A stretch of 64,000 bases of DNA, from the NCBI RefSeq assembly GCF_024124905.1, contig NZ_JAMXST010000007.1, forward strand, positions 1-64,000, given 5' to 3'. Under the pieces are notes generated by a model. The model had not been told where the DNA came from and did no database searches. It was given only the letters and a program-made list of their open reading frames with translations. Both the position numbers and the translations under genes were made by a program. This document shows, one piece after another, positions 1-64,000 of this stretch (the first letter of the stretch is position 1; each line of letters begins with the position of its first letter). The stretch is from Cellulosimicrobium cellulans. GTDB taxonomy: Bacteria > Actinomycetota > Actinomycetes > Actinomycetales > Cellulomonadaceae.

Positions 1-33
1 GGCGCCGTCGTGCGTGCGGGGGGAGCGGGGGCG

Positions 34-807
34 TCAGACCAGGTCGACGAGGTCCGCGACGGAGTCGACGACCTTGCTCGGGCGGAACGGGAACCGGTCG
101 ACGTCGGACATCTTCGTGGAGCCCGTCATGACGAGGTACGTGTACAGCCCGGCCTCGATGCCCGCGACGACGTCCGTGTCCATCCGATCGCCGATCATCG
201 CCGTCTTCTCGGAGTGCGCGTCGATGCGGTTGAGCGCCGAGCGGAACATCATCGGGTTCGGCTTGCCGACGAAGTATGGTTTGCGGCCCGTCGCGGCCGT
301 GATCATGGCCGCCACCGCGCCCGTCGCGGGCAGCGGGCCCTCCTGGGACGGGCCGGTCGTGTCCGGGTTGGTGCAGATGAAGCGCGAGCCGCCGAGGATG
401 AGGCGGATCGCCTTGGTGATCGCCTCGAACGAGTACGTGCGGGTCTCGCCCAGCACCACGTAGTCCGGGTCGGACTCGGTGAGCGTGTAGCCCGCCTCGT
501 AGAGCGCCGTCGTCAGCCCCGCCTCGCCGACCGCGTACGCGCTGCCGCTCGGGATCTGGTCGCTGAGGAACTGGGCGGTGGCCAGCGCCGACGTCCAGAT
601 CGACTCCTCGGGCACGTCGATGCCCGACGTCGCGAGGCGCGCGCGCAGGTCGCGCGCCGTGAAGATCGAGTTGTTCGTGAGGATGAGGAACGGGCGGCCC
701 TTGTCGCGCAGCGCCCGCACGAACTCGGGGGCGCCGGGGATCGCGTGCCCCTCGTGGACGAGCACGCCGTCCATGTCCGTCAGCCAGCTCGTGATCTCTC
801 GTGTCAT
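34..807 (-). CDS. HAD-IIA family sugar-phosphate-type hydrolase (NagD-like)
   Basis: A 257-residue cytoplasmic HAD-superfamily phosphatase of the IIA subclass. Visible motifs are DMDGV at residues 11-15 (nucleophile D11, acid/base D13), LTNN at 43-46, the lysine of GKPNPMMF near 182, and GDRMDTD at 206-212, which supplies the Mg-binding aspartates. The C2 cap lies between motifs II and III, as in NagD, AraL and phosphoglycolate phosphatases. The true substrate cannot be read from the sequence. The ATG lies one base after the stop of the dedA-like gene, so the two are probably cotranscribed and translationally coupled. Confidence 0.9.
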   Translation of the reverse strand: MTREITSWLTDMDGVLVHEGHAIPGAPEFVRALRDKGRPFLILTNNSIFTARDLRARLATSGIDVPEESIWTSALATAQFLSDQIPSGSAYAVGEAGLTTALYEAGYTLTESDPDYVVLGETRTYSFEAITKAIRLILGGSRFICTNPDTTGPSQEGPLPATGAVAAMITAATGRKPYFVGKPNPMMFRSALNRIDAHSEKTAMIGDRMDTDVVAGIEAGLYTYLVMTGSTKMSDVDRFPFRPSKVVDSVADLVDLV

Positions 808-808
808 C

Positions 809-1624
809 TCAGGCGTCCTTCCCGTCCTTCTCGCCCTGCCCGACGGCGGTCGTGCCCTCGGTGACGGCCGGATCGCCGTCGGTGCCCGCCGCGTCGGCCG
901 CGACCTGCGCCTCGAGCGCCGCGGCGCGCTTCTCGGCGCGGCGCCCGCGCCAGACCTCCACGATCATCGGGACCACCGAGAGGAACACGATGAGCAGGAC
1001 GAGCGCCTCGATGTTGTCCTTGACGAACGTGATGTTCCCCAGCAGGTAGCCGAGCCACGTGAGGCCCACGGCCCACAGCAGCGCACCGAGCGCGTTGAAC
1101 CCCACGAAGTGCCGGTAGTGCATCTTGCCGACGCCCGCGGCGACCGGCGCGTACGTGCGCACGATGGGCACGAAGCGGGCGATGACGATCGTCCGGCCGC
1201 CGTACTTCTCGAAGTAGGCGTTGGTCTGGTCGATGTACTTGCGCTTGAAGAACCGCGAGTCCGGGCGGTCGAACACCTTGGGCCCGACGGTGCGTCCGAT
1301 GAGGTACGCCGTCTGGTCGCCGAGGAACGCCGCGGCGAAGAGCAGCGCGAGCAGCACGGGCAGGCTGATCTGCAGCGAGTCCTGCGCGACGAGCGCGCCC
1401 GCGGTGAAGAGCAGCGAGTCGCCCGGCAGGATCGGGAACAGCAGGCCCGTCTCGATGAAGATCACGACCACGATGCCGACGAGCGCGGCGTCCCCGAAGC
1501 GCTCGATGAGCGTCATCGGGTCCATCCAGTCCGGGCCGAGGGCGGCGACGGGTCCGGCGGCGCCGAGGCCCGCGGCGTGCGCGGCCCCGGGCAGGGCGGA
1601 GGCGAGCTCGGCGAGGGTGTTCAC
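809..1624 (-). CDS. DedA family membrane protein
   Basis: A 271-residue multi-spanning membrane protein of the DedA/VTT family. These proteins are linked to lipid scrambling or transport and to membrane homeostasis. The conserved segment FPILPGDSLLFTAG follows a glutamate-containing helix at about residues 56-76, GDQTAYLIGR comes next, and RFVPIVRTYAPVAAG at about 150-164 carries the family arginines. The start is GTG; a TACGCT -10-like box ends 8 bases upstream and no Shine-Dalgarno is seen, so the mRNA may be leaderless. A dedA homologue also sits near fba in mycobacteria (Rv0364 near Rv0363c), as here. Confidence 0.92.
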   Translation of the reverse strand: MNTLAELASALPGAAHAAGLGAAGPVAALGPDWMDPMTLIERFGDAALVGIVVVIFIETGLLFPILPGDSLLFTAGALVAQDSLQISLPVLLALLFAAAFLGDQTAYLIGRTVGPKVFDRPDSRFFKRKYIDQTNAYFEKYGGRTIVIARFVPIVRTYAPVAAGVGKMHYRHFVGFNALGALLWAVGLTWLGYLLGNITFVKDNIEALVLLIVFLSVVPMIVEVWRGRRAEKRAAALEAQVAADAAGTDGDPAVTEGTTAVGQGEKDGKDA

Positions 1625-1742
1625 GGGTCACCAGCGTAGTGGGGGCCGGGCACCCGCCCCCGACGCCGGGTGTGCTCCGGCTGTGAAGGTCCCGCGCGGC
1701 CCGTCTGCCGGTCCTGGGCCGGCGCCGGGCAGAATGTCCGGC

Positions 1743-2582
1743 ATGGCGAGCATCGCGGTGGTGGGCGGGACCGGCGCGGCAGGCCGCGCCGTCGTGCAGG
1801 AGGCCGCCGCGCGCGGCCACGAGGTGCGCGTGCTCTCGCGGCACGCGCCCGACGACGACGCGCGCGTCGCGGGCACGACGCACCACCGCGTCGACCTCCT
1901 CGGGTCCGACGGCGCCGTCGTCGCGGCGCTCGACGCGGCGCTCGCTGGGACCGACGCCGTGGTCGACGCGAGCAACGGGATGTCGCCGGGGGCGATGAAG
2001 GTGTTCACGGTCGGGGCGGGCCGCCTGGCGGAGGCGGCGCGCCGCGCCGGGACGGGCCGCGTCGTCGTGCTCTCCATCGTGAACGTCGACCAGGGGGACT
2101 ACGGGTACTACCGCGCGAAGGCCGAGCAGGAGCGGGTCCTGTCGTCCGGCGGCGTCCCGACGACGGTCGTGCGCGCGACCCAGTTCCACGAGTTCCTCGA
2201 GATCTTCCTCGGGCGCGACGGGCGGCTCGGCCGGTGGGCTCGCCTCGGCCTCCTGCCCGTGCCGCGCGGGGTGCGGTTCCAGCCGATCGCGCTCGCCGAC
2301 GTCGCGCGGGCGCTCGTCGACGCCGCCGAGGGGACGCCGCCCGCGGGCGGCGTGCCGGGGCCGGGGCCGGACGCGACGACGGTGACGATCGGCGGCCCCG
2401 AGGTCCTCGACGCCCGCGAGATGGCGCGCGCGTGGCGCGCCGCGCACGGCTCGCGCCGCCCCGTCGTCGGGGTGCCTCTGCCCGGGCCGCTGGGCGAGTT
2501 CTTCCGCGCGGGCCGCAACCTCGTGCCCGAGCGCCGCTACGGGACGGTCACGTACCGCGACTGGCTCGGGTCCCGCGCGTGA
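1743..2582 (+). CDS. NAD(P)H-binding SDR-type reductase / epimerase-like protein
   Basis: A 279-residue atypical short-chain dehydrogenase. The N-terminal Rossmann glycine motif GGTGAAG sits at residues 8-14, and a YYRAKAEQE segment near residue 117 places a tyrosine and lysine where SDRs have catalytic or binding residues. The C-terminal half resembles NmrA/NAD(P)H-binding proteins that lack a defined substrate. An in-frame ATG nine bases upstream (1734) is an alternative start; 1743 matches the usual family N-terminus just ahead of the glycine motif. The stop overlaps the next start (GTGA), indicating translational coupling with the RNA methyltransferase. Confidence 0.8.
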   Translation: MASIAVVGGTGAAGRAVVQEAAARGHEVRVLSRHAPDDDARVAGTTHHRVDLLGSDGAVVAALDAALAGTDAVVDASNGMSPGAMKVFTVGAGRLAEAARRAGTGRVVVLSIVNVDQGDYGYYRAKAEQERVLSSGGVPTTVVRATQFHEFLEIFLGRDGRLGRWARLGLLPVPRGVRFQPIALADVARALVDAAEGTPPAGGVPGPGPDATTVTIGGPEVLDAREMARAWRAAHGSRRPVVGVPLPGPLGEFFRAGRNLVPERRYGTVTYRDWLGSRA

Positions 2583-3388
2583 CGCCGTCCGACGCCCCGC
2601 GCGAGGTGCCGCCCGGGGCGCGCCCCGCCGTCGGGCACGACGGCGAGCGCGCCGAGGACCGCGCCGAGGAGCGGGAGGTGGGGGTCGGGCCGTGGCCCGG
2701 CGGGCCGGACGCGTGGCCGCGCGTCCCGGACCCCGAGGGCCCGCCCGGGGCGACCCGCGTCGACCCGCGCTACGACCCCGAGCTGCTCGCGCACGGCGAC
2801 CGGCGCAACGTCGTCGACGCCTACCGCTACTGGACCGTCGAGGCGGTCGTCGCGGACCTCGACGCGCGCCGCGACCCGGCGCGCTCCCTGCACGTCGCGA
2901 TCGAGAACTGGGCGCACGACCTCAACATCGGCTCCGTCGTGCGCACGGCGAACGCGTTCAACGTGGCGGGCGTGCACGTCGTCGGGCGGCGCCGGTGGAA
3001 CCGTCGCGGCGCGATGGTCACCGACCGCTACCTCCACGTGCACCACCACGCGTCCGTCGACGACCTCGCGACCTGGGCCGCGGGGGAGGGGCTGCCGCTC
3101 CTCGGCGTCGACAACCTCCCGGGCTCCGTCCCGATCGAGGGGTACGCGCTGCCCGCGTCGTGCGTGCTGCTGCTCGGCCAGGAGTCGACCGGGCTGACGC
3201 CCGAGGCGGTCGCCGCGTGCCGTGCCGTCCTGCACATCACCCAGCACGGCTCGACCCGATCCCTCAACGCCGGGGCGGCGGGCGCGATCGCCCTGCACGC
3301 GTGGGCCGCGCAGCACCTCGCCCCGGGCGACGGCGCGACGGAGGGCCGGGCCGTGGTCACGCGGCGACCACAGGTCGAACGGCCCTGA
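2579..3388 (+). CDS. TrmH/SpoU family RNA 2'-O-methyltransferase
   Basis: A 269-residue SPOUT-class methyltransferase that would transfer a methyl group from SAM to a ribose 2'-OH in tRNA or rRNA. The three family motifs are visible: N-I-G-S-V-V-R-T-A-N near residue 116, GQESTGL near 200, and SLNAGAAGAIALH near 228. The first 90 or so residues are an acidic and proline-rich extension without recognisable domain. The GTG start overlaps the preceding stop by four bases. Which nucleotide is modified cannot be told. It lies directly upstream of fba, 69 bases away. Confidence 0.88.
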   Translation: MTPSDAPREVPPGARPAVGHDGERAEDRAEEREVGVGPWPGGPDAWPRVPDPEGPPGATRVDPRYDPELLAHGDRRNVVDAYRYWTVEAVVADLDARRDPARSLHVAIENWAHDLNIGSVVRTANAFNVAGVHVVGRRRWNRRGAMVTDRYLHVHHHASVDDLATWAAGEGLPLLGVDNLPGSVPIEGYALPASCVLLLGQESTGLTPEAVAACRAVLHITQHGSTRSLNAGAAGAIALHAWAAQHLAPGDGATEGRAVVTRRPQVERP

Positions 3389-3457
3389 CCCTGCGCTGTC
3401 ATCCATGCCAGACTTTGACCTGACAGTCCACCCCGCACGACTCCACAGGAGCTCCGC

Positions 3458-4480
<1,023 letters not shown>

Positions 4481-4489
4481 CGCCCCGAG

Positions 4490-4553
4490 AGCCGGCGCTG
4501 CGCCGGCTCCGGACGCGCGAAGGCCCCCGGTCCGTACGGACCGGGGGCCTTCG
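4490..4553. terminator. Double hairpin between fba and convergent STAS gene
   Basis: Two stem-loops follow each other: GAGCCGGCGC with its complement at 4490-4510, then a perfect 36-base palindrome at 4518-4553 (half-site CGAAGGCCCCCGGTCCGT). It lies between convergent fba and the STAS gene, so it can serve both strands. There is no strong U-tract, as is usual in GC-rich actinobacteria. Confidence 0.8.
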
Positions 4554-4621
4554 TCGTGGGTCGTGCCGGTGGGATTCCGGTGACGCCGGGTCGTGACCCG
4601 TGCGGCAGGGTGGCGCCGGCC

Positions 4622-5047
4622 TCAGTCCGTGGCGCCCGCGCCGTTGCCCGGAGGCTCGTCGAGGTCGAAGCCGGGGTCCACGTCGACGATGTCGAGCAGC
4701 TCGCCGATGCGGGTCACCTCGAGGAGGAACCGGACCGTCGGCGGAGCGCGCAGGACGCGGACCCGGTGCGGGCCGCGCGACGCGAGACGCGCGAGGAACG
4801 CCACGCCGGACGAGTCCATGAAGGTGACGTGGTGCGCGTCGATCTCGACGGGGAGCCCGGAGTCCTCCGCCGCGGCGGTCGCCTCCTGGAGGTCGGCGCC
4901 GAGGTCGGCGTCGATCTCGCCCGAGAGGACGATGCGGGCCCGCGTCGTCCCCACGATGACGTGCACGCTCGCCGGGTCGCCCGCCCCGGCGGGGTCGCCG
5001 GCGACGCCGACCGGACGGTCGGCGGCCGAGGGTGTACCTTCGCGCAC
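4622..5047 (-). CDS. STAS-domain anti-sigma factor antagonist-like protein
   Basis: A 141-residue RsbV/SpoIIAA-like protein. The core VTFMDSSGVAFLARL carries the conserved serine pair normally phosphorylated by a partner HATPase kinase and dephosphorylated by a PP2C phosphatase. The GTG at 5047 is chosen because AGGAG lies about 7 bases upstream. It is divergent from the large PP2C/HATPase gene; a TAGATT -10 on this strand (5098-5103) overlaps a candidate -10 for the other strand. The neighbour encodes both partner activities, so the two probably form one partner-switching circuit. No sigma factor is adjacent, so the output is unknown. Confidence 0.85.
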   Translation of the reverse strand: MREGTPSAADRPVGVAGDPAGAGDPASVHVIVGTTRARIVLSGEIDADLGADLQEATAAAEDSGLPVEIDAHHVTFMDSSGVAFLARLASRGPHRVRVLRAPPTVRFLLEVTRIGELLDIVDVDPGFDLDEPPGNGAGATD

Positions 5048-5185
5048 CGGCGCTCCTCTCTGCGTGGTCCCGACCCGTTCCGGTCTCGGGAAGCACCAAT
5101 CTACGGTTGAATGTCCAGTCGGGACAGTAACGCGACCGTGGCGTCCGGATCCAGACGATCGACGCACGGACCGTCGGAGGTGACG

Positions 5186-7408
5186 ATGGGCAGCTCGCCG
5201 GGGCTCGGCACCGACCTGCCCGCGCACGTCCAGGAGCTCTGCACGCGCGCCATGGAGGGCGCCGGCGTCGCGATGTTCGTCACCGGCCCCCGCTCGGACG
5301 AGATGCCGATCGTGTGGGTGAACGCCGCGTTCGAGCGCCAGACCGGGTTCGCCGCGGCCGAGGTCGTCGGCCGCAGCCCCCACGTCCTCGAGTCGCTCCT
5401 GTCGGAGCCGGTGGACGCGCAGGAGCTGCGCACGGCCATCGCGGAGGAGCGCGAGATCACGCACACGGTCCGCGCGCTGCGCCGCGACGGCTCCCCGGTG
5501 TGGACGCAGCTCTCGCTCGCCCCGCTCGCCGGCCCGGACGGCGCCGTCACCCACTGGGTCGGGGTGCAGGTCGACGTCTCCGAGCACCTCGAGCGGTACG
5601 CGGCCCAGGTCGCGTCCCTCGCGCTGGAGCGGCGCGAGCGTGCCGTGCTCGACGTCGTCTCCCGCAGCTCGGACCTCCTGGCCGACCTCGACCAGCCGTA
5701 CGCGCTGCGTGACATCACCGAGCTCCTCGCGGGGTACGTCGTCGACTGGGCCGGCTTCTACCTCAACGACGACGGGCTCCGGTACGCGGAGGGCGTCGAC
5801 ACGGCAGCGCCCCCGAGCGGCCGGGGTCAGCGCCACGGCCGCTACACGCCCGGCGCGTTCCCGGTCGCGCCCGGCCTGCACACGACCGACGCGCTCGGCG
5901 ACTCCGCGGCCGTCACCGGCTCGGTGCCGCGCGTGCGCCTGGTGGACGTGCCCGACCGCGTCCAGGACGTCCTGGACGGGCGCATCGAGGGCCCCGTCAC
6001 CCTCGACCTCTCCTCGACGTACCCGCAGTGGTCGGCCTCCGGCTGGCTCCAGCGCGACCTGCACCACCGGCTCGCCGGCCTGCCGCACCGTCCGGGCTCC
6101 GTGACGGTCACGGCGGTCCCGGGTCGACGCCGCATCCTCGGCCTGCTCGTCACGGGCGACGCGTCCGACGTGGGGCCCCACGGGCTCGGCACCGAGACGG
6201 AGGCGCGCGAGGGCGTGCGCACGCTCCTGCAGGTCATCGCGCGCCGCGCCGGCACCGCGATCGACAACGTACGGCTCTACGCGCGCGAGCACCGCCTCGC
6301 CGAGACGCTGCAGCGGGCGATGCTGCCCGAGCAGGCCGACGTCACCGGGCTCGACGTCTGGACCTACTACGCGCCCAACTCCGAGCACGCCCAGGTGGGC
6401 GGCGACTGGTACGACGTCCTGCAGATCGCGCCGGACGTCGTCGGGCTCGTCATCGGCGACGTCGTGGGCCACGACGTCGAGGCGGCGGCCGCGATGGGCC
6501 AGCTCCGCTCGGTCGTCCGGTCGTACGCGTACGAGCTCACGACGCCCGGGCCGGTGCTCGAGCGCGTCGACCAGCTCGTCCAGGGCATGCGCATCCCGCG
6601 CTCCGCGAGCCTCGTGTACGCGGCGCTCACGCAGCCCGACGCCGAGCAGCCCGACGACGCGTGGCGGATCGAGTACTCGCGCGCCGGGCACCTGCCCCCG
6701 CTCCTGCTGCGCGACGGCACGGTGACGCAGCTCGACGACGCCGGGGGCGCGCTCGTCGGGTTCGGCGGCCGCAGCAGGTCGACGGGCGTCGCGGCGCTCG
6801 CGCCGGGCGACACGCTCGTCTTCTACACCGACGGGCTCATCGAGCGCCGGGACCGCGCCCTGCGGGTGGGGCTCGAGGCGCTCGTCGCGGCGTCCGAGGC
6901 CGTCACGGCCGTCGACGCCGCGGGCGTGGGCGAGGAGCTGCTGTCCCGCCTCGCAGACGCCCCCGAGGACGACGTCGCGCTCGTCGTGGTGCGCATCCCC
7001 GACCCGGTGCACGACGCGTCGGCCGTCGTGCTGAGCCCGCGCAGCCGCCGCTGGCTCCTGCCGAGCGAGCCCGCGTCGATCGGGCGCGCGCGGCACGCCG
7101 TCGTGCGCACGTGCCAGGCGTGGGGCGTGCGCGACAGCGCGAACGCGGAGCTCGTCGTCTCCGAGCTGGTGGCGAACGGCGTCCTGCACGGCTGGGGGCA
7201 CCTCGCGCTGCGCCTCTTCGACACGGGCGACGGCATCCGCGTCGAGGTGGAGGACTCCAACCCGGCGCCGCCCGTCCCGACGGACGGGCACCCGAACCGC
7301 ATGGGCGGGTTCGGCATGCAGATCGTCGAGCGGCTCGCGGACTGGGGCTGGCGCCCGACGGCGTCCGGCAAGCTCGTCTGGGCGACGCTGCGGCCCTCCG
7401 GGCGGTAG
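5186..7408 (+). CDS. PAS-GAF-PP2C (SpoIIE/RsbU-type) phosphatase with C-terminal HATPase domain
   Basis: A 740-residue cytoplasmic signalling protein. In order: a PAS domain (about 18-135, with ERQTGF and a PAC-like end), a GAF-like region (about 155-370), a PP2C/SpoIIE phosphatase (about 375-600; GGDWYDV near 405 and YTDGLIE near 547 supply metal-binding aspartates), and an RsbW-like HATPase (about 625-738; N-box SELVANGVLHG near 655, GGFGMQIV near the end). It can in principle both phosphorylate and dephosphorylate STAS partners, two of which flank it. ATG 5186 is chosen over the longer in-frame 5111 because GGAGG lies five bases before it. Light, redox or ligand sensing by the PAS/GAF part is possible but not readable. 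Confidence 0.9.
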   Translation: MGSSPGLGTDLPAHVQELCTRAMEGAGVAMFVTGPRSDEMPIVWVNAAFERQTGFAAAEVVGRSPHVLESLLSEPVDAQELRTAIAEEREITHTVRALRRDGSPVWTQLSLAPLAGPDGAVTHWVGVQVDVSEHLERYAAQVASLALERRERAVLDVVSRSSDLLADLDQPYALRDITELLAGYVVDWAGFYLNDDGLRYAEGVDTAAPPSGRGQRHGRYTPGAFPVAPGLHTTDALGDSAAVTGSVPRVRLVDVPDRVQDVLDGRIEGPVTLDLSSTYPQWSASGWLQRDLHHRLAGLPHRPGSVTVTAVPGRRRILGLLVTGDASDVGPHGLGTETEAREGVRTLLQVIARRAGTAIDNVRLYAREHRLAETLQRAMLPEQADVTGLDVWTYYAPNSEHAQVGGDWYDVLQIAPDVVGLVIGDVVGHDVEAAAAMGQLRSVVRSYAYELTTPGPVLERVDQLVQGMRIPRSASLVYAALTQPDAEQPDDAWRIEYSRAGHLPPLLLRDGTVTQLDDAGGALVGFGGRSRSTGVAALAPGDTLVFYTDGLIERRDRALRVGLEALVAASEAVTAVDAAGVGEELLSRLADAPEDDVALVVVRIPDPVHDASAVVLSPRSRRWLLPSEPASIGRARHAVVRTCQAWGVRDSANAELVVSELVANGVLHGWGHLALRLFDTGDGIRVEVEDSNPAPPVPTDGHPNRMGGFGMQIVERLADWGWRPTASGKLVWATLRPSGR

Positions 7409-7435
7409 CCGGTCGTCGCCGACGAGACCCGACCG

Positions 7436-7798
7436 TCAGGCCGGGGGCTCGACCTTCGCGAAGCCGGACGGCGGCGTCGCGGGCTCGCAGCGGTGGTCGG
7501 AGTCGATGCGGAAGAGCTCGAGCGCCCCGCACACCTCCAGCACGAACAGGTCGCGGTCGTCGCAGCCGCGCAGCACCGTGGCGCCGCCGCGCTTGCGTCC
7601 CGAGTCCGCGAGCGAGATGAGGAACGCGGCGCCGGTGGAGTCCATGAACGTCACGCGGCACATGTCGATCACGAGGAGCTGACGGCGCAGCCCGACGACG
7701 CGGGCCGCGATCTCCGGGAACTGGTCGCGCTCGGCGAGATCGAGGTCTCCGGCGATGACGAGAGTCGTCGTCGCGGGGGAGGTGGCGATCTCGATCAT
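7436..7798 (-). CDS. STAS-domain anti-sigma factor antagonist-like protein (second copy)
   Basis: A 120-residue STAS protein with VTFMDSTGAAFLISL, the phospho-acceptor loop of RsbV/SpoIIAA-type antagonists. It is convergent with the PP2C/HATPase gene, whose stop is 27 bases away. ATG 7798 is selected over a longer GTG/ATG reading because TAGAGT (7806-7811) ends exactly seven bases upstream and no ribosome site is present, the pattern of a leaderless mRNA. It differs clearly from the STAS protein at 4622, so it may have a different partner or respond to a different input of the same phosphatase. Confidence 0.86.
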   Translation of the reverse strand: MIEIATSPATTTLVIAGDLDLAERDQFPEIAARVVGLRRQLLVIDMCRVTFMDSTGAAFLISLADSGRKRGGATVLRGCDDRDLFVLEVCGALELFRIDSDHRCEPATPPSGFAKVEPPA

Positions 7799-7873
7799 GT
7801 CGTCGACTCTAATCGTCGCCCGGGTGGGTCGCGCGCCCACCGCCCCTGCACGGCGGTCGCGCGACCCGGGCCG

Positions 7874-8308
7874 TCAGCGCAGCGCGCGGACCTCATCGGC
7901 CGACGTGCCGGAGTCGCGCAGGAACTGCTCGCAGCGCTCGGCCTCCTCGACCTCGCCGATGTACGCCGCGCACTCCGCGAGCGCGAGCAGCGCCCGCAGG
8001 AAGCCCTGGTTCGGGACGTGGTCGGCGGGAATCGGTCCCTGACCCCGCCAGCCGGCCCGGCGCAGGGAGTCGAGGCCGCGGTGGTACCCGGTGCGCGCGA
8101 ACGCGTAGGCCGTCACGGCGCCGCGGGACCCGTTCTCGTGGAGGAAGTCCTCGGCGAGGTACGCCCACGCGAGCGAGCTCGCCGGGGTGCGGGCCGCGAT
8201 CTCGTACGGGTCGCCGTCGGCGGCGATGGCGTCGCGGACGTGCGCGAAGTCGTCGGGGAGGCGGACCGGCGCGGGGCCGTCGAGGAGGTTCGCGTGCGTG
8301 TCGCTCAT
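7874..8308 (-). CDS. DUF3151 family protein
   Basis: A 144-residue soluble, mainly helical protein of the actinobacterial DUF3151 family; no function is known to me. A helical centre (residues about 40-65, SSLAWAYLAEDFLHENGS) and a tetratricopeptide-like stretch (LRALLALAECAAYIGE) can be seen. The family is linked to fba and purA in actinobacteria (Rv0360c lies between Rv0357c purA and Rv0363c fba), which fits this locus. CAGAAT (8315-8320) ends six bases before the ATG with no Shine-Dalgarno, suggesting leaderless transcription. Confidence 0.85.
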   Translation of the reverse strand: MSDTHANLLDGPAPVRLPDDFAHVRDAIAADGDPYEIAARTPASSLAWAYLAEDFLHENGSRGAVTAYAFARTGYHRGLDSLRRAGWRGQGPIPADHVPNQGFLRALLALAECAAYIGEVEEAERCEQFLRDSGTSADEVRALR

Positions 8309-8351
8309 GGAGCCATTCTGCCCGCCCGGGATGCGCCCGGCACCGGAACGT

Positions 8352-8412
8352 GCCGAACCCGGGGTCGCTCCCCACGCGGGCCGCACGATGAGGAGCGATC
8401 ACGGGCTCGGCG
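8352..8412. repeat. Palindromic element, family B copy 1 (between DUF3151 and purA)
   Basis: Arms 8352-8371 (GCCGAACCCGGGGTCGCTCC) and 8392-8411 are inverted repeats with a few mismatches around a 20-base loop. It belongs to a family with copies at 51972, 54031 and 59029. This copy is unusual in lying between two divergent genes, upstream of both -10 boxes, so it cannot act as a simple 3'-end terminator. The remaining bases up to purA (8413-8613) hold the purA promoter and a GC-rich untranslated leader of about 147 bases. Confidence 0.8.
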
Positions 8413-8450
8413 GACGCGCCGTGGACGACGGACGCCCGAAAGGTCAATGG

Positions 8451-8465
8451 CCGGTAAACTCGGCG
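8451..8465 (+). promoter_or_regulatory. purA promoter -10 with shared pur motif
   Basis: TAAACT at 8455-8460 inside CCGGTAAACTCGGCG. Almost the same string precedes purD, purS and purL. The -35 region is poor, so recognition probably depends on the extended -10 (GGTARACT) and downstream CGGCGCC. Confidence 0.65.
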
Positions 8466-8613
8466 CCGGTCCCCGGGTGACTGCCGCCCGGGTGACGCCT
8501 CGGGCCCGCGGGCCCAGCGCCGTCGGGCACGACCTGCCCGCTCCGCTCCGGACGCCGGTGCGCCCACGACCATGACCGGCCCGAGGAACAGGCAGTGCGA
8601 AAGTGGGGATTCC

Positions 8614-9900
8614 ATGCCAGGCGTGGTGCTCGTCGGTGCCCAGTGGGGCGATGAGGGCAAGGGCAAGGCGACCGACCTCCTCGGCTCCCGGGTCGACTAC
8701 GTGGTCAAGTTCAACGGCGGCAACAACGCCGGCCACACGGTCGTCATCGGGGACGAGAAGTACGCGCTCCACCTGCTGCCGTCGGGCATCCTGTCCCCGG
8801 GCGTCACGCCGGTCATCGCGAACGGCGTCGTCGTGGACATCGAGGTGCTGTTCCAGGAGCTCGACGACCTGATCTCGCGCGGCGTGGACGTCTCGCGCCT
8901 GCTCGTCTCGGGCTCGGCGCACGTCATCGCGGGCTACCACCGCACGATCGACAAGGTGAGCGAGCGGTTCCTCGGCAAGCGCCGCATCGGCACGACCGGC
9001 CGCGGGATCGGCCCGGCGTACGCGGACAAGATCAACCGCGTCGGGATCCGCATCTGGGACCTGTTCGACGAGAAGATCCTCGCGGAGAAGATCGAGGGCT
9101 CGCTCGACCAGAAGAACCACCTGCTGGTGAAGGTCTACAACCGCCGCGCCATCACGGTCGACGAGACCGTGGCCGAGCTGCTGCAGTACGCCGACCGGCT
9201 CAAGCCGATGGTGGCGGACACGGCGCTCGAGCTGAACAAGGCGCTCGACGCGGGCAAGAACGTCCTCTTCGAGGGCGGCCAGGCGACGATGCTCGACGTC
9301 GACCACGGGACGTACCCGTTCGTCACGTCGTCCAACGCGACCGCGGGCGGCGCGCTCACAGGCTCCGGCGTCGGGCCGACGCGCGTCAGCTCCGTGATCG
9401 GCGTCATCAAGGCGTACACGACCCGCGTGGGCGAGGGCCCGTTCCCGACCGAGCTGTTCGACGCGAACGGCGAGTACCTGCTCAAGCAGGGCGGCGAGTA
9501 CGGCGTGACGACGGGCCGCGCGCGCCGCTGCGGCTGGTACGACTCGGTGATCGCGCGCTACGCGACCCGCGTCAACGGCATCACCGACATGGTGCTCACC
9601 AAGCTCGACATCCTCACCGGGTTCGAGAAGGTGCCGGTGTGCGTCGCGTACGACGTGGACGGCGTCCGGTACGACGAGATGCCGCTCGACCAGACCGCGT
9701 TCCACCACGCGAAGCCGATCTACGAGGAGCTCGACGGCTGGTGGGAGGACATCTCCGGCGCCCGCACGTTCGAGGACCTGCCGACGAACGCGCAGCGCTA
9801 CGTGCTCGCGCTCGAGGAGATGTCCGGCACCCGGATCTCCGCGATCGGCGTCGGCCCGAGCCGCGACGCGATCATCCCGCGCCACGACCTCATCCACTGA
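8614..9900 (+). CDS. purA: Adenylosuccinate synthetase
   Basis: A 428-residue cytoplasmic enzyme that joins IMP and aspartate with GTP to form adenylosuccinate, the first step from IMP to [14 protein letters not shown] at residues 8-18 is the phosphate-binding loop with catalytic D13, and GGNNAGHT ends at the catalytic H41. [12 protein letters not shown] and the C-terminal IGVGPSRD nucleotide loop are present and the length is normal. An in-frame ATG at 8572 exists, but the family N-terminus begins just before [10 protein letters not shown], matching 8614. A strong palindromic terminator follows and also bounds the purD promoter. Confidence 0.97.
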
Positions 9901-9934
9901 CGCCTCGTCGCCGAGCCGACGACGGACGCCGACC

Positions 9935-9968
9935 ACGGCCCGGACGCCCCGCGGGGTGTCCGGGCCGT
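9935..9968. terminator. purA terminator hairpin
   Basis: Inverted repeat ACGGCCCGGACGCCCC / GGGGTGTCCGGGCCGT with one mismatched position per arm. It ends six bases before the purD -10, so it separates the two transcription units. Confidence 0.7.
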
Positions 9969-9971
9969 CTC

Positions 9972-9986
9972 GGTAGACTCGGCGCC
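9972..9986 (+). promoter_or_regulatory. purD promoter -10, leaderless start
   Basis: TAGACT at 9974-9979 within GGTAGACTCGGCGCC. The GTG start of purD follows after eight bases, so transcription probably begins at or next to the start codon. Confidence 0.75.
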
Positions 9987-9987
9987 C

Positions 9988-11310
9988 GTGAAGATCCTCG
10001 TCGTCGGGACCGGTGCCCGCGAGCACGCCATCGTCCACGCCCTCGCGCACGAGGCCGACCGCCCGGGCGCCGAGCCGCACGAGCTGCACGCCGCCCCCGG
10101 GAACCCCGGCATCGGGGACCTCGCGACGCTGCACGCGGTCGACCAGAACGACGGCGCCGCGGTGGCCGCGCTCGCGACCGGCCTGGGCGTCGACCTCGTC
10201 GTCGTCGGCCCGGAGGCGCCGCTCGTCGCGGGCGTCGGGGACGCGGTGCGCGAGGCGGGGATCCCGGTGTTCGGGCCCAGCGCCGAGGCGGCGCGGCTCG
10301 AGGGCTCCAAGGCGTTCGCCAAGGACGTCATGGCGGCGGCGTCCGTCCCGACGGCGCTCGCGCACGTCTGCACCGACGTCGACCAGGTCGCGGCCGCGGT
10401 CGACGCGTTCGGCGCCCCCTACGTCATCAAGGACGACGGCCTCGCCGCGGGCAAGGGCGTCGTCGTCACGGAGGACCGGCAGGCCGCGCTCGAGCACGCC
10501 GCGGCGTGCTTCGCGACCCCGCGCCGCGCCGCCGACGGCACGCCCGAGGACCCGCGCGTCGTCGTCGAGGAGTACCTCGACGGCCCGGAGGTCTCGCTCT
10601 TCTGCGTGAGCGACGGCGCGACCGTCGTCCCGCTCGCGCCGGCCCAGGACTTCAAGCGCGCGTTCGACGCCGACGCCGGTCCCAACACGGGCGGCATGGG
10701 CGCCTACAGCCCGCTCCCCTGGGCGCCGGAGGGCCTCGTCGACGAGGTCGTCACGCGCGTCGCGCAGCCGACGATCGACGAGATGGCGCGCCGCGGCACC
10801 CCGTTCGTCGGCGTCCTGTACGTGGGGCTCGCGCTGACGAGCCGCGGCACGCGCGTCGTCGAGTTCAACGCGCGGTTCGGAGACCCGGAGACGCAGTCCG
10901 TGCTCACGCGCCTCGCGACGCCGCTGTCCGCCGTGATGCTCGCGGCGGCGCAGGGACGCCTCGCCGAGGTCGGCCCGCTGCGCTGGCACGACGACGCGTC
11001 GGTCACCGTCGTCGTCGCGGCGCACGGCTACCCGGGCGCCGTGCGCGGAGGCGACCCGATCACGGGCATCGACGCGGCGGAGGCCGTCGAGGGCGTGCAC
11101 GTGCTCCACGCGGGGACGTCGCGCGGGGACGACGGCGGCCTGGTCGCCGCGGGCGGCCGCGTGCTGTCGGTCGTGGCGCGCGGCGCCGACCTGGCCGAGG
11201 CGCGCCGTCGGGCGTACGCCGCGGTCGACCGCATCGTGCTCCCGGGCTCGCACCACCGCACGGACATCGCGGCGAAGGCCGCCGCGGGCGAGGTCACCCT
11301 CGCGGGCTGA
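9988..11310 (+). CDS. purD: Phosphoribosylamine-glycine ligase (GAR synthetase)
   Basis: A 440-residue ATP-grasp ligase that joins phosphoribosylamine and glycine, step two of purine synthesis. GTGAREHA at residues 7-14 begins the N domain; AKDVMAAASVPT and IKDDGLAAGKGV are the ATP-grasp lysine region; GGMGAYSP and EFNARFGDPETQ are the family signatures and metal ligands. No Shine-Dalgarno is present, and a -10 box ends eight bases before the GTG start. In many actinobacteria purB and purC follow; here a convergent protease gene and a palindrome follow, and purB is not in the window. Confidence 0.97.
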   Translation: MKILVVGTGAREHAIVHALAHEADRPGAEPHELHAAPGNPGIGDLATLHAVDQNDGAAVAALATGLGVDLVVVGPEAPLVAGVGDAVREAGIPVFGPSAEAARLEGSKAFAKDVMAAASVPTALAHVCTDVDQVAAAVDAFGAPYVIKDDGLAAGKGVVVTEDRQAALEHAAACFATPRRAADGTPEDPRVVVEEYLDGPEVSLFCVSDGATVVPLAPAQDFKRAFDADAGPNTGGMGAYSPLPWAPEGLVDEVVTRVAQPTIDEMARRGTPFVGVLYVGLALTSRGTRVVEFNARFGDPETQSVLTRLATPLSAVMLAAAQGRLAEVGPLRWHDDASVTVVVAAHGYPGAVRGGDPITGIDAAEAVEGVHVLHAGTSRGDDGGLVAAGGRVLSVVARGADLAEARRRAYAAVDRIVLPGSHHRTDIAAKAAAGEVTLAG

Positions 11311-11380
11311 CGCCCGCCGTCGGGCCGCCCGCCGACCCCGACGCGCCCGGGCGCCCGGGCGCACGACCTCTCCCGCCGTT

Positions 11381-11433
11381 GAACACGACATGGCGGTCGC
11401 TTTCACGCTGATAACGACCCCCATGTCGTGTTC
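11381..11433. repeat. Palindromic element, family A copy 1 (purD / protease)
   Basis: Arms 11381-11401 and 11413-11433 around GAACACGACATGG. The left arm has two base changes from the family sequence (GGCGGTCGCT instead of GGGGGTCGTT). It lies between two convergent genes and could terminate both. Related copies are at 21017, 45907 and 57865. Confidence 0.85.
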
Positions 11434-11457
11434 GGCGCCCTGGGGGGGTGGGTCCTG

Positions 11458-13053
11458 TCAGGCTCGGTGCCACTTCTGGGCCGCGGTGCCGTTGCACGTC
11501 CAGATCTGGAGCTTCGTCCCGTCGGTGCTGTTGCTGCTCGGGACGTCCACGCACTTGTTCGCGAGGACGGACACGAGGTCGCCCGCGCCGCTCAGGACGA
11601 ACTGCTGGGCGGGGTTGCCGCTGCAGTTCGCGAGCTGCACGGCGGTCCCGTCGGCCGTGGCGGCCCAGGCCACGTCCATGCACTTGCCACCCGCGCGGAC
11701 CGTGCCGTCGGGCTCGAACGTCCAGCGCTGCGCGCTCGTCCCGTTGCAGGTCCAGAGCTGGAGCCGCTTGCCGTCGCTGAAGTCCGAGCTCGGGACGTCG
11801 ATGCACTTGCCCGCGAGCCCGACGAGCGCGCTGCCCGAGCCGCCGCCCGTGGTGACGAGGGACAGCCCGTACGCCGAGAGGATCGGGTTCACGGGCTGGT
11901 AGATGAACTTGCCGCCGTTCGAGCAGTCGTTGATACGGCCCGACGTGACGCCCTGCGCCTGGTTGCCCGAGATCACGGAGCCGCCGGAGTCGCCGCCCTC
12001 GGCGCACGCGGAGCCGCGCACGAGCCCGGGGATGTCGCCGTTGCCGTAGTTCACGGTGATGTTCTTCTGCTCGATGACGCCGCAGCGCCAGCCCGTCGTC
12101 GCGCCGGACCGGCAGACGGACGCGCCCACGGGCGCCTCGGCGGACCCGGCGACGTCGACCGTGCCGCCCGCGTAGTTGTTCACGCGGGGGACGGGGGTGA
12201 ACCCGGCGTCGACGCGCACCCAGGCGTAGTCGTGGCCGGGGAACGACGCCGCCTGGACCGTGCCCATGCGCGCCCAGCTCGCCGTGAGCACCTCCTTGCC
12301 GGCGGCGCCGCAGTGCCCGGCCGTGACGAAGCCGCCCTGGACGGCGAAGCCGATCGAGCAGGCCGAGCCCGACGACGCCCCGGGGTCCCGCGTGATGTAC
12401 CGGTCGCCGCCGCGCACGTCGGCCGCGAGCTCGTACGGTGCGTCGACGACCTCGGTCCGTACGGCCGACGGGTCGACCCCCGACGCGGCGACGAACGCCT
12501 CGGCCGCGCCGGCGTCGAGCGACTCGACCACGACCTCGTTCGTCGTCACGTCCACGTACCAGGCCTGGACGGCGTCGGGCGTCCCCGCGTGGTCGAGGTC
12601 TGCGGCGAGCGCGTCCAGGTCGGCGAGGCTGTGCTCGACGACGACGGCCTCGGCGCCGGCCGCCTCGACCTCCGGGACGGCGGAGGGGTCCGTGACGGCG
12701 ACGACGGGCGTCGCGGCGTCGGCGTCGACCCACGTGCCGGCGTACGCCGCGCCCAGACCGCCGCTCAGCGACTGCTCGACGGCGCCTGTCGCGGCGTCGA
12801 GCGCGAGCCGGTCGGCGACGCCGGCCGCGTCGAGGCCCAGGTCGCGCTCCAGCGCGCGGAGCTGGCCGGGGGACAGGTCGTCGGGCCCGGGAACGGGGTC
12901 GGCGAGCAGCGCGGGGGCCCCGGCCCCGGTGGTCGGCGGTGCGGCGACGGGTGCGCTCGCGCTCGCCGACGTCGCGAGCCCGACGCTCGCGGCGATCACG
13001 CCGATCCCGGTTGCTAGCGCTGTCAGGCGATGGTGCATCGTGCCGTGGTGCAT
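11458..13053 (-). CDS. Secreted S1 serine protease with propeptide and ricin-type lectin domain (yeast-lytic protease type)
   Basis: A 531-residue preproprotein. A signal peptide occupies about residues 1-35 (HHRL then a hydrophobic stretch ending ASASA), followed by a long acidic, alanine-rich propeptide to about 210. The chymotrypsin-fold domain, alpha-lytic/streptogrisin type, has TAGHC (His about 247), HDYAWVRVD (Asp) and GGDSGGS (Ser about 355). The tail, about 405-531, is a beta-trefoil of three ricin-type repeats with QRW, QQF and QKW. This layout is that of Rarobacter protease I, whose tail binds mannose on yeast walls; that role here is inferred. ATG 13053 has GAGGAGG just upstream. 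A near-perfect LacI-family operator lies in its promoter. Confidence 0.92.
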   Translation of the reverse strand: MHHGTMHHRLTALATGIGVIAASVGLATSASASAPVAAPPTTGAGAPALLADPVPGPDDLSPGQLRALERDLGLDAAGVADRLALDAATGAVEQSLSGGLGAAYAGTWVDADAATPVVAVTDPSAVPEVEAAGAEAVVVEHSLADLDALAADLDHAGTPDAVQAWYVDVTTNEVVVESLDAGAAEAFVAASGVDPSAVRTEVVDAPYELAADVRGGDRYITRDPGASSGSACSIGFAVQGGFVTAGHCGAAGKEVLTASWARMGTVQAASFPGHDYAWVRVDAGFTPVPRVNNYAGGTVDVAGSAEAPVGASVCRSGATTGWRCGVIEQKNITVNYGNGDIPGLVRGSACAEGGDSGGSVISGNQAQGVTSGRINDCSNGGKFIYQPVNPILSAYGLSLVTTGGGSGSALVGLAGKCIDVPSSDFSDGKRLQLWTCNGTSAQRWTFEPDGTVRAGGKCMDVAWAATADGTAVQLANCSGNPAQQFVLSGAGDLVSVLANKCVDVPSSNSTDGTKLQIWTCNGTAAQKWHRA

Positions 13054-13158
13054 CGTTGCCTCCTCGGTGCGGATGTCGCCCTGCCGTCGTCGGCAGGGTC
13101 GGGACAGCGGTGCGGGCGCCCCCCGAGGGGGCTGCTCCGATGCGTGCCCCCGACGGTG

Positions 13159-13172
13159 AGGGAGCGCTCCCA
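13159..13172. promoter_or_regulatory. CebR/LacI-type operator upstream of the protease gene
   Basis: AGGGAGCGCTCCCA matches 13 of 14 bases of the cellobiose-responsive CebR box TGGGAGCGCTCCCA known from streptomycetes and relatives. It sits about 17 bases downstream of the candidate minus-strand -10 TACTGT (13189-13194) and 106 bases before the ATG. A repressor bound here would block transcription of the protease. The rest of 13054-13377 has a small hairpin at 13078-13097 and the purC promoter, and nothing else I can identify. Confidence 0.7.
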
Positions 13173-13188
13173 CGACCGTCCTGACGGC

Positions 13189-13194
13189 ACAGTA
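13189..13194 (-). promoter_or_regulatory. Protease promoter -10 candidate
   Basis: TACTGT on the minus strand, placing the start site just before the CebR-like operator. No convincing -35 is visible. Confidence 0.45.
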
Positions 13195-13364
13195 GCGGCT
13201 TCGGCGGCGTTCGTCGCGCCGGGTTCGACGGCGGTCCTCGTCCCGTGCTGTCAGGTGCGGTCGGCCCGGCGCCCGACGGGACGCCGGGCCGGGCCGCCTC
13301 TCGGTGGTGGGCGGGGAGGGCGACCTGTCGTCGGACACGGTGCCGCGCCGGTGGAGGGCGGTGC

Positions 13365-13370
13365 GAGACT
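13365..13370 (+). promoter_or_regulatory. purC promoter -10 candidate, leaderless start
   Basis: GAGACT followed by AGGGGCC and the GTG start. It resembles the pur motif (TAGACTSGGCSCC) but lacks the first T, so it is a weaker form. Confidence 0.5.
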
Positions 13371-13377
13371 AGGGGCC

Positions 13378-14370
13378 GTGACCGACACCCCTCAGGATCC
13401 TGCCTCGGCCCTCTCGCTCGGCGAGGTGGACGCCCTCGACACCGCGGCGCTCGACCTGCCCGGCTGGACGCACGTGTACTCCGGCAAGGTGCGCGACCTC
13501 TACGCACCGGACCTGCCCGCCGTCGGCGGCGTGCACCCGCTCGGCGACGTCGTGCTCGTCGTCGCGAGCGACCGGGTCAGCGCGTACGACCACGTGCTGT
13601 CGCCCGGGATCCCCGACAAGGGCGTCGTGCTCACGCAGCTCAGCCTGTGGTGGTTCGAGCAGCTCGCCGACCTCGTGCCGAACCACGTGGTGTCGACCGA
13701 GGTGTCGTCGGAGCCGGGCGACGGCCTCGTGCCCGACGTCGTCGCCGGCCGCGCGATGATCTGTCGCCGCCTCGACATGTTCCCCGTCGAGTGCGTGGCG
13801 CGCGGCTACCTCACCGGCTCCGGGCTCGTCGAGTACCGCGCCGGGGGAGAGGTCTGCGGCGTGCCGCTGCCCGCCGGGCTGGTCGACGGCTCGCGCCTGC
13901 CCGAGCCGATCTTCACGCCCGCGACCAAGGCTGCCGTGGGCGAGCACGACGAGAACGTCTCCTTCGACGTCGTCGCGGAGCAGATCGGCCTCGACGACGC
14001 CACGCGCCTGCGGGAGCTCACGCTCGCCGTCTACGCGCGCGCCGAGCAGATCGCGCGCGAGCGCGGCGTGATCCTCGCGGACACCAAGCTCGAGTTCGGC
14101 GTGGACCCGACCACCGGCCGGACCGTCCTCGGCGACGAGGTGCTCACGCCCGACTCGTCGCGGTTCTGGCCCGCGGACCAGTGGGAGCCGGGGCGCGCGC
14201 AGCCGAGCTACGACAAGCAGTTCGTCCGCGACTGGCTCGTGTCGCCCGCATCCGGGTGGGACCGCGCGTCCGACACCCCGCCGCCCTCGATCCCCGCAGA
14301 GGTCGTCACGCGCACCCGCGCCCGGTACCTTGAGGCGTACGAGCGGCTCACGGGCTCGACGCTCGGCTGA
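13378..14370 (+). CDS. purC: SAICAR synthetase (phosphoribosylaminoimidazole-succinocarboxamide synthase)
   Basis: A 330-residue enzyme that joins CAIR and aspartate using ATP. Signatures are YSGKVRDLY near residue 35, LVVASDRVSAYD, the CVARGYLTGSG loop, and DTKLEFGVD with GEVLTPDSSRFWP-type residues near 240-265. It is the actinobacterial/eukaryotic monofunctional length with a short N-terminal extension. The GTG start has a -10-like box seven bases upstream and no ribosome site. Confidence 0.96.
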   Translation: MTDTPQDPASALSLGEVDALDTAALDLPGWTHVYSGKVRDLYAPDLPAVGGVHPLGDVVLVVASDRVSAYDHVLSPGIPDKGVVLTQLSLWWFEQLADLVPNHVVSTEVSSEPGDGLVPDVVAGRAMICRRLDMFPVECVARGYLTGSGLVEYRAGGEVCGVPLPAGLVDGSRLPEPIFTPATKAAVGEHDENVSFDVVAEQIGLDDATRLRELTLAVYARAEQIARERGVILADTKLEFGVDPTTGRTVLGDEVLTPDSSRFWPADQWEPGRAQPSYDKQFVRDWLVSPASGWDRASDTPPPSIPAEVVTRTRARYLEAYERLTGSTLG

Positions 14371-14842
14371 GTCGTCGGGCGGTCCGGGCGGCGCCCGGGC
14401 GCACGTAGGTGTGCCCGCTCGGCGCGGTCCACCGGACCGAGCCGTCGGCGAGCAGGGCGGGCCGCCAGCCGTCGCGCGCGCGCACGACCCGGTGGTGCCG
14501 GCAGAGCGCGACGAGGTTGTCGGCCTCCTGCGCGGCGGCCGCGGCGGCGTCGTCCGCGCCCGGCCGCGGTGCCACGACGTGGTCGAGGTCGCAACGGAAC
14601 GCCGGGACGCGGCAGCCAGGGAAGACGCAGGTCTCGTCGCGCGCGAGGACGCGCGCGACGGTCCGCGGCGACGGTCGTGCCCTGCCGCGCTCCATGGCCG
14701 GGGCGAGTGCGAGCGGTGCTGCCACGCGAACCTCCCTGCGTCGTCGAGCCGTGGTTCGTGCGAGGGCGGGGAAGGGGCAGGACCCCGCCCTCGCACCGTG
14801 CCCGAGCGTGCGTCTCGAACACGTGTTCGACTCTAGCGGCAC
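14348..14842 (-). pseudogene. Truncated HNH endonuclease (DUF222/13E12-type) remnant
   Basis: Only the C-terminal HNH part is left. LARDETCVFPGCRVPAFRCD, LDHVV, ADNLVALCRHH and a C-terminal W-T-A-P-S-G-H-T-Y are typical of the DUF222-HNH proteins abundant in actinobacteria. Those are normally several hundred residues, whereas this frame has 164 codons, and the DUF222 N-terminus is missing. The first 50 or so codons are not family-like. A leaderless-type promoter (TAGAGT) survives at the 5' side near 14831-14836, consistent with an internal deletion. It overlaps the end of purC by 23 bases. Confidence 0.75.
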
Positions 14843-14883
14843 CCTCCGACACGCGTCGAGGGTTGGCTCTATGGGTCGTCATC

Positions 14884-14895
14884 CGATATATATCG
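14884..14895. promoter_or_regulatory. Perfect palindrome, probable PadR operator overlapping -10
   Basis: CGATATATATCG, a 12-base perfect palindrome, is an AT-rich island in a GC-rich genome. TATATA at 14887-14892 is also the best -10, six bases before the padR ATG. Binding here would directly block RNA polymerase, giving autoregulation. Confidence 0.75.
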
Positions 14896-14898
14896 TTC

Positions 14899-15273
14899 AT
14901 GGCACCGAGCCCTCCCGCGTTCCGCATGACCGAGCAGGCGTACCTCGTGCTGCTCTCCCTCAGCGCGGAGCCGCGGCACGGGTACGCGGTGATCCAGGCC
15001 GTGCGCGAGCTGTCCGACGGCCGCACCCGGCTCGGGGCCGGCACCCTCTACGGCAACCTCGACCGGCTCGTGGCGGCCGGGCTCGTCGAGCCGACCGGCG
15101 AAGAGGTCGTCGACGGCCGCCTCCGGCGCTACTACCGCGCCACCGACGACGGGCGCCGCGCGGCCCGGACGGAGACCCTCCGCCTCGCCGAGCTCGCCGA
15201 GCGCGCGCGGCGGTCCCTGGAACGCCACGGCCCGGCGGGTGCCGCCGACGGCCTCGCGGGGAGCGGCGCGTGA
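14899..15273 (+). CDS. PadR family transcriptional regulator
   Basis: A 124-residue winged-helix repressor. ILD-type start TEQAYLVLLSLSAEPRHGYAVIQ, the recognition helix region LGAGTLYGNLDRLVAAGLVE, and the wing with RRYYRATDDGRRA are typical of PadR. The ATG 14899 follows a perfect AT-rich palindrome that overlaps the -10, so it is probably self-regulated and leaderless. Its stop overlaps the start of the next gene (GTGA), so the membrane protein is its cotranscribed partner and likely target. Confidence 0.93.
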   Translation: MAPSPPAFRMTEQAYLVLLSLSAEPRHGYAVIQAVRELSDGRTRLGAGTLYGNLDRLVAAGLVEPTGEEVVDGRLRRYYRATDDGRRAARTETLRLAELAERARRSLERHGPAGAADGLAGSGA

Positions 15274-15842
15274 GCGCGGGCGGCGCGGACCGGTACGAGC
15301 GGTCCGCCCGGTTCTGGCTCCGCGCCTACCCGCCGCGCTGGCGTCGCCTCCACGGCGACGAGGCGCTCGCGGTCCTGTTCGACCTCGCGCCCGCACCCGA
15401 CGACGCCGGGGCGCCGCACGGCATCGGCGCGCGCGAGGCGTGGGGGCTGGTGCGTGCGGGCTGGGCGCTGCGCCGGCGGGAGCACCCGCCGCTCGGGCGC
15501 TGGTTGCTGTACCGGCTGTTCGACGCCCGGCCGCCCGCGCGCTACTGGTGGTGGGTGGCCGACGACATCCACGGCGTGCTCTACCCCTGGCGCGTGACCA
15601 TGACGGGGCTCGGGACCGCTCTCGCGATCTTCTACGGCTGGCCGGTGCTGGCGCAGCTCCTGTTCTCCGACGACGTCACCAGGCCCGACCTCTGGCTGAT
15701 CCTCCTGTGGTGCGGGACGTTCCTCGGCGGAGGGCTCCTCTTCCGCCGTTCGCACGTCGCGCGAGCGTGGCGCAAGCACGTGCTCGACGGCAACATCCCC
15801 GTGGACGTCCCGGCAGACCCGCCGCGGGCAGCCGGGGCCTGA
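15270..15842 (+). CDS. Membrane protein cotranscribed with PadR
   Basis: A 190-residue protein I do not recognise as a named family. The N-terminal segment RFWLRAYPPRWRRLHGDEALAVL-type sequence (residues about 12-35) resembles the cytoplasmic N-terminus of actinobacterial membrane proteins found beside PadR regulators. Two hydrophobic helices follow at about 112-130 and 140-157. The GTG start overlaps the padR stop. Context suggests a stress- or ligand-controlled membrane function; substrate unknown. Confidence 0.75.
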   Translation: MSAGGADRYERSARFWLRAYPPRWRRLHGDEALAVLFDLAPAPDDAGAPHGIGAREAWGLVRAGWALRRREHPPLGRWLLYRLFDARPPARYWWWVADDIHGVLYPWRVTMTGLGTALAIFYGWPVLAQLLFSDDVTRPDLWLILLWCGTFLGGGLLFRRSHVARAWRKHVLDGNIPVDVPADPPRAAGA

Positions 15843-15900
15843 GCCCGGCAGCGCCGTCGTGCCACGGTGCGGACGGCCGCCGGACGTCGCCCGGGCGCCC

Positions 15901-15915
15901 GGTAGACTGGGCGCG
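15901..15915 (+). promoter_or_regulatory. purS-purQ promoter with shared pur motif
   Basis: TAGACT at 15903-15908 within GGTAGACTGGGCGCG, the same extended -10 string as before purA, purD and purL. An untranslated leader of about 115 bases follows before purS; I find no riboswitch in it. Confidence 0.7.
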
Positions 15916-16029
15916 GAATCCCGCCGTCGGCTCCCGCTCGTCCCGTCCCACCGACCGTCCTCGACGGCCGTGACGTGGTCGGGATCCCGGAGCCCCGGCC
16001 CTCCCGAACTCTCTCGCCAAGGAGCCCCC

Positions 16030-16317
16030 GTGGGACGCGTCGTCGTCGAGGTCATGCCCAAGCCCGAGATCCTGGACCCGCAGGGCAAGGCCGTCGTCGG
16101 GGCGCTGCCGCGCCTCGGCTTCACCCAGTTCACGTCCGTCCGCCAGGGCAAGCGGTTCGAGCTCGAGGTCGACGGCCCGGTCACGCCGGAGATCCTCGCC
16201 GCCGCCGAGGAGGCCGCGGTCAAGGTGCTGTCGAACCCGGTGATCGAGGACGTTGTGCGCGTCGCCGACATCGAGGCCGACGCCGCCGCGACGATCACGT
16301 CCGAGGGGCTCGCCTGA
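16030..16317 (+). CDS. purS: FGAM synthase subunit PurS
   Basis: A 95-residue small subunit that bridges PurL and PurQ and helps channel ammonia in formylglycinamidine ribonucleotide synthesis. [19 protein letters not shown] at the N-terminus and [20 protein letters not shown] are the family sequences. The GTG 16030 is chosen because AAGGAG ends six bases before it and this gives the standard family length. Its stop overlaps the purQ ATG (ATGA). purL, the third partner, lies 38 kb away in this window. Confidence 0.95.
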
Positions 16318-17036
16318 TGAGCGGCGCGACGCTCGCGACGGCGCGGATCGGCGTCGTCACCTTCCCCGGCACGCTCGACGACCGCGACGCGGCGCGCGCG
16401 GTGCGCCTCGCGGGCGGCGAGGCCGTGTCGCTGTGGCACGCGGACGCCGACCTGCACGGCGTCGACGCGGTCGTCCTGCCCGGTGGCTTCTCCTACGGCG
16501 ACTACCTGCGCGCGGGCGCGATCAGCCGCTTCGCGCCCGTCATGGAGTCGATCGTCGACGCGGCGGCGGGCGGCATGCCGGTCCTGGGCATCTGCAACGG
16601 CTTCCAGGTCCTCACCGAGGCCCACCTGCTGCCCGGCTCGATGGTCAAGAACGACCACCTGCACTTCATCTGCCGCGAGCAGGTCCTCGTGGTCGAGAAC
16701 GCCGAGACGGCCTGGACGCGCGACTACACGGTCGGCCAGCGCATCACGGTCCCGCTGAAGAACCAGGACGGGCAGTTCGTCGCGGACGACCGCACGCTCG
16801 ACGAGCTCGAGGCCGAGGGCCGCGTCGTCTTCCGCTACGACGGCTGGAACCCGAACGGCTCGCGCCGCGGCATCGCCGGCATCACCAACGCCGCGGGCAA
16901 CGTCGTCGGCCTCATGCCGCACCCCGAGCACGCCGTCGAGGCGGGCTTCGGGCCCGCGAACGAGGCCGGCCCCCGTGCCGGCACCGACGGGCTCGGCTTC
17001 TTCACGTCGGTCCTGGGCGCGCTCGTCCACGCATGA
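16317..17036 (+). CDS. purQ: FGAM synthase subunit PurQ (glutaminase)
   Basis: A 239-residue class I glutamine amidotransferase that feeds ammonia to PurL. The nucleophile is C93 in [10 protein letters not shown], and the catalytic His/Glu pair is in MPHPEHAVE near residue 200. [15 protein letters not shown] starts the conserved core. Translation is coupled to purS by a four-base ATGA overlap. Confidence 0.96.
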
Positions 17037-17046
17037 CCGGGTCGGC

Positions 17047-18198
17047 GTGACCGGCGCGCCCTCGCGCGTCCTGCCCGACGGCGTCGGGGGCCCGGGCACG
17101 CGCGTCACCGTCGAGGCGGTCCCCGGGGACGACGCCGCGGCCGAGCTCCTGCGCACGCGTCAGCAGGCGGAGCTCGCCGCGCGGTACGGCGAGCCCGTCG
17201 CGGGCGCGTTCGAGCCCGAGGCGTCGGTCGCGAACGTCGTGGTCCGGGCGGGCGGCGAGCCGGTCGCGTTCGTCGCGCTGCGCGACGTGTCGGGCACGCC
17301 CGACGGCCGCGGCGGGACGCACCCCGCGCGCACCGGGGAGGTGAAGCGCCTCTGGGTCGAGCCCGACCACCGCGGCCGCGGTCACGCGCGCACCGCGATG
17401 CGGGCCGTGCACCGGCACGCGGTCGTCGCCGGGCTCGAACGCGTGGTCCTGGAGACCGGGACGCTCCAGCCCGAGTCGATCGACCTCTACCTCGCGCTCG
17501 GGTACGTCCCGATCGAGTCGTACGGCCACTACGCCGGACACCCGCTCTCGCGCTGCTTCGCGCTCGACCTGAGGGCCGCGTGCGGTCCGGGCGTCGGCAC
17601 CGGCACCGCGGACGAGACGTCGGCGACGAGCGGCCGGCTCGGGGCGAGCATCCCGCGGGCGACCGTGGGCCCGAGCGAGCCCGCGAGCGTCGCTGCCCGT
17701 GAGGTCGTGGAGGTCCGCCCCGTCCCGTGGGACGACCCGGACGCGGCAGCACTGCGCCGGGAGATGCACGAGACGTCGTCCGCCGTCCTCTACCCCGAGC
17801 TGTTCGGCGGGCTCGACGCCGCGGGCGGGTTCGACGCGGTCGACGCGCGCCTGGGCGACGACGTGGTGACGACCCTCGTCGCCTACCGGGACGGGGAGGC
17901 CGTCGGGTGTGCGTCGCTGCGTCGCCCCGCACCGGGGGCGCCCGCCGACGCGCTCGAGGTGAAGAAGGTCTTCGTGCGCCCACGGGCACGCAGGACCGGG
18001 ACGGCCCGCAGGCTCCTCGACGGGCTCGAGGCCGTCGCGCGCGAGCGCGGGGCGGCCCGGCTCCTGCTCGAGACGGGGATCCGCCAACCGGGCGCGATCG
18101 CGCTCTACCGCTCGCTCGGGTACCGCGCCGTCCTCGCTTTCCCGCCGTACGTCGGCGACAACCACGTCGCGCTCTGCTTCGCGAAGCCGCTGGTCTGA
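17047..18198 (+). CDS. Tandem GNAT N-acetyltransferase
   Basis: A 383-residue protein made of two consecutive GNAT acetyltransferase domains, roughly residues 10-180 and 220-380. Each has the acetyl-CoA loop: VKRLWVEPDHRGRGHARTAM near 100-119 and VKKVFVRPRARRTGTARRLL near 308-327, followed by ALGYVPI and SLGYRAV ends. The GTG 17047 begins 10 bases after the purQ stop; no strong ribosome site is seen. The two halves resemble each other, suggesting internal duplication. The acetylated substrate is unknown. Confidence 0.85.
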   Translation: MTGAPSRVLPDGVGGPGTRVTVEAVPGDDAAAELLRTRQQAELAARYGEPVAGAFEPEASVANVVVRAGGEPVAFVALRDVSGTPDGRGGTHPARTGEVKRLWVEPDHRGRGHARTAMRAVHRHAVVAGLERVVLETGTLQPESIDLYLALGYVPIESYGHYAGHPLSRCFALDLRAACGPGVGTGTADETSATSGRLGASIPRATVGPSEPASVAAREVVEVRPVPWDDPDAAALRREMHETSSAVLYPELFGGLDAAGGFDAVDARLGDDVVTTLVAYRDGEAVGCASLRRPAPGAPADALEVKKVFVRPRARRTGTARRLLDGLEAVARERGAARLLLETGIRQPGAIALYRSLGYRAVLAFPPYVGDNHVALCFAKPLV

Positions 18199-18269
18199 GG
18201 GTCGCACCAGGGGACTCTCGGGGTCGTGCCGGATATGCCCGCGGTGTCCGCCTCCGCTAGGGTGTCCCC

Positions 18270-18581
18270 GTGATCCCCCTCGCGACCGGTGCCTACTCCG
18301 TGGCCTCCGTCGTCATCGAGCTCCTCGGCTGGGTCGCCGCGGTCGCGTCGCGGGTGCCGGGCCGGGTCGGGGTCCTCGCGGGCGAGCTGCGCGAGACCGC
18401 CGTCGAGTGGGGGCTCCCGGTGGGCGACGTGTCCGACCTCTACGCCGCCTTCCCCGTGCGCCTCGCGCTCGCCGTCGGGGCGGTCGCGCTCGTGTGCGCG
18501 GTCGTCGCCCTCGTGCACGGCCTCCGGGAGCGTCAGCGCGCCGGCGGGTCCACCGACGCGTCGCGCGTCAGCGGGCGCTGA
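18270..18581 (+). CDS. Small membrane protein
   Basis: A 103-residue protein with a hydrophobic N-terminal region (about 8-30) and a clear transmembrane helix (about 66-87, rich in A, V and L), followed by a basic tail. No family recognised. TAGGGT (18258-18263) ends six bases before the GTG, so the gene appears leaderless and has its own promoter. Its last 14 bases overlap the 3' end of the convergent oxidoreductase gene. Confidence 0.65.
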   Translation: MIPLATGAYSVASVVIELLGWVAAVASRVPGRVGVLAGELRETAVEWGLPVGDVSDLYAAFPVRLALAVGAVALVCAVVALVHGLRERQRAGGSTDASRVSGR

Positions 18582-19440
18582 GCAGCGGCGCGACCTCCCG
18601 CCCGAGGAAGCGGACGAACCCCTCCACGTCCGGCTCGTCCGCGGTCGGCTGGACCGCGACGGCCGTCGCGCCCGCGTCCGCCAGGGCCAGGACGGCTGCG
18701 GCGATCGTCGCGGCGTCGCCGCCCGCGCCGATGCCCTGACCCGCCTCCTTCCCCCACAGCGGCACCTCGCGGTCGACGCGCTCCTGCGCGCCGGGACCGG
18801 TCGCCGCGATGAGCGTCGCGTGGACGTCGAAGCCGTCGACGGCTCCGCCCGCGCGTGCCGCGTCCGTCGCGACGCGCACGTCGTCCGGGGTGAGCGCGTT
18901 CGCGAGGATCAGTCCGTCGCCCAGCTCTCCTGCCAGCGCGAGCGAGCGGGGACCCACGCCCCCGAGCCACAGGGGGACGGGCTGCGTGGGAGGCCAGTCG
19001 AGCCGCACGTCGTCGAGCGTGACGTACCGCCCCGCCGTCGTGACCTCCTCGCCCGCGAGCAGGCTCCGCAGCGTCGTGGCGTGCTCGCGCAGCAACGTCA
19101 GCGGTGACGCGACACGGACCCCCGCCTGCCCCATCCACTCCTGCACGCCGTGGCCGACGCCCGCGACGAGCCGTCCGGGGAACATCCGGGCGAGCGTCGC
19201 GACCTCCATCGCGGTGATCGCCGTGCTGCGCAGCGGGGCCGGCATGAGCCCGATGCCGACGCGCACGTGCTCGGTCCAGGCCAGCGCGGCGGCAGCCGAC
19301 GCGAGGCCCGACTGCTTGAAGCAGTCCTCCCACACCCAGAGGTCGTCGAGGCCGGCCTCCTCCGCGGTCGTGGCGAGCCGCCGCAGGCTCTCCGGGGCGT
19401 GGGTGGGCACGAACGCGATACCGAGCCGTGGTGTCGTCAT
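18568..19440 (-). CDS. LLM class flavin-dependent oxidoreductase
   Basis: A 290-residue luciferase-like TIM-barrel flavoprotein, FMN- or F420-dependent. LGIAFVPTHAPESLRRLA at the start, GIGLMPAPLRSTAITAMEVATL, PGRLVAGVGHG and the glycine-rich PLWLGGVGPRSLALAGE are family features. ATG 19440 is taken as the start; an in-frame ATG at 19449 is possible. It is the last gene of a likely minus-strand unit with the metallo-beta-lactamase gene (gap of 42 bases). Substrate unknown. Confidence 0.85.
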   Translation of the reverse strand: MTTPRLGIAFVPTHAPESLRRLATTAEEAGLDDLWVWEDCFKQSGLASAAAALAWTEHVRVGIGLMPAPLRSTAITAMEVATLARMFPGRLVAGVGHGVQEWMGQAGVRVASPLTLLREHATTLRSLLAGEEVTTAGRYVTLDDVRLDWPPTQPVPLWLGGVGPRSLALAGELGDGLILANALTPDDVRVATDAARAGGAVDGFDVHATLIAATGPGAQERVDREVPLWGKEAGQGIGAGGDAATIAAAVLALADAGATAVAVQPTADEPDVEGFVRFLGREVAPLLSAR

Positions 19441-19482
19441 GCCCGTCATCGTGCCGGACGCCACCGACACCCGGCCGTCCGC

Positions 19483-20490
19483 TCAGCCGTCGTCGCGGCG
19501 AGCGCGTGACCTGCCGCGGGCGGACCGTCGTGCGAGCGCGTCGGCCCGCGCCAGGAAGGCGAGCTGCGCCGCGACGGACTGGCGTGCCGCGGCGAGGACG
19601 GACGGGTCGACGTCGGCGTAGACGCGCGCGACGACCCGCTCCACGGCGTCGTCCGCACCCGCGGTCAGGCCGAGCGCGGCGAGCGTCGCCCGGACCTGGG
19701 ACAGGCGTTCGAGCCGGTGCGCGCGGTACGCACGCACCCGTTCCGCGAGGTCGTCGACGACCGGCCCGTGGCCGGGGAGCCCCGTCGTCCGGCCCGGCCC
19801 CGCGGCGGCGACGGCCTCGATCGCGTCGAGGCTCGCGAGGTAGGCGCCGAGCGAGCCGTCGGGTGCGGCGATCACCGTCGTGCCGGTCCCGAGCACGGTG
19901 TCCCCGGTGAGGACCGTCGTGCCCGACGGCGGCCCCGCGTCGCCGGCGGCGGTGTCACCCGACCGGGTGCCGCCGGGCGGCACGTCGCCGAGGGTCGCGT
20001 CGCCGAGATGCTGGTCGGCGGGTGCCTCGCCGTCCGGGCGTGCGCCGCCCCTGGCGAGGTCGCCGGGCGTGGTGAGCGGACCGTCGTCGGGCAGGACGAG
20101 GCAGACCGAGTCGGCGGTGTGGCCCGGGGTGGCGCGCACGACGACGCGCAGCCCGGCGGCCTCGATGACCTCGCCGTCGCGCAGGGGCGAGCCACCGTGG
20201 CAGTGCGCCGGGTCCGCGGCGCGCACCGGCGCCGCGGTCCGCTCCCGCAGCCCGGGAGCCCCGGCCGTGTGGTCGGCGTGGCGGTGCGTGACGAGCACGA
20301 GCTCGACCGGCCCGGCCGCCGCCAGCGCGTCGAGGTGCACCGCGTCGTCGGGCCCCGGGTCCACGACGACGCACGTCGCCGACCCGGGCGCGCGCAGCAC
20401 GTACGAGCACGTGCCGTCGAGCGTCATCGGGCCCGGGTTGTCGGCGCGCAGCACCGCGGCGAGCCGGGTCACGGGCGTGGGCGCGGTCAT
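19483..20490 (-). CDS. MBL-fold metallohydrolase (LACTB2/glyoxalase II-like)
   Basis: A 335-residue metallo-beta-lactamase-fold protein. VTHRHADHTAG carries the HxHxDH zinc motif; TPGHTADS and GHGPVVDD supply further ligands; a C-terminal winged-helix-like part follows as in LACTB2 proteins. Between the core strands there is an unusual insert of about 45 residues (encoded near 19920-20045) rich in G, D, T and P (GDATLGDVPPGGTRSGD). It lies 11 bases after the DUF protein stop, so both are likely one operon. The substrate may be a thioester or RNA; not decidable. Confidence 0.85.
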   Translation of the reverse strand: MTAPTPVTRLAAVLRADNPGPMTLDGTCSYVLRAPGSATCVVVDPGPDDAVHLDALAAAGPVELVLVTHRHADHTAGAPGLRERTAAPVRAADPAHCHGGSPLRDGEVIEAAGLRVVVRATPGHTADSVCLVLPDDGPLTTPGDLARGGARPDGEAPADQHLGDATLGDVPPGGTRSGDTAAGDAGPPSGTTVLTGDTVLGTGTTVIAAPDGSLGAYLASLDAIEAVAAAGPGRTTGLPGHGPVVDDLAERVRAYRAHRLERLSQVRATLAALGLTAGADDAVERVVARVYADVDPSVLAAARQSVAAQLAFLARADALARRSARGRSRARRDDG

Positions 20491-20501
20491 CTCGGGCCGC
20501 C

Positions 20502-20990
20502 TCAGGCGCGGTGCCGCAGGACCGACGGGCGCCCCTCGTCGTCCCACTGGGAGAAGCGCGCGTCGATGAGGGGGCCGACGAGGTCGTACGTCTCCCACGT
20601 GTCCGGCACGCGGTACACGTCCTCGGGCTCGCCGTCGCCGGGGCTCACCGCGTCGACGTAGTCCTCCAGGTAGAGGCCGCCGTCGTCCTCGTCCTCCTCG
20701 TCGCCGGCGTAGTACGCGCTCGCGAAGGCCGCGCCGACGGCGTCGAGGTCCTCGTCGACGAGCCTGCCGTCGCACACGTCGAGCACGAACGCGCCGGGCG
20801 TCGTCCTCCGGTCGCGCAGCGCGGCGAGCTCGTCCGCGGCGTCGTCGGCGAGCTCCTCGGAGACGTGCCCGCCGAGCACCGCCCACGCGAGGAACATGCC
20901 GATGTGCGTCGCGCCCGCCTCGGGGCCGGCCTCCGGCGGGTACCCCTCGCCGTCGGAGTGCCAGGCCGCGTCGTCGTACTTCGTCGTCAT
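20502..20990 (-). CDS. Conserved hypothetical acidic protein (DUF7832-like)
   Basis: A 162-residue acidic soluble protein. KYDDAAWHSDGEGYP, EAGATHIGMFLAWAVLGGHV and YAGDEEDEDDGG-type acidic patch resemble a conserved family of unknown function that I believe is DUF7832. TAGCGT on the minus strand (20997-21002) ends six bases before the ATG, consistent with a leaderless mRNA. It heads the operon with the MBL-fold gene. Confidence 0.75.
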   Translation of the reverse strand: MTTKYDDAAWHSDGEGYPPEAGPEAGATHIGMFLAWAVLGGHVSEELADDAADELAALRDRRTTPGAFVLDVCDGRLVDEDLDAVGAAFASAYYAGDEEDEDDGGLYLEDYVDAVSPGDGEPEDVYRVPDTWETYDLVGPLIDARFSQWDDEGRPSVLRHRA

Positions 20991-21016
20991 GCGGTGACGC
21001 TACAGCCTCCCGCCGA

Positions 21017-21067
21017 CCACGACATGAGGGTCGATATCCCGCGGATCACGAGCCTCATGTCGTGTTC
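21017..21067. repeat. Palindromic element, family A copy 2 (after LLM gene)
   Basis: Arms 21017-21033 (CCACGACATGAGGGTCG) and 21050-21066 (CGAGCCTCATGTCGTGT) pair with two mismatches around a loop. It lies downstream of the minus-strand LLM gene at 21131 and upstream of the DUF gene promoter, so it can terminate the former. Confidence 0.8.
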
Positions 21068-21130
21068 GACGGCGTGCCAGGTCGTGTTCGGCAGCGAGGC
21101 GGGTGGATGGCCCGACGGGCGGTCGGCGGG

Positions 21131-22195
21131 TCAGGCCGCGAAGTGGCCGGCGAGGGCGGCCGCGAGGAGCTCGAGCGTGCGGGTGCGGCCCGGGGTGGAG
21201 TCGAGCGGCTCGTCGGCGCGCGACGCCGCGACCGGCACGATCATCACCTCGTCGACGCCGTGGCGCTCGGCGAGCCGACGGACCTCGGCCGCGGCGTCGT
21301 CGGGCGTCCCGACGGCCCAGCGGCGCAGGCTGTCCTCGACCATCTGCCCGGCCGCGCCGTCGAGGGGCGCCGCCAGAGCCTCCTCCACGGTCTCCAGCGC
21401 GGTGAGCGGCTGACCGGTGCGCAGCCGCGACATCATGCGCGCCTGCGGGAGCGCGCGGGCGCGTGCCTCGTCCTCCGTCTCCGCCACGACGGCGTTGAGC
21501 GTGAGGAACGTGCGCGGCTCGGGGAACGCCTCGCTCGGGCGGTAGCCCTCGCGGTAGAGCGCGAGGATCTCGTCGACGCCCTGCCCGGAGAAGTGGTTGG
21601 CGAACACGTAGGGCAGCCCGAGCTCGGCCGCGAGGCGCGCGGAGTAGTCGCTCGACCCGAGCAGCCAGACGGTCGGTGCGCCGTCGGCGGCGGGGGTCGC
21701 GTGCACGTCGTACACCTGGCCGCTCGTGAGGCGCAGGGTCGCGCCCTGCGGGCTCATGAGCGCGAGGATGTCGGTCACGTGCTGGGGGAACCGGTCGACG
21801 TCGGCCGTCGGGCCGGTGATGCGCAGGAGCTGCGTGACGACGGGGTCGGAGCCCGGCGCGCGGCCGATGCCGAGGTCGACCCGGCCGGGGGCGATCGCCT
21901 CGAGCGCCGCGAACTGCTCCGCGACGACGAGCGGCGCGTGGTTGGGGAGCATGACCCCACCCGAGCCGACCCGGATGCGGTCGGTGACCGACGCCGCCGC
22001 GGCGATCATGACGGGCGGCGTCGACGCCGCGACCGCGGGCATGTTGTGGTGCTCGGCGAACCAGTAGCGCTCGTACCCGAGCCGGTCCGCGAGGCGGACC
22101 AGGTCGAGCGACGCCCGCACCGCCTGGGTGCTGGACTGGCCCGAGCGGACGGGCACGAGGTCGAGGACGGACAGGCGGGGGGTCTGGGTGCTCAC
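21131..22195 (-). CDS. LLM class flavin-dependent oxidoreductase (MsnO8-like)
   Basis: A 354-residue luciferase-like monooxygenase. LSVLDLVPVRSGQSS at the start, RYWFAEHHNMP, GSGGVMLPNHAPLVVAEQF and GRVDLGIGRAPGSDP are characteristic of the LLM proteins often called MsnO8 or YwcH-like. The GTG 22195 is the first start ahead of conserved sequence; no good ribosome site is visible. The substrate is unknown. A family A palindrome follows the stop. Confidence 0.87.
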   Translation of the reverse strand: MSTQTPRLSVLDLVPVRSGQSSTQAVRASLDLVRLADRLGYERYWFAEHHNMPAVAASTPPVMIAAAASVTDRIRVGSGGVMLPNHAPLVVAEQFAALEAIAPGRVDLGIGRAPGSDPVVTQLLRITGPTADVDRFPQHVTDILALMSPQGATLRLTSGQVYDVHATPAADGAPTVWLLGSSDYSARLAAELGLPYVFANHFSGQGVDEILALYREGYRPSEAFPEPRTFLTLNAVVAETEDEARARALPQARMMSRLRTGQPLTALETVEEALAAPLDGAAGQMVEDSLRRWAVGTPDDAAAEVRRLAERHGVDEVMIVPVAASRADEPLDSTPGRTRTLELLAAALAGHFAA

Positions 22196-22267
22196 CCTGG
22201 TGCCAACCGGCGACCCCCAAGCCTCATTCCCCGTGAGTGCCGCGGCACGTCTGCCAGGATGGTCGCC

Positions 22268-22390
22268 ATGGACGTCCCCTCGATGATCATGGGCGCCGCG
22301 ATCGCGTCCGTCGTCTGGATCGTGCTCGTGCCGTGGGGCCGGCTGAAGGAGCTGCGCGAGCGGGATCAGGCGGAGCGCGCGGAGGACTGA
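22268..22390 (+). CDS. Very small membrane protein (40 aa)
   Basis: A 40-residue protein with one hydrophobic helix (IMGAAIASVVWIVLVPWG) and a charged tail (KELRERDQAERAED). CAGGAT (22255-22260) ends seven bases before the ATG, the leaderless pattern seen elsewhere in this window. The last 25 bases overlap the convergent recD gene. It is similar in form to other small actinobacterial membrane proteins; function unknown. Real coding is likely but not certain. Confidence 0.55.
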   Translation: MDVPSMIMGAAIASVVWIVLVPWGRLKELRERDQAERAED

Positions 22391-24381
22391 CCGCCCGGAA
22401 GCGGCGTCCGCAGCCCGCTCGCCCGGTGGACCGGGCTCGTGACCGCCGTGCGGACCGCGTCCTCGGAGCCGACGACACGCACGAACGACTGCGCGCGCGT
22501 CACCGCCGTGTAGAGCAGCTCGCGCGTGAGCAGCGGCGACGTCGCGGGCGGCAGCACGAGCGTCACGCGCTCGAACTGGCTGCCCTGCGCGCGGTGGACC
22601 GTCATGGCGTGCACGGTCTCCACCGGCGGGAGGCGGTGCGTCCGCACGCGCAGCGGCGCACGCGGGTCGCCGAACACGGCGACGACGCCGACGCCCCCGG
22701 GCTCGGCGACGAGCACGCCGGTGTCGCCGTTGTAGAGACCCACCTCGGCGTCGTTCGTCGTGACCAGCAGCGGTCGGCCCGCGACCCACGGGGAGTCGGT
22801 CGCGTAGTGGCCCGTGGCCTCCTCGACCCAGGCCTCGACCTGCGCCGCCCACCGGCCCCGACCGGCGGGGCCGCGCCGGTGCGCGACCATGACGCGGTGC
22901 CGGGCGAGGGCGTCGAGCGCGGCCCGCGCGTCACCCGCCCGAGCCGCCTCGACGAGCAGCGTGCCCGCGGCCACGGCGTCCGCGCGGACGGTGGCCAGCA
23001 CGGCCTCGTCGGGCACGTCGTCGGGGGTCTCGAGGAACTGGACGGTCCCGTGGCCCGCGCGCAGGAGCGCGAGCGTCGCCTCCGCGTCCCCGGCCCGGAT
23101 CGCCGCCGCGAGCGGCAGGATCTCGGAGTCGCGGTCCTGGCGGTGGACGGTGCGCAGCCGCACGACGCCGTTGCCCAGGACCGCGCGGTCGTCCACCTCG
23201 CCGACGGCGGGCGGCGGGGAGCCGGCGAGCGCGACGTCGGCCGTCGCGACCACGACGCCCGCCGTCGCGGGCGGCGCGACCGGCGCCCGGTGCACGAGGT
23301 CCCCGAGCACGGCCCCGGCCTCGACGGACGCGAGCTGGTCGGGGTCGCCGACGAGCACGAGCCGCGCGTCGGGCCGCAGCGCCTCGAGCAGCCGCGCCAT
23401 GAGCGGCAGGGCGACCATCGAGGTCTCGTCGACGACCACCACGTCGTGCGGCAGATGGTGGTGCGCGTCGTGCCGGAACCGGGTGCTGCTGCCCGGCCGG
23501 AAGCCGAGCAGGCGGTGCAGCGTCGTCGCGACGGGGGCGCCGACGCGCTCGCGGTCGGCGGCGTCCGGGAACCCGGCGACGACCTCGCGCACCGCCTCCT
23601 GCAGGCGCGCGGCCGCCTTGCCCGTGGGCGCGGCGAGCGCCACGCGCAGCGCGGCGCCGGACGTGGTGCCGGCGGACGACGAGGTCGGGAGCGCGGCGTC
23701 GTGCAGGACGGCGAGCAGGCGCGCGACCGTCGTCGTCTTGCCCGTCCCCGGACCGCCCGTGAGCACCGTGAGCCGGCGCGTCGCGGCGTGCGCGGCGGCG
23801 AGGCGCTGCCGGGTGTCGTCCGCCGCGGGAAAGAGGCGGGCGAGGGCGGCGTCGAGGCGGTCGCCGTCCACGGGCAGGTCGTCCGCGGCGAGCCGACCGT
23901 CGACGTCGTGCCGCACCGCGAGCTCGTCGCGCCAGTACCGGTCGAGGTACAGGGCGCCGCCCACCCAGCGCGCGGGACGGTCCGCCGGCCCGTCGACGCC
24001 CGCCGCGACGAGGGGGCTGCGCGCGACCGCTGACGCCCACGCGGTCCGGTCCGGCCAGGGCAGGTCCGTGGCGTCGGTGCGCGCCGCCTCCTCGTCCTCG
24101 GGCAGCTCCAGCGACCCCAGGTCGTCGAGGCGCACGCACACCGACCCGCTGCGCACCGCGCGCACGGCGAGCGCGACCGCGAGCAGCACCTGGTCGTCCT
24201 GCTCGCCCGTGAGGTGGCCGAGCCGCAGCGCGACGCGCAGGTCGGCCGCGGAGACCACGCGCGCGGCGTTGAACGCGGCGAGCCACGCGCGCACCCCGAC
24301 GGCGAGGCGCGGGTCGCCCTCGTCCACCGGAGGGGCCGGGGGCGCGGCGGGCACCGTCGCGCCGAGAGGGGCCGTGGTCAT
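22366..24381 (-). CDS. recD: Exonuclease V subunit alpha, RecD
   Basis: A 671-residue SF1 helicase, the fast 5'-3' motor of RecBCD that processes double-strand breaks. The N-terminal domain (about 1-200) precedes Walker A GGPGTGKTTT at 209-218; VVVVDETSM is Walker B; LVGDPDQLASVEAGAVLGD follows; AMTVHRAQGSQF and LYTAVTRAQ near the C-terminus are motifs V and VI. The start overlaps the recB stop (ATGA). A stretch (ATADVALAGSPPPAVGE) looks like a flexible insert. Its 3' end overlaps a small gene on the other strand. Confidence 0.95.
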   Translation of the reverse strand: MTTAPLGATVPAAPPAPPVDEGDPRLAVGVRAWLAAFNAARVVSAADLRVALRLGHLTGEQDDQVLLAVALAVRAVRSGSVCVRLDDLGSLELPEDEEAARTDATDLPWPDRTAWASAVARSPLVAAGVDGPADRPARWVGGALYLDRYWRDELAVRHDVDGRLAADDLPVDGDRLDAALARLFPAADDTRQRLAAAHAATRRLTVLTGGPGTGKTTTVARLLAVLHDAALPTSSSAGTTSGAALRVALAAPTGKAAARLQEAVREVVAGFPDAADRERVGAPVATTLHRLLGFRPGSSTRFRHDAHHHLPHDVVVVDETSMVALPLMARLLEALRPDARLVLVGDPDQLASVEAGAVLGDLVHRAPVAPPATAGVVVATADVALAGSPPPAVGEVDDRAVLGNGVVRLRTVHRQDRDSEILPLAAAIRAGDAEATLALLRAGHGTVQFLETPDDVPDEAVLATVRADAVAAGTLLVEAARAGDARAALDALARHRVMVAHRRGPAGRGRWAAQVEAWVEEATGHYATDSPWVAGRPLLVTTNDAEVGLYNGDTGVLVAEPGGVGVVAVFGDPRAPLRVRTHRLPPVETVHAMTVHRAQGSQFERVTLVLPPATSPLLTRELLYTAVTRAQSFVRVVGSEDAVRTAVTSPVHRASGLRTPLPGGQSSARSA

Positions 24382-27300
24382 GCGCGACCTCCGTCGAGCA
24401 GGGCGGACAGGGCGACGACGAGCCCCGGCGGGGGCGTCCAGGCGACGACGCCGTACGGCGCGCCGTCGGGACCGGTCGGGGTGTCGGGGCCGGCCATGCC
24501 GCGCACGAACAGGTACGCGCCGCCCGCGAGGTCGCGGTCGGGGTCGTAGTCGCGCACGCGCCAGCGCAGGTAGCGGTGCAGCGCGACGAGGTAGAGCACG
24601 AGCTGGAGGGGGTAGTGCGAGGCGAGCATCGCGTCGCGCGTCGCGTCCGGGTGGTAGTCGCCGACGGCGAGCGGCACCCCGGGCGGACCGACCCGGTTCG
24701 TCTTGTAGTCGACGACGAGGTAGCGCCGGCGGCCCGTGGTGTCGGGCCGACCGTCCGGCCCCGCGACCGGAACCCGCAGCACCGCGTCGATCGACCCCGT
24801 GAGGTACCCCCGCAGCGGGACGCCGCCGCCCGCCGCTCCGCTCGCCCCGGAGCCGTCCGCCGCCTCGTCGGCCAGCGCGGCGAGCAGGTCGGGGTAGCGG
24901 GCGAACGCGTCGTCGGCGGGCAGGTGGGCGCGCAGGACGTCGGCGAGGTCGCGCAGCGTCGAGGGCGTGACGCCCTCGGTCTCGTCCCCGCCCGCGAGCG
25001 GGAGCTCGAACTCGAGCTCGGGCAGGCGGTCGCGCGGGTCGACGTCGGCGAGCGTGAGCCCGCCCGCGATCGGTCCGAGCGGGGTGCGCAGCGACAGGCC
25101 CAGCGCCGCCGCGAGCGACACGGGCTCCACCCCGGGCACGCGGACCGTCGCCGCCTGCGCGCACCGGGCGCGGACCTCGGCATCGAGGTCGTCCGCCGCG
25201 GTGTCGACGTACTCGAGGATCTCGTGCACCAGCGTGCCGAACGCCGTGCCCCCCGGCTGCCCCTCGTAGGGCGAGGGGACGTCGGCGCCCGGACGGGTCG
25301 TGGGCGCTCCGCCCGGCACCTCGGCCGGCACAGCGCCCGTCCCGTCGTCGTCCGGCGTCTCCTCCGGCTCGTCCTGGACACCCGGGTCCTCGGGCTCGCT
25401 CTCGATCCCGCCGACCGGACCGTGGTGCGCCGCCGCGGTGAGCGCCGAGTACGACGCGCGCCGCCACTCGCGGTCGGGCAGGTGCGTCGCGGCGGCGAGG
25501 GCGAGGTCGGACCCGGCGCGGGCTCCGGGCGACCAGCGCTCGCCCTTCGGCCGGGCATCGACCTGCTCGACGACGACCGTCCCGCCCGAGCGCGCGGCGA
25601 CCGCCTCGAACGCGGACCGGACGGCGTCGTCGCGCATCGCGTCGGGGCGGGCGTGGCGGCCCGGCTCGCCGCCGAGCATCCGGTCCGCGAGCAGCAGGCG
25701 CGTGAGCGGGCCGGACCCGGTGCTGCGCTTGGTCGGCGTCCAGTGCACGACGACCTGGTGCCGGGCGCGCGTGAGGGCGACGTACAGCAGCCGCAGGTCC
25801 TCGCCCAGCTCCTCGTCGCGCCAGCGCGCCTTGGCGTCCACGAACCCGGGGGAGCCGACACCGCCCAGGTGCAGGACGCGCTGCCCGTGGTCGTCGTGGA
25901 ACGCGAACAGCTCCTGGTCGTCCGACTCGAACCGCTCCCAGCCGAACGGGACGTACACGACGCCGAACTCCAGGCCCTTCGCGGCGTGGACGGTGACGAC
26001 CTGCACGGCGGCGGCGTCGGTCTCGAGGCGCCGGGTGCGCTCGTCGGTGAAGACGGTGCCGACCTCCGCGATCCGGGCGCGCAGCCACGCCGTGAGGGCG
26101 GCCGTGCCCAGCCCGTCGGTGACGGCGGCCTCGTGGAGCGCCTGCGTGACGTGGCGCAGGTCGGTGAGGTAGCGCTCGCCGTCGACCCGGGCCATGACCC
26201 GCGCGGTCGTACCTCCCCGGGCCGCGACCTCCGCGACCGCGGCCACGCCGCGGTCCGCGAGCAGACGCGCCCAGGTCCGGACGGTGTCCCCGAGCTCGTC
26301 GTGGTCGGCGTCGCCGGCGGTCGCGAGCCGCTGCGCGTCCCAGCCGACGAAGGGGGTGAGGGCGAGCGCCGTCGCGCGGCGGTGCAGACCGGGCTGCTCC
26401 AGCGCGGCGAGCAGGGTGAGCCAGTCCTGGGCCGCCGCCGAGCCGAACACGCTCGACGGCCCCGACACGACCGCGGGCACGCCGAGCGCGACGAGCGCGG
26501 AGCGCACCGCCTCGGCCTGCGCGTTCGTCCGGGTGAGCACCGCGACGTCGCGCGGCTCCAGCGGCCGCCACCGCCCCGTGCCGGTGCCCACGCCGTCGTC
26601 GCCCGCCGCGCCGAGGGCGTCGTCGCGCACGCGGTCGCCGCCGCCGTCGGCGGTCCCCAGCCGCCCCGCGACGTCCGCCGCGACGTCCCGGGCCAGCAGG
26701 CTGCGGGCGTCCGGGGCCGACGGCGCCGACGACCCGCCGAGGCGGTAGGCACGCCGCGTGACCTGCCGCAGCCGCACCGGCGCGCCGCCGGAGAAGCGCG
26801 GCTCGGGGTGTGCCGCGTCGACCGGGCGCACGACGATGCGCGGGTCGCCGAGCGCCGTCTCGCCCAGCAGCGCGTGCAGGCCCGCGAGGAGCGGTCCGTC
26901 GCTGCGCCAGCTCGTGCTGAGCGTCGCGGTGTCCGTCGCGTCCTCGACCGCGCGCAGGTACGTCACGACGTCCGCGCCGCGGAACGCGTAGATCGCCTGC
27001 TTGGGGTCGCCGATGAGCACCAGCGTGCGGCACTCCTCGGGGTGCCCGTGGAACGCCGTCCGCAGGATCTCCCACTGCTCGGGGTCGGTGTCCTGGAACT
27101 CGTCCACCATGACGACGCGGAACCGCGACCGGACCCGTCGCGCCGCGGTCGCGCCGTGCTCGGGGTCGGTCAGCGCGCGGCGCAGCAGCACGAGCAGGTC
27201 GTCGTAGTCGAGCAGGTGCATCGCGCGCTTGCGCGCCTCCACCTCGCGACGGGCCGCGACCGCGACCTCGTACCGCGCCGCCGCCACCGACCCCTCGGCC

Positions 27301-27965
27301 GCGTCCGCCGGCGCGACCACCGCCCCGTGGTCGCTCACCGCCGCCCGGGCGACGTCGCGCACGTCGCGCGGCGAGAGGATCGGCTCCGGCTCGTCGGCGA
27401 ACCGCCGCACGTACAGGTCGTCGGTGACCTCCTCGACGAGGTCCGCGACGTCCGGCAGGAAGCTCGTCGCGAGGTCGACGTCGGCCGCCGTCCCCAGCGC
27501 GGTGAGCATCTGCTGGCAGAAGCCGTGCGTCGTGGTGATGGTCGCGGCGTCGAGCTGGGACAGCGCGACGCGCAGGCGCTCGCGGCGGCGGTCGAGCTCG
27601 TCGTCGTCGACCGCGGCGAGGAACGCGACGAGGTCGTCCCGGCTGGACGCCGGCGCGGGCCCGCGCAGCGCGCGCTCGGTCGCGACGAGGCGCTCGCGGA
27701 CGCGGTCGCGCAGCTCCGAGGTCGCGGCGCGGCCGAAGGTCACGAGCATGATCTCCGGCAGGGCGGCCACGCCCTCGGCGACGTAGCGCGTCGTGAGGGT
27801 CGCGATCGTGTGGGTCTTGCCCGTGCCGGCGCTCGCCTCGAGCACGACCGTCCCGCTCGGCAGCGCGCCGAACGGGTCGAAGCGCCGGGGTGCGCTGCTC
27901 GTCCCCGCCGTGCCCCCGTGCGCGGGGGCGCCGTCGGTCGCGGTCCGGGACGTCGCGCCGTTCAC
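24378..27965 (-). CDS. recB: Exonuclease V subunit beta, RecB
   Basis: A 1195-residue UvrD-type helicase plus nuclease. Walker A EASAGTGKTHT is at 43-53, VDEFQDTD is motif II, and VVTVHAAKGLEFGVVYVP is motif V. The C-terminal nuclease has the catalytic core YLVVDYKTNR near residue 1090. The GTG start overlaps the recC stop by four bases, and its stop overlaps the recD start, so all three subunits are translationally coupled. The first 30 residues are low complexity. Chi recognition would reside in RecC. Confidence 0.95.
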   Translation of the reverse strand: MNGATSRTATDGAPAHGGTAGTSSAPRRFDPFGALPSGTVVLEASAGTGKTHTIATLTTRYVAEGVAALPEIMLVTFGRAATSELRDRVRERLVATERALRGPAPASSRDDLVAFLAAVDDDELDRRRERLRVALSQLDAATITTTHGFCQQMLTALGTAADVDLATSFLPDVADLVEEVTDDLYVRRFADEPEPILSPRDVRDVARAAVSDHGAVVAPADAAEGSVAAARYEVAVAARREVEARKRAMHLLDYDDLLVLLRRALTDPEHGATAARRVRSRFRVVMVDEFQDTDPEQWEILRTAFHGHPEECRTLVLIGDPKQAIYAFRGADVVTYLRAVEDATDTATLSTSWRSDGPLLAGLHALLGETALGDPRIVVRPVDAAHPEPRFSGGAPVRLRQVTRRAYRLGGSSAPSAPDARSLLARDVAADVAGRLGTADGGGDRVRDDALGAAGDDGVGTGTGRWRPLEPRDVAVLTRTNAQAEAVRSALVALGVPAVVSGPSSVFGSAAAQDWLTLLAALEQPGLHRRATALALTPFVGWDAQRLATAGDADHDELGDTVRTWARLLADRGVAAVAEVAARGGTTARVMARVDGERYLTDLRHVTQALHEAAVTDGLGTAALTAWLRARIAEVGTVFTDERTRRLETDAAAVQVVTVHAAKGLEFGVVYVPFGWERFESDDQELFAFHDDHGQRVLHLGGVGSPGFVDAKARWRDEELGEDLRLLYVALTRARHQVVVHWTPTKRSTGSGPLTRLLLADRMLGGEPGRHARPDAMRDDAVRSAFEAVAARSGGTVVVEQVDARPKGERWSPGARAGSDLALAAATHLPDREWRRASYSALTAAAHHGPVGGIESEPEDPGVQDEPEETPDDDGTGAVPAEVPGGAPTTRPGADVPSPYEGQPGGTAFGTLVHEILEYVDTAADDLDAEVRARCAQAATVRVPGVEPVSLAAALGLSLRTPLGPIAGGLTLADVDPRDRLPELEFELPLAGGDETEGVTPSTLRDLADVLRAHLPADDAFARYPDLLAALADEAADGSGASGAAGGGVPLRGYLTGSIDAVLRVPVAGPDGRPDTTGRRRYLVVDYKTNRVGPPGVPLAVGDYHPDATRDAMLASHYPLQLVLYLVALHRYLRWRVRDYDPDRDLAGGAYLFVRGMAGPDTPTGPDGAPYGVVAWTPPPGLVVALSALLDGGRA

Positions 27966-30900
27966 CGGGCACCTCGCAGCTCGTTCTCCAGCAGGGGCTC
28001 CCACACGCGGCGCGCGAGCGCACCGAGGCGGGTCGGGTCGTCGGGGAAGCGGCCCAGGTCGGCCGTGGTGGCGAGCCCCGCGACGTCGGGGAGGGCCGGG
28101 TCCTGGCCCCACGCGAGGACGACGTACGGGTCCTTGCGCTCGAAGCCCTTGTTCCACGCCCAGCCCGCGCGCATCAGGGCGTCGCGCGCGTCGCTCGTGC
28201 GCCGCTCCTCCGTGTAGCGCAGCGACACGTCGGGCAGCAGCGGCAACGGCTCGCGCGCCGCCTCGTCGCGCAGCGCCACGAGGTCCGCGAGGACCCGGGA
28301 CGCCGTCTCGCGGTCCGGCGGGGTGAGGGTGGACCACGCGACGCCCGGGCCCCGGGACGAGCGACCGATCGCGACGGCGTCCCACGGGCGGCCCGGGTCG
28401 CTCGCCGTGAGCGCGAGCGCCTGGACCCAGGCGCGCAGCCGGTGCTTGGGACCGAGCCGCGAGTACTCGGTGCGCACGACCCGCGCCCCGTGCACGCCCG
28501 GCACGCTCCCGACGAGGGTGCGGCCGTCGGGCAGCACGGCGCGGACGTCGACCGTCTCCGCGGAGCTCAGCACGTCCTGGCTCACCGGGCGGCCCGCGGC
28601 GAGGTCGGCCTCGCGCGCGGCCTCCACGGCGGCGACGCGCAGCGGGCCGACGGCGCGGACCACCTCCTGCAACGCCGAGCGGCCCAGCTCGCGCGGCGGG
28701 ACCTGGCCCCGGCGCCACTCGGCCTGCATCGCCCGGTTCGGGTCGACGCCGGCGAGCGCGGCGCGGAGCACGCGGTCGCCCACGCCCCAGCCCGCGAGGC
28801 CGGTGAGCGCGAGCGGGAGGCGGTCCTCGACGTCGTCCTCCTCCAGCACGAGCCCGACGTCGAGCGTGTGCTGCGCGAACCAGCGCGGCGCGTTCTCCAG
28901 CAGGCGGACCAGGTCGTCGAGCTCGACGTCGGCGCGGGCGTCCGCCCCGGCGTCCGGGACCTCGCCGGCCGGCTGGCCGCTCTCGGTCACGGCCAGCAGC
29001 GAGAGCGGCGCGCCCACCAGCGCCCCGACCGGCTGACGCGTCTCGCGCGCCTGGCGGGCGCCGTCGAACGCCGCGCCGTCGTGGCTGAACGGACCCGGCA
29101 CGCCCAGAGCGCCCGGGATGAAGTTGCGCTCGTCCACGGTCTGCAGCGGGTGCTGCACGACGACGTGCTCGCGCGCCGGGCGCCCGTCGGGAGTCCGCGC
29201 CACGCGGTCGAGCGCGTCGAGCAGCTCCGCGACGGGGACCGCCGGCGGGCGGGCGGCGCCGGTGCGCTCGTCGGCGCCCGTGTGCACGACGACGAGGTGG
29301 TCGCCCGCCGCCGCGACGGCGTCGAGGAAGATCTGCCGGTCCTCGCTGCGCGCGTCGCGCTCGCCGATCTCCGGGTGCCGCGCGAGCAGGTCGTCGCCCG
29401 CGGGAGCGGTGGTGCGGGGGAAGACGCCGTCGTCGAGGCCCAGGAGGCACACGACCCGGTGCGGCACCGAGCGCATCGGTTCGAGCGAGCACACGGTCAG
29501 CGCGCCCGTGCGGAACCCGGCACGGGTCGGGCGCCCCGCGAGACGGTCGTCGAGCAGCGCGCGCACGTCCGCGAGCCGCAGCGCGACCCCGCCGTGCGCG
29601 GCGCCCGCCGCGCGCACGTCGCCCAGCACGCGGCGCGCGGAGCCGATCTGCCACCCCTCCGTGGGCGGCGCCTCGGCGAGCAGCGTGAGCGCGCGGTCGA
29701 GCGCGTCGAGCCAGTGCGCCAGCGGGTGCACCCCGTCGAGCGCGCGCAGCGTCTCCGTCAGCCGTGCGACGAGCTCTGCGAGGCGGCCCGCGAGGTCCAC
29801 GTCGGTCGAGCCGACGTCGTCCAGCGGCAGCGCCGGCCCGACGAACCGCGCGTCCTCGTCCGCCATCGCCGCGCCGAGCAGGAGCCGGTCGAGCGCCGCG
29901 TCCCACGTGCCCTGCCGCACGTGCCCGTCGATCCCGAACCGGGCCCGGCGCGCGCCGTCCTCGCCCCAGTGCACGCCCGCCTCGACGGCCCACTGGCGCA
30001 GGCGGTCCACGTCGTCGTCGGAGAACCGGAACCGGCGCCGGACCGGCGCGCTCGCCGCGAGGTCGAGCACCTCCGACGCCGTGACGCGGCCGTCTGCGAG
30101 GCGCAGCAGCGTGGCGAGCAGCGCGAGCACGGGGTTGGTCGTCCCGGCGCCGCGGTCGGCGAGGCTGACCCGCAGGCGCTGACCGGGGTGCGCGTCCTCG
30201 CCGAGCTCGGGGACCGCGCCGAACGTCGCCGTGACGAGGGGCGCGAACGTCTCGACGTCGGGGCACAGCACGATCACGTCGCGCGCCTGGAGCGTCGGGT
30301 CGGCGGAGAACAGGCCGACCAGCGTCTCGCGCAGGACCTCGACCTGGCGCGCGCGGCCGTGGCACGCGAGCACCTGCACGGACCGGTCCGCCGGGTCGAG
30401 CAGGTGCGCGCCGTCGGGCTCGTCCGCCCGCAGCGCGGACTGCAGCGCGCCGAGCAGCGTCGGGGGGGTCGGCGCGGCCGCGTGGTGCGTCTCGACCGAC
30501 CCACCGGCTGAGAGCCGGAGCTGCAGCTCGACCGCGTCACGGCCGGTCGACGCGAGGAACGGGTGCCGGGCGAGCGTGGGCAGGTCTGCGCGACGCCGCG
30601 TGCCCGCGTGGTCCGGGGCGGTGTCCTCGGTGAGGTCGTCGCTCGTGGCGGGGGCGCCGTCGTAAGCCGCGACCTTCTCCCACAGCGCGGGCGACGGGTG
30701 CACGAGCCACAGGTGGACGTCGCGGTGCTCGGCGAGCGCGTGCAGCACGCGCAGCTCGTCCTCCGGGAGCCGCGTCGGGCCGAACACGGACAGCCGCGGC
30801 GGGAGGTCGACGGCCGCGGGGTCGGCGCGGAGCGCGGCGACCGCGTCCTCGACACGACGAGCGGGGTCCGTGGCCGGGACGCGGTCGACCAGGCGGCGCC

Positions 30901-31432
30901 AGAGCTCGGGCTGCCAGGCGAGGTCGTCCGGGGTGTCGCCGGTCTTCGGCGATGGGGCCGACCACGCGAGCACCACCTCGGGCCGCTGCCGCGCGTAGTC
31001 GACGAGCAGGTCCGCGAGCCGACGCGCGAGCGTCAGGCGCCGGCCCCGGCGCACCTCGTCGCCCGGGTCGCCGACGTACCGCGCGAGCGGTGCCGCCCAG
31101 GGCTCGGCGAGGTGCGCGTCGAGCACCTCGAGCACCGACCAGGCGAGCCGCTCGGGGCGCCACGGGTCGTCGTCGGGGTCGAGGTCGGTGAGGTCCGCGA
31201 CGACCTGCTCCACGAGCCGGCGCGGGCCGCGGAAGTCCACGTTCGCGCAGATCCCCGACGTCTCGCCCGCGCCCAGGTGGTGCGAGAGCCGCTGCGCGAG
31301 CCACCGCTCGACCCCGCGCGTCGGGACGGCCACGACGTCCGGCGTGAACGGGTCCTCCGGCGCCTCGGCGAGCACGGCGGCGAGCGGCGCCACGAGCGCC
31401 TCGGCACGCTCGGAGCGGTGCACGTGCAGCAA
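27962..31432 (-). CDS. recC: Exonuclease V subunit gamma, RecC
   Basis: The RecC scaffold, about 1156 residues from the start proposed here. LLHVHRSERAEALVAPLA opens the conserved part, followed by PTRGVERWLAQRLSHHLG, VDFRGPRRLVEQ, and LGLDDGVFPR in the C-terminal inactive helicase/nuclease half. The frame stays open to a GTG at 31606, but a promoter (TTCGAC at 31521-31526, 18 bases, TAGATT at 31497-31502) lies inside that extension, and TTG 31432 follows AGGGG. I therefore prefer 31432. The recC-recB-recD order with overlaps is normal. Confidence 0.88.
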   Translation of the reverse strand: MLHVHRSERAEALVAPLAAVLAEAPEDPFTPDVVAVPTRGVERWLAQRLSHHLGAGETSGICANVDFRGPRRLVEQVVADLTDLDPDDDPWRPERLAWSVLEVLDAHLAEPWAAPLARYVGDPGDEVRRGRRLTLARRLADLLVDYARQRPEVVLAWSAPSPKTGDTPDDLAWQPELWRRLVDRVPATDPARRVEDAVAALRADPAAVDLPPRLSVFGPTRLPEDELRVLHALAEHRDVHLWLVHPSPALWEKVAAYDGAPATSDDLTEDTAPDHAGTRRRADLPTLARHPFLASTGRDAVELQLRLSAGGSVETHHAAAPTPPTLLGALQSALRADEPDGAHLLDPADRSVQVLACHGRARQVEVLRETLVGLFSADPTLQARDVIVLCPDVETFAPLVTATFGAVPELGEDAHPGQRLRVSLADRGAGTTNPVLALLATLLRLADGRVTASEVLDLAASAPVRRRFRFSDDDVDRLRQWAVEAGVHWGEDGARRARFGIDGHVRQGTWDAALDRLLLGAAMADEDARFVGPALPLDDVGSTDVDLAGRLAELVARLTETLRALDGVHPLAHWLDALDRALTLLAEAPPTEGWQIGSARRVLGDVRAAGAAHGGVALRLADVRALLDDRLAGRPTRAGFRTGALTVCSLEPMRSVPHRVVCLLGLDDGVFPRTTAPAGDDLLARHPEIGERDARSEDRQIFLDAVAAAGDHLVVVHTGADERTGAARPPAVPVAELLDALDRVARTPDGRPAREHVVVQHPLQTVDERNFIPGALGVPGPFSHDGAAFDGARQARETRQPVGALVGAPLSLLAVTESGQPAGEVPDAGADARADVELDDLVRLLENAPRWFAQHTLDVGLVLEEDDVEDRLPLALTGLAGWGVGDRVLRAALAGVDPNRAMQAEWRRGQVPPRELGRSALQEVVRAVGPLRVAAVEAAREADLAAGRPVSQDVLSSAETVDVRAVLPDGRTLVGSVPGVHGARVVRTEYSRLGPKHRLRAWVQALALTASDPGRPWDAVAIGRSSRGPGVAWSTLTPPDRETASRVLADLVALRDEAAREPLPLLPDVSLRYTEERRTSDARDALMRAGWAWNKGFERKDPYVVLAWGQDPALPDVAGLATTADLGRFPDDPTRLGALARRVWEPLLENELRGAR

Positions 31433-31496
31433 GGGGACCCCTGTCGGTGGTGGCGGACCGGTCGTCGCGCCCGCCGGTCGGCCGGGCGCTACGAGG

Positions 31497-31526
31497 AATC
31501 TACGAGGTGCGTCCCACACCGTCGAA
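31497..31526 (-). promoter_or_regulatory. recCBD promoter candidate
   Basis: Minus-strand -35 TTCGAC (31521-31526) and -10 TAGATT (31497-31502), 18 bases apart. It decides between the long and short recC starts. Confidence 0.5.
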
Positions 31527-31636
31527 CCGCCGTCCACATCGTCGGGAACGACGGTGCCGTCCTGGGCGGACGTGCCGGCTGACGCACGCCCGACCGAGAG
31601 GCGCACGCCGGAGCGCGTCGCTCGCTCGGATGTGCG

Positions 31637-32374
31637 TCACTCGACCTCCGGCTCAGCGCGCCGTGCGACGAACACCCACTCGCGGCCCGGGCGGTCGGGC
31701 GCGTCGCGGACGTCCACGACCTCGAAGCCGCACGCCACCAGCGACGCCTCGACCTCGTCGCGCTCGCGGAAGCGCAGCGTCGAGTCGGAGTGCAGCTCGG
31801 TGCCGTCGGGCAGCACGGTCGTGTCGTGGAAGGACACGAACGGGAGCGACACGTCGGTGAGGTCGGTCCACGACTCGACCGGCCCGACGTCGGGCACGTC
31901 CACGCGTACGGTCGTCGCCTCGCGGACCCAGCCCTCCCAGGCCCGGCGCGCGGGGTCGCGCGTCTCGAAGACCAGCCACCCGTCCGGGACCAGCGCGGAG
32001 CGGACGCCGCGCAGCGTCGCGGCCCACGCGTCGTCGGTGAGGAACACCTGCGCGACGTTCGCCGTCATCGTCGCGAGGTCGACCCGGAGCGGCGGGAGCG
32101 TCGTCGCGTCGCCGTGCAGCCAGCGCACGCGGTCGCCGCCCGGCTTGGTGCGCGCGACGTCGAGCGACGCGCCCGCCGGGTCGACGCCGACCACCTCGAT
32201 CCCACGCCCCGCCAGGAGGCACGCGAACGTCCCGGTGCCGCACCCGACGTCGAGCACGCGCCGCGCGCCGAGCTCGTCGACGATCGCGACGTACGCGTCG
32301 AGGTCGCTGCGGTCCGGGTCGAGCGGGTCGTAGAGCGCGGCGAGGCGAGGGTCGTCGAAGATCGCGTCGGGCAT
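31637..32374 (-). CDS. Class I SAM-dependent methyltransferase
   Basis: A 245-residue methyltransferase. VLDVGCGTGTFACLLAGRG (about residues 40-58) is motif I binding SAM, VVGVDPAGASLD carries the acidic residue of motif II, and GDATTLPP and LVPDGWLVFETRD complete the fold. TAGCGT (32381-32386) ends six bases before the ATG, consistent with a leaderless mRNA. The acceptor is unknown. It is followed by recC on the same strand after a gap containing a separate promoter. Confidence 0.88.
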   Translation of the reverse strand: MPDAIFDDPRLAALYDPLDPDRSDLDAYVAIVDELGARRVLDVGCGTGTFACLLAGRGIEVVGVDPAGASLDVARTKPGGDRVRWLHGDATTLPPLRVDLATMTANVAQVFLTDDAWAATLRGVRSALVPDGWLVFETRDPARRAWEGWVREATTVRVDVPDVGPVESWTDLTDVSLPFVSFHDTTVLPDGTELHSDSTLRFRERDEVEASLVACGFEVVDVRDAPDRPGREWVFVARRAEPEVE

Positions 32375-32450
32375 CCCCCGACGCTACGAAGGCCCGCACG
32401 GCCGGTCCACACCATTCCGGAGCACCGCGCCGACCATGCGCCTGTTGCCC

Positions 32451-32510
32451 GCCGACCATGCTGTTGTGGCCCGTCCCGACGGCGGGACGGGCCACGACCA
32501 CATGGTCGGC
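32451..32510. repeat. Long palindrome after metZ (singleton)
   Basis: Arms 32451-32477 and 32484-32510: GCCGACCATG, five variable bases, GTGGCCCGTCCC, then its complement; the only mismatches are inside the five-base block. The loop is GACGGC. A partial direct copy of the left arm precedes it near 32429. It lies at the 3' end of minus-strand metZ and can act as terminator. Confidence 0.8.
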
Positions 32511-32520
32511 GCGAGGGTCG

Positions 32521-33771
32521 TCAGGCGTCGAGCGCCTGCTCCACGTCCTCGATGACGTCGAGCGGGTCTTCCAGACCCACCGACAGGCGCACGGTCGTCT
32601 CCGCGATCCCGACGGCGGCGCGGCCCTCGGGGCCGAGCTTGCGGTGCGTCGTCGTGGCGGGGTGCGTGATCAGTGACTTCGCGTCGCCGAGGTTGTTGGA
32701 GATGTCGACGACCTGGAGCGCGTCGAGGAACGTGAACGCGCGCTTCTTCGCCGTCTCGGGGTCGGTGCCCTCGGGGACGGCGAGGTCGAACGTCACGACC
32801 GTGCCGCCGCCGCTCTGCTGCGACCGCGCGAGCTCCCGCTGCGGGTGCGACGCGAGGAACGGGTAGCGCACTCGGCCGATCCCAGGGAGCTGCTCGAGCG
32901 CCTCGGCCACCTGCGCGGCCGCCGTGTTCTGCGCCGCGACGCGCACCGGGAGCGTCTCCAGACCCTTGAGCAGCACCCACGCGTTGAAGGCCGAGAGCGA
33001 CGGCCCCGTGTTGCGGAGGAACGTCTGCACGGGCCCGTTGACGTACTCCTCGGTCCCGAGGATCGCGCCGCCGAGCACGCGGCCCTGCCCGTCGATGTGC
33101 TTGGTCGCCGAGTACACGACGACGTCCGCGCCGAGCTCGAGCGGCTTCTGCAGCAGCGGCGTCGCGAAGACGTTGTCGAGCACCACCACCGCGCCCGCGG
33201 CGTGCGCGAGCTCGCTCACGCGCCGCGCGTCGACGATGTCCTGCATGGGGTTGGACGGGGTCTCGAAGAACACGACGTCCGCGGGCGTCGAGAGCGCCTC
33301 CTCCCACTGGGAGAGCACGTGCCCGTCGACGTAGTCCGTCCGGACGCCCCACTTCGCGAAGATCTCGTCGAAGATGACGATGCTCGACCCGAACAGCGCG
33401 CGCGCCGCGACGATCCGCGACCCGGAACCGACGAGCGCGGCGAGCGACGTGAACACCGCGGACATGCCGGACGCCGTCGCGTAGCAGGCCTCGGCGCCCT
33501 CGAGCAGGCGCAGGCGCTCCTCGAACGCGTGCACCGTCGGGTTGCCGTAGCGCGAGTAGACGAACCGGTCGAGCTCGCCCTTGAACGCCGCCTCGGCGTC
33601 GGCGGCGCGGTCGTACGTGTACCCCTGCGTGAGGAACAACGCCTCGGAGGTCTCCTGGAACTCCGTGCGGTGGTGGCCGCCGCGCACGGCGAGCGTCGCG
33701 GGGCGCGCGCTCGCGGGCAGGGGCTTGCGGCCGGAGCCGCCGGGGACGCTCCCGGGCTGCGCGGCGCTCAC
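32521..33771 (-). CDS. metZ: O-succinylhomoserine sulfhydrylase (MetZ-type, PLP)
   Basis: A 416-residue Cys/Met metabolism PLP enzyme that makes homocysteine from an O-acylhomoserine and sulfide. FVYSRYGNPTVHAFEERL, FETPSNP, VVLDNVFATPLLQ and the PLP lysine in YSATKHIDGQGR are visible. The ending SVGLEDPLDVIEDVEQAL is typical. The GTG start overlaps the stop of the upstream rhodanese gene. The same rhodanese-metZ pair exists in mycobacteria (Rv0390-Rv0391). An S-box-like RNA precedes the operon. O-acetyl versus O-succinyl preference is not decidable from sequence alone. Confidence 0.93.
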   Translation of the reverse strand: MSAAQPGSVPGGSGRKPLPASARPATLAVRGGHHRTEFQETSEALFLTQGYTYDRAADAEAAFKGELDRFVYSRYGNPTVHAFEERLRLLEGAEACYATASGMSAVFTSLAALVGSGSRIVAARALFGSSIVIFDEIFAKWGVRTDYVDGHVLSQWEEALSTPADVVFFETPSNPMQDIVDARRVSELAHAAGAVVVLDNVFATPLLQKPLELGADVVVYSATKHIDGQGRVLGGAILGTEEYVNGPVQTFLRNTGPSLSAFNAWVLLKGLETLPVRVAAQNTAAAQVAEALEQLPGIGRVRYPFLASHPQRELARSQQSGGGTVVTFDLAVPEGTDPETAKKRAFTFLDALQVVDISNNLGDAKSLITHPATTTHRKLGPEGRAAVGIAETTVRLSVGLEDPLDVIEDVEQALDA

Positions 33772-34247
33772 CGGGCGGCCTCGTCGTAGGTCGTGGTGGG
33801 CAGGCCGCGCACCTTCCAGCCCTCGACGTCGCGCAGGCCCGAGAGCCCCTGGGCGCCCTCGAAGCCCTCGAGCACGTTGTACGACGGCCCGAGACCGGCG
33901 GCCGTGGCCGCGCGCGCGGCGCCGATCGACCGCTGGCCCGAGCGACACAGGAACACGACGGGGCGCTCGTCGCCGGGCGTGAGACCCGCCTCGACGAGCT
34001 GGTCCACGAAGCGCGGGTTGGGCCCGGCCGGGGTCACCCACTCGTCGAACACGACGTCGCGGTCGAGGTCCGTGGCGTCGGGCACGCCGATGGTGCGCCA
34101 CTCGCCCTCGGTGCGGACGTCCACGAGGACGGCGCGCTCGTCGTTCGTCAGCAGGTCCCACGCCTGCTGGGGGGTGAGGTCGCCGGCGTAGCCGACGGCG
34201 GGTCGCGCGTCGGGTACGGCCGACGTCTGCTGGGACTGGTCGCTCAT
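33768..34247 (-). CDS. Rhodanese-like sulfurtransferase
   Basis: A 159-residue single-domain rhodanese. The active-site loop is FLCRSGQRSIGAA with the catalytic cysteine near residue 110; VLVDVRTEGEWRTIGVPDA and the C-terminal NVLEGFEGAQ match the family. AGGAGGA lies at the ideal distance before ATG 34247. It is translationally coupled to metZ and probably passes or buffers sulfane sulfur for it. Confidence 0.92.
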   Translation of the reverse strand: MSDQSQQTSAVPDARPAVGYAGDLTPQQAWDLLTNDERAVLVDVRTEGEWRTIGVPDATDLDRDVVFDEWVTPAGPNPRFVDQLVEAGLTPGDERPVVFLCRSGQRSIGAARAATAAGLGPSYNVLEGFEGAQGLSGLRDVEGWKVRGLPTTTYDEAAR

Positions 34248-34252
34248 GAGTC

Positions 34253-34360
34253 CTCCTCCATCGATCGTGGCAGTAGCACCCTGCGCCCGGCCGCCTCGCG
34301 ACGGACCGGGGGGTTGCTGCGGCGTCGACGTGCCACGTCACTCGGCCGCTCCGGATGGTT
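34253..34360 (-). ncRNA. S-box-like SAM riboswitch (SAM-I or SAM-I/IV variant) before rhodanese-metZ
   Basis: On the minus strand GAGCGGCCGAGTGACGTGGC and, a little later, GACGCCGCAGCAACC match the SAM-I aptamer pattern (GAGnGG..GAG.GAC..GGC, then GCC.GGCAACC). A P3 stem follows (CCCGG-T-CCG with CGG-CCGGG), then GGTGCTACTGCC, matching the S-box GGUGCUAA.UCC. CCATC (34354-34358) can pair as P1 with GATGG (34258-34262). The 3' P1 strand touches the AGGAGG ribosome site, so SAM binding could hide it. No separate P4 is clear, which favours a SAM-I/IV variant. Confidence 0.6.
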
Positions 34361-34503
34361 GCTCGGGATCGTACGCCACCCGTCCGACGCGTGGAACGCC
34401 CGTCTCGGGGAGCGGCCTCCGGGAGGGGGGTGCCCGACGTCGGACGGTCGCGCTAGCGTGATCGCGCGCCGGGGCGGGGTCCCGGGAGCGAAGGGGGGAG
34501 ACG

Positions 34504-35085
34504 GTGGCCAGCGTGCGACGACGGGCGGTGGGCGCGGCCGTGGTGGCGGGCGTGGTCGGGACGGGCGTCGTCCTGCTGTGGACGGCGCCCGGAGGCGAGG
34601 ACGCCCCGCAGACGGTGGTGCACGTCGTCGGGGACGCGGTCCCCGGGCTGCCCACCGAGCGGCCGCGGGTCGTCCAGGTCGAACCCGACGAGGACCTCGT
34701 CTCGCCCTTCCCCTCCCGAGAGGCGCTCGACGGCGACGCGCACACGGGGGAGCCGATCGACCTGGCCGAGCACACCGTCGGCGGGTACGAGGGCTGGTGG
34801 ACCTCGGACGGCGACGGCGAGGCGTGCGACGCCTACGCCGACGCGCACCCGGAGGTCGTGCTGGTCAGCACGCGCACCGGTGAGGTCGTCGAGGCGCACA
34901 CGAACGGCGTACGGCTCCAGCGTCCTCCGCAGACGCCACCGGGGGACCCGGCCGAGTGGCCGCCCGACTCCGTCGTCGTGCTCGATGCGCGGACCGGAGC
35001 GGTGCTCGACGCGTTCGAGGTCGACGAGTCCGGGTGGCGCCTCGACCTGCCCGTGGACTGCGTCCCGCCATCCGAGACACCGTGA
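34504..35085 (+). CDS. Hypothetical membrane-anchored or exported protein
   Basis: A 193-residue protein with a basic N-terminus (residues 4-7) and a hydrophobic helix at about 8-27, then a soluble acidic region. No domain recognised. Two similar segments, VVLVSTRTGEVVEAHTNGV and VVVLDARTGAVLDAFEVDE, look like repeated beta-hairpin motifs of a propeller or anchor. The GTG start has GGGGGAG upstream; TAGCGT at 34454-34459 is a -10 candidate. It is unrelated in sequence to the flanking sulfur genes. Confidence 0.65.
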   Translation: MASVRRRAVGAAVVAGVVGTGVVLLWTAPGGEDAPQTVVHVVGDAVPGLPTERPRVVQVEPDEDLVSPFPSREALDGDAHTGEPIDLAEHTVGGYEGWWTSDGDGEACDAYADAHPEVVLVSTRTGEVVEAHTNGVRLQRPPQTPPGDPAEWPPDSVVVLDARTGAVLDAFEVDESGWRLDLPVDCVPPSETP

Positions 35086-35092
35086 CCACCGG

Positions 35093-35120
35093 TTGACACG
35101 CTCCGTGCCGCGCGCACATC
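35093..35120 (+). promoter_or_regulatory. Promoter of the cysteine desulfurase unit
   Basis: A consensus -35 TTGACA at 35093-35098 with a weak -10 (CACATC, 35115-35120) 16 bases later, just ahead of the riboswitch. The second SAM-IV unit has the same TTGACA at the same place relative to its aptamer. Confidence 0.55.
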
Positions 35121-35129
35121 CTGGACGCA

Positions 35130-35250
35130 GGTCATGAGTGCCAGCGTGAAACCCCGGTTTGCTGGCCGGCAACCCTCCTCTCGCGGCGGGGTGCCCCGGG
35201 TGACGACCAGGCCGTACGCCGACCGGCGCGCGGCAAGCGCGGGGATCACC
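35130..35250 (+). ncRNA. SAM-IV riboswitch
   Basis: The sequence starts GGTCATGAGTGCCAGCGT, then AACCCCGG, GCTGGCCGGCAACCCTCC, GGGGTGCCCCGGGTGA and closes with CGACC, pairing with the initial GGTC as P1. This is the actinobacterial SAM-IV aptamer in order and spacing. 35209-35250 can form the downstream stem and pseudoknot. The CDS starts 30 bases later. It should reduce expression of the cysteine desulfurase when SAM is high. Confidence 0.9.
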
Positions 35251-35280
35251 GTCCCCGGACTGCCCTCGGAGGACTGTGTC

Positions 35281-36717
35281 ATGACTGCTCTCGCCCACGT
35301 CTCGTGTCCGACCGAGGTCTCGGAGGCCCCCGACCTCGTAGCGGTCGCCGGCGCGCCCGCGCTCCTGCCCGTCGTCGGCGCGGACACGCTCGTCCCGCTC
35401 GTCGACGGCCGGAGCGTCCCGTACGCGAACCTCGACGTGGCGGCGTCGGCGCCGGCGCTCCGCTCGGTCGCGGACCGCGTGACCGAGGTGCTGCCGCTCT
35501 ACGCGAGCGTGCACCGGGGCGCCGGGTACCTGTCGCAGGTCTCGACCGCGCTCTACGAGGCCTCGCGCCGCACGATCGGCGCGTTCGTCGGCGCGCGCGA
35601 GGACGACGTCACGGTCGTCACGCGCAACACGACCGACTCGCTCAACCTGCTCGCGGGCTGCGTCCCGGCGAACGCGGACGGGACGCCCGGGCGCGTGCTC
35701 GTCCTTGACGTCGAGCACCACGCGAACCTCCTGCCGTGGCAGCGCACGGGCGGCGCGACGGTCCTCGCCGGCGGCGCGTCCGTCGCGGAGACGCTGTCCG
35801 GCCTGCGCACCGAGCTCGCACGCTTCCCGTACGCCCTGGTCGCCGTGACCGGGGCGTCGAACGTCACGGGCGAGTCGCTCCCCGTCGCGGACGTCGTGCG
35901 GGCCGCCCACGACGCCGGCGCGCGCGTCGTGCTCGACGGCGCCCAGCTCGTCCCGCACCGCGGGTTCTCCCTCGCGGGCTCCGGGGTCGACTACGTCGCG
36001 TTCTCCGGCCACAAGACGTACGCGCCGTTCGGCGCGGGCGCGCTCGTGGGTCGCCGCGACTGGCTCGACGCGGGGACCCCGTACCTCGCCGGGGGCGGGG
36101 CGGTGCGGCAGGTCGCTCTCACCGGCACGCAGTGGCAGACGGCGCCCGCGCGCCACGAGGCAGGGTCGCCGAACGTCGTGGGCGCCGCGGCGCTCGCGGC
36201 CGCGTGCGACGCGCTCGCGGCGCTCGACCCGGCCGACCTCCACGCCCACGAGGCGACCCTGCGCGCGGCGCTCGTCGCCGGGCTGGAGGCGGTCCCGGGC
36301 GTGCGCGTCGTGCGGGTCTGGGAGGACGCCGTCGACCCGGTCGGCGTCGTGACGTTCTCCGTCGAGGGCCACGACCCGGGCCTCGTCGCCGCGTACCTCT
36401 CCGCCGAGCACGGCATCGGTGTGCGCGACGGTCGCTTCTGCGCCCACCCGCTGCTCGCGCGCCTCGGGTACGACGCGGGCGCCATCCGGGCGTCGGTCGG
36501 TGTCGGGACGACGGGTGCCGACGTCGTCCGCCTCGTCGAGGCCGTGCGGTCGTACGTGGAACAGGGGCCGACGACGCGGTACGAGGTCGTCGACGGCTGC
36601 TGGGCCGTCGCCGACGACCCGCGCCCGGTACCGGCGGGCTCGGGCCTGGAGGGCCTCTTCGCCACGGCCGCGGCGGGCTTCCTCGCCGACGCCGCGGGGT
36701 GCGGCCCCGCCGCATGA
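35281..36717 (+). CDS. SufS-like cysteine desulfurase / class V aminotransferase
   Basis: A 478-residue PLP enzyme. YANLDVAASAPALRSV at the start, HHANLLPW, VVLDGAQLVPH and FSGHKTYAPFGAGALVG (PLP lysine near 240) follow the SufS/CsdA pattern; RDGRFCAHPLL carries the candidate catalytic cysteine. It would mobilise sulfur from cysteine. Residues 1-35 and the last 40 are extra compared with SufS. ATG 35281 follows GGAGGA; a longer frame to 35134 runs through the riboswitch and is rejected. Its riboswitch suggests a special sulfur-supply role rather than housekeeping Fe-S assembly, for which no suf genes are nearby. Confidence 0.88.
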   Translation: MTALAHVSCPTEVSEAPDLVAVAGAPALLPVVGADTLVPLVDGRSVPYANLDVAASAPALRSVADRVTEVLPLYASVHRGAGYLSQVSTALYEASRRTIGAFVGAREDDVTVVTRNTTDSLNLLAGCVPANADGTPGRVLVLDVEHHANLLPWQRTGGATVLAGGASVAETLSGLRTELARFPYALVAVTGASNVTGESLPVADVVRAAHDAGARVVLDGAQLVPHRGFSLAGSGVDYVAFSGHKTYAPFGAGALVGRRDWLDAGTPYLAGGGAVRQVALTGTQWQTAPARHEAGSPNVVGAAALAAACDALAALDPADLHAHEATLRAALVAGLEAVPGVRVVRVWEDAVDPVGVVTFSVEGHDPGLVAAYLSAEHGIGVRDGRFCAHPLLARLGYDAGAIRASVGVGTTGADVVRLVEAVRSYVEQGPTTRYEVVDGCWAVADDPRPVPAGSGLEGLFATAAAGFLADAAGCGPAA

Positions 36718-36720
36718 CCA

Positions 36721-36788
36721 CGAGATAGCGACCTCCCGCCGAGGGAGCGACAGGCAGCCCTGTCGAGGCACCGGAGGTCGCTACCTCG
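36721..36788. repeat. Long palindrome after cysteine desulfurase (singleton, nested)
   Basis: Outer arms 36721-36736 (CGAGATAGCGACCTCC) and 36773-36788 pair with one mismatch; inside is a second hairpin, CGACAGG / CCTGTCG. It lies between a stop (36717) and the next same-strand gene, so it likely terminates the desulfurase transcript. Confidence 0.8.
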
Positions 36789-36908
36789 GACGGGCGTCGC
36801 TCTCTCGCGGCCGCTCGGGCAACTGTTCACCCGAGCGTCGACGAGCGTTGTCCACCGTGTCGCCGGAGCCTCTTGGCGGCGTCGTCCGGGTGTGCTCTGA
36901 TATGCGCT

Positions 36909-37556
36909 GTGCTGCACGACGTCGTCCTCTCGGGGCACGGCTTCCGCCTGGAACCGTTGGCCCTGGAGCACGCTGAGACACTGGCCGGCCTCATCGACGA
37001 GGCGATGTGGTCAGGCATGAGCATCCCCATGCCCTTCGGGGTCGCGGGGATGGCCGAGCTGGTGGCCGCGACGCGCGCCGCGCCCGACCTGACGGGCTTC
37101 GTCGTGCGCGCCACCGGCCCCGACGGGGCCCCGGGCGACGTGCTCGGCAGCACGGCGTTCCGCGACCTGTCGCTCGTCGACCGCCGGGTCGAGGTCGGCC
37201 GGACGTTCTACGCCCGCTCCACGTGGGGGAGCCTCGTCAACCCCGTGACCAAGTGGCTGTTGCTGCGGCACGCGTTCGAGACGTGGGACGTGCACCGTGT
37301 CGGCTTCCGCGTCGACACGCGCAACACGCGCTCGCTCGGGGCCATGCGGCGGCTCGGCGCCTACGAGGAGGGCGTCATGCGCGGCCACCGCACCGCGCCC
37401 GACGGGACGCGCGCCGACTCCGTGATGTTCTCGATCCTCGCGCCCGAGTGGCCGACCGTCGAGGTCGGCCTCCTGGAGCGCATCAACGCGCCGCGCGTCG
37501 TGCCCGTGCTCGCCCCGGCGCACCCGGTGGCCCCGCTCCCGCTCGCCGCGTCGTAG
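36909..37556 (+). CDS. GNAT N-acetyltransferase (RimJ/RimL type), paralogue 1
   Basis: A 215-residue acetyltransferase. FRLEPLALEHAETLAGL at the start, VEVGRTFYARSTWGSLVNP and HAFETWDVHRVGFRVDTRN followed by RRLGAYEEGVMRGH are typical of the RimJ/RimL-like group. The GTG is placed at GTG CTG CAC GAC because TGATAT (36898-36903) ends five bases before it and the paralogue at 37925 begins with the same codons. Substrate unknown; a proline-rich tail follows the domain. Confidence 0.85.
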   Translation: MLHDVVLSGHGFRLEPLALEHAETLAGLIDEAMWSGMSIPMPFGVAGMAELVAATRAAPDLTGFVVRATGPDGAPGDVLGSTAFRDLSLVDRRVEVGRTFYARSTWGSLVNPVTKWLLLRHAFETWDVHRVGFRVDTRNTRSLGAMRRLGAYEEGVMRGHRTAPDGTRADSVMFSILAPEWPTVEVGLLERINAPRVVPVLAPAHPVAPLPLAAS

Positions 37557-37608
37557 ACCCGTCGCCCCGGCCGGCAGGCTCGACGGCGGTGCCGCGGACG
37601 CGGGACGC

Positions 37609-37640
37609 CGCGAGGGCCCCGCCGGAGCGGAGCCCTCGCG
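37609..37640. terminator. Bidirectional terminator hairpin between GNAT and csbD
   Basis: Arms CGCGAGGGCCCCGC (37609-37622) and GCGGAGCCCTCGCG (37627-37640), one mismatch, loop CGGA, between convergent genes. Confidence 0.75.
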
Positions 37641-37659
37641 AGCAGATCAGGGGCAGGGA

Positions 37660-37833
37660 CTAGCGGTCGAACGCGTCCTTGACGTCGTCGCCCGCCTGCT
37701 TGACGTCAGCCTTCGCCTGGTCCTTCTTGCCCTCGGCCTCGAGCCGCTCGTTGTCCGTGAGCTTGCCCGCGCCCTCCTTGAGCTTGCCACCCGCCTCCTC
37801 GGCGGCGTGCTTGGCCTTGTCTCCGAGTCCCAT
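37660..37833 (-). CDS. CsbD family stress protein
   Basis: A 57-residue, highly charged, glycine- and lysine-rich protein of the CsbD family (KAKHAAEEAGGKLKEGAGKLT). The family is linked to general stress response in Bacillus and is very abundant there; its biochemical role is unknown. GAGGAG sits before ATG 37833 and TACGGT is a candidate -10 upstream. It lies between two paralogous acetyltransferase genes. Confidence 0.88.
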   Translation of the reverse strand: MGLGDKAKHAAEEAGGKLKEGAGKLTDNERLEAEGKKDQAKADVKQAGDDVKDAFDR

Positions 37834-37924
37834 GAGTGCTCCTCTCGTCGGTACCGCTCGACCGTAGGCACGGTCCCGGTCGCTCGCACGCGGTCGGGCA
37901 CCCCGGGTGTGGTGGGATGTGCGG

Positions 37925-38509
37925 GTGCTGCACGACACCACCCTCGAAGGCTTCGGAGTCCGCCTCGTCCCGCTCGACGAGAGCCATGCGCCCGCGCTCG
38001 GCGCGCTCGTCGACGACGGCATCTGGGCCGGCATGTCCAGCCGCGTGCCGCGCGGGACCGACGCGATGGCCGGGTACGTCCGGGACGCCGTCGCCGCCCC
38101 CGGCCGGCTCGCGTTCGCCGTCGTCGGCCCCGGGGCCGCGACCGACGGCGCGGAGGTCGTCCGCGGGTCGACGTCCCTCTACGAGTGGGTGCCCTCCCAG
38201 GGCCGGATCGAGCTCGGCTCGACGTTCTACGCGCGCGAGTGGTGGGGCGGCGTGACCAACCCGGCGTGCAAGTACCTGCTGCTGCGGCACGCGTTCGAGG
38301 ACCTGGGCGTCGCGCGCGTCGCGCTGCGGGCCGACGCGCGCAACAGCCGGTCCATCGGCGCGATCCGGCGTCTGGGCGCCGTGCCCGAGGGCGTGCTCCG
38401 CAGCCACCGCGTCGCGCCCGACGGGTCGCGCCAGGACACCGCCTACTTCTCGGTCCTGCTCGACGAGTGGCCGACCGTCCGCGACGGCCTGCTGGCCCGT
38501 CTGGCCTGA
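37925..38509 (+). CDS. GNAT N-acetyltransferase (RimJ/RimL type), paralogue 2
   Basis: A 194-residue acetyltransferase closely related to the one at 36909: both begin with valine/Met-LHD, and share FYARxxWGxxxNPxxKxLLLRHAFE, RxDxRNxRSxGAxRRLGA and DEWPTV-type ends. The GTG at 37925 mirrors the paralogue. A local duplication that later trapped or flanked csbD is the simplest explanation. Substrate unknown. Confidence 0.85.
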   Translation: MLHDTTLEGFGVRLVPLDESHAPALGALVDDGIWAGMSSRVPRGTDAMAGYVRDAVAAPGRLAFAVVGPGAATDGAEVVRGSTSLYEWVPSQGRIELGSTFYAREWWGGVTNPACKYLLLRHAFEDLGVARVALRADARNSRSIGAIRRLGAVPEGVLRSHRVAPDGSRQDTAYFSVLLDEWPTVRDGLLARLA

Positions 38510-38551
38510 TCGGCGGGCTCGCCGAGCACGAGCCTCCGTGGTGTCGAGAAC

Positions 38552-38590
38552 GGGTTGGTGTCGCTATCCGCTCGACAGCGACACCAACCC
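38552..38590. repeat. Palindrome between GNAT and MaoC genes (singleton)
   Basis: Arms GGGTTGGTGTCGCT (38552-38565) and AGCGACACCAACCC (38577-38590) are perfect; weaker pairing continues outward to CGAGAAC / GTGTTCGG. It lies between convergent genes and can terminate both. Confidence 0.8.
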
Positions 38591-38609
38591 CGTGTTCGGC
38601 AGCGGGGCG

Positions 38610-39722
38610 TCAGGGGCGGGGGGTGGCCCGGCCTGCGAGGTGGAGGCGGCCCTTGCCGTCCCACGCCTGGTAGACGACGCCCGTCGTCGGGTCGCCCGCG
38701 CCGTCCGGTACGGCGGGCGGGACCTGCCCGACGGCGTCCCGCACCGCGGCGGGCACGTCGCCCGCCGGGCGCAGCGCCACGTCGACGGTGCTCGGCAGGA
38801 GGACCGGCTTGGCGAACGAGACCGTCCAGTCGTAGGCGTCACCGCGGCGGGGCCCCGACTCGGCGAGCGCCCGCGCGGCGGTGTACATGCCGTGCGCGAT
38901 GGCGCGCGGGAACCCGAACGCCTTGGCGCCGAGCCCCGACGTGTGGATCGGGTTCCGGTCGCCGGAGACGGCCGCGTACGCGCGGCCCGTCCCGGCGCCG
39001 AGCGCCCAGCGCGCCGTCGGGAGCGGCGCGACGAAGGCATCGACCCCCGAGGTGGCCTCGGCGTCCTCGTCCGCCGGGTCGCCTGGGAGCGTGACGCCCT
39101 TCGCGAGGTACGTCGAGACGCCGCGGTACGCGAGCGTCGTCGCCGGCAGGCCGCTGCCCGCCGCGCGCTCGTCGTCGGTGCGCTCGACGGAGACCTCGGT
39201 GACGAGGTCCACCTGGACCCCGCGCCGGTGCGGCCGCAGCCGCTCCGCCCAGGCGCGCACCTCGAGCGTGTCCCCGAGCCGCACCGGACGCAGCACGGAC
39301 ACCGCGTTCGCGAGGTGCACCATGCCGAGCAGCGGCAGCGGGAAGTCCGTCCGGACCATGACGGCCGTCGCGAGGGGGAAGCCGAGCACGTGCAGGTACC
39401 CGGCGGGCAGCACCTCCGACGGGGCCTCGCCCACGAGGCGCGCGTACCGCGCGAGGTGCGCGGCGCTGCCCACGTGGCCGGGCGCGGCGTCGTCGCCCGT
39501 CGGCACGCCCGCGACGCGGTACGTGACGTCGGGCAGCGCGAGGTCGCGTCGGCCGCCGCCCCCGGGGAGGCGGTGCGCCGCCGCGATCCGGCCCGACGCC
39601 GCGACCCCGCGCACGTACAGCCCGCCGAGCCCCGGGATCGCGGGCAGCGTCTCGACGCGCGCGGGGGCGGTCCCGGCGGGAGCGGCAGCGGCGCCGTCGG
39701 GCGACCTGGGCGCGGCGGTCAC
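38610..39722 (-). CDS. MaoC-type (R)-3-hydroxyacyl dehydratase, HtdX-like
   Basis: A 370-residue double hotdog hydratase. The C-terminal half has the hydratase-2 motif SGDRNPIHTSGLGAKAFGFP then IAHGMYTA, with catalytic D and H near 290; the N-terminal half is a degenerate hotdog. It should hydrate or dehydrate 3-hydroxyacyl thioesters. Its GTG overlaps the stop of the fabG-like gene (GTGA). Gene order and type equal mycobacterial htdX (Rv0241c) beside fabG4. Confidence 0.9.
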   Translation of the reverse strand: MTAAPRSPDGAAAAPAGTAPARVETLPAIPGLGGLYVRGVAASGRIAAAHRLPGGGGRRDLALPDVTYRVAGVPTGDDAAPGHVGSAAHLARYARLVGEAPSEVLPAGYLHVLGFPLATAVMVRTDFPLPLLGMVHLANAVSVLRPVRLGDTLEVRAWAERLRPHRRGVQVDLVTEVSVERTDDERAAGSGLPATTLAYRGVSTYLAKGVTLPGDPADEDAEATSGVDAFVAPLPTARWALGAGTGRAYAAVSGDRNPIHTSGLGAKAFGFPRAIAHGMYTAARALAESGPRRGDAYDWTVSFAKPVLLPSTVDVALRPAGDVPAAVRDAVGQVPPAVPDGAGDPTTGVVYQAWDGKGRLHLAGRATPRP

Positions 39723-41098
39723 CGGCCCACCACGTTCTGCCCGCACACGCGCAGCACCTGCCCGTTGACGCCCGCGGCCCCGGGCGACGCGAGGAACGCG
39801 ATCGCCTCGGCGACGTCCACGGGCTGGCCGCCCTGCTGGAGCGACGCGACGCGACGCGCGACCTCGCGCTGGACGAACGGGATCGACGCCGTCATGTCCG
39901 TCTCGATGAACCCCGGCGCGACGGCGTTCGCCGTGCCCCCGACCTCGGCGAGACGACGCGCGAACGCCCGCGTGTGGCCGATGACGCCCGCCTTCGAGAA
40001 CGCGTAGTTCGCCTGGCCGCGGTTGCCCGCGATGCCGCTCGTCGACGCGAGCGACACGACGCGCGGCGCGGACGAGAACCCGTTCGCGCCGAGCAGGTAC
40101 TCCGTGATGCGGAGCTGCGCGGCGAGGTTCACCGCGATCACGGCGTCCCACTTGTCCGCGGACATGTTGGCGAGCAGCTTGTCGCGCAGGATCCCCGCGT
40201 TGTGCACCAGGACGTCGAGCCCGCCGTGCCGCGCGCGGGCGTGCTCGAGGATGCGCGCGCCCGCGTCGTCGGCGGTCACGTCGAGCTGGAGCGCCGTGCC
40301 CCTGATCTCGTTCGCGACCTTGGCGAGCGCCTCGCCCGCCGCGGGCACGTCGACCACGACGACCTTCGCGCCGTCGCGCGCGAGCGTCCGGGCGACCTGC
40401 GCGCCGATGCCGCGGGCCGCGCCGGTCACGACGGCGACCTTGCCGGCGAGCGGCTGGTCGGCTCCGGCGGCCGTCCCACCCGCCGAGGGAGAGCCCTGGT
40501 CTGCCGGCGTGGCGGCGCCGACCCGGAGGAGCTGGCCGTCGACGAACGCGGACCTGGCGGACAGGAAGAAGCGGAGGGTCGCGAGGACACTCGGGCTGTC
40601 GACGGGGGCGTCGTCGGTCACCTGGATGCCGTTGCCGGTCGCGCCGTAGCGCAGCTCCTTCGCGACGGAGCGCAGGAACCCGTCGACGCCCTCGCGGGCG
40701 GCGGCGAGCTCGGGAGAGTCGGTGTCGGCGGGGGCGCGCGAGATCGTCACGACGCGGCCGTTCGGCGCGAGGCGGCGCAGCGTCGCGGAGAGCGCCATGA
40801 CGGGCGCCGACGCGTCCTCCGGGCGCTCGATCTCGCTGAGCACGACGACGACCGCGCCCCAGCGGGTCGTGTCGTCCGGGGTCTGGCGGACGTCGAGGTC
40901 CCAGGCGAGCAGGGCCTCGGCGACGCGGTCGGCGTCGTCGCGCACGCCGGGCGTGCCGCCGAGGACGAGCACGGGCCCGACGGTGAGCGGGTCGCCCGCG
41001 CGGAAGCGGCGCAGGACCGCGGGGCGCGGGAGGCCGAGCTTCTTGGCGAGCGTCTTCGTGAAGCCGGAGTTGACGGCCTGGACGTAGGAGTCGGTCAC
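39719..41098 (-). CDS. Long 3-oxoacyl-ACP reductase, FabG4-like
   Basis: A 459-residue high-molecular-weight FabG. The first about 205 residues form a flavodoxin-like domain; the C-terminal SDR domain has the NAD(P) loop VTGAARGIGAQVA, HNAG, and catalytic S with YAFSKAG. Mycobacterial FabG4 (Rv0242c) has the same two-part build and acts on long acyl-CoAs with NADH; transfer of that detail is inference. A linker rich in G, A and P (QGSPSAGGTAAGADQP) joins the halves. A 27-base gap separates it from the thiolase gene upstream. Confidence 0.92.
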   Translation of the reverse strand: MTDSYVQAVNSGFTKTLAKKLGLPRPAVLRRFRAGDPLTVGPVLVLGGTPGVRDDADRVAEALLAWDLDVRQTPDDTTRWGAVVVVLSEIERPEDASAPVMALSATLRRLAPNGRVVTISRAPADTDSPELAAAREGVDGFLRSVAKELRYGATGNGIQVTDDAPVDSPSVLATLRFFLSARSAFVDGQLLRVGAATPADQGSPSAGGTAAGADQPLAGKVAVVTGAARGIGAQVARTLARDGAKVVVVDVPAAGEALAKVANEIRGTALQLDVTADDAGARILEHARARHGGLDVLVHNAGILRDKLLANMSADKWDAVIAVNLAAQLRITEYLLGANGFSSAPRVVSLASTSGIAGNRGQANYAFSKAGVIGHTRAFARRLAEVGGTANAVAPGFIETDMTASIPFVQREVARRVASLQQGGQPVDVAEAIAFLASPGAAGVNGQVLRVCGQNVVGR

Positions 41099-41125
41099 GG
41101 TGGTTCCTCTCGGGTCGTCGGGCCG

Positions 41126-42520
41126 TCAGGCGGGGGTGTCGGTCGCGGGGACGGACTCGAGGATCGCGGCGACGCCGAGGCCGCCCGCGGCGCACACGGA
41201 GATCAGCGCCCGCGCGGGCGCCCCGGTCTCGGCGGTGCGCTGCGCGAGGAGCTTGGCCGCCGTCGCGACGATGCGGCCGCCGGTCGCCGCGAAGGGGTGG
41301 CCCGCGGCGAGCGAGGACCCGTTGACGTTGAGCCGCGAGCGGTCGATCGACCCGAGCGCGCCGTCGAGACCCAGCTCGGTGCGGCAGTACTCGTCGTCCT
41401 CCCAGGCCTTGAGCGTCGTGAGGACCGTGGAGGCGAACGCCTCGTGGATCTCGTACAGGTCGAAGTCGCCGAGCGCGAGGCCGTTGCGCGCGAGCAGGCG
41501 CGGGACGGCGTGCGCGGGGGCCATCAGGAGGCCCTCGTGGCCGTGCACGAAGTCGACCGCGGCGGTCTCGGCGTCGACGACGCGCGCGAGGAGCGGCAGG
41601 TCCCGCTCGCGCGCCCAGTCGGCCGACGCGAGCAGGACGGTCGACGCGCCGTCGGTCAGCGGCGTCGAGTTGCCCGCGGTCATGGTCGGGGTGACGCCCT
41701 CGAGGCGCTTGCCGTACACGGGCTTGAGCGCGGCGAGCTTCTCGAGCGACGAGTCGGTGCGCAGGTTGTCGTCGCGCACGAGCCCGCGGAAGGGGGTGAC
41801 GAGGTCGTCGAAGAACCCGGCGTCCCACGCGGCCGCGAGGTGCTCGTGGCTCGCGAGCGCGAGCTCGTCCTGCGCCTCGCGCTCGATGCCCCAGCGTGCC
41901 GTCGTGATCGCCTGGTGCTCGCCCATCGACAGTCCGGTGCGCGGCTCGTCCGTCGCGGGGGTCAGGGGCGCGAGGTCGGCGGGGCGGACCTTGGCGAACG
42001 CCTTGACGCGCTGGCCGAACGTCTTGGCGTGGCTCGCCTCCAGCAGCGCGCGACGCAGGCCCTCGCTCACGGCGATCGGGGCGTCGGACACGGTGTCGGA
42101 GCCTCCCGCGACGCCCGACTCGACCTGGCCGAGCCGGATCTTGTTCGCGACGGCGATCGTCGCCTCGAGGCCGGTCGCACAGGCCTGCTGGAGGTCGTAG
42201 GCGGGGGTCTCGGGGGAGAGGGACGAGCCGAGCACGGACTCGCGGACGAGGTTGAAGTCGCGCGAGTGCTTGAGCACGGCGCCGCCGACGACCTCCCCGA
42301 GCCGCTCGCCCTGGAGGCCGAAGCGCGCGACGAGCCCGTCGAGCGCGGCCGTGAACATCTCCTGGTTGCTCGCGGACGAGTACTTCTTGCCGGCACGGGC
42401 GAACGGGATGCGGTTCCCGCCGACGACCCAGGCGTCGCGGGGGGCGCCCGGGGCGCTGGTCGCCGGGACGTGCTCGGGGGCCTGCTCGGGGGTCTGGCGG
42501 GGGCTGGTGCGGTTGGCCAC
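41126..42520 (-). CDS. Acetyl-CoA acyltransferase (thiolase), FadA2-like
   Basis: A 464-residue thiolase that cleaves 3-ketoacyl-CoA in beta-oxidation (or condenses in reverse). The nucleophile is in LQQACATGLE, the histidine in AAGHPFAATGGR, and the second cysteine in SVCAAGGLG. GTG 42520 has GTGAGG upstream. It is first in a minus-strand operon with FabG4- and HtdX-like genes, and divergent from TetR-FadE. Confidence 0.94.
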   Translation of the reverse strand: MANRTSPRQTPEQAPEHVPATSAPGAPRDAWVVGGNRIPFARAGKKYSSASNQEMFTAALDGLVARFGLQGERLGEVVGGAVLKHSRDFNLVRESVLGSSLSPETPAYDLQQACATGLEATIAVANKIRLGQVESGVAGGSDTVSDAPIAVSEGLRRALLEASHAKTFGQRVKAFAKVRPADLAPLTPATDEPRTGLSMGEHQAITTARWGIEREAQDELALASHEHLAAAWDAGFFDDLVTPFRGLVRDDNLRTDSSLEKLAALKPVYGKRLEGVTPTMTAGNSTPLTDGASTVLLASADWARERDLPLLARVVDAETAAVDFVHGHEGLLMAPAHAVPRLLARNGLALGDFDLYEIHEAFASTVLTTLKAWEDDEYCRTELGLDGALGSIDRSRLNVNGSSLAAGHPFAATGGRIVATAAKLLAQRTAETGAPARALISVCAAGGLGVAAILESVPATDTPA

Positions 42521-42659
42521 TGTGCCTCACTTCCTGTCCGTGCTCGCTGCGCTGCGTCGGTCCGGCCCGGGGAGGGGGCCCCTGTGCGAGGTCGACGGCG
42601 ATGCCGCAGTCGACGCCGCGCGGAGGCGAGGGGAGAGGGCCGGCTGGTGTCCAATACCA

Positions 42660-42676
42660 AGAGTACCTGATACTCT
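42660..42676. promoter_or_regulatory. Probable TetR operator between fadA-like and tetR genes
   Basis: Inverted repeat AGAGTA-CCTGA-TACTCT, flanked by CCA and CGG, in the only AT-rich part of the divergent gap 42521-42773. It overlaps likely -10 boxes for both directions and is therefore a shared operator candidate. Confidence 0.6.
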
Positions 42677-42773
42677 CGGTTTCGTGAGTCGGGTCACAGG
42701 GCCGTGCCCTGCCCGACGCGGTGCCGCGGAACAGGCACCGACGACATCGAGGTCGGGCGCAACGGAGGGCGAC

Positions 42774-43625
42774 GTGAACACAGGTGCCGACGCGCGAGCG
42801 GCCACCCGAGGACGGGTGCAGCCGGGCGCGGCGGTGGACGGCCGGTCGACCCGCTGGGACGAGCACCGGGCGGCGCGCCGCGCGGAGCTCATCCGGGCGG
42901 CGAGCAAGGCCGTGCACCGCGGGGGCCCCGGGGTCTCCATGGACGAGATCGCGGCGGCGTCAGGAACGTCGAAGTCGATCATCTACCGCTACTTCGACGA
43001 CAAGACGGGACTGCAGGTCGCGCTCGGCTCCGCCGTCGTGGGGCAGATGCACGACGCGCTGACCCAGGCCGCCGAGTCGGCCGAGACCCCCAAGCGCGCG
43101 CTGCGCGCGATGGTCGGCGTCTACCTCGAGATGATCGAGAGCTCGCCGAACGTGTACTACTTCGTCACCCGGACGAGCGCCGTCGCGGGGACGGAGGAGC
43201 CCGCCGCGCAGCTCGCCGCGAGCGGGCTCACGAACGGGACGACCGGCGCGAGCCGCGCACCCCTCGCGGCGTTCCTCGACTCGGTGATCGAGCTCGTCGC
43301 CGAGCCGTTCGCGCGCGTCACCGACGTCTCTCCCGCCGACGCCGCAGCCTGGGCCGCGGGCGCCGTCGGGTTCGTGCGGGGCGCCGGGGAGTGGTGGCTC
43401 GGCCACCGCGACCGGGCCGACGTCCCGGACCGCGAGCAGCTCACCGAGCGCGTCGCCGCCTGGCTCTGGGCCGGGCCGGTCGGCGTCCTCTCCCACAACC
43501 CGGGCACCCCCCGCACCCACGGCGACCGGCGCACGTCGCCCGCGACCCGTCGCGACGGCGTCCGCCCCGCCACCGACCGCCCTGAGCACCCGGCGACCGC
43601 CTCAGAACTCAAGGAGATCCCATGA
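42774..43625 (+). CDS. TetR family regulator of the fatty-acid unit
   Basis: A 283-residue TetR protein. The helix-turn-helix is ISMDEIAAASGTSKSIIYRY-like (VSMDEIAAASGTSKSIIYRY, about residues 62-81), followed by FDDKTGLQVALG. The first 40 and last 40 residues are disordered-looking. GTG 42774 has GGAGGG upstream. Its stop overlaps the ATG of the acyl-CoA dehydrogenase (ATGA). Probably represses both its own operon and the divergent thiolase operon, with an acyl-CoA as ligand (inference). Confidence 0.9.
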   Translation: MNTGADARAATRGRVQPGAAVDGRSTRWDEHRAARRAELIRAASKAVHRGGPGVSMDEIAAASGTSKSIIYRYFDDKTGLQVALGSAVVGQMHDALTQAAESAETPKRALRAMVGVYLEMIESSPNVYYFVTRTSAVAGTEEPAAQLAASGLTNGTTGASRAPLAAFLDSVIELVAEPFARVTDVSPADAAAWAAGAVGFVRGAGEWWLGHRDRADVPDREQLTERVAAWLWAGPVGVLSHNPGTPRTHGDRRTSPATRRDGVRPATDRPEHPATASELKEIP

Positions 43626-45754
43626 CCGCCACGTCCGACCGTCCCGCCCTCGCGCAGCGCGCGTCGACCACGGGTGACGCGAGCGCGACGCCGCACGGCG
43701 AGGCCCGCGTCGACGTCGCCTCCCTCGAGAAGCTTCTGCTCGGCCGGTGGGCGGACCTGCGCGCGACGGCGCGCGCCACCGCGGGCGAGGAGGCGTTCCA
43801 GCGCATCGAGGGCCTGACCCTGCGCGAGCACCGCGAGCGCGTGCTGGAGCAGATGCGCCTGCTCGTCGGCAAGGGGCAGGTCTGGCGCGGGTACCCCGAG
43901 CGCCTCGGCGGCGCGGACGACGCGGGCGGCAACCTCGCCGGGTTCGAGGAGCTCGTCGCGGCCGACCCGTCGCTCCAGATCAAGGCGGGCGTCCAGTGGG
44001 GCCTGTTCGGTGCGGCGATCCTGCACCTCGGCACGCCCGAGCAGCAGGACCGCCTCCTCCCGGGTGCGATGGACCTCTCGGTGCCCGGCGCGTTCGCGAT
44101 GACGGAGATCGGCCACGGGTCCGACGTCGCGAGCATCGGCACCACCGCGACCTACGACCCGGAGACCGAGGAGTTCGTCATCCACACCCCGTTCCGCGGG
44201 GCGTGGAAGGAGTTCCTCGGCAACGCGGGCGTGCACGGCGTCGCGGCGGTCGTGTTCGCCCAGCTGATCACCAAGAACGTCAACCACGGCGTGCACGCGT
44301 TCTACGTGCCGATCCGCGACACCACGGGCGAGCGTGACGAGCTCGGCCGGCTTCCGTTCCTGCCGGGCGTGGGTGGCGAGGACGACGGCCAGAAGGGCGG
44401 GCTCAACGGCATCGACAACGGCCGCCTGCACTTCGACCACGTGCGGATCCCGCGCACCGACCTGCTCGCCCGCTACGGCTCGGTCGACGCCGACGGCACG
44501 TACTCGAGCCCGATCGAGAGCCCGGGACGCCGGTTCTTCACGATGCTCGGGTCGCTCGTGCAGGGGCGCGTGTCCCTCGACGGCGCCGCCGTGACGGCCT
44601 CGAAGCTCGGCCTCGCGATCGCGGTGCGGTACGCGAACGAGCGCCGCCAGTTCACGGGGGCGAGCGCCACCGAGGAGGTCGTGCTCCTCGACTACGGCAC
44701 GCACAAGCGCCGCCTGATCGTGCCGATCGCGGAGACGTACGCCGCGCACTTCGCGCACGACCGCCTGCTCGACCTGTTCCACTCCGTGTTCTCCGGCGAG
44801 GAGGACACCCCGGAGCAGCGGGAGGACCTTGAGACGACGGCCGCCGCGCTCAAGGCGACGAGCACGCGGTTCGCGCTCGACGTGCTCCAGGAGACGCGCG
44901 AGGCGTGCGGCGGGGCCGGGTTCATCACGGCCAACCGCATCACGAGCCTGCGCGCCGACCTCGACGTCTACGCGACGTTCGAGGGCGACAACACCGTGCT
45001 GCTCCAGCTCGTCGCCAAGCGGCTGCTCGCCGACTACGGCAAGCAGTTCAAGGGCATCACCCCGGGCCAGATGGCGCGCGTCGTCGTCGAGCGCGCGGGC
45101 GACATGGCCCTGCACCGCACGCCGCTCAAGCGCGCCGCGCAGGCGCTCGCCGACGTCGGCGACCCGCGCCGCGCCGCCGGCCACCTGCGCGACCCCGAGA
45201 CGCAGCGTGCGCTGCTCACCGACCGGGTCGAGACGATGGTCGCCGACGTGGCCCAGGCGCTGCGTCCCGCCCAGAAGGCCGACCCGGAGACGGCGACGAA
45301 CCTCTTCAACGCCCACCAGGTCGAGCTCGTCGAGGCGGCGCGGGCCCACGCGGAGCTGCTGCGCTGGGAGGCCTTCACGCAGGCGCTGGAGACGATCGAG
45401 GACGCGGGCACGCGCGAGGTCCTCACGACTGTGCGCGACCTGTTCGGCCTGAGCCTCGTCGAGCGCCACCTCGCGTGGTACCTGCTCAACGGTCGTCTCT
45501 CGACGCAGCGCGCCCGGACGGTCACGAGCTACCTGGACCGCCTCATCGACCGCCTGCGCCCGCACGCGCAGGACCTCGTCGACGCGTGGGGGTACGGCCC
45601 CGAGCACCTGCGCGCGACGATCGCGACCGGCATCGAGAAGGAGCGCCAGGACGAGGCGCGCGACTACTACCGGCGCCTGCGCGCGAGCGGCGACGAGCCG
45701 CGGAGCGAGAAGTCGCTGCGCAAGGCCGCGAAGGGCGGCCCCCAGGCCCACTGA
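43622..45754 (+). CDS. Acyl-CoA dehydrogenase, FadE5-like
   Basis: A 710-residue flavoenzyme, longer than standard acyl-CoA dehydrogenases because of a C-terminal domain of the acyl-CoA oxidase-like type. AMTEIGHGSDVASIGTTATY is the FAD/substrate loop; YANERRQFTG, QETREACGGAGFITANR and FEGDNTVLLQLVAKRL are the conserved C-terminal core. Mycobacterial FadE5 (Rv0244c) has the same form and position. It supplies the first beta-oxidation step of this unit. Confidence 0.94.
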   Translation: MTATSDRPALAQRASTTGDASATPHGEARVDVASLEKLLLGRWADLRATARATAGEEAFQRIEGLTLREHRERVLEQMRLLVGKGQVWRGYPERLGGADDAGGNLAGFEELVAADPSLQIKAGVQWGLFGAAILHLGTPEQQDRLLPGAMDLSVPGAFAMTEIGHGSDVASIGTTATYDPETEEFVIHTPFRGAWKEFLGNAGVHGVAAVVFAQLITKNVNHGVHAFYVPIRDTTGERDELGRLPFLPGVGGEDDGQKGGLNGIDNGRLHFDHVRIPRTDLLARYGSVDADGTYSSPIESPGRRFFTMLGSLVQGRVSLDGAAVTASKLGLAIAVRYANERRQFTGASATEEVVLLDYGTHKRRLIVPIAETYAAHFAHDRLLDLFHSVFSGEEDTPEQREDLETTAAALKATSTRFALDVLQETREACGGAGFITANRITSLRADLDVYATFEGDNTVLLQLVAKRLLADYGKQFKGITPGQMARVVVERAGDMALHRTPLKRAAQALADVGDPRRAAGHLRDPETQRALLTDRVETMVADVAQALRPAQKADPETATNLFNAHQVELVEAARAHAELLRWEAFTQALETIEDAGTREVLTTVRDLFGLSLVERHLAWYLLNGRLSTQRARTVTSYLDRLIDRLRPHAQDLVDAWGYGPEHLRATIATGIEKERQDEARDYYRRLRASGDEPRSEKSLRKAAKGGPQAH

Positions 45755-45837
45755 CCTGATGGCGGCCGGCCCCTGACCGGCCCGTCCCCGGAACGTCCTC
45801 GGCACAGCAGGCGGAGCGGTACCGCCGCCGAGGTCGG

Positions 45838-45880
45838 GCCCGGGCGGCACGACGCCCACCAGCCGTCGTGCCGCCCGGGC
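45838..45880. terminator. Terminator hairpin after fadE-like gene
   Basis: Perfect 17-base stem, GCCCGGGCGGCACGACG and its complement, loop of nine bases. A family A palindrome follows only 26 bases later. Confidence 0.8.
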
Positions 45881-45906
45881 CGTTGCCGTCCGGTCCCCGA
45901 TCCCGC

Positions 45907-45961
45907 CGAACACGACATGGGGGTCGTTCTGGACCTGAGAACGACCCCCATGTCGTGCTCG
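45907..45961. repeat. Palindromic element, family A copy 3
   Basis: Arms 45907-45930 and 45938-45961 (beginning CGAACACGACATGGGGGTCG) with one mismatch and a seven-base loop. It lies between the convergent fadE-like and lipoprotein genes. Confidence 0.88.
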
Positions 45962-46004
45962 ACCGCGTGCGACGTCGTGCTCGGCGCGGCACGGGCGCTG
46001 CCGG

Positions 46005-46961
46005 TCAGGTCGGGTTGCAGCGTGCCGCCATCGTGGCGAGCAGCCCGACGTCGGGCCGCCACGGCTCGAGGTTCCACGTCGCCTTGTCCGGGGCGCCCAC
46101 CGCGTGGCACACGAGCTGGTCGTGCATCGTCGGCGTGTCGGCCTCCGGCTCGGCCGCGACGACCTGCGCCCAGACGAGCTCCTGGCCCGCCTGGCCCGCG
46201 GCGCGCGCCCACGCGGTCGGGTCGACGGCGAGCGACCGTCCGCCCTCGCGCTCGCCCCAGTCGGTGCTCCGCACCGCCTGCGTGCCCAGCGTCACGACGA
46301 CGTCCCAGGCCGCGGGCGGGCCGGTGTCGGTCCCGCTCGTCTCGTCGGCACCGGACGAGGCGTCCGGCGTGGTGCCCGACGGCGTCCCGGTCGCGGGCGC
46401 GAGCGTCACCTCCGCGCGGTGGGCATCCAGAAGCGCGACCCGCACGCCGGGGGCGTCGGGTGCGGGCGGACCGACGACGCGCGGGGCGTCGAGCCCGCCG
46501 ACGGGCGTGCCGGCGTCGTCCAGGACGGTCAGGGTGCCGTCCGGGTGGCGCACGAGCGAGCCGTGCTCGACCGAGACCAGAGCCGGGGCGTCGGCGAGCA
46601 CGAGCGAGACGTCCGACGCGCCCTCCTCGCCCGGGGAGACAGTCGCGGCCGGAGCACCCTCGCCCTCCGCGGTCGACGCGAGCGCGGGCGCCGCGACCTC
46701 GACGGTCGCCGAGCCGACGGGCACCCGCACGACCGTGGGGTCCGCAGTCGTGTCGCCACCTGCCTCTGCTGTGCCGTCGTCGCCGGGCTCGCCGGACGTG
46801 CCGTCCGCCCGGGTCGTCGGGACCGGGCCGTGGCTCGGTGAGGACGTGCCGTCGTCGGGCGTGCACCCGGCGAGGACGACGAGCGCGAGGACGCCGGTGG
46901 CGAGCGCCCGCGTCGTCGCACGGGGGTGGCGCCGCGCACCGGCACGGCCGGGCCGGGTCAC
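46005..46961 (-). CDS. Putative secreted lipoprotein, DUF2599-like C-terminus
   Basis: A 318-residue predicted lipoprotein: positively charged N-terminus, hydrophobic stretch and lipobox LVVLAGC ending at a cysteine near residue 33. A long linker rich in G, T, D and S follows, a low-complexity middle, and a conserved-looking end, HDQLVCHAVGAPDKATWNLE then WRPDVGLLATMAARCNP. That end resembles the DUF2599 family, which I recall from actinobacteria but cannot verify. Its GTG overlaps the NUDIX stop (GTGA). Confidence 0.75.
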   Translation of the reverse strand: MTRPGRAGARRHPRATTRALATGVLALVVLAGCTPDDGTSSPSHGPVPTTRADGTSGEPGDDGTAEAGGDTTADPTVVRVPVGSATVEVAAPALASTAEGEGAPAATVSPGEEGASDVSLVLADAPALVSVEHGSLVRHPDGTLTVLDDAGTPVGGLDAPRVVGPPAPDAPGVRVALLDAHRAEVTLAPATGTPSGTTPDASSGADETSGTDTGPPAAWDVVVTLGTQAVRSTDWGEREGGRSLAVDPTAWARAAGQAGQELVWAQVVAAEPEADTPTMHDQLVCHAVGAPDKATWNLEPWRPDVGLLATMAARCNPT

Positions 46962-47398
46962 GACGGCACGGGGAGCAGGCCCGCCCAGCGCCGGCCGAGG
47001 TCGACGAGCCCCACGCGCCGGAGCGCGTCGACCTCGTCGGGCGTGAACCAGCCGACGTCGTCGGTCGACTCGTCCTCCTCGACGCGCAGCCCGCCGCCCA
47101 CCACGTGGGCGCGGTAGACGATCCGGATCGCGTGGAGCGACCGGTCGCGGTCCTCGGCGCGCAGCCGGTCCTCGGCGTCGATCACGATGCTGTCGACGCC
47201 GAGCAGGCCGTCGAGCTCGACGTCGTAGCCGGTCTCCTCGCGCACCTCGCGGACGGCCGCGGCCTCCGGGTGCTCGCCGGGGTCGATGCCGCCGCCGGGC
47301 AGGGTCCACCCGTCGCGGCCTCCCTCGCTCCAGTGGGGGAGGAGCATCCTCCCGTCCTCACGGACGATCACGGCGTAGGCGGCGACGCGGATCTGCAT
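46958..47398 (-). CDS. NUDIX hydrolase
   Basis: A 146-residue NUDIX protein. The Nudix box is GGGIDPGEHPEAAAVREVRE followed by ETGYD (about residues 38-62), with the metal-binding REVREE core intact. The substrate (a nucleoside diphosphate derivative) cannot be told. CATGAT six bases before the ATG is a possible leaderless promoter. Translationally coupled to the lipoprotein gene, an odd pairing of cytoplasmic and surface proteins. Confidence 0.9.
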   Translation of the reverse strand: MQIRVAAYAVIVREDGRMLLPHWSEGGRDGWTLPGGGIDPGEHPEAAAVREVREETGYDVELDGLLGVDSIVIDAEDRLRAEDRDRSLHAIRIVYRAHVVGGGLRVEEDESTDDVGWFTPDEVDALRRVGLVDLGRRWAGLLPVPS

Positions 47399-47552
47399 GG
47401 ACCCATCATGCGCGACGACCGTCGTCGAGCCCTGCGTCGGCGGCGACCAGGCGGGTCCGCCGCGCCGAGCATGCGAGCCGCCCGCCCCGACGCCCGGACG
47501 GCCGGCATGCTCGACCGGTGGAAGGGGGGACTCTTGCGCGAACAACCGATGT

Positions 47553-47576
47553 CGAATACTCTGAATCAAGTATTCG
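47553..47576. promoter_or_regulatory. PadR operator before padR-ABC operon
   Basis: CGAATACT, eight bases, AGTATTCG: a perfect inverted repeat of the ATACT-N8-AGTAT kind bound by PadR proteins. It ends one base before GGAGG of the padR gene, so the regulator can shut its own operon. Confidence 0.8.
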
Positions 47577-47586
47577 GAGGTGAGCA

Positions 47587-48252
47587 ATGTCCCGTCGTCC
47601 CGTGTCCAACCCGCTCGCGCTCGCCGTGCTCGCGAGCCTCGCCGAGCGACCGATGTACCCGTACGAGATCACGACGACCCTGCGCGAGCGGGGCAAGGAC
47701 GACAGCATCCGGCTCAACTTCGGCTCGCTGTACTCCGTCATCAAGTCGCTCGAGAAGCACGGCTTCATCACGCCGTCGCACTCGGAGCGCGAGGGCAACC
47801 GGCCCGAGCGCGTCGTCTACGAGATCACGGAGGCGGGCAAGGTCGAGGCAGCCGCGTGGCTGCGCGAGCTGCTCGCCGTGCCGTCCAAGGAGTACCCAGA
47901 CGTCGAGGCGGGGCTGTCGCTCATCGCGATGCTCTCGCCCGAGGAGGTCGCGGCGCTCCTGCGCGCGCGCCTCGCGTCGCTCGACAACGAGATCCGCACG
48001 CGCGACGCCGGGCTCGCCGGCGCCGCGGCGGCCGGGCTGCCCGAGATCTTCCTCGTCGAGGCCGACTACCGGCTCGCCATGCTGCGCGCGGAGCGCACGT
48101 GGATCGACCGGTTCGCCGCACGCCTGGAGGCGGGCGAGGTCGGTGGCCAGGACGGCTGGGCCGAGATGGCGCGCCTGCGCGCCGCGGGTGCCTCGCCCGA
48201 GGAGATCGAGGAGGTCGTGCGCCGCCACCTGCCCGCCGACCTCACCCCCTGA
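47587..48252 (+). CDS. PadR family transcriptional regulator
   Basis: A 221-residue PadR protein of the longer subgroup with a C-terminal coiled coil. NPLALAVLASLAERPMYPYEI starts the winged helix, FGSLYSVIKSLEKHGFI is the recognition helix, and ITEAGKVEAAAWL the end; a helical dimerisation domain follows. GGAGGTGA precedes the ATG. The gene is followed by an ABC exporter, so it probably controls drug or metabolite export. Confidence 0.93.
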   Translation: MSRRPVSNPLALAVLASLAERPMYPYEITTTLRERGKDDSIRLNFGSLYSVIKSLEKHGFITPSHSEREGNRPERVVYEITEAGKVEAAAWLRELLAVPSKEYPDVEAGLSLIAMLSPEEVAALLRARLASLDNEIRTRDAGLAGAAAAGLPEIFLVEADYRLAMLRAERTWIDRFAARLEAGEVGGQDGWAEMARLRAAGASPEEIEEVVRRHLPADLTP

Positions 48253-48256
48253 ACCA

Positions 48257-48287
48257 CCGGCGCGCGCCCGACGAGGGCGCGCGCCGG
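48257..48287. terminator. Hairpin after padR
   Basis: Perfect 13-base stem CCGGCGCGCGCCC / GGGCGCGCGCCGG, loop GACGA. Confidence 0.65.
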
Positions 48288-48300
48288 ACGGAGAAAGAGT

Positions 48301-48332
48301 GGTGGCCCGGATGCGCCAACATCCGGACCACC
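48301..48332. promoter_or_regulatory. Hairpin in the leader of the ABC transporter genes
   Basis: GGTGGCCCGGATG, six bases, CATCCGGACCACC; one mismatch. It lies 14 bases after the preceding terminator-like hairpin and 127 bases before the ABC start, and may be a processing or attenuation site. No ligand-binding motif recognised. Confidence 0.45.
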
Positions 48333-48458
48333 GAGCCCGAGTCGTCCCGCCGGAACCGACGGAACTGCTGCGTCAACAGTCACCCAGGGCCCTCCCATGC
48401 TAGCCGCGCGGGAGAGGCCACCCCCGGCGAGACGGCTCCCGACACAAGGAGCCTCATC

Positions 48459-49556
48459 GTGCCCTCCACCACCCGCGCGCGGGAGACGGCGATCGACGCC
48501 GTCGACCTGCGCAAGACCTACCCGGGCGGCCGCGGCCGCCCGCCCGTGCACGCGCTCGACGGCCTGTCGTTCGCCGTGCCCGCGGGGACCGTGTTCGCCC
48601 TGCTCGGCCCCAACGGCGCGGGCAAGTCGACGACGGCCAAGATCCTCACGACGCTCAGCCGCGCGGACTCGGGCACGGCGACCGTCGCCGGCATCGACGT
48701 CGCGCGCCAGCCCGAGCGCGTGCGGCGCGCGATCGGCTACGTCGCGCAGAAGCCCGTGACCGACCCCATGGACACCGGGCGCGAGAACCTCGTCCTCGCG
48801 GGCCGGCTCCAGGGCCTCGGCGCGCGCGCCGCCCGCACCCGGGCGACCGAGCTGCTCGACCGGTTCTCCCTCGCGGACGCGGCCGACCGCCTCGTGAAGA
48901 CGTACAGCGGCGGCATGGCGCGCAAGCTCGACGTCGCGATGGGGATCGTGCACCGGCCGCAGGTCCTGTTCCTCGACGAGCCGACGACCGGGCTCGACCC
49001 CGAGGCGCGCGCCGAGATGTGGGCGGAGATCGAGCGCATGACCGCGCGCGAGAGGATGACGATCCTCCTCACCACGCACTACCTGGACGAGGCCGACCGC
49101 CTCGCCGCGAACCTCGCGATCGTCGACCACGGCCGCGTCGCCGTCGCGGGGACCCCCGACGCGCTGAAGGACGAGCTGCGCGGCGACGGGATCGTCGTCG
49201 AGCTCGCGGCCCCGACCGCCGCGGCGTCCGGGCTGCCCGACGGCGGTGCCGCCCTCGCGGCCCGCGTCACCGCCGCGGTCGGCACGTGCGCGGGCGTCCG
49301 CGACGTGCACGTCGAGGGCCGCACCCTGCGCGCCCGGGCCGACTCGGGCGCCGTCGCGCTGCCCGCCGTCCTCACCGCGCTCGACGCCGCGGGGCTCCCC
49401 GTCGCGTCGGCGACGCTCGCGCGCCCGAGCCTCGACGACGTGTACCTGCGGCACACGGGCCGCACGTTCACGGCCGCGCAGTCCTCCGCGGACGCGCCGG
49501 CCGGGGGCCGCCCGGGAGCCGATGCCGGCGCGACCGTCGAGGGGGTGGCGGCATGA
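48459..49556 (+). CDS. ABC exporter ATP-binding protein (DrrA-like)
   Basis: A 365-residue ATPase. Walker A GPNGAGKST near residue 50, signature YSGGMARK, Walker B LFLDEPTTGLDP and switch TTHYLDEADRLA are intact. The C-terminal domain after about residue 240 resembles daunorubicin-type DrrA extensions. GTG 48459 follows AAGGAG. Its stop overlaps the permease start (ATGA). Likely multidrug export under the upstream PadR. Confidence 0.93.
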   Translation: MPSTTRARETAIDAVDLRKTYPGGRGRPPVHALDGLSFAVPAGTVFALLGPNGAGKSTTAKILTTLSRADSGTATVAGIDVARQPERVRRAIGYVAQKPVTDPMDTGRENLVLAGRLQGLGARAARTRATELLDRFSLADAADRLVKTYSGGMARKLDVAMGIVHRPQVLFLDEPTTGLDPEARAEMWAEIERMTARERMTILLTTHYLDEADRLAANLAIVDHGRVAVAGTPDALKDELRGDGIVVELAAPTAAASGLPDGGAALAARVTAAVGTCAGVRDVHVEGRTLRARADSGAVALPAVLTALDAAGLPVASATLARPSLDDVYLRHTGRTFTAAQSSADAPAGGRPGADAGATVEGVAA

Positions 49557-50341
49557 CCGCCGTCGTGCACACCGGGCTGCTCACCGCGCGGGCGCTGCGC
49601 CAGGGCGCGCGCATCCCCGTGTTCATGGTCATGAACCTCGTGCAGCCCATGATCTGGCTGCTGCTGTTCGGGCAGCTCTTCCAGGCGGTCGTCGAGATCC
49701 CCGGGTTCTCCACGGGCGGGACGTACCTCGAGTTCATCACGCCCGGCGTCGTCATGATGACGGCGATGTTCGGGGCGGCGTGGGCCGGGACGTCGTACGT
49801 GCAGGACATGGACCGCGGCGTCATGGACCGCTTCCTCACGTCGCCGGCGTCGCGCGGCGCGCTCATGGCGTCGACGATGATCTACCAGGCCGTCATCGCG
49901 GTCGGGCAGGCGCTCGTCGTGCTCGCGGTCGCGTGGCTGTGCGGCGCGCGGTTCGGCAGCACGCCCGGCGAGACGACGCTCGGCGTCCTCGCGTTGCTGC
50001 TCGCCGTCGTGCTGCTCACGGCCCTCTTCTCGGCCCTGAGCAACGCCATGGCCCTGCTCACCGGGCAGCAGGAGGCGCTCATCGGCATCTCGCAGCTCAT
50101 CACGCTGCCGCTCATGTTCCTGTCGTCCGCCGTGATGGACACGCGTCTGTCCGCGGACTGGGTGGCCGACGTCGCGCGGTACAACCCGTTCGACTGGGCC
50201 GTCGTCGCGGGGCGCGAGGCGCTCGCCGCCTCGCCGGACTGGGGCGTGGTGTGGGGTCGGCTCGGGCTGCTCGCGCTCGCGGCGGTCGTCATGGGCTGGC
50301 TCGCGACGCAGGCCTTCCGCACCCGCCAGCGCTCGGCCTGA
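49553..50341 (+). CDS. ABC-2 type exporter permease
   Basis: A 262-residue integral membrane protein with about six helices. MVMNLVQPMIWLLLFGQLFQ, FLTSPASRGALMAS and SSAVMDTRLSADWVADVARY-like end (ALSNAMALLTGQQEAL in helix 4 region) match the ABC-2/DrrB family. It forms the channel for the preceding ATPase. A 13-base perfect terminator stem follows. Confidence 0.92.
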   Translation: MTAVVHTGLLTARALRQGARIPVFMVMNLVQPMIWLLLFGQLFQAVVEIPGFSTGGTYLEFITPGVVMMTAMFGAAWAGTSYVQDMDRGVMDRFLTSPASRGALMASTMIYQAVIAVGQALVVLAVAWLCGARFGSTPGETTLGVLALLLAVVLLTALFSALSNAMALLTGQQEALIGISQLITLPLMFLSSAVMDTRLSADWVADVARYNPFDWAVVAGREALAASPDWGVVWGRLGLLALAAVVMGWLATQAFRTRQRSA

Positions 50342-50350
50342 CGCCGCGCA

Positions 50351-50389
50351 CGACGTCCGCCCGAGGCCCACGGCCCCGGGCGGACGTCG
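50351..50389. terminator. Bidirectional terminator
   Basis: CGACGTCCGCCCG (50351-50363) and CGGGCGGACGTCG (50377-50389), perfect, between the convergent permease and APC transporter genes. Confidence 0.8.
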
Positions 50390-50393
50390 TCGC

Positions 50394-51878
50394 TCACCGG
50401 GAGCCGTCGTCGTCGGACTCGTCCGGGACCTCGTCCTCCAGGCGCGACACGTCGGAGAACGCGATCTGGCGGTGCCGCACCGAGCGGTTGTACAGCCACG
50501 TGACGAACGAGAGCAGGACCCCCAGGCCGACGAGCGCGCCCGCGATGACGTACTGCTCCTGCTGCTCGGCGCTGCGCGCCCACGGGCCGGCGAGGTACGC
50601 GCACGTGAGCGCGCCGAGGACCGCGAGCCACGTGCGGGTGCGGAAGTGCTGGTGGTCGACGCGGTCGCGGCGCAGCACGAGGAGCGCGACGTTGACGATC
50701 GTGAACACGACGAGCAGGAGCAGCGACGTCGTGCCGCCGAGCAGCGCGATCGCGTTGGTGCCCGCCTCGGTCCCCGACTGCCGCACGACGTACACGATGA
50801 GCGCGAACGCGATGGCCGTCGTCACGAGGATCGACACCCACGGCGTCCGGCGGAACGGGTGCACCTGGCCGAACGCGCGAGGCAGCACGCCCTGGTTCGC
50901 CATGCCGTAGAGCAGGCGCGACGCCATGAGCATGTTGATGAGCGCCGAGTTCGCGACCGCGAACATGCCGATGAACGGGAAGATCGTGTCGAACGGCAGG
51001 TTCGGCGCCCCCGCCGCGACGACCTGCGTGAGCGCGGACCCCTTCGAGTCGTCCACGAGGTCGCCGACGGGCACGAGCGCGACGGCCGTGATCGCGACGA
51101 GCACGTAGATCGCGCCCGTGATCGACAGCCCGGTGAGCATCATGCGCGGGAAGTCGCGCACGGGGTTCTTGCACTCCTCGGCCATGTTCACCGAGTCCTC
51201 GAAGCCCACCATGGCGAAGAACGCGAGCGTCGTCGCGGCCGTCACGGCGAGGAACACGCTCTTGTCGTCCGCGCTCTCGAACACCACGACGCGGGAGAAG
51301 TCGGCGCGGCCCTGCGTCGTCGCCCACAGCCCGACGAAGATCACGAGCAGCAGGCCGGACAGCTCGACGAGCGACAGCACGACGTTCGCCCGGACGCTCT
51401 CGCCGACGCCCCGGAAGTTGACGAGCGCGACGAGGGCCATGAAGCCGAGCGCGATGAGGAGCCTGCCGTCGCCGCCCGTCGGGAGGGCCAGCCCGAAGCC
51501 GTCGGAGACGAACCCGGCGAACGCGTTGGACGCCGTCGACGCCGACGTGATGCCCGAGCTCATGACCATGAACGCGACCACGAACGTCAGCAGGTGGATG
51601 CCGAACGCCTTGTGCGTGTAGAGCGCCGCGCCGGCGGCGCTCGGGTACTTGGTGACGAGCTCGAGGTAGGAGAACGCGGTGATCGTCGCGACGACGAACG
51701 CGAGCAGGAACGGCAGCCACGCCGCCCCGCCGACCTCGCCCGCGACCTGGCCCGTGAGCGCGTACACGCCCGTGCCGAGGATGTCCCCGACGATGAACAG
51801 GAGCAGGAGCCTGGGCCCCATGACCCGCTTGAGCTCCGGCTGCTGCCGTTCCTCCGTGCGACCCGCGGTCTGGCTCAT
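50394..51878 (-). CDS. APC family amino acid/amine permease
   Basis: A 494-residue transporter with 12 predicted helices. LLLFIVGDILGTGVYALTGQ is the APC helix-1 motif with the unwound glycine region; FFAMVGFEDSVNMAEE is helix 6 and the following loop. The C-terminal tail is acidic and cytoplasmic. AGGGAG precedes ATG 51878. Substrate not decidable; cationic amino acid and polyamine carriers of this group look alike. Confidence 0.9.
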   Translation of the reverse strand: MSQTAGRTEERQQPELKRVMGPRLLLLFIVGDILGTGVYALTGQVAGEVGGAAWLPFLLAFVVATITAFSYLELVTKYPSAAGAALYTHKAFGIHLLTFVVAFMVMSSGITSASTASNAFAGFVSDGFGLALPTGGDGRLLIALGFMALVALVNFRGVGESVRANVVLSLVELSGLLLVIFVGLWATTQGRADFSRVVVFESADDKSVFLAVTAATTLAFFAMVGFEDSVNMAEECKNPVRDFPRMMLTGLSITGAIYVLVAITAVALVPVGDLVDDSKGSALTQVVAAGAPNLPFDTIFPFIGMFAVANSALINMLMASRLLYGMANQGVLPRAFGQVHPFRRTPWVSILVTTAIAFALIVYVVRQSGTEAGTNAIALLGGTTSLLLLVVFTIVNVALLVLRRDRVDHQHFRTRTWLAVLGALTCAYLAGPWARSAEQQEQYVIAGALVGLGVLLSFVTWLYNRSVRHRQIAFSDVSRLEDEVPDESDDDGSR

Positions 51879-51940
51879 GAGAGGCTCCCTCGCGTCTCGA
51901 CGTCCCGAACCTCCATGGAACCCCCGGCCGCGGCCTCGTG

Positions 51941-53038
51941 TCAGCGCGAACGCGCGCGTGTCGCCTCCGGCCCGCCGAACCCGGGGTCGCTCCCCAGGTC
52001 GGCCGGCGGGTGGGGAGTGATCCCGGGCTCGGCGGACGTCGGGCGTGCGCTGGTGGCGTGACGCGGACGTCGGCGCAGGACGCCCGTCGTCGTCGCGACG
52101 CCCAGCAGGAGCACGACGCCGCCCAGCAGCTCGGCCGCGTTCGGCACCTCGTCGAGCACGACCCACGCCGCGAGCATCCCCACGGGCGGCACGAGCATCG
52201 TGAACGGCACCACCGCCGACGCCGGGTACCGGGCGAGCAGCGTGTTCCAGATCCCGTAGCCCACGAGGCTCGCGAGCCACGCGGTGTACAGGGTCGACAG
52301 GACCGGCGCGAGCGTGAGGTGCGTGAGCGCGTGCCCGACGACGTCCGGCCCGTCGAGCGCGAGCGACAGCCCGAGCATGGGGACCGGGACGACGAGCGCC
52401 GACCACACCGTCATCGACAACCCGTCCAGCCCGGGCCGCGAGGAAACGCCCCGGCCCGCCGAGGTAGAACCCTGGTCGGCCGAGGTAGAGCCCTGGTCGG
52501 CCGGGGTAGAGCCCCGGTCTCGCGATGTAGCGCCCTGGTCGCGTCGGCCGGCCCGGCGCGCGACGACGTTGCCCACCGCCCACGACGCCGCGGCGGCGAG
52601 GGTCACGACGAACGCGAGCGCCGGCGTCGACGCGCTGCGCCCCGCGCCGACGACGACGAGCCCGGCGGCACCCACCAGGACGCCGACGAGCTGCGAGCGC
52701 GTCGGCACCTCGCGCAGCGCGGCGGCGGCGAACAGGACGGTGAGCCCGACCTGCGCCTGGAGCACGAGCGACGCGAGCCCGGCGGGCATGCCGAGCGCGA
52801 GCGCGGTGTAGAGCAGGCCGAACTGGCCGAGGCTCATGAACGTGCCGACGAGCAGCACGTCCCGCCAGCGCGCGCGGGGCCGGGGGACGAGGAAGATCGC
52901 CGGGACGAGCACGACGAGGAAGCGCAGGGCGACGAACAGCGTGGGCGGCACGTCGCCCAGGCCGAGGTCGATGACGACGAAGTTCACGCCCCACAGGACG
53001 GCGACGAGGACGGCGAGAAGGGACGAGCGCAGGGGCAT
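51941..53038 (-). CDS. EamA family transporter with palindrome-encoded tail and repeat linker
   Basis: A 365-residue DMT-superfamily exporter with two EamA repeats (about residues 5-140 and 205-325) and ten helices. LWGVNFVVIDLGLGDVPP and the second-half YTAWLASLVGYGIWNTLL are typical. Two oddities: the loop between the halves has four 21-base tandem units giving GSTSADQ-like heptads, and the last 35 or so residues are encoded by a family B palindrome. Divergent from a LysR gene that probably controls it. Confidence 0.9.
   Translation of the reverse strand: MPLRSSLLAVLVAVLWGVNFVVIDLGLGDVPPTLFVALRFLVVLVPAIFLVPRPRARWRDVLLVGTFMSLGQFGLLYTALALGMPAGLASLVLQAQVGLTVLFAAAALREVPTRSQLVGVLVGAAGLVVVGAGRSASTPALAFVVTLAAAASWAVGNVVARRAGRRDQGATSRDRGSTPADQGSTSADQGSTSAGRGVSSRPGLDGLSMTVWSALVVPVPMLGLSLALDGPDVVGHALTHLTLAPVLSTLYTAWLASLVGYGIWNTLLARYPASAVVPFTMLVPPVGMLAAWVVLDEVPNAAELLGGVVLLLGVATTTGVLRRRPRHATSARPTSAEPGITPHPPADLGSDPGFGGPEATRARSR
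51972..52035. repeat. Palindromic element, family B copy 2, inside the EamA 3' end
   Basis: Arms 51972-51996 and 52011-52035 (begin CCGCCGAACCCGGGGTCG) pair over 25 bases with three mismatches. The EamA reading frame runs through the whole element and stops at 51941. Confidence 0.85.
52457..52541. repeat. Four 21-base tandem repeats in the EamA linker
   Basis: Unit similar to GGTAGAGCCCTGGTCGGCCG, spaced exactly 21 bases (anchors at 52473, 52494, 52515, 52536). In frame, each unit adds seven residues, so copy-number change would not break the protein. Confidence 0.8.
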
Positions 53039-53096
53039 GGGTACGAGGGTGCGCCCTGGTCATCGTGCACGTCCAGCGCACGGTCGTGCACAGTTC

Positions 53097-53116
53097 TCGG
53101 TAGCTCTGCTAACCGA
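53097..53116. promoter_or_regulatory. LysR-type binding site in the eamA-lysR gap
   Basis: TCGGTAGCTCTGCTAACCGA: imperfect dyad with T-N11-A character, directly before the lysR -10 TAGCCT (53117-53122), which ends six bases before the lysR ATG. Confidence 0.6.
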
Positions 53117-53128
53117 TAGCCTGGGGTC

Positions 53129-54025
53129 ATGATCGACCTCGCCGCCGTGGACGCGCTGCTCGCCGTCGACCGCACCGGGACCGTGCACGCCGCGGCGCGC
53201 GACCTCGGGTACACGCCGTCCGCCGTCTCGCAGCAGGTCAAGCGCCTGGAGCGCGACCTCGGCGCGCGCCTGCTCGACCGCGAGGGGCGCGGCGTCGTCC
53301 TCACGGCCGCCGGCCGGCGCGTGGTCGAGGAGGGACGCGCGCTGCGCGAGCAGGTCGAGTCGCTCCGCGCGCGTCTGCACGACGCCGGCGCCCGCCCCAC
53401 GGGGACCGTGCGCCTCGGGTCGTTCTCGACGGCGGTGCGCGGCGTCGTCGCGCCGCTCGTCGCGCGCGTGCGGGACGACGTCCCGGACCTGCGCCTCGTC
53501 GTCGAGGAGACCGAGCCGTGGGACGCGGTCGCGGCCGTCGCGGCGGGGACCCTGGACCTCGCGCTCGTGCACCACTGGGAGGGCGTCGGCCTCGCGCTCC
53601 CGCCGAGCCTGCGCGCCGAGGAGCTGTTCCGCGACGAGGCCGACGTCCTGGTGCACGCGTCGAGCCCGCTCGCGGGCCGGGCCGCGCTCACGCCGTCGGA
53701 CCTGCTCGACGAGACGTGGGTCTGCACGCCCGACGGCACCATCTGCTACGAGTGGTTCTGCCACATGTTCGCGCGCGAGCCGCGCGTCCCGCGCATCGAC
53801 TTCCGGTGCCTCGAGTTCGCGTCGCAGGTCGAGGTCGTCGCGCAGGACCTCGCCGTCGCGCTCGTCCCGCGACTGGGCCGGGGACCCCTGCCGTCCGACG
53901 TCGTCGCGGTGCCCGTGCGCGAGCCCGTCCCGACCCGCCCGGTGACGGTCGTGTGGCGCGCGACCATGACCGACGCCCCCGCGGTCCGCTACCTCCGCGA
54001 GCGCCTGCGCGCCGTCGCGCCCTGA
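53129..54025 (+). CDS. LysR family transcriptional regulator
   Basis: A 298-residue LysR protein. The winged helix LLAVDRTGTVHAAARDLGY then TPSAVSQQVKRLERDLG spans about residues 7-45; the effector domain starts near 92 (GTVRLGSFSTA). Apparently leaderless. Divergent from an EamA exporter, the usual pairing for LysR-controlled export of amino acids or related compounds. The effector is unknown. Confidence 0.93.
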   Translation: MIDLAAVDALLAVDRTGTVHAAARDLGYTPSAVSQQVKRLERDLGARLLDREGRGVVLTAAGRRVVEEGRALREQVESLRARLHDAGARPTGTVRLGSFSTAVRGVVAPLVARVRDDVPDLRLVVEETEPWDAVAAVAAGTLDLALVHHWEGVGLALPPSLRAEELFRDEADVLVHASSPLAGRAALTPSDLLDETWVCTPDGTICYEWFCHMFAREPRVPRIDFRCLEFASQVEVVAQDLAVALVPRLGRGPLPSDVVAVPVREPVPTRPVTVVWRATMTDAPAVRYLRERLRAVAP

Positions 54026-54030
54026 CCAGG

Positions 54031-54093
54031 CGCCGAGCTCGGGATCGCTCCTCACCCTCGGCCGTGCGTGGGGAGAGATCCCGGGTTCGGCGG
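54031..54093. repeat. Palindromic element, family B copy 3
   Basis: Arms 54031-54054 (CGCCGAGCTCGGGATCGCTC...) and 54069-54092 with four mismatches. Starts five bases after the lysR stop and probably terminates it. Confidence 0.83.
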
Positions 54094-54192
54094 CACCAAG
54101 GGCGAGGGGTCCGCCGCCGGAACTTCGTGGGCGCGTGGTCCGTTGAGGTCGGCGAGCGCGTCAGCGCCGCACCCGTCCGACGAAGGGGCCCG

Positions 54193-54768
54193 ATGACCGA
54201 GCACGAGCCGACCCGGCGGTCCGCCGACCCGCGCGCCGTGGCGATCGCGGGCCTGATGACCGTCGCCTGGTACGCCGTGCCCGACGTCGTCCGGCCGCGC
54301 TGGGCCCGTGCGCTCGCCAAGACCGCGGTCGCGACGGCGGGTGCCGTGCTCACGGTGACCTCGACCGCGGAGGGTCGCGACGCGCGCGAGGGCGTCCGGT
54401 CGCTGCGCGACGCCGTCCGGTCGCCCGACGACGCCGGCGACCACGTCGCGGCGGCGAGCACCGGGACGACCGGCGGCCCCGGGGCCGAGCCGGCGGACGG
54501 CGCCGCGCGCGAGGACAACACGTACGTGCCGGACCGCGAGGAGCCGACACCGGTCCCGCCCGGCGTCGTCGCGGCCGGAGCGATCGGGGGAGTCGCGCTC
54601 GCGACGACGCTCGCCGTCGCCGGGGAGAAGTGGGTCTACCGCCGCGGGGAGCGGCTGCGCGCACGGGGCGTCCGGCTGCCGCACACGCGCGTCGGGCTCG
54701 TGCTCGGCGCGCTGGCCGTGGCGCTCGCGGCGGCGGAGCCGCTCCTGTGGAACGCTGAGGACCGCTGA
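54193..54768 (+). CDS. Hypothetical membrane protein
   Basis: A 191-residue protein, no family recognised. Hydrophobic stretches at about 15-30, 40-55, 118-135 and 168-185 suggest three or four helices; a hydrophilic D/G-rich loop (about 60-115) separates the halves. ATG 54193 has AAGGGG about 6 bases upstream. Confidence 0.7.
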   Translation: MTEHEPTRRSADPRAVAIAGLMTVAWYAVPDVVRPRWARALAKTAVATAGAVLTVTSTAEGRDAREGVRSLRDAVRSPDDAGDHVAAASTGTTGGPGAEPADGAAREDNTYVPDREEPTPVPPGVVAAGAIGGVALATTLAVAGEKWVYRRGERLRARGVRLPHTRVGLVLGALAVALAAAEPLLWNAEDR

Positions 54769-54841
54769 GGCAGCGACCCGGGCCGGCCCGCCGGCGGGAG
54801 GTCGTGCACCGTGCGGCCTCGCGGACCGGGAGGGGCCGAGG

Positions 54842-55228
54842 ATGATCGGGTTCGGGCTGGCGCTCGCGGGGGTCGCCGCGGCGATCCACGGGTACATCTT
54901 CGTCATGGAGTCGCTCACGTGGACGAGCGCGCGCACGCGCGCGACCTTCGGCACGTCGCGCGAGGAGGCCGCGGCGACGAAGGAGCTCGCGTTCAACCAG
55001 GGCTTCTACAACCTGTTCCTCGCGGTGCTCGTCGTGCTCGGGATCGTCCTGTACGCGACGGGCCGGCACGACGTGGGCCTCACGCTCGTCCTCGCGGGCG
55101 CCGGGTCGATGGTCGCCGCCGGGCTCGTGCTGATCCTCTCGTCGCCGTCCAAGGCGCGCGCCGCGCTGGTGCAGCTCGTCCCGCCGCTGCTGGGCGTCGT
55201 GGGGGTCGTCGTCGGCCTCGTCTCCTGA
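54842..55228 (+). CDS. DUF1304 family membrane protein
   Basis: A 128-residue protein with four predicted helices. [12 protein letters not shown] (residues about 21-36) and [11 protein letters not shown] (about 53-63) are the conserved DUF1304 motifs. Function unknown. GGGGCCGAGG lies before ATG 54842. A hairpin follows the stop. Confidence 0.88.
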
Positions 55229-55238
55229 CACCCGCCTG

Positions 55239-55266
55239 CTGGGGCCGCCCACGTGGTCGGCCCCAG
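55239..55266. terminator. Terminator hairpin after DUF1304 gene
   Basis: CTGGGGCCG / CGGCCCCAG with a ten-base loop. Confidence 0.65.
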
Positions 55267-55338
55267 GCGGGACCGGGAGGGGGACGACGGGGACGCCGAC
55301 CGGAGGGCGGACGGGACCACGAGGCCCGGCGACCCGCC

Positions 55339-55353
55339 GGTAGACTGGGCCCC
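55339..55353 (+). promoter_or_regulatory. purL promoter with shared pur motif
   Basis: TAGACT at 55341-55346 in GGTAGACTGGGCCCC. A leader of about 46 bases precedes the purL ATG. Confidence 0.7.
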
Positions 55354-55398
55354 GCGCCGTCGTGCGCTCCCCGCATCAGCGCCCACCCGAGGGAAACG

Positions 55399-57774
55399 AT
55401 GACCGCCCCCGCACCCCAGGCTTCCGCACGCTCCGACGCTCGTCCCGCCGCAGGACCGACGCTGGACACCGTCGAGCACGCCGCCGCCACTCCCGACGAG
55501 GTCCAGCCGTACGCCGAGCTCGGCCTCAAGCCCGACGAGTACCAGCGCATCCGCGACATCCTGGGGCGCCGCCCCACGGCCGCGGAGCTCGCGATGTACT
55601 CGGTCATGTGGTCCGAGCACTGCTCGTACAAGTCGTCCAAGGTCCACCTGTCGAAGTTCGGCGCGGCCACCACGGACGAGATGAAGAAGCACCTGCTCGT
55701 CGGCATCGGCGAGAACGCGGGCGTCGTCGACATCGGCGACGGCTGGGCCGTGACGTTCAAGGTCGAGTCGCACAACCACCCGTCGTTCGTCGAGCCCTAC
55801 CAGGGCGCCGCGACGGGTGTCGGCGGCATCGTGCGCGACATCATCTCGATGGGCGCGCGCCCCGTCGCCGTCATGGACCAGCTCCGCTTCGGCGCCGTCG
55901 ACCACCCGGACACGGCGCGCGTCGTGCACGGCGTCGTGAGCGGCGTCGGCGGCTACGGCAACAGCCTCGGCCTGCCGAACATCGGCGGCGAGCTCGTCTT
56001 CGACTCCTCGTACCAGGGCAACCCCCTCGTCAACGCGCTGTGCCTCGGCGTGCTGCGCCACGAGGACATCCACCTCGCCAACGCCTCGGGCGTGGGCAAC
56101 AAGGTCGTGCTGTTCGGCGCCCGCACGGGCGGCGACGGCATCGGCGGCGCCTCGATCCTCGCCTCGGAGACGTTCGAGGACGGCGTGCCCGCCAAGCGCC
56201 CGAGCGTCCAGGTGGGCGACCCCTTCATGGAGAAGGTCCTCATCGAGTGCTGCCTCGAGCTGTACGCGGCGCAGGTCGTGGAGGGCATCCAGGACCTCGG
56301 CGCCGCCGGCATCTCGTGCGCGACGTCGGAGCTCGCCTCGAACGGCGACGGCGGCATGCACGTGTGGCTCGACGACGTCCTGCTGCGCGACCCGACGCTC
56401 AACGCGGGCGAGATCCTCATGTCCGAGTCGCAGGAGCGCATGATGGCGGTCGTCGCGCCCGACAAGCTCGACGAGTTCCTCGCGATCACCCGCAAGTGGG
56501 ACGTCGAGACTGCCGTTATCGGCGAGGTCAACGACTCCGGGCGCCTGACGATCGACCACCACGGCGAGCGCATCGTCGACGTCGACCCGCGGACCGTCGC
56601 GCACGAGGGCCCGGTCTACCACCGCCCGTACGCGCGCCCGTCGTGGCAGGACGGGCTCAACGCCCGCACCGTCGAGGCCGACGCGCTCGCCCGCCCCGAG
56701 AGCGGGGACGAGCTCCGCGCGACGGCCCTGCGCCTCCTCGCGTCGCCCAACCTCGCGTCCAAGGAGTGGGTGACGAACCAGTACGACCGGTTCGTCCAGG
56801 GCAACACCGCGCTCGCGCAGCCCGACGACTCGGGCGTGGTCCGCGTCGACGAGTCCACCGGCCTCGGCGTCGCGCTCGCGACGGACGCGAACGGCCGCTA
56901 CGGCAAGCTTGACCCGCGTACGGGCGCACGCCTCGCGCTCGCCGAGGCGTACCGCAACGTCGCGACGACGGGCGCCCGCCCGCTCGCCGTGACCGACTGC
57001 CTCAACTTCGGCTCGCCCGAGGACCCCGACTCGATGTGGCAGCTCGTCGAGGCGATCGAGGGCCTCGCGGACGCGTGCCGCGAGCTCGGCGTGCCGGTGA
57101 CGGGCGGCAACGTGTCGCTCTACAACGGGACCGGCGAGCCGGGGCAGATCGACTCGTCGATCCACCCGACCCCGGTCGTGGGCGTGCTCGGCGTGCTCGA
57201 CGACGTCGCGCACGCGACGCCGTCGGGCTGGCGCGAGACGGGGGAGAGCATCTACCTCCTCGGCACCACGCGTGCGGAGCTCGACGGGTCGGCGTGGGCC
57301 GACGTCGAGCACGGCCACCTGGGCGGCGTGCCCCCGCGGGTGGACCTCGCGGCCGAGAAGGCGCTCGCCGGCGTCCTCGTCAACGCGAGCCGCGACGACC
57401 TCGTGTCGGCCGCGCACGACCTCTCCGAGGGCGGGCTCGCGCAGGCGCTCCTCGAGGCGTCGCTGCGCTTCGGCGTCGGGGCCACCGTGTCGCTCGACGC
57501 GCTGACCGAGCGCGACGGCGTCACCCCGTTCGAGGCGCTGTTCTCCGAGTCGACGGCCCGCGCGCTCGTCGCGGTGCCGCGGGGCGAGGAGTCCAAGCTC
57601 GTCGACGCGTGCGTCGCGCGCGGCGTCCCCGTGCTGAAGATCGGCGAGACGGGCACCGAGCCCGGCGCCGTCGCCGAGTCGGGCGAGGCGCTCGAGGTCG
57701 CGGGCCTGTTCACCATCCCGCTCAGCGAGGCGGACGCGGCCTTCCGCGGCACGCTCCCGGCCATCTTCGGCTGA
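55399..57774 (+). CDS. purL: FGAM synthase subunit PurL (small type)
   Basis: A 791-residue ATP-dependent amidotransferase subunit, converting FGAR to FGAM with PurS and Pur[17 protein letters not shown] near the start, [21 protein letters not shown] with the catalytic histidine, GARPVAVMD, and the repeat-half signatures NFGSPEDP and [10 protein letters not shown] are present. It lacks the glutaminase domain, consistent with separate purQ. ATG 55399 follows GAGGGAAA; the reading frame extends upstream but only this start fits the family. The first about 35 residues are a low-complexity leader. Confidence 0.97.
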
Positions 57775-57788
57775 AACCCCGCACCCCC

Positions 57789-57823
57789 GACGCCCCGGTC
57801 ACCGCCCAGGTGACCGGGGCGTC
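57789..57823. terminator. purL terminator
   Basis: Perfect 15-base stem GACGCCCCGGTCACC / GGTGACCGGGGCGTC with loop GCCCA, 15 bases after the stop. Confidence 0.85.
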
Positions 57824-57864
57824 GTCGTCCGTGGACCCTGCCCGACCACGACACAGCCCGCTGT

Positions 57865-57919
57865 CGAGCACGACATGAGGGTCGTTCTCCGCCCGAGAAC
57901 GACCCTCATGTCGTGCTCG
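57865..57919. repeat. Palindromic element, family A copy 4 (perfect)
   Basis: Arms 57865-57889 and 57895-57919 are perfectly complementary over 25 bases (begin CGAGCACGACATGAGGGTCG), loop CGCCC. It comes 41 bases after the purL terminator. Confidence 0.92.
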
Positions 57920-58019
57920 GCGGACCGGGGGCGCCATGCTGGGCGGGTTTCGTGGAGGTCGGCGGGCGAGGCGGCGCGGGGGGTCGCCGCGTGCGCCGCG
58001 ACGGTGTCAGAGTCCGGGC

Positions 58020-59027
58020 ATGACCCCGGCGACCACGAGCCTCCCGTCCGCGCGCGTCACGGCCCGACGGCGGCCGGGCGGTCCGGTCCTCACCGTCCTG
58101 CTGGCGGCGGGGACGGTCGTGGTCGTCCTGCTGACGCTCGCGCGGGCGGTGCCGTACGACGCGGTGACGCCGCTCGCGCAGGTCGTCGGGTTCACGCCGT
58201 TCGTCGCGGCGGCGGCCGTCGGCGGCCTCGTGGTCACGCTCGTCGCGCGCCGGTGGGTCCTCGCGGCGCTGCTCGCGGTCTGCGTCGCCGCCCAGGCGGT
58301 GTGGCTCGTGCCCGCGTTCGTGCCCGGCCCGGCGCCGCCCGACGACGCGGCGTCGCTGCGCGTGATGGGTGCCAACGCGTGGCTCGGGTCGGCGGACGCG
58401 GACGCGCTGGTCCGCCTCGTCCGCGAGCAGGACGTCCAGGTGCTCGCGGTGCTGGAGCTGACGACCGACCTGCGCGAGCGGCTCGTCGCGGCGGGCATCG
58501 AGGACGTGCTCCCGTACGGCGTCGATGCCAAGGTCGGGTCCGGGGCGCTCGGCAGCGGGCTGTGGAGCGCGCTGCCGCTCGACGACGTCGACCTCGAGCC
58601 GTTCTCCAACGACGCGATGCCGTCCGCGACCGTGGAGGTCGACGGCGTGCCCGTGCGGGTCACCGCCGTGCACCCGATCCCGCCGATCCCGGAGTACGTG
58701 CGGGTCTGGGGCGAGGAGACGGCCGCGCTCGCCGAGCGCGCGGCCGCGAACCCGCTCCCGCAGGTGCTCGTCGGCGACTTCAACGCGACCCACGACCACG
58801 CGACGTTCCGGCGACTGCTGGGCGAGCGGTTCCACGACGCGAGCCGCGCGTCGGGAAGCGGTCTGGACCTGTCGTGGTCGCCGCGCCCGGGCACGGTGCC
58901 GCCGGTCCTGAACCTCGACCACGTGGTGACGGACCGGGAGAACGTCGTGACCGACGTCGCCTCCCTGCCCGTGCCCGGCAGCGACCACCGCGCGATCGTC
59001 GCGACGGTCCACGTGCCCCGCCCCTGA
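58020..59027 (+). CDS. Membrane-anchored endonuclease/exonuclease/phosphatase family protein
   Basis: A 335-residue protein: three N-terminal helices (about 24-45, 55-70, 75-97) then a DNase I-like phosphoesterase domain outside the membrane. RVMGANAWLGSADADALVRL, VLAVLELT, the GDFNATHDH loop and the final GSDHRAIVATV carry the catalytic residues. CAGAGT (58008-58013) ends six bases before the ATG, a leaderless pattern. Could act on extracellular nucleic acid or phospholipid. Confidence 0.88.
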   Translation: MTPATTSLPSARVTARRRPGGPVLTVLLAAGTVVVVLLTLARAVPYDAVTPLAQVVGFTPFVAAAAVGGLVVTLVARRWVLAALLAVCVAAQAVWLVPAFVPGPAPPDDAASLRVMGANAWLGSADADALVRLVREQDVQVLAVLELTTDLRERLVAAGIEDVLPYGVDAKVGSGALGSGLWSALPLDDVDLEPFSNDAMPSATVEVDGVPVRVTAVHPIPPIPEYVRVWGEETAALAERAAANPLPQVLVGDFNATHDHATFRRLLGERFHDASRASGSGLDLSWSPRPGTVPPVLNLDHVVTDRENVVTDVASLPVPGSDHRAIVATVHVPRP

Positions 59028-59028
59028 C

Positions 59029-59088
59029 GCCGAACCCGGGGTTGCTCCCCGGTTCGGCGCCGAACCCGGGAGCAACCCCGGGTTCGGC
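59029..59088. repeat. Palindromic element, family B copy 4 (perfect)
   Basis: Arms 59029-59049 and 59068-59088 perfect over 21 bases (begin GCCGAACCCGGGGTTGCTCC); the centre (CGGTTCGGCGCCGAACC) is itself palindromic. It begins two bases after one stop and ends 21 bases before the convergent MMPL stop. Confidence 0.92.
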
Positions 59089-59109
59089 GCACGGGGGTGG
59101 TGTGTGCGG

Positions 59110-61734
59110 TCAGCTGCGCGCGGGCTCCGGGGAATCGACGGGGGTCTCGTGGTGCGGGTGGCGGCGCTCCAGGGCGGCGCCCTCGACGTCGACGTCGGGC
59201 AGGACGCGGTCGAGCCAGCGGGGGAGCCACCACGCCTTGTCGCCGACGAGGTGCATGAGCGCCGGGACGAGCAGCATCCGCACGACGAACGCGTCGACCA
59301 GCACGCCGAACGCGAGCGCGAACCCGATGGGCCGGATCATCGCGCTGTGCGAGAAGACGAACCCGCCGAAGACGGAGATCATGATGATCGCCGCGGCCGT
59401 CACCACGGCCCGGCCCGCGCGCACGCCCTGGACGATCGCGACGCGCGCCGGGGCGCCGTGCGCGTACGCCTCGCGCATCCCCGAGCCGAGGAAGAGCTGG
59501 TAGTCCATCGCGAGGCCGAACAGGATGCCGACGAGGATCGTGGGCAGGAAGTTGAGGATCGGGCCCGGCGTCTCGACGCCGAACACCCCCGAGAGCCAGC
59601 CCCACTGGTAGATCGCGACGACCCCGCCGAGCGCGGCGAAGTAGGACAGGATGAACCCGAGCGTCGCGACGACCGGCACGAAGATCGACCGGAACACCAG
59701 CACGAGGATGACGAGCGACAGCCCGACGACGACCGCGAGGTAGATCGGCAGCGCCTGCGCGAGCTTGTCGGAGATGTCGATGTTGCCGCTGGCCGAGCCG
59801 GCGACGCCCAGCGTCACGTCCCCATCGAGGGGCTCGAGCGCGCGCAGGTCGTGCACGAGCTCCTCGGTGGACTCGCTCGTGGGCCCCTCGGCGGGGATCA
59901 CCTGGAACGCGGCGACGGTGCGGTCCGCGGAGGTCCCGACCGGGGCGACCGCGACGACGTCGTCGAGCGCGAAGAGCGACCGCGCGACCTGCACCTGGTA
60001 CTCCAGCGCCTCCGCCTCGGTGGGCTCGCCCGGGAGGTCGGCGACGACGAGCAGCGGGCCGTTGGTGCCCTCGCCGAACTGCTCGGCGATCGTCGAGTAC
60101 GCGCGGTACTGCGTGGAGTCGTGCGCCTCCGACGACCCGTCGGGCAGGTTGGTCCGCAGGTCGAGCGCGGGGAGCGCGATCACCCCGAGCGCCACGACGG
60201 CGAGGATCGCCGTGCCCACGGCGCGCAGCGTGGACATCGGGCGGACGGGCTTCGTCCCGTCCAGAGCGGTCGTGCCCGACGGCGCGGCGTCGGTCGCGGC
60301 GCCCGGCTCGCCCGGAGTCTGGGTCCCGGCGAGCGCGGCGCGCTCACGGCGGCTGAGGATGCGCGTCCCGATCATGCTCAGCAGGGCGGGCGTGAGGGTG
60401 ACGGCGATGAGCACGGCGATCGCGACGCAGAGCGCGCCGACGGTCCCCATGAGGCCGAGGAACGGGATGCCGGTGACGTTGAGCGCGAGGAGCGCGATGA
60501 GCACCGTGGCGCCGGCGAACACCACGGCGTTGCCCGACGTGCCGTTCGCGAGCGCGATCGACTCCTGGACGTCGTCGCCCTGCTTGAGCTGGCGGCGGTG
60601 CCGGTTGACGATGAACAGCGAGTAGTCGATCCCGACCGCGAGCCCGAGCATGAGGCCGAGCACGGGGGTCACCGACGACATCTCGACCACGCCGGAGAGC
60701 GACATCGCGGCGAGCGCACCGATGCCGACACCGATGAGCGCGGTGAGGATCGGCAGCCCCGCGCCGACGAGCGTGCCGAGCATGACGACCAGCACGATCG
60801 CCGCGACGACGAGGCCGATCGCCTCGCCGACGCCGAAGACCTGGGGGACGCCCTGCGTGATGTCGGACGAGAAGTCCGTCTGGACACCCTCGACCGGGTC
60901 GTCGGTGAAGACCGCGACGAGGTCGTCCTTGGTCTGCTGCTCGATGCTCATGTTCGGCTCGGTGAACGCGACGCTCGCGACGGCGGCGCTCCCGTCCTCG
61001 GACACCATGCGGATCTCCGACGCCATCTCGAGCAGCGGCGCGGAGGCCTCGAGCTGGGCGGACTGCTCCTCGAGCGTCGTGCTCTGGTCCTCCAGCGCGG
61101 TCATTTGCTTGTCGAGCGCCGCGGCCTGGGCGTCGAGCTCGGCGCGCCCGGCGTCGAGCTCGGCCTGCTGCGCGTCGAGCTGGGGCGCCACCTGGTCGAG
61201 CGCGCCCGCGGCCTGGGCCTGCGCGCGTGCCGCGTCGAGCTGGGCCTGGCCCTCGTCGAGCTGGGTCCGCGCGGCGTCGAGCTGCTCCTGGCCCGCGGCG
61301 AGCTGCGTGCGACCGTCCTCGAGCTGCGTGCGCCCGGCCTCGATCTGGGTGCGGCCGTCCTCGACCTGCTGACGCTGGTCCGCGAGCTCGGCCTGCGTGG
61401 CGAACGGGTCGACGGCCGTCTCGACGCCGTCGACCTCCTCGGCCGCGGCGAGGCGGTCGGAGATCGCCGCCTCCTGCTCGGGCGTGAACGCCGAGCCGTC
61501 CTCCGTGGCGAAGACGACGGTGCCGCTCCCGCCCGATGCCTCCGGGAGCGCCGTCTGCAGGCGCTCCGTCACCTCGGCGGTCGGGGTGCCCGGGATGGAG
61601 AAGCTGCTCGCGAGCGAGCCGCCGAACGCGACGAACGCCGCCCCGGCGAGCACGAGCACCGCGAGCCATGCGGCGAGGACGGTCCGCGCGCGGCGCGCGC
61701 TGGCACGCCCGAGGCGGTAGAGGAGTTCAGCCAT
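59110..61734 (-). CDS. MMPL family RND-type transporter with coiled-coil insert
   Basis: An 874-residue transporter with 12 helices: helix 1 near 16-38, two membrane blocks and two outer domains. LGLMLGLAVGIDYSLFIVNRHR and GILFGLAMDYQLFLGSGMRE are the two MMPL signatures. The first outer loop (about 118-240) is a long heptad-like coiled coil of QLDAARTQLDEGQAQL-type repeats, not part of the core fold. It follows TetR on the same strand by 89 bases. Export of lipid or drug is likely. Confidence 0.92.
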   Translation of the reverse strand: MAELLYRLGRASARRARTVLAAWLAVLVLAGAAFVAFGGSLASSFSIPGTPTAEVTERLQTALPEASGGSGTVVFATEDGSAFTPEQEAAISDRLAAAEEVDGVETAVDPFATQAELADQRQQVEDGRTQIEAGRTQLEDGRTQLAAGQEQLDAARTQLDEGQAQLDAARAQAQAAGALDQVAPQLDAQQAELDAGRAELDAQAAALDKQMTALEDQSTTLEEQSAQLEASAPLLEMASEIRMVSEDGSAAVASVAFTEPNMSIEQQTKDDLVAVFTDDPVEGVQTDFSSDITQGVPQVFGVGEAIGLVVAAIVLVVMLGTLVGAGLPILTALIGVGIGALAAMSLSGVVEMSSVTPVLGLMLGLAVGIDYSLFIVNRHRRQLKQGDDVQESIALANGTSGNAVVFAGATVLIALLALNVTGIPFLGLMGTVGALCVAIAVLIAVTLTPALLSMIGTRILSRRERAALAGTQTPGEPGAATDAAPSGTTALDGTKPVRPMSTLRAVGTAILAVVALGVIALPALDLRTNLPDGSSEAHDSTQYRAYSTIAEQFGEGTNGPLLVVADLPGEPTEAEALEYQVQVARSLFALDDVVAVAPVGTSADRTVAAFQVIPAEGPTSESTEELVHDLRALEPLDGDVTLGVAGSASGNIDISDKLAQALPIYLAVVVGLSLVILVLVFRSIFVPVVATLGFILSYFAALGGVVAIYQWGWLSGVFGVETPGPILNFLPTILVGILFGLAMDYQLFLGSGMREAYAHGAPARVAIVQGVRAGRAVVTAAAIIMISVFGGFVFSHSAMIRPIGFALAFGVLVDAFVVRMLLVPALMHLVGDKAWWLPRWLDRVLPDVDVEGAALERRHPHHETPVDSPEPARS

Positions 61735-61823
61735 GAGGGTCCTTCGGTGGGGAGTCCGGGGTGGTCCGGTGGGCGGTGCGGCGTGCGGTCCGGTGGCGGT
61801 CGGGGAGGTGAGGGCGGGAGGCG

Positions 61824-62522
61824 TCAGGCGGGGAGCTCCCAGCCTGAGCGCATGCGCGCGACGAGACGGTCGAGGAGGTTCGCCCACACGCGGCGCGAGG
61901 CGTCGTCGTCGGCGGCGCCGGTCGCGGCCCACCAGCGGCGCTGGATCACCAGGACCCCGGCCATGAGCGCGCCGACGAGCATCTCGATCTCGAGCGGGTC
62001 GACGTCGGGGTGCCGCCGCGTGGTCTCGGCGACCAGGCGCTCGGCGAGGTGGGTGAACGTGCGCACGACCATCGTCGTGACGCGGGGGGTGGGCTCGGTC
62101 GCGGTGCCGCCGAGGGCACGCGTGAGGTAGGCCATCGGGCCGACGAGGTCGGTGCCGCGGAGCGCGGCGGTGAGGTCGTCGAGCGGGGTCGTGCGGTCGG
62201 TGCCGGGGTCCGCGGCGCTCGCCCCGAGCGCGTCGACCACGGTGCCCAGCACGTCCTCGCACACCTCGACCACCACGTCGTCGAGCGCCGCGAAGTGGTT
62301 GAAGATCGTGCGCCGCGCGACGTCGGCGCGTGCGGCCAGGTCGTCGACCGTGAACCGGGCGCCCCCGTTCTCCTCCATGAGCGACGCGGCGGCATCGACG
62401 ATCGCGCGGCGGTGCCGCGCGCGCAGCGCGGCGCGGCGATCGGTCGCGGGGCCGGTCGCGGGGTCGGCCGCCAGGTCGGGCGCGGGCACGCCCGACGGCT
62501 CGGTCGCGGAGGGGAGGGGCAC
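61824..62522 (-). CDS. TetR family regulator of the MMPL transporter
   Basis: A 232-residue TetR protein; FTVDDLAARADVARRTIFNH (about 57-76) is the helix-turn-helix. TAGTGT (62529-62534) ends six bases before the GTG, so the mRNA is probably leaderless. A 16-base perfect palindrome immediately upstream is its probable operator, giving control of itself and the downstream MMPL gene. Confidence 0.92.
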   Translation of the reverse strand: MPLPSATEPSGVPAPDLAADPATGPATDRRAALRARHRRAIVDAAASLMEENGGARFTVDDLAARADVARRTIFNHFAALDDVVVEVCEDVLGTVVDALGASAADPGTDRTTPLDDLTAALRGTDLVGPMAYLTRALGGTATEPTPRVTTMVVRTFTHLAERLVAETTRRHPDVDPLEIEMLVGALMAGVLVIQRRWWAATGAADDDASRRVWANLLDRLVARMRSGWELPA

Positions 62523-62534
62523 GTCATGACACTA

Positions 62535-62550
62535 AGTGCATCGATGCACT
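62535..62550. promoter_or_regulatory. Perfect 16-base palindrome, TetR operator
   Basis: AGTGCATCGATGCACT abuts the -10 box of tetR. The rest of 62551-62691 holds a second promoter on the plus strand (below). Confidence 0.8.
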
Positions 62551-62622
62551 CGGTGCAAACAGCGTCGTGGTGCTCAAAGTTGACCGATTGAGTCCAGTAT
62601 GTGGGAAGGTCTCCTCGGTGCG

Positions 62623-62652
62623 TTGACACCCCGCGGTGGCCGCTCGTAAGTT
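62623..62652 (+). promoter_or_regulatory. Promoter of the SAM-IV / monooxygenase unit
   Basis: TTGACA at 62623-62628, 18 bases, TAAGTT at 62647-62652. Start expected near 62659, ahead of the aptamer. Confidence 0.7.
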
Positions 62653-62691
62653 CCCGCGCAACCGAGGTCGACGTACCCCGGTCACAGGACA

Positions 62692-62815
62692 TGGTCATGA
62701 GCTCCGACGCCAAGCCCCGGCTCGTCGGACGGCAACCCTCCCGCGCGGTGGGGTGCCCCGGGTGAGGACCAGGTCCCGCGTCGCGCGGACCACGCGCGGC
62801 GCGGGGCAACGACGC
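62692..62815 (+). ncRNA. SAM-IV riboswitch (second copy)
   Basis: TGGTCATGAGCTCCGACG, then CCCCGG, CGTCGGACGGCAACCCTCC and GGGGTGCCCCGGGTGAGGAC follow the SAM-IV order. P1 is TGGTC (62692-62696) with GACCA (62767-62771). The downstream GC-rich stem near 62772-62815 fits the extra domain of this class. Very close to the copy at 35130. Confidence 0.9.
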
Positions 62816-62848
62816 GGAGCCCGGCGACGGGCACGAAGGAGACGGACG

Positions 62849-62980
62849 ATGGATCGGCGAATGTCGAGCACCGCGGTGAGCACCGCGCACGTGTCGACGT
62901 GCCCCTGTCCGTTCGCGGGCGCCCCCGGCGCCCCCGCCCTCGGGGCCACGGGTCCCGCGCCCGTCGCCTGTTGTCGCTGA
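62849..62980 (+). CDS. Cysteine-containing leader peptide (attenuator type)
   Basis: A 43-residue open frame with GAAGGAGA six bases upstream. It contains S/T-rich sequence, then CPCP in the middle, and ends ACCR-stop. Short peptides ending in cysteine pairs or -ACCR/-LCR precede many actinobacterial sulfur genes, and in mycobacteria cysteine-rich leaders sense cysteinyl-tRNA. Located between a SAM-IV riboswitch and a sulfur-type monooxygenase. The 166 bases to the next gene are C-rich with GC stems (around 63050-63075) but no clear terminator. Confidence 0.7.
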   Translation: MDRRMSSTAVSTAHVSTCPCPFAGAPGAPALGATGPAPVACCR

Positions 62981-63146
62981 CGACGACCCGTCTCTGACAC
63001 CCCGCGCCACCCGCGCGCGGTCCGGGTCCCTCCCGGCTTCCCCAGCCCGTCCTGCCGCCGCGCGCGGCCGGACCCCCCTGCCCACCCTCCGGCACCCCGC
63101 CGCGCCCTGAGCGCGCCGTCGGCTCAACTGAGAACGGATCCTCGCG

Positions 63147-64000
63147 ATGTCCGACCCCCGCCCCGCCCGCACCCTCCACCTCGGCGTCGACCTCACCGAC
63201 GCCGGCGCGCACCCCGCCGCCTGGCGGACCGTGGGCTCCCAGGCCCAGCGGCTCTTCGACGCCAAGCGCCTCGTGGAGCTCGTGGCCACCGCCCAGCGCG
63301 GCCTGCTCGACCTCGTCACGCTCGACGACGCGTTCACGCTCCAGCCGGGCCGCAACGGGTCCGTGCGCGGCCGGCTCGACGCCGCGCTCGTCGCGTCCCG
63401 GCTCGCGCCCCGCAGCGCGGGCATCGGCCTCGTCCCGACCGTCACCACCACGCACACCGAGCCGTTCCACGTGTCCAAGGCGATCGCGACGATCGACCAC
63501 GTGAGCTCCGGGCGCGCGGGATGGCAGGTCGGGTGGTCCACGACCCCGGCCGAGGCCGCGGCCTTCGGGCGCAAGGGCGCCCAGGACGAGCCCGACGCCG
63601 TGGCCGAGGCGGACGAGGCGGTCGAGGTCGTCACGCGGCTCTGGGACTCGTGGGAGGACGACGCCGAGATCCGCGACGTCGCGACGGGCCGGTTCGTGGA
63701 CCGCGAGAAGCTCCACTACGTCGACCACGAGGGCATCCGGTTCGCCGTCAAGGGGCCGTCGATCACGCCGCGCCCGCCGCAGGGCCAGCCGCCCGTCGTC
63801 GTCCGGGCGGACACGCCTGCGTCGCTCGACCTCGCGGCCCGCCGGGCCGACGTCGTCCGGGTCCGCGCCGCGACCCGCGACGAGGCCGTCACGCTCCGGT
63901 CGCAGGTGCGCGACGCGGCCGCGGACGCCGGGCGCGACCCCGACGCGCTGCGGGTCCTCGTCGACGCCTACGTCGTCGTCGGCGACACGCGCGCGAGCGC
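63147..64000 (+). CDS. LLM flavin-dependent monooxygenase (NtaA/SnaA/DszA-like), 3' end outside window
   Basis: The first 284 codons of a luciferase-like monooxygenase; no stop before the window ends. LHLGVDLTDAGAHPAAWR, LVELVATAQRGLLDLVTLDD and HVSSGRAGWQVGWS-like sequence (residues about 114-127) match the NtaA/DszA group, which oxidises organosulfur and amino-polycarboxylate compounds with reduced FMN. Control by SAM-IV and a cysteine leader implies a sulfur-scavenging role, e.g. on sulfonates or thioethers. Ribosome site weak (GAACGGA). Confidence 0.85.
   Translation, partial: MSDPRPARTLHLGVDLTDAGAHPAAWRTVGSQAQRLFDAKRLVELVATAQRGLLDLVTLDDAFTLQPGRNGSVRGRLDAALVASRLAPRSAGIGLVPTVTTTHTEPFHVSKAIATIDHVSSGRAGWQVGWSTTPAEAAAFGRKGAQDEPDAVAEADEAVEVVTRLWDSWEDDAEIRDVATGRFVDREKLHYVDHEGIRFAVKGPSITPRPPQGQPPVVVRADTPASLDLAARRADVVRVRAATRDEAVTLRSQVRDAAADAGRDPDALRVLVDAYVVVGDTRAS

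What the first reader, a model, noticed from the sequence alone, without database searches (positions are those of the whole stretch)
11381..57919. Family A: four intergenic palindromes with the same ACGACATG core
At 11381-11433, 21017-21067, 45907-45961 and 57865-57919 the same inverted repeat occurs: arm CGARCACGACATGRGGGTCG followed by TTCT, short loop, complement. The 57865 copy is perfect over 25 bases and others have one to three changes, some compensating between G and A. All lie in gaps; two of four sit between convergent genes and the others follow a gene end. Such conserved arms are more than a terminator needs, suggesting a REP-like mobile or protein-bound element.
Basis: partly seen in the sequence, partly recalled or inferred. 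Interest (0 to 1): 0.8.

Follow-up and report, generated by a model that had tools for sequence, protein, structure and literature searches.

The report
REP-like palindromes with switching dialects
The four palindromes belong to a large family of about 84-base hairpin-forming DNA repeats scattered between genes in Cellulosimicrobium and related genera; many loci are shared between species while their hairpin arms differ, and no known mover enzyme was found.

Summary
The four palindromes belong to a dispersed family: 74 sites found in this Cellulosimicrobium genome (a lower bound), seven of them or their kin in the window.

The unit is about 84 bp and asymmetric: half-site, roughly 25-bp arm, loop, arm, half-site, spacer, third half-site.

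Three features stand out. (1) Many loci are shared between species, yet arms and loop are replaced together: 16 of 30 classifiable ortholog pairs switched arm type, with flanks 93% identical. Species show inverse 'dialects'. (2) Copies cluster around the replication origin (53 of 56 TTG-type sites in the origin-proximal half of one complete relative). (3) They favour gene 3' ends, without RNA-strand bias in mismatches.

One 82-bp copy pair with unrelated flanks shows copying of the unit. No Y1/RAYT transposase was found in 26 of 26 genomes.

Best reading: a RAYT-less, REP-like DNA element with inter-locus overwriting, probably also serving as a bidirectional 3'-end barrier. The copying mechanism and the reason for the origin bias are unknown.

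The parts
   Evidence: R2 97.2 bits; RNA z -9.1; orthologous site filled with other arms in G002, G007, G009, G015; no element in G011, G008, G013, G014, G003, G012, G010 and only a remnant in G004
45901..45990 (+). element copy, ATG-type arms, between convergent genes
   Evidence: R2 94.9 bits; copies at the corresponding place in G009, G002, G004 with different arms
21008..21097 (+). element copy, ATG-type arms, between two minus-strand genes; tail on the other side in G009 and G002, remnant in G004
   Evidence: R2 83 bits; orthologs
11351..11440 (-). element copy, ATG-type arms, between purD and a convergent protease-prodomain/lectin gene
   Evidence: R2 75.9 bits; purD 3' gap filled in 11 of 16 genomes
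38516..38604 (-). further copy, arms of the TTG family (CACGGGGTTGGTGTCG), convergent genes
   Evidence: R1 61.9 bits, R2 71.9 bits, sequence
32424..32514 (-). related copy with a different half-site (CGCCGACCATG ... CATGGTCGGCG, third CATGGTCGGCG)
   Evidence: R2 47.1 bits, sequence and orthologs
59025..59115 (+). related copy built of CGCCGAACCCGGG half-sites, double palindrome
   Evidence: R2 47.0 bits, sequence, inverted repeat I2
45837..45881 (.). separate 18-bp GC hairpin between the acyl-CoA oxidase gene and the element
   Evidence: inverted repeat I19, 100% complementary
57789..57823 (.). separate hairpin after purL, present also in G011 and G004, which lack the element
   Evidence: read from the sequence

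Best explanation
This is a REP-like, non-autonomous palindromic DNA element without a RAYT. Its unit is about 84 bp: half-site CGCCGARCACGA, arm, short loop, arm, half-site, spacer, then a third half-site. SHOWN: the unit is dispersed between genes; a whole unit can be copied (one 82-bp pair with unrelated flanks); at shared loci both arms and the loop differ together between species. INFERRED: a copying process (ectopic gene conversion, or re-insertion at resident half-sites by an unidentified enzyme) lets one arm type overwrite others across the genome, giving species 'dialects'. INFERRED: hairpin-templated repair or replication keeps the two arms matched and occasionally inverts the interior. 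INFERRED: copies persist at gene 3' ends because they are harmless there and stand in for an ordinary bidirectional terminator hairpin.
For: 74 sites by weight matrix in fetched stretches, 36 + 36 arm matches against 0 for the reversed control. Third half-site at the same distance in 32 of 43 copies. In G071 two copies 989 bp apart match at 82 of 83 bases with flank identity 0.32/0.20, which is background. 39 ortholog pairs: aligned flanks 92%, outer half-sites 89%, arm middle 63%, loop 65%. Of these, 16 switched arm type (mid 0.42, loop 0.58, flank 0.93), 14 did not (mid 0.87, loop 0.81, flank 0.93), 5 were flipped and 4 unclear. Both arms are of one type in 146 of 152 elements, mixed in 1, unclassified in 5. 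Inverse dialect counts ATG:TTG, e.g. G006 38:4, G005 29:2, G009 6:44, G010 2:32; by eye the dominant type changes several times on the tree. GU versus AC mismatches in the sense strand 48 to 40, p 0.46. 3'-end preference. Another stem of 9 or more pairs in 5 of 34 element-bearing convergent gaps versus 16 of 28 element-free ones of 25 bp or more.
Against: No transposase or other mover was identified. No target-site duplication was seen at the one clear copy pair. Origin-proximal clustering is not predicted by a neutral mobile repeat. Neighbouring copies are not more alike than distant ones, which gives no support to local gene conversion. 8 of 75 sites are divergent and 5 fall in called genes; in G004 two of the hits lie in divergent gaps and one inside a gene. 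Terminator use was not measured; two window copies have a separate hairpin between the gene end and the element. The stem comparison is weakened because element-bearing gaps have less free sequence (median 33.5 bases against 63).
Confidence: 0.5

Rival explanations
1. Protein-bound chromosome-domain signal: a DNA-binding protein reads the palindromes in the origin-proximal half of the chromosome (working like ParB/parS, Noc or SlmA sites), and the dialects follow changes in its specificity.
For: 53 of 56 TTG-type sites in complete G009 lie within 1.2 Mb of dnaA (half the genome), p 8e-13. In G000, 61 of 74 sites lie on 1.75 Mb of origin-proximal contigs and 13 on 2.64 Mb of distal ones (order inferred). 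Systematic 400-kb samples: 15 versus 3 sites at 50 bits or more, 27 versus 7 at E 1e-4, with 357 and 360 genes. Tail direction is not clearly tied to transcription (42 with, 29 against in co-directional gaps of six genomes) or, on the inferred order, to fork direction (33 with, 35 against). Mismatches symmetric between strands.
Against: Two arm types coexist in one genome (45 AA, 24 TT in G000). The unit is far longer than the known palindromic sites of such systems (recalled). Preference for 3' ends. Whole-unit copying. Convergent gaps are also somewhat more frequent in the proximal sample (67 against 51).
Confidence: 0.25
2. Conserved RNA hairpin at transcript ends: an intrinsic, often bidirectional terminator or mRNA 3'-end stabiliser, with arms coevolving to keep the RNA stem.
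For: Location close to stop codons (median about 13 bp on the left side of 62 convergent cases) and between convergent genes. Very stable folds, z -4 to -10 for the eight folded strands. Covariation: 183 cells changed on both sides versus 75 in shuffles. Element-bearing convergent gaps seldom hold another stem.
Against: GU is not favoured over AC in the sense strand (48 to 40). No U-tract after the four window copies. Ordinary stems in element-free convergent gaps are as common in distal as in proximal DNA (18/34 and 18/36) while the elements are origin-biased. purL and the acyl-CoA oxidase gene have their own hairpin as well. A terminator does not need a shared arm sequence.
Confidence: 0.17
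3. A DNA-uptake or recombination signal with species dialects, as in Neisseriaceae DUS.
For: Inverted repeats in intergenic terminator-like positions and species-specific variants resemble the account in the DUS dialect paper (PMC3630211, passages).
Against: Tens of copies found, not thousands; long composite unit; dialects do not follow the tree here, whereas the DUS paper reports congruence. Competence genes were not examined.
Confidence: 0.04

Closest known systems
CGTC-tagged REPs (Di Nocera et al. 2013, PMC3733652; abstract and passages read)
   Same: Extragenic palindromes in many copies, mostly between convergent or co-directional genes, compensating stem changes, no dedicated transposase known; the consensus foot on the tail side reads CGTC here (position 51 is A in 31 of 43)
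   Different: Their stems are 8-9 bp with 4-5-bp loops; here the stem is about 25 bp with a third half-site. The word Actinobacteria does not occur in that main text. Replacement of arms at shared loci and origin clustering are not described in the passages read.
REPINs with RAYT transposases (PMC3116915, passages)
   Same: Two conserved inverted ends, variable middle with compensatory changes, hairpin unit dispersed in extragenic space; an excised intermediate with a single-stranded 5' tail was proposed
   Different: No Y1_Tnp in 26 of 26 genomes; contents switch at shared loci; origin-proximal clustering
DUS dialects of Neisseriaceae (PMC3630211, passages)
   Same: Species-specific sequence versions, inverted pairs near gene ends
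   Different: Short motif in thousands of copies, dialect congruent with phylogeny; here a long unit in tens of copies and dialects that change on the tree
Noc/SlmA/ParB site sets (recalled, not read here)
   Same: Palindromic sites unevenly spread with respect to origin and terminus
   Different: Short sites with a known binder; no binder known here

Membership tests
REP (repetitive extragenic palindrome), broad sense | palindromic, extragenic, tens or more copies per genome | tested here: met
   74 sites by weight matrix in fetched loci, 147 model matches on both strands with only 150 candidates scored; 70 of 75 in gaps by a simple gene caller, 5 called inside genes and not checked further
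REP, GTAG or CGTC tagged | unpaired GTAG or CGTC at the foot of a 6-13-bp (GTAG) or 8-9-bp (CGTC) stem | tested here: inconclusive
   consensus foot on the tail side reads CGTC (position 51 A in 31 of 43), but the stem is about 25 bp
REPIN/RAYT system | RAYT (Y1_Tnp) gene in the genome | tested here: not met
   0 of 26 genomes; control positive in 5 of 14 reference genomes
REPIN/RAYT system | unit copied between loci | tested here: met
   82 of 83 identical bases at two loci with unrelated flanks in G071; one clear case
Intrinsic terminator | stem-loop followed by a U-tract | tested here: not met
   no T-tract after the four window hairpins; the terminator scan of 45001-60000 reports none of the three elements there
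Intrinsic terminator | ends transcripts in vivo | not testable with these tools
   needs RNA 3'-end data
Known Rfam RNA | match at gathering score | tested here: not met
   only two SAM-IV riboswitches in the window
Integron attC | GTTRRRY/RYYYAAC core sites and a nearby integron integrase | not tested
   the consensus ends do not read as GTTRRRY (motif recalled); no integrase search was made

The most novel reading that the evidence does not exclude
The palindromes are sequence-specific DNA sites that mark the origin-proximal half of the chromosome in a branch of Actinomycetes, and the site dialect is rewritten across the genome in step with a coevolving binding or copying protein: a self-updating chromosomal address.
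Probability: 0.2. Interest if true: 0.88.

Novelty: new variant of a known kind. Interest (0 to 1): 0.62.

Why it matters
REP-like elements are best understood where a RAYT transposase is present. Here a comparable family persists without a detectable one, shares many loci between species, and carries species-wide arm dialects. That makes the question of how dispersed non-coding repeats evolve in concert directly testable in complete genomes and strain collections. The strong origin-proximal clustering, not explained by gene number in the sample tested, hints at a link with replication or chromosome organisation. Palindromes with matched arm changes are also often taken as RNA structures; the equal GU and AC counts here argue against that shortcut.

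Tried and rejected
RAYT-driven REPINs: rejected as membership. Ordinary terminators only: weakened. Alternative pairing of the first half-site with the third: 80% of cells paired, but covariation no better than shuffles. Local gene conversion between neighbours: neighbours within 20 kb share type 20 of 35 times versus 19.0 in shuffles, and core identity near/far is 0.696/0.691: no support. Replication-strand bias: 33 with, 35 against, on the inferred contig order and without C2 and unclassified copies. Phage or plasmid carriage: no match in viral contigs with one degenerate pattern nor in plasmids with one copy; the phage collection was not searched. Rfam: nothing at the elements. Genus restriction: at first inferred, then corrected, since a broader model finds the scaffold in other genera of the family; only the ATG/CTG-type arms look restricted, with single one-sided arm matches at up to 2 mismatches in 2 of 14 same-order genomes, probably chance. 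Literature searches: among the rows listed none is, by title and abstract start, about such repeats in Cellulosimicrobium or relatives; some searches listed only part of their papers, and PMC8325422 (a C. cellulans genome paper naming 'palindromic repeat' once) was not opened. Template switching as a source of matched arms and inverted spacers is taken from the start of one abstract (PMC8604942, search listing only).

Weak points: the gene caller was a home-made codon model trained on the window; 5 of 75 sites fell inside called genes and were not checked by hand; orthologous blocks and the pooled elements are not independent; the 39 pairs include at least two rows that are out of register (G000 38549 and the G002 partner of C6:259871) and their flank identities are of blastn-aligned parts; 5 'flipped' orientation calls include at least one ambiguous one (C5:30608); the model search scores only 150 candidates per genome, so copy numbers are lower bounds, and the fetched stretches follow that capped list; the p value for G000 used 64 versus 14 sites (three extra window copies on C8 and one more on C3), whereas one search gives 61 versus 13. 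In one search many genomes have only 1 or 2 weak matches that may be chance. Dialect changes on the tree were judged by eye, not tested.
Full report
Observation. The four palindromes are in the sequence at the stated coordinates with a constant register and are far beyond chance. NCBI places the genus in Promicromonosporaceae, order Micrococcales.

Anatomy. Stacking 43 distinct copies and aligning 44 and then 72 gives one unit of about 84 bp: CGCCGAR-CACGACATGRGGGTCGTTATCC, a short loop, the complement of the arm, then YTCGACGGCGGGTGGG and a third half-site GTCGTGCTCGGCG. The third half-site lies at the same distance in 32 of 43 copies. The arm middle is variable: ATGAGGG, ATGGGTGC, GTTGCTG, GTCGGTG, GGTTGCTG and others, usually matched in both arms. 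On 71 distinct rows the 25-bp stem has 183 cells changed on both sides against 75 in shuffles, and covariation 0.282 against 0.121. Pairing of the first with the third half-site shows no excess covariation. The last two use other half-sites, and in 32424 the third half-site is again a copy of the outer one.

Number and place. The model finds 147 matches on both strands in the genome with 150 candidates scored. In the fetched stretches a weight matrix gives 74 sites; with the window copy at 38516, 75 were put in context: 33 convergent, 29 co-directional, 8 divergent, 5 inside called genes. In the window, taken whole, 4 of 10 convergent, 3 of 33 co-directional and 0 of 11 divergent gaps hold a copy; pooled over six orthologous blocks, which are not independent, 20 of 65, 16 of 204 and 2 of 66, although divergent gaps are the longest. 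In convergent gaps the left edge lies a median of about 13 bp after the stop codon. In co-directional gaps the tail points either way (15 same, 12 opposite in G000; 42 and 29 over six genomes).

Origin bias. dnaA lies at G000 C4:152,348, G039 2,824,653 and G009 333,187. Site spacing matches between G000 and the complete same-species genome G039 (for example all ten C8 sites have a counterpart), and from this I infer the contig order C3-C2-C5(reversed)-C6-C4-C8-C9. Then 61 of 74 sites lie on the 1.75 Mb of C6, C4, C8 and C9 around the origin and 13 on the 2.64 Mb of C5, C3 and C2. In G009, complete, 53 of 56 TTG-type sites lie within 1.2 Mb of dnaA, p 8e-13. A systematic sample of 20 x 20 kb each gives 15 sites at 50 bits or more in proximal (C4, C6) and 3 in distal (C2, C3, C5) DNA, or 27 and 7 at E 1e-4. 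Gene number (357, 360), GC and coding fraction are alike; convergent gaps are 67 and 51. G039 appears inverted over about 2.5 Mb relative to the inferred order, so its own map is less simple.

Shared loci, changing contents. Between the two strains of one species the window's seven copies are the same seven. At purL the site holds ATG-type arms in G000, G039, G006, G001 and G005, TTG-type arms in G007 and G009, other arms in G002 and G015, and no element in G011, G004 (remnant), G008, G013, G014, G003, G012 and G010: 9 of 17 filled. At purD it is filled in 11 of 16 genomes (G000, G039, G007, G005, G009, G002, G006, G010, G004, G015, G013) and absent in G011, G012, G014, G003 and G008. So loci are gained or lost as well as shared. 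For 39 ortholog pairs, aligned flanks are 92% identical, outer half-sites 89%, inner arm 78%, loop 65%, arm middle 63%. Of these, 30 could be classified in the same orientation: 16 switched arm type with mid 0.42 and loop 0.58, 14 kept it with mid 0.87 and loop 0.81, and flanks are 0.93 in both; 5 were flipped and 4 unclear. Both arms are of one type in 146 of 152 elements, mixed in one, unclassified in five. At 21008 the tail is on opposite sides in G000, G039, G005 and in G009, G002 while the outer half-sites stay, which equals an inversion of the interior.

Dialects. Counting one arm type and then the other with 2 mismatches gives ATG:TTG forward matches: G000 35:21, G001 21:3, G002 0:9, G003 0:5, G004 4:8, G005 29:2, G006 38:4, G007 22:13, G008 12:0, G009 6:44, G010 2:32, G011 0:4, G012 10:0, G013 15:2, G014 0:9, G015 2:25. 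On a purL+purD tree the dominant type changes several times by eye. All 24 copies sampled from other genera (G040, G052, G071) are TTG-type, which would make TTG the older form, but G008, G012 and G013, which branch early in the midpoint-rooted tree, are ATG-type, so the direction is unsettled. With the broader model, 45 of 81 genomes of the family match at E 1e-4 or better; the search nearly saturates (46-53 of 53 scored) in G040 and in the four genomes G052, G071, G086 and G099 of one genus; some others have 7-30 matches and many only 1-2 weak ones.

Copying. In G071 two copies 989 bp apart are identical at 82 of 83 bases from the first to the third half-site, while flanks match at background level. 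This shows the unit being copied and marks its ends. Whether by transposition or gene conversion is open; no target duplication is visible. L006/L010 is a longer segmental duplication and is not counted.

DNA or RNA. In co-directional copies read in the sense direction, GU and AC mismatches are equal (48 and 40, p 0.46, n 69 pooled from six genomes). Selection on an RNA stem should favour GU. Folds are nevertheless very stable, and element-bearing convergent gaps seldom have another stem (5 of 34, against 16 of 28 element-free gaps of 25 bp or more, though with less free sequence), so use as a bidirectional stop is likely but not shown. Ordinary stems are not origin-biased (18 of 34 distal, 18 of 36 proximal element-free convergent gaps).

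Conclusion. The family works like REPs and REPINs but fails the RAYT test (0 of 26 genomes). The copying agent, the reason for the origin bias and the benefit to the host, if any, are not known.

Noticed in passing
window 35130-35245 + and 62693-62802 +: Two SAM-IV riboswitch aptamers (Rfam RF00634), 113 and 80 bits.
   Followed up: no
L006 and L010 (G000 C2:695631 and C4:255475): Element plus at least 25 bp on each side identical on two contigs: a segmental duplication.
   Followed up: partly
G039 C1 0-2.52 Mb against G000 contigs C6 and C3: Site order suggests a large inversion between two strains of one species, or a misjoin in one assembly.
   Followed up: no
window 11458-12999 (-): A protease-prodomain/ricin-type lectin-domain gene lies next to purD in some species and not in others; in G015 the element is at the same place beside a different neighbour.
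   Followed up: partly
G004 C1 from about 797609: The ortholog of the 21008 site has lost the hairpin and keeps only two half-sites and a 10-base spacer, as expected for deletion of a palindrome.
   Followed up: no
window 32424-32514 and 59025-59115: Copies with a similar plan but different half-sites (CCATG and CCCGGG types), found at corresponding places in several relatives.
   Followed up: partly
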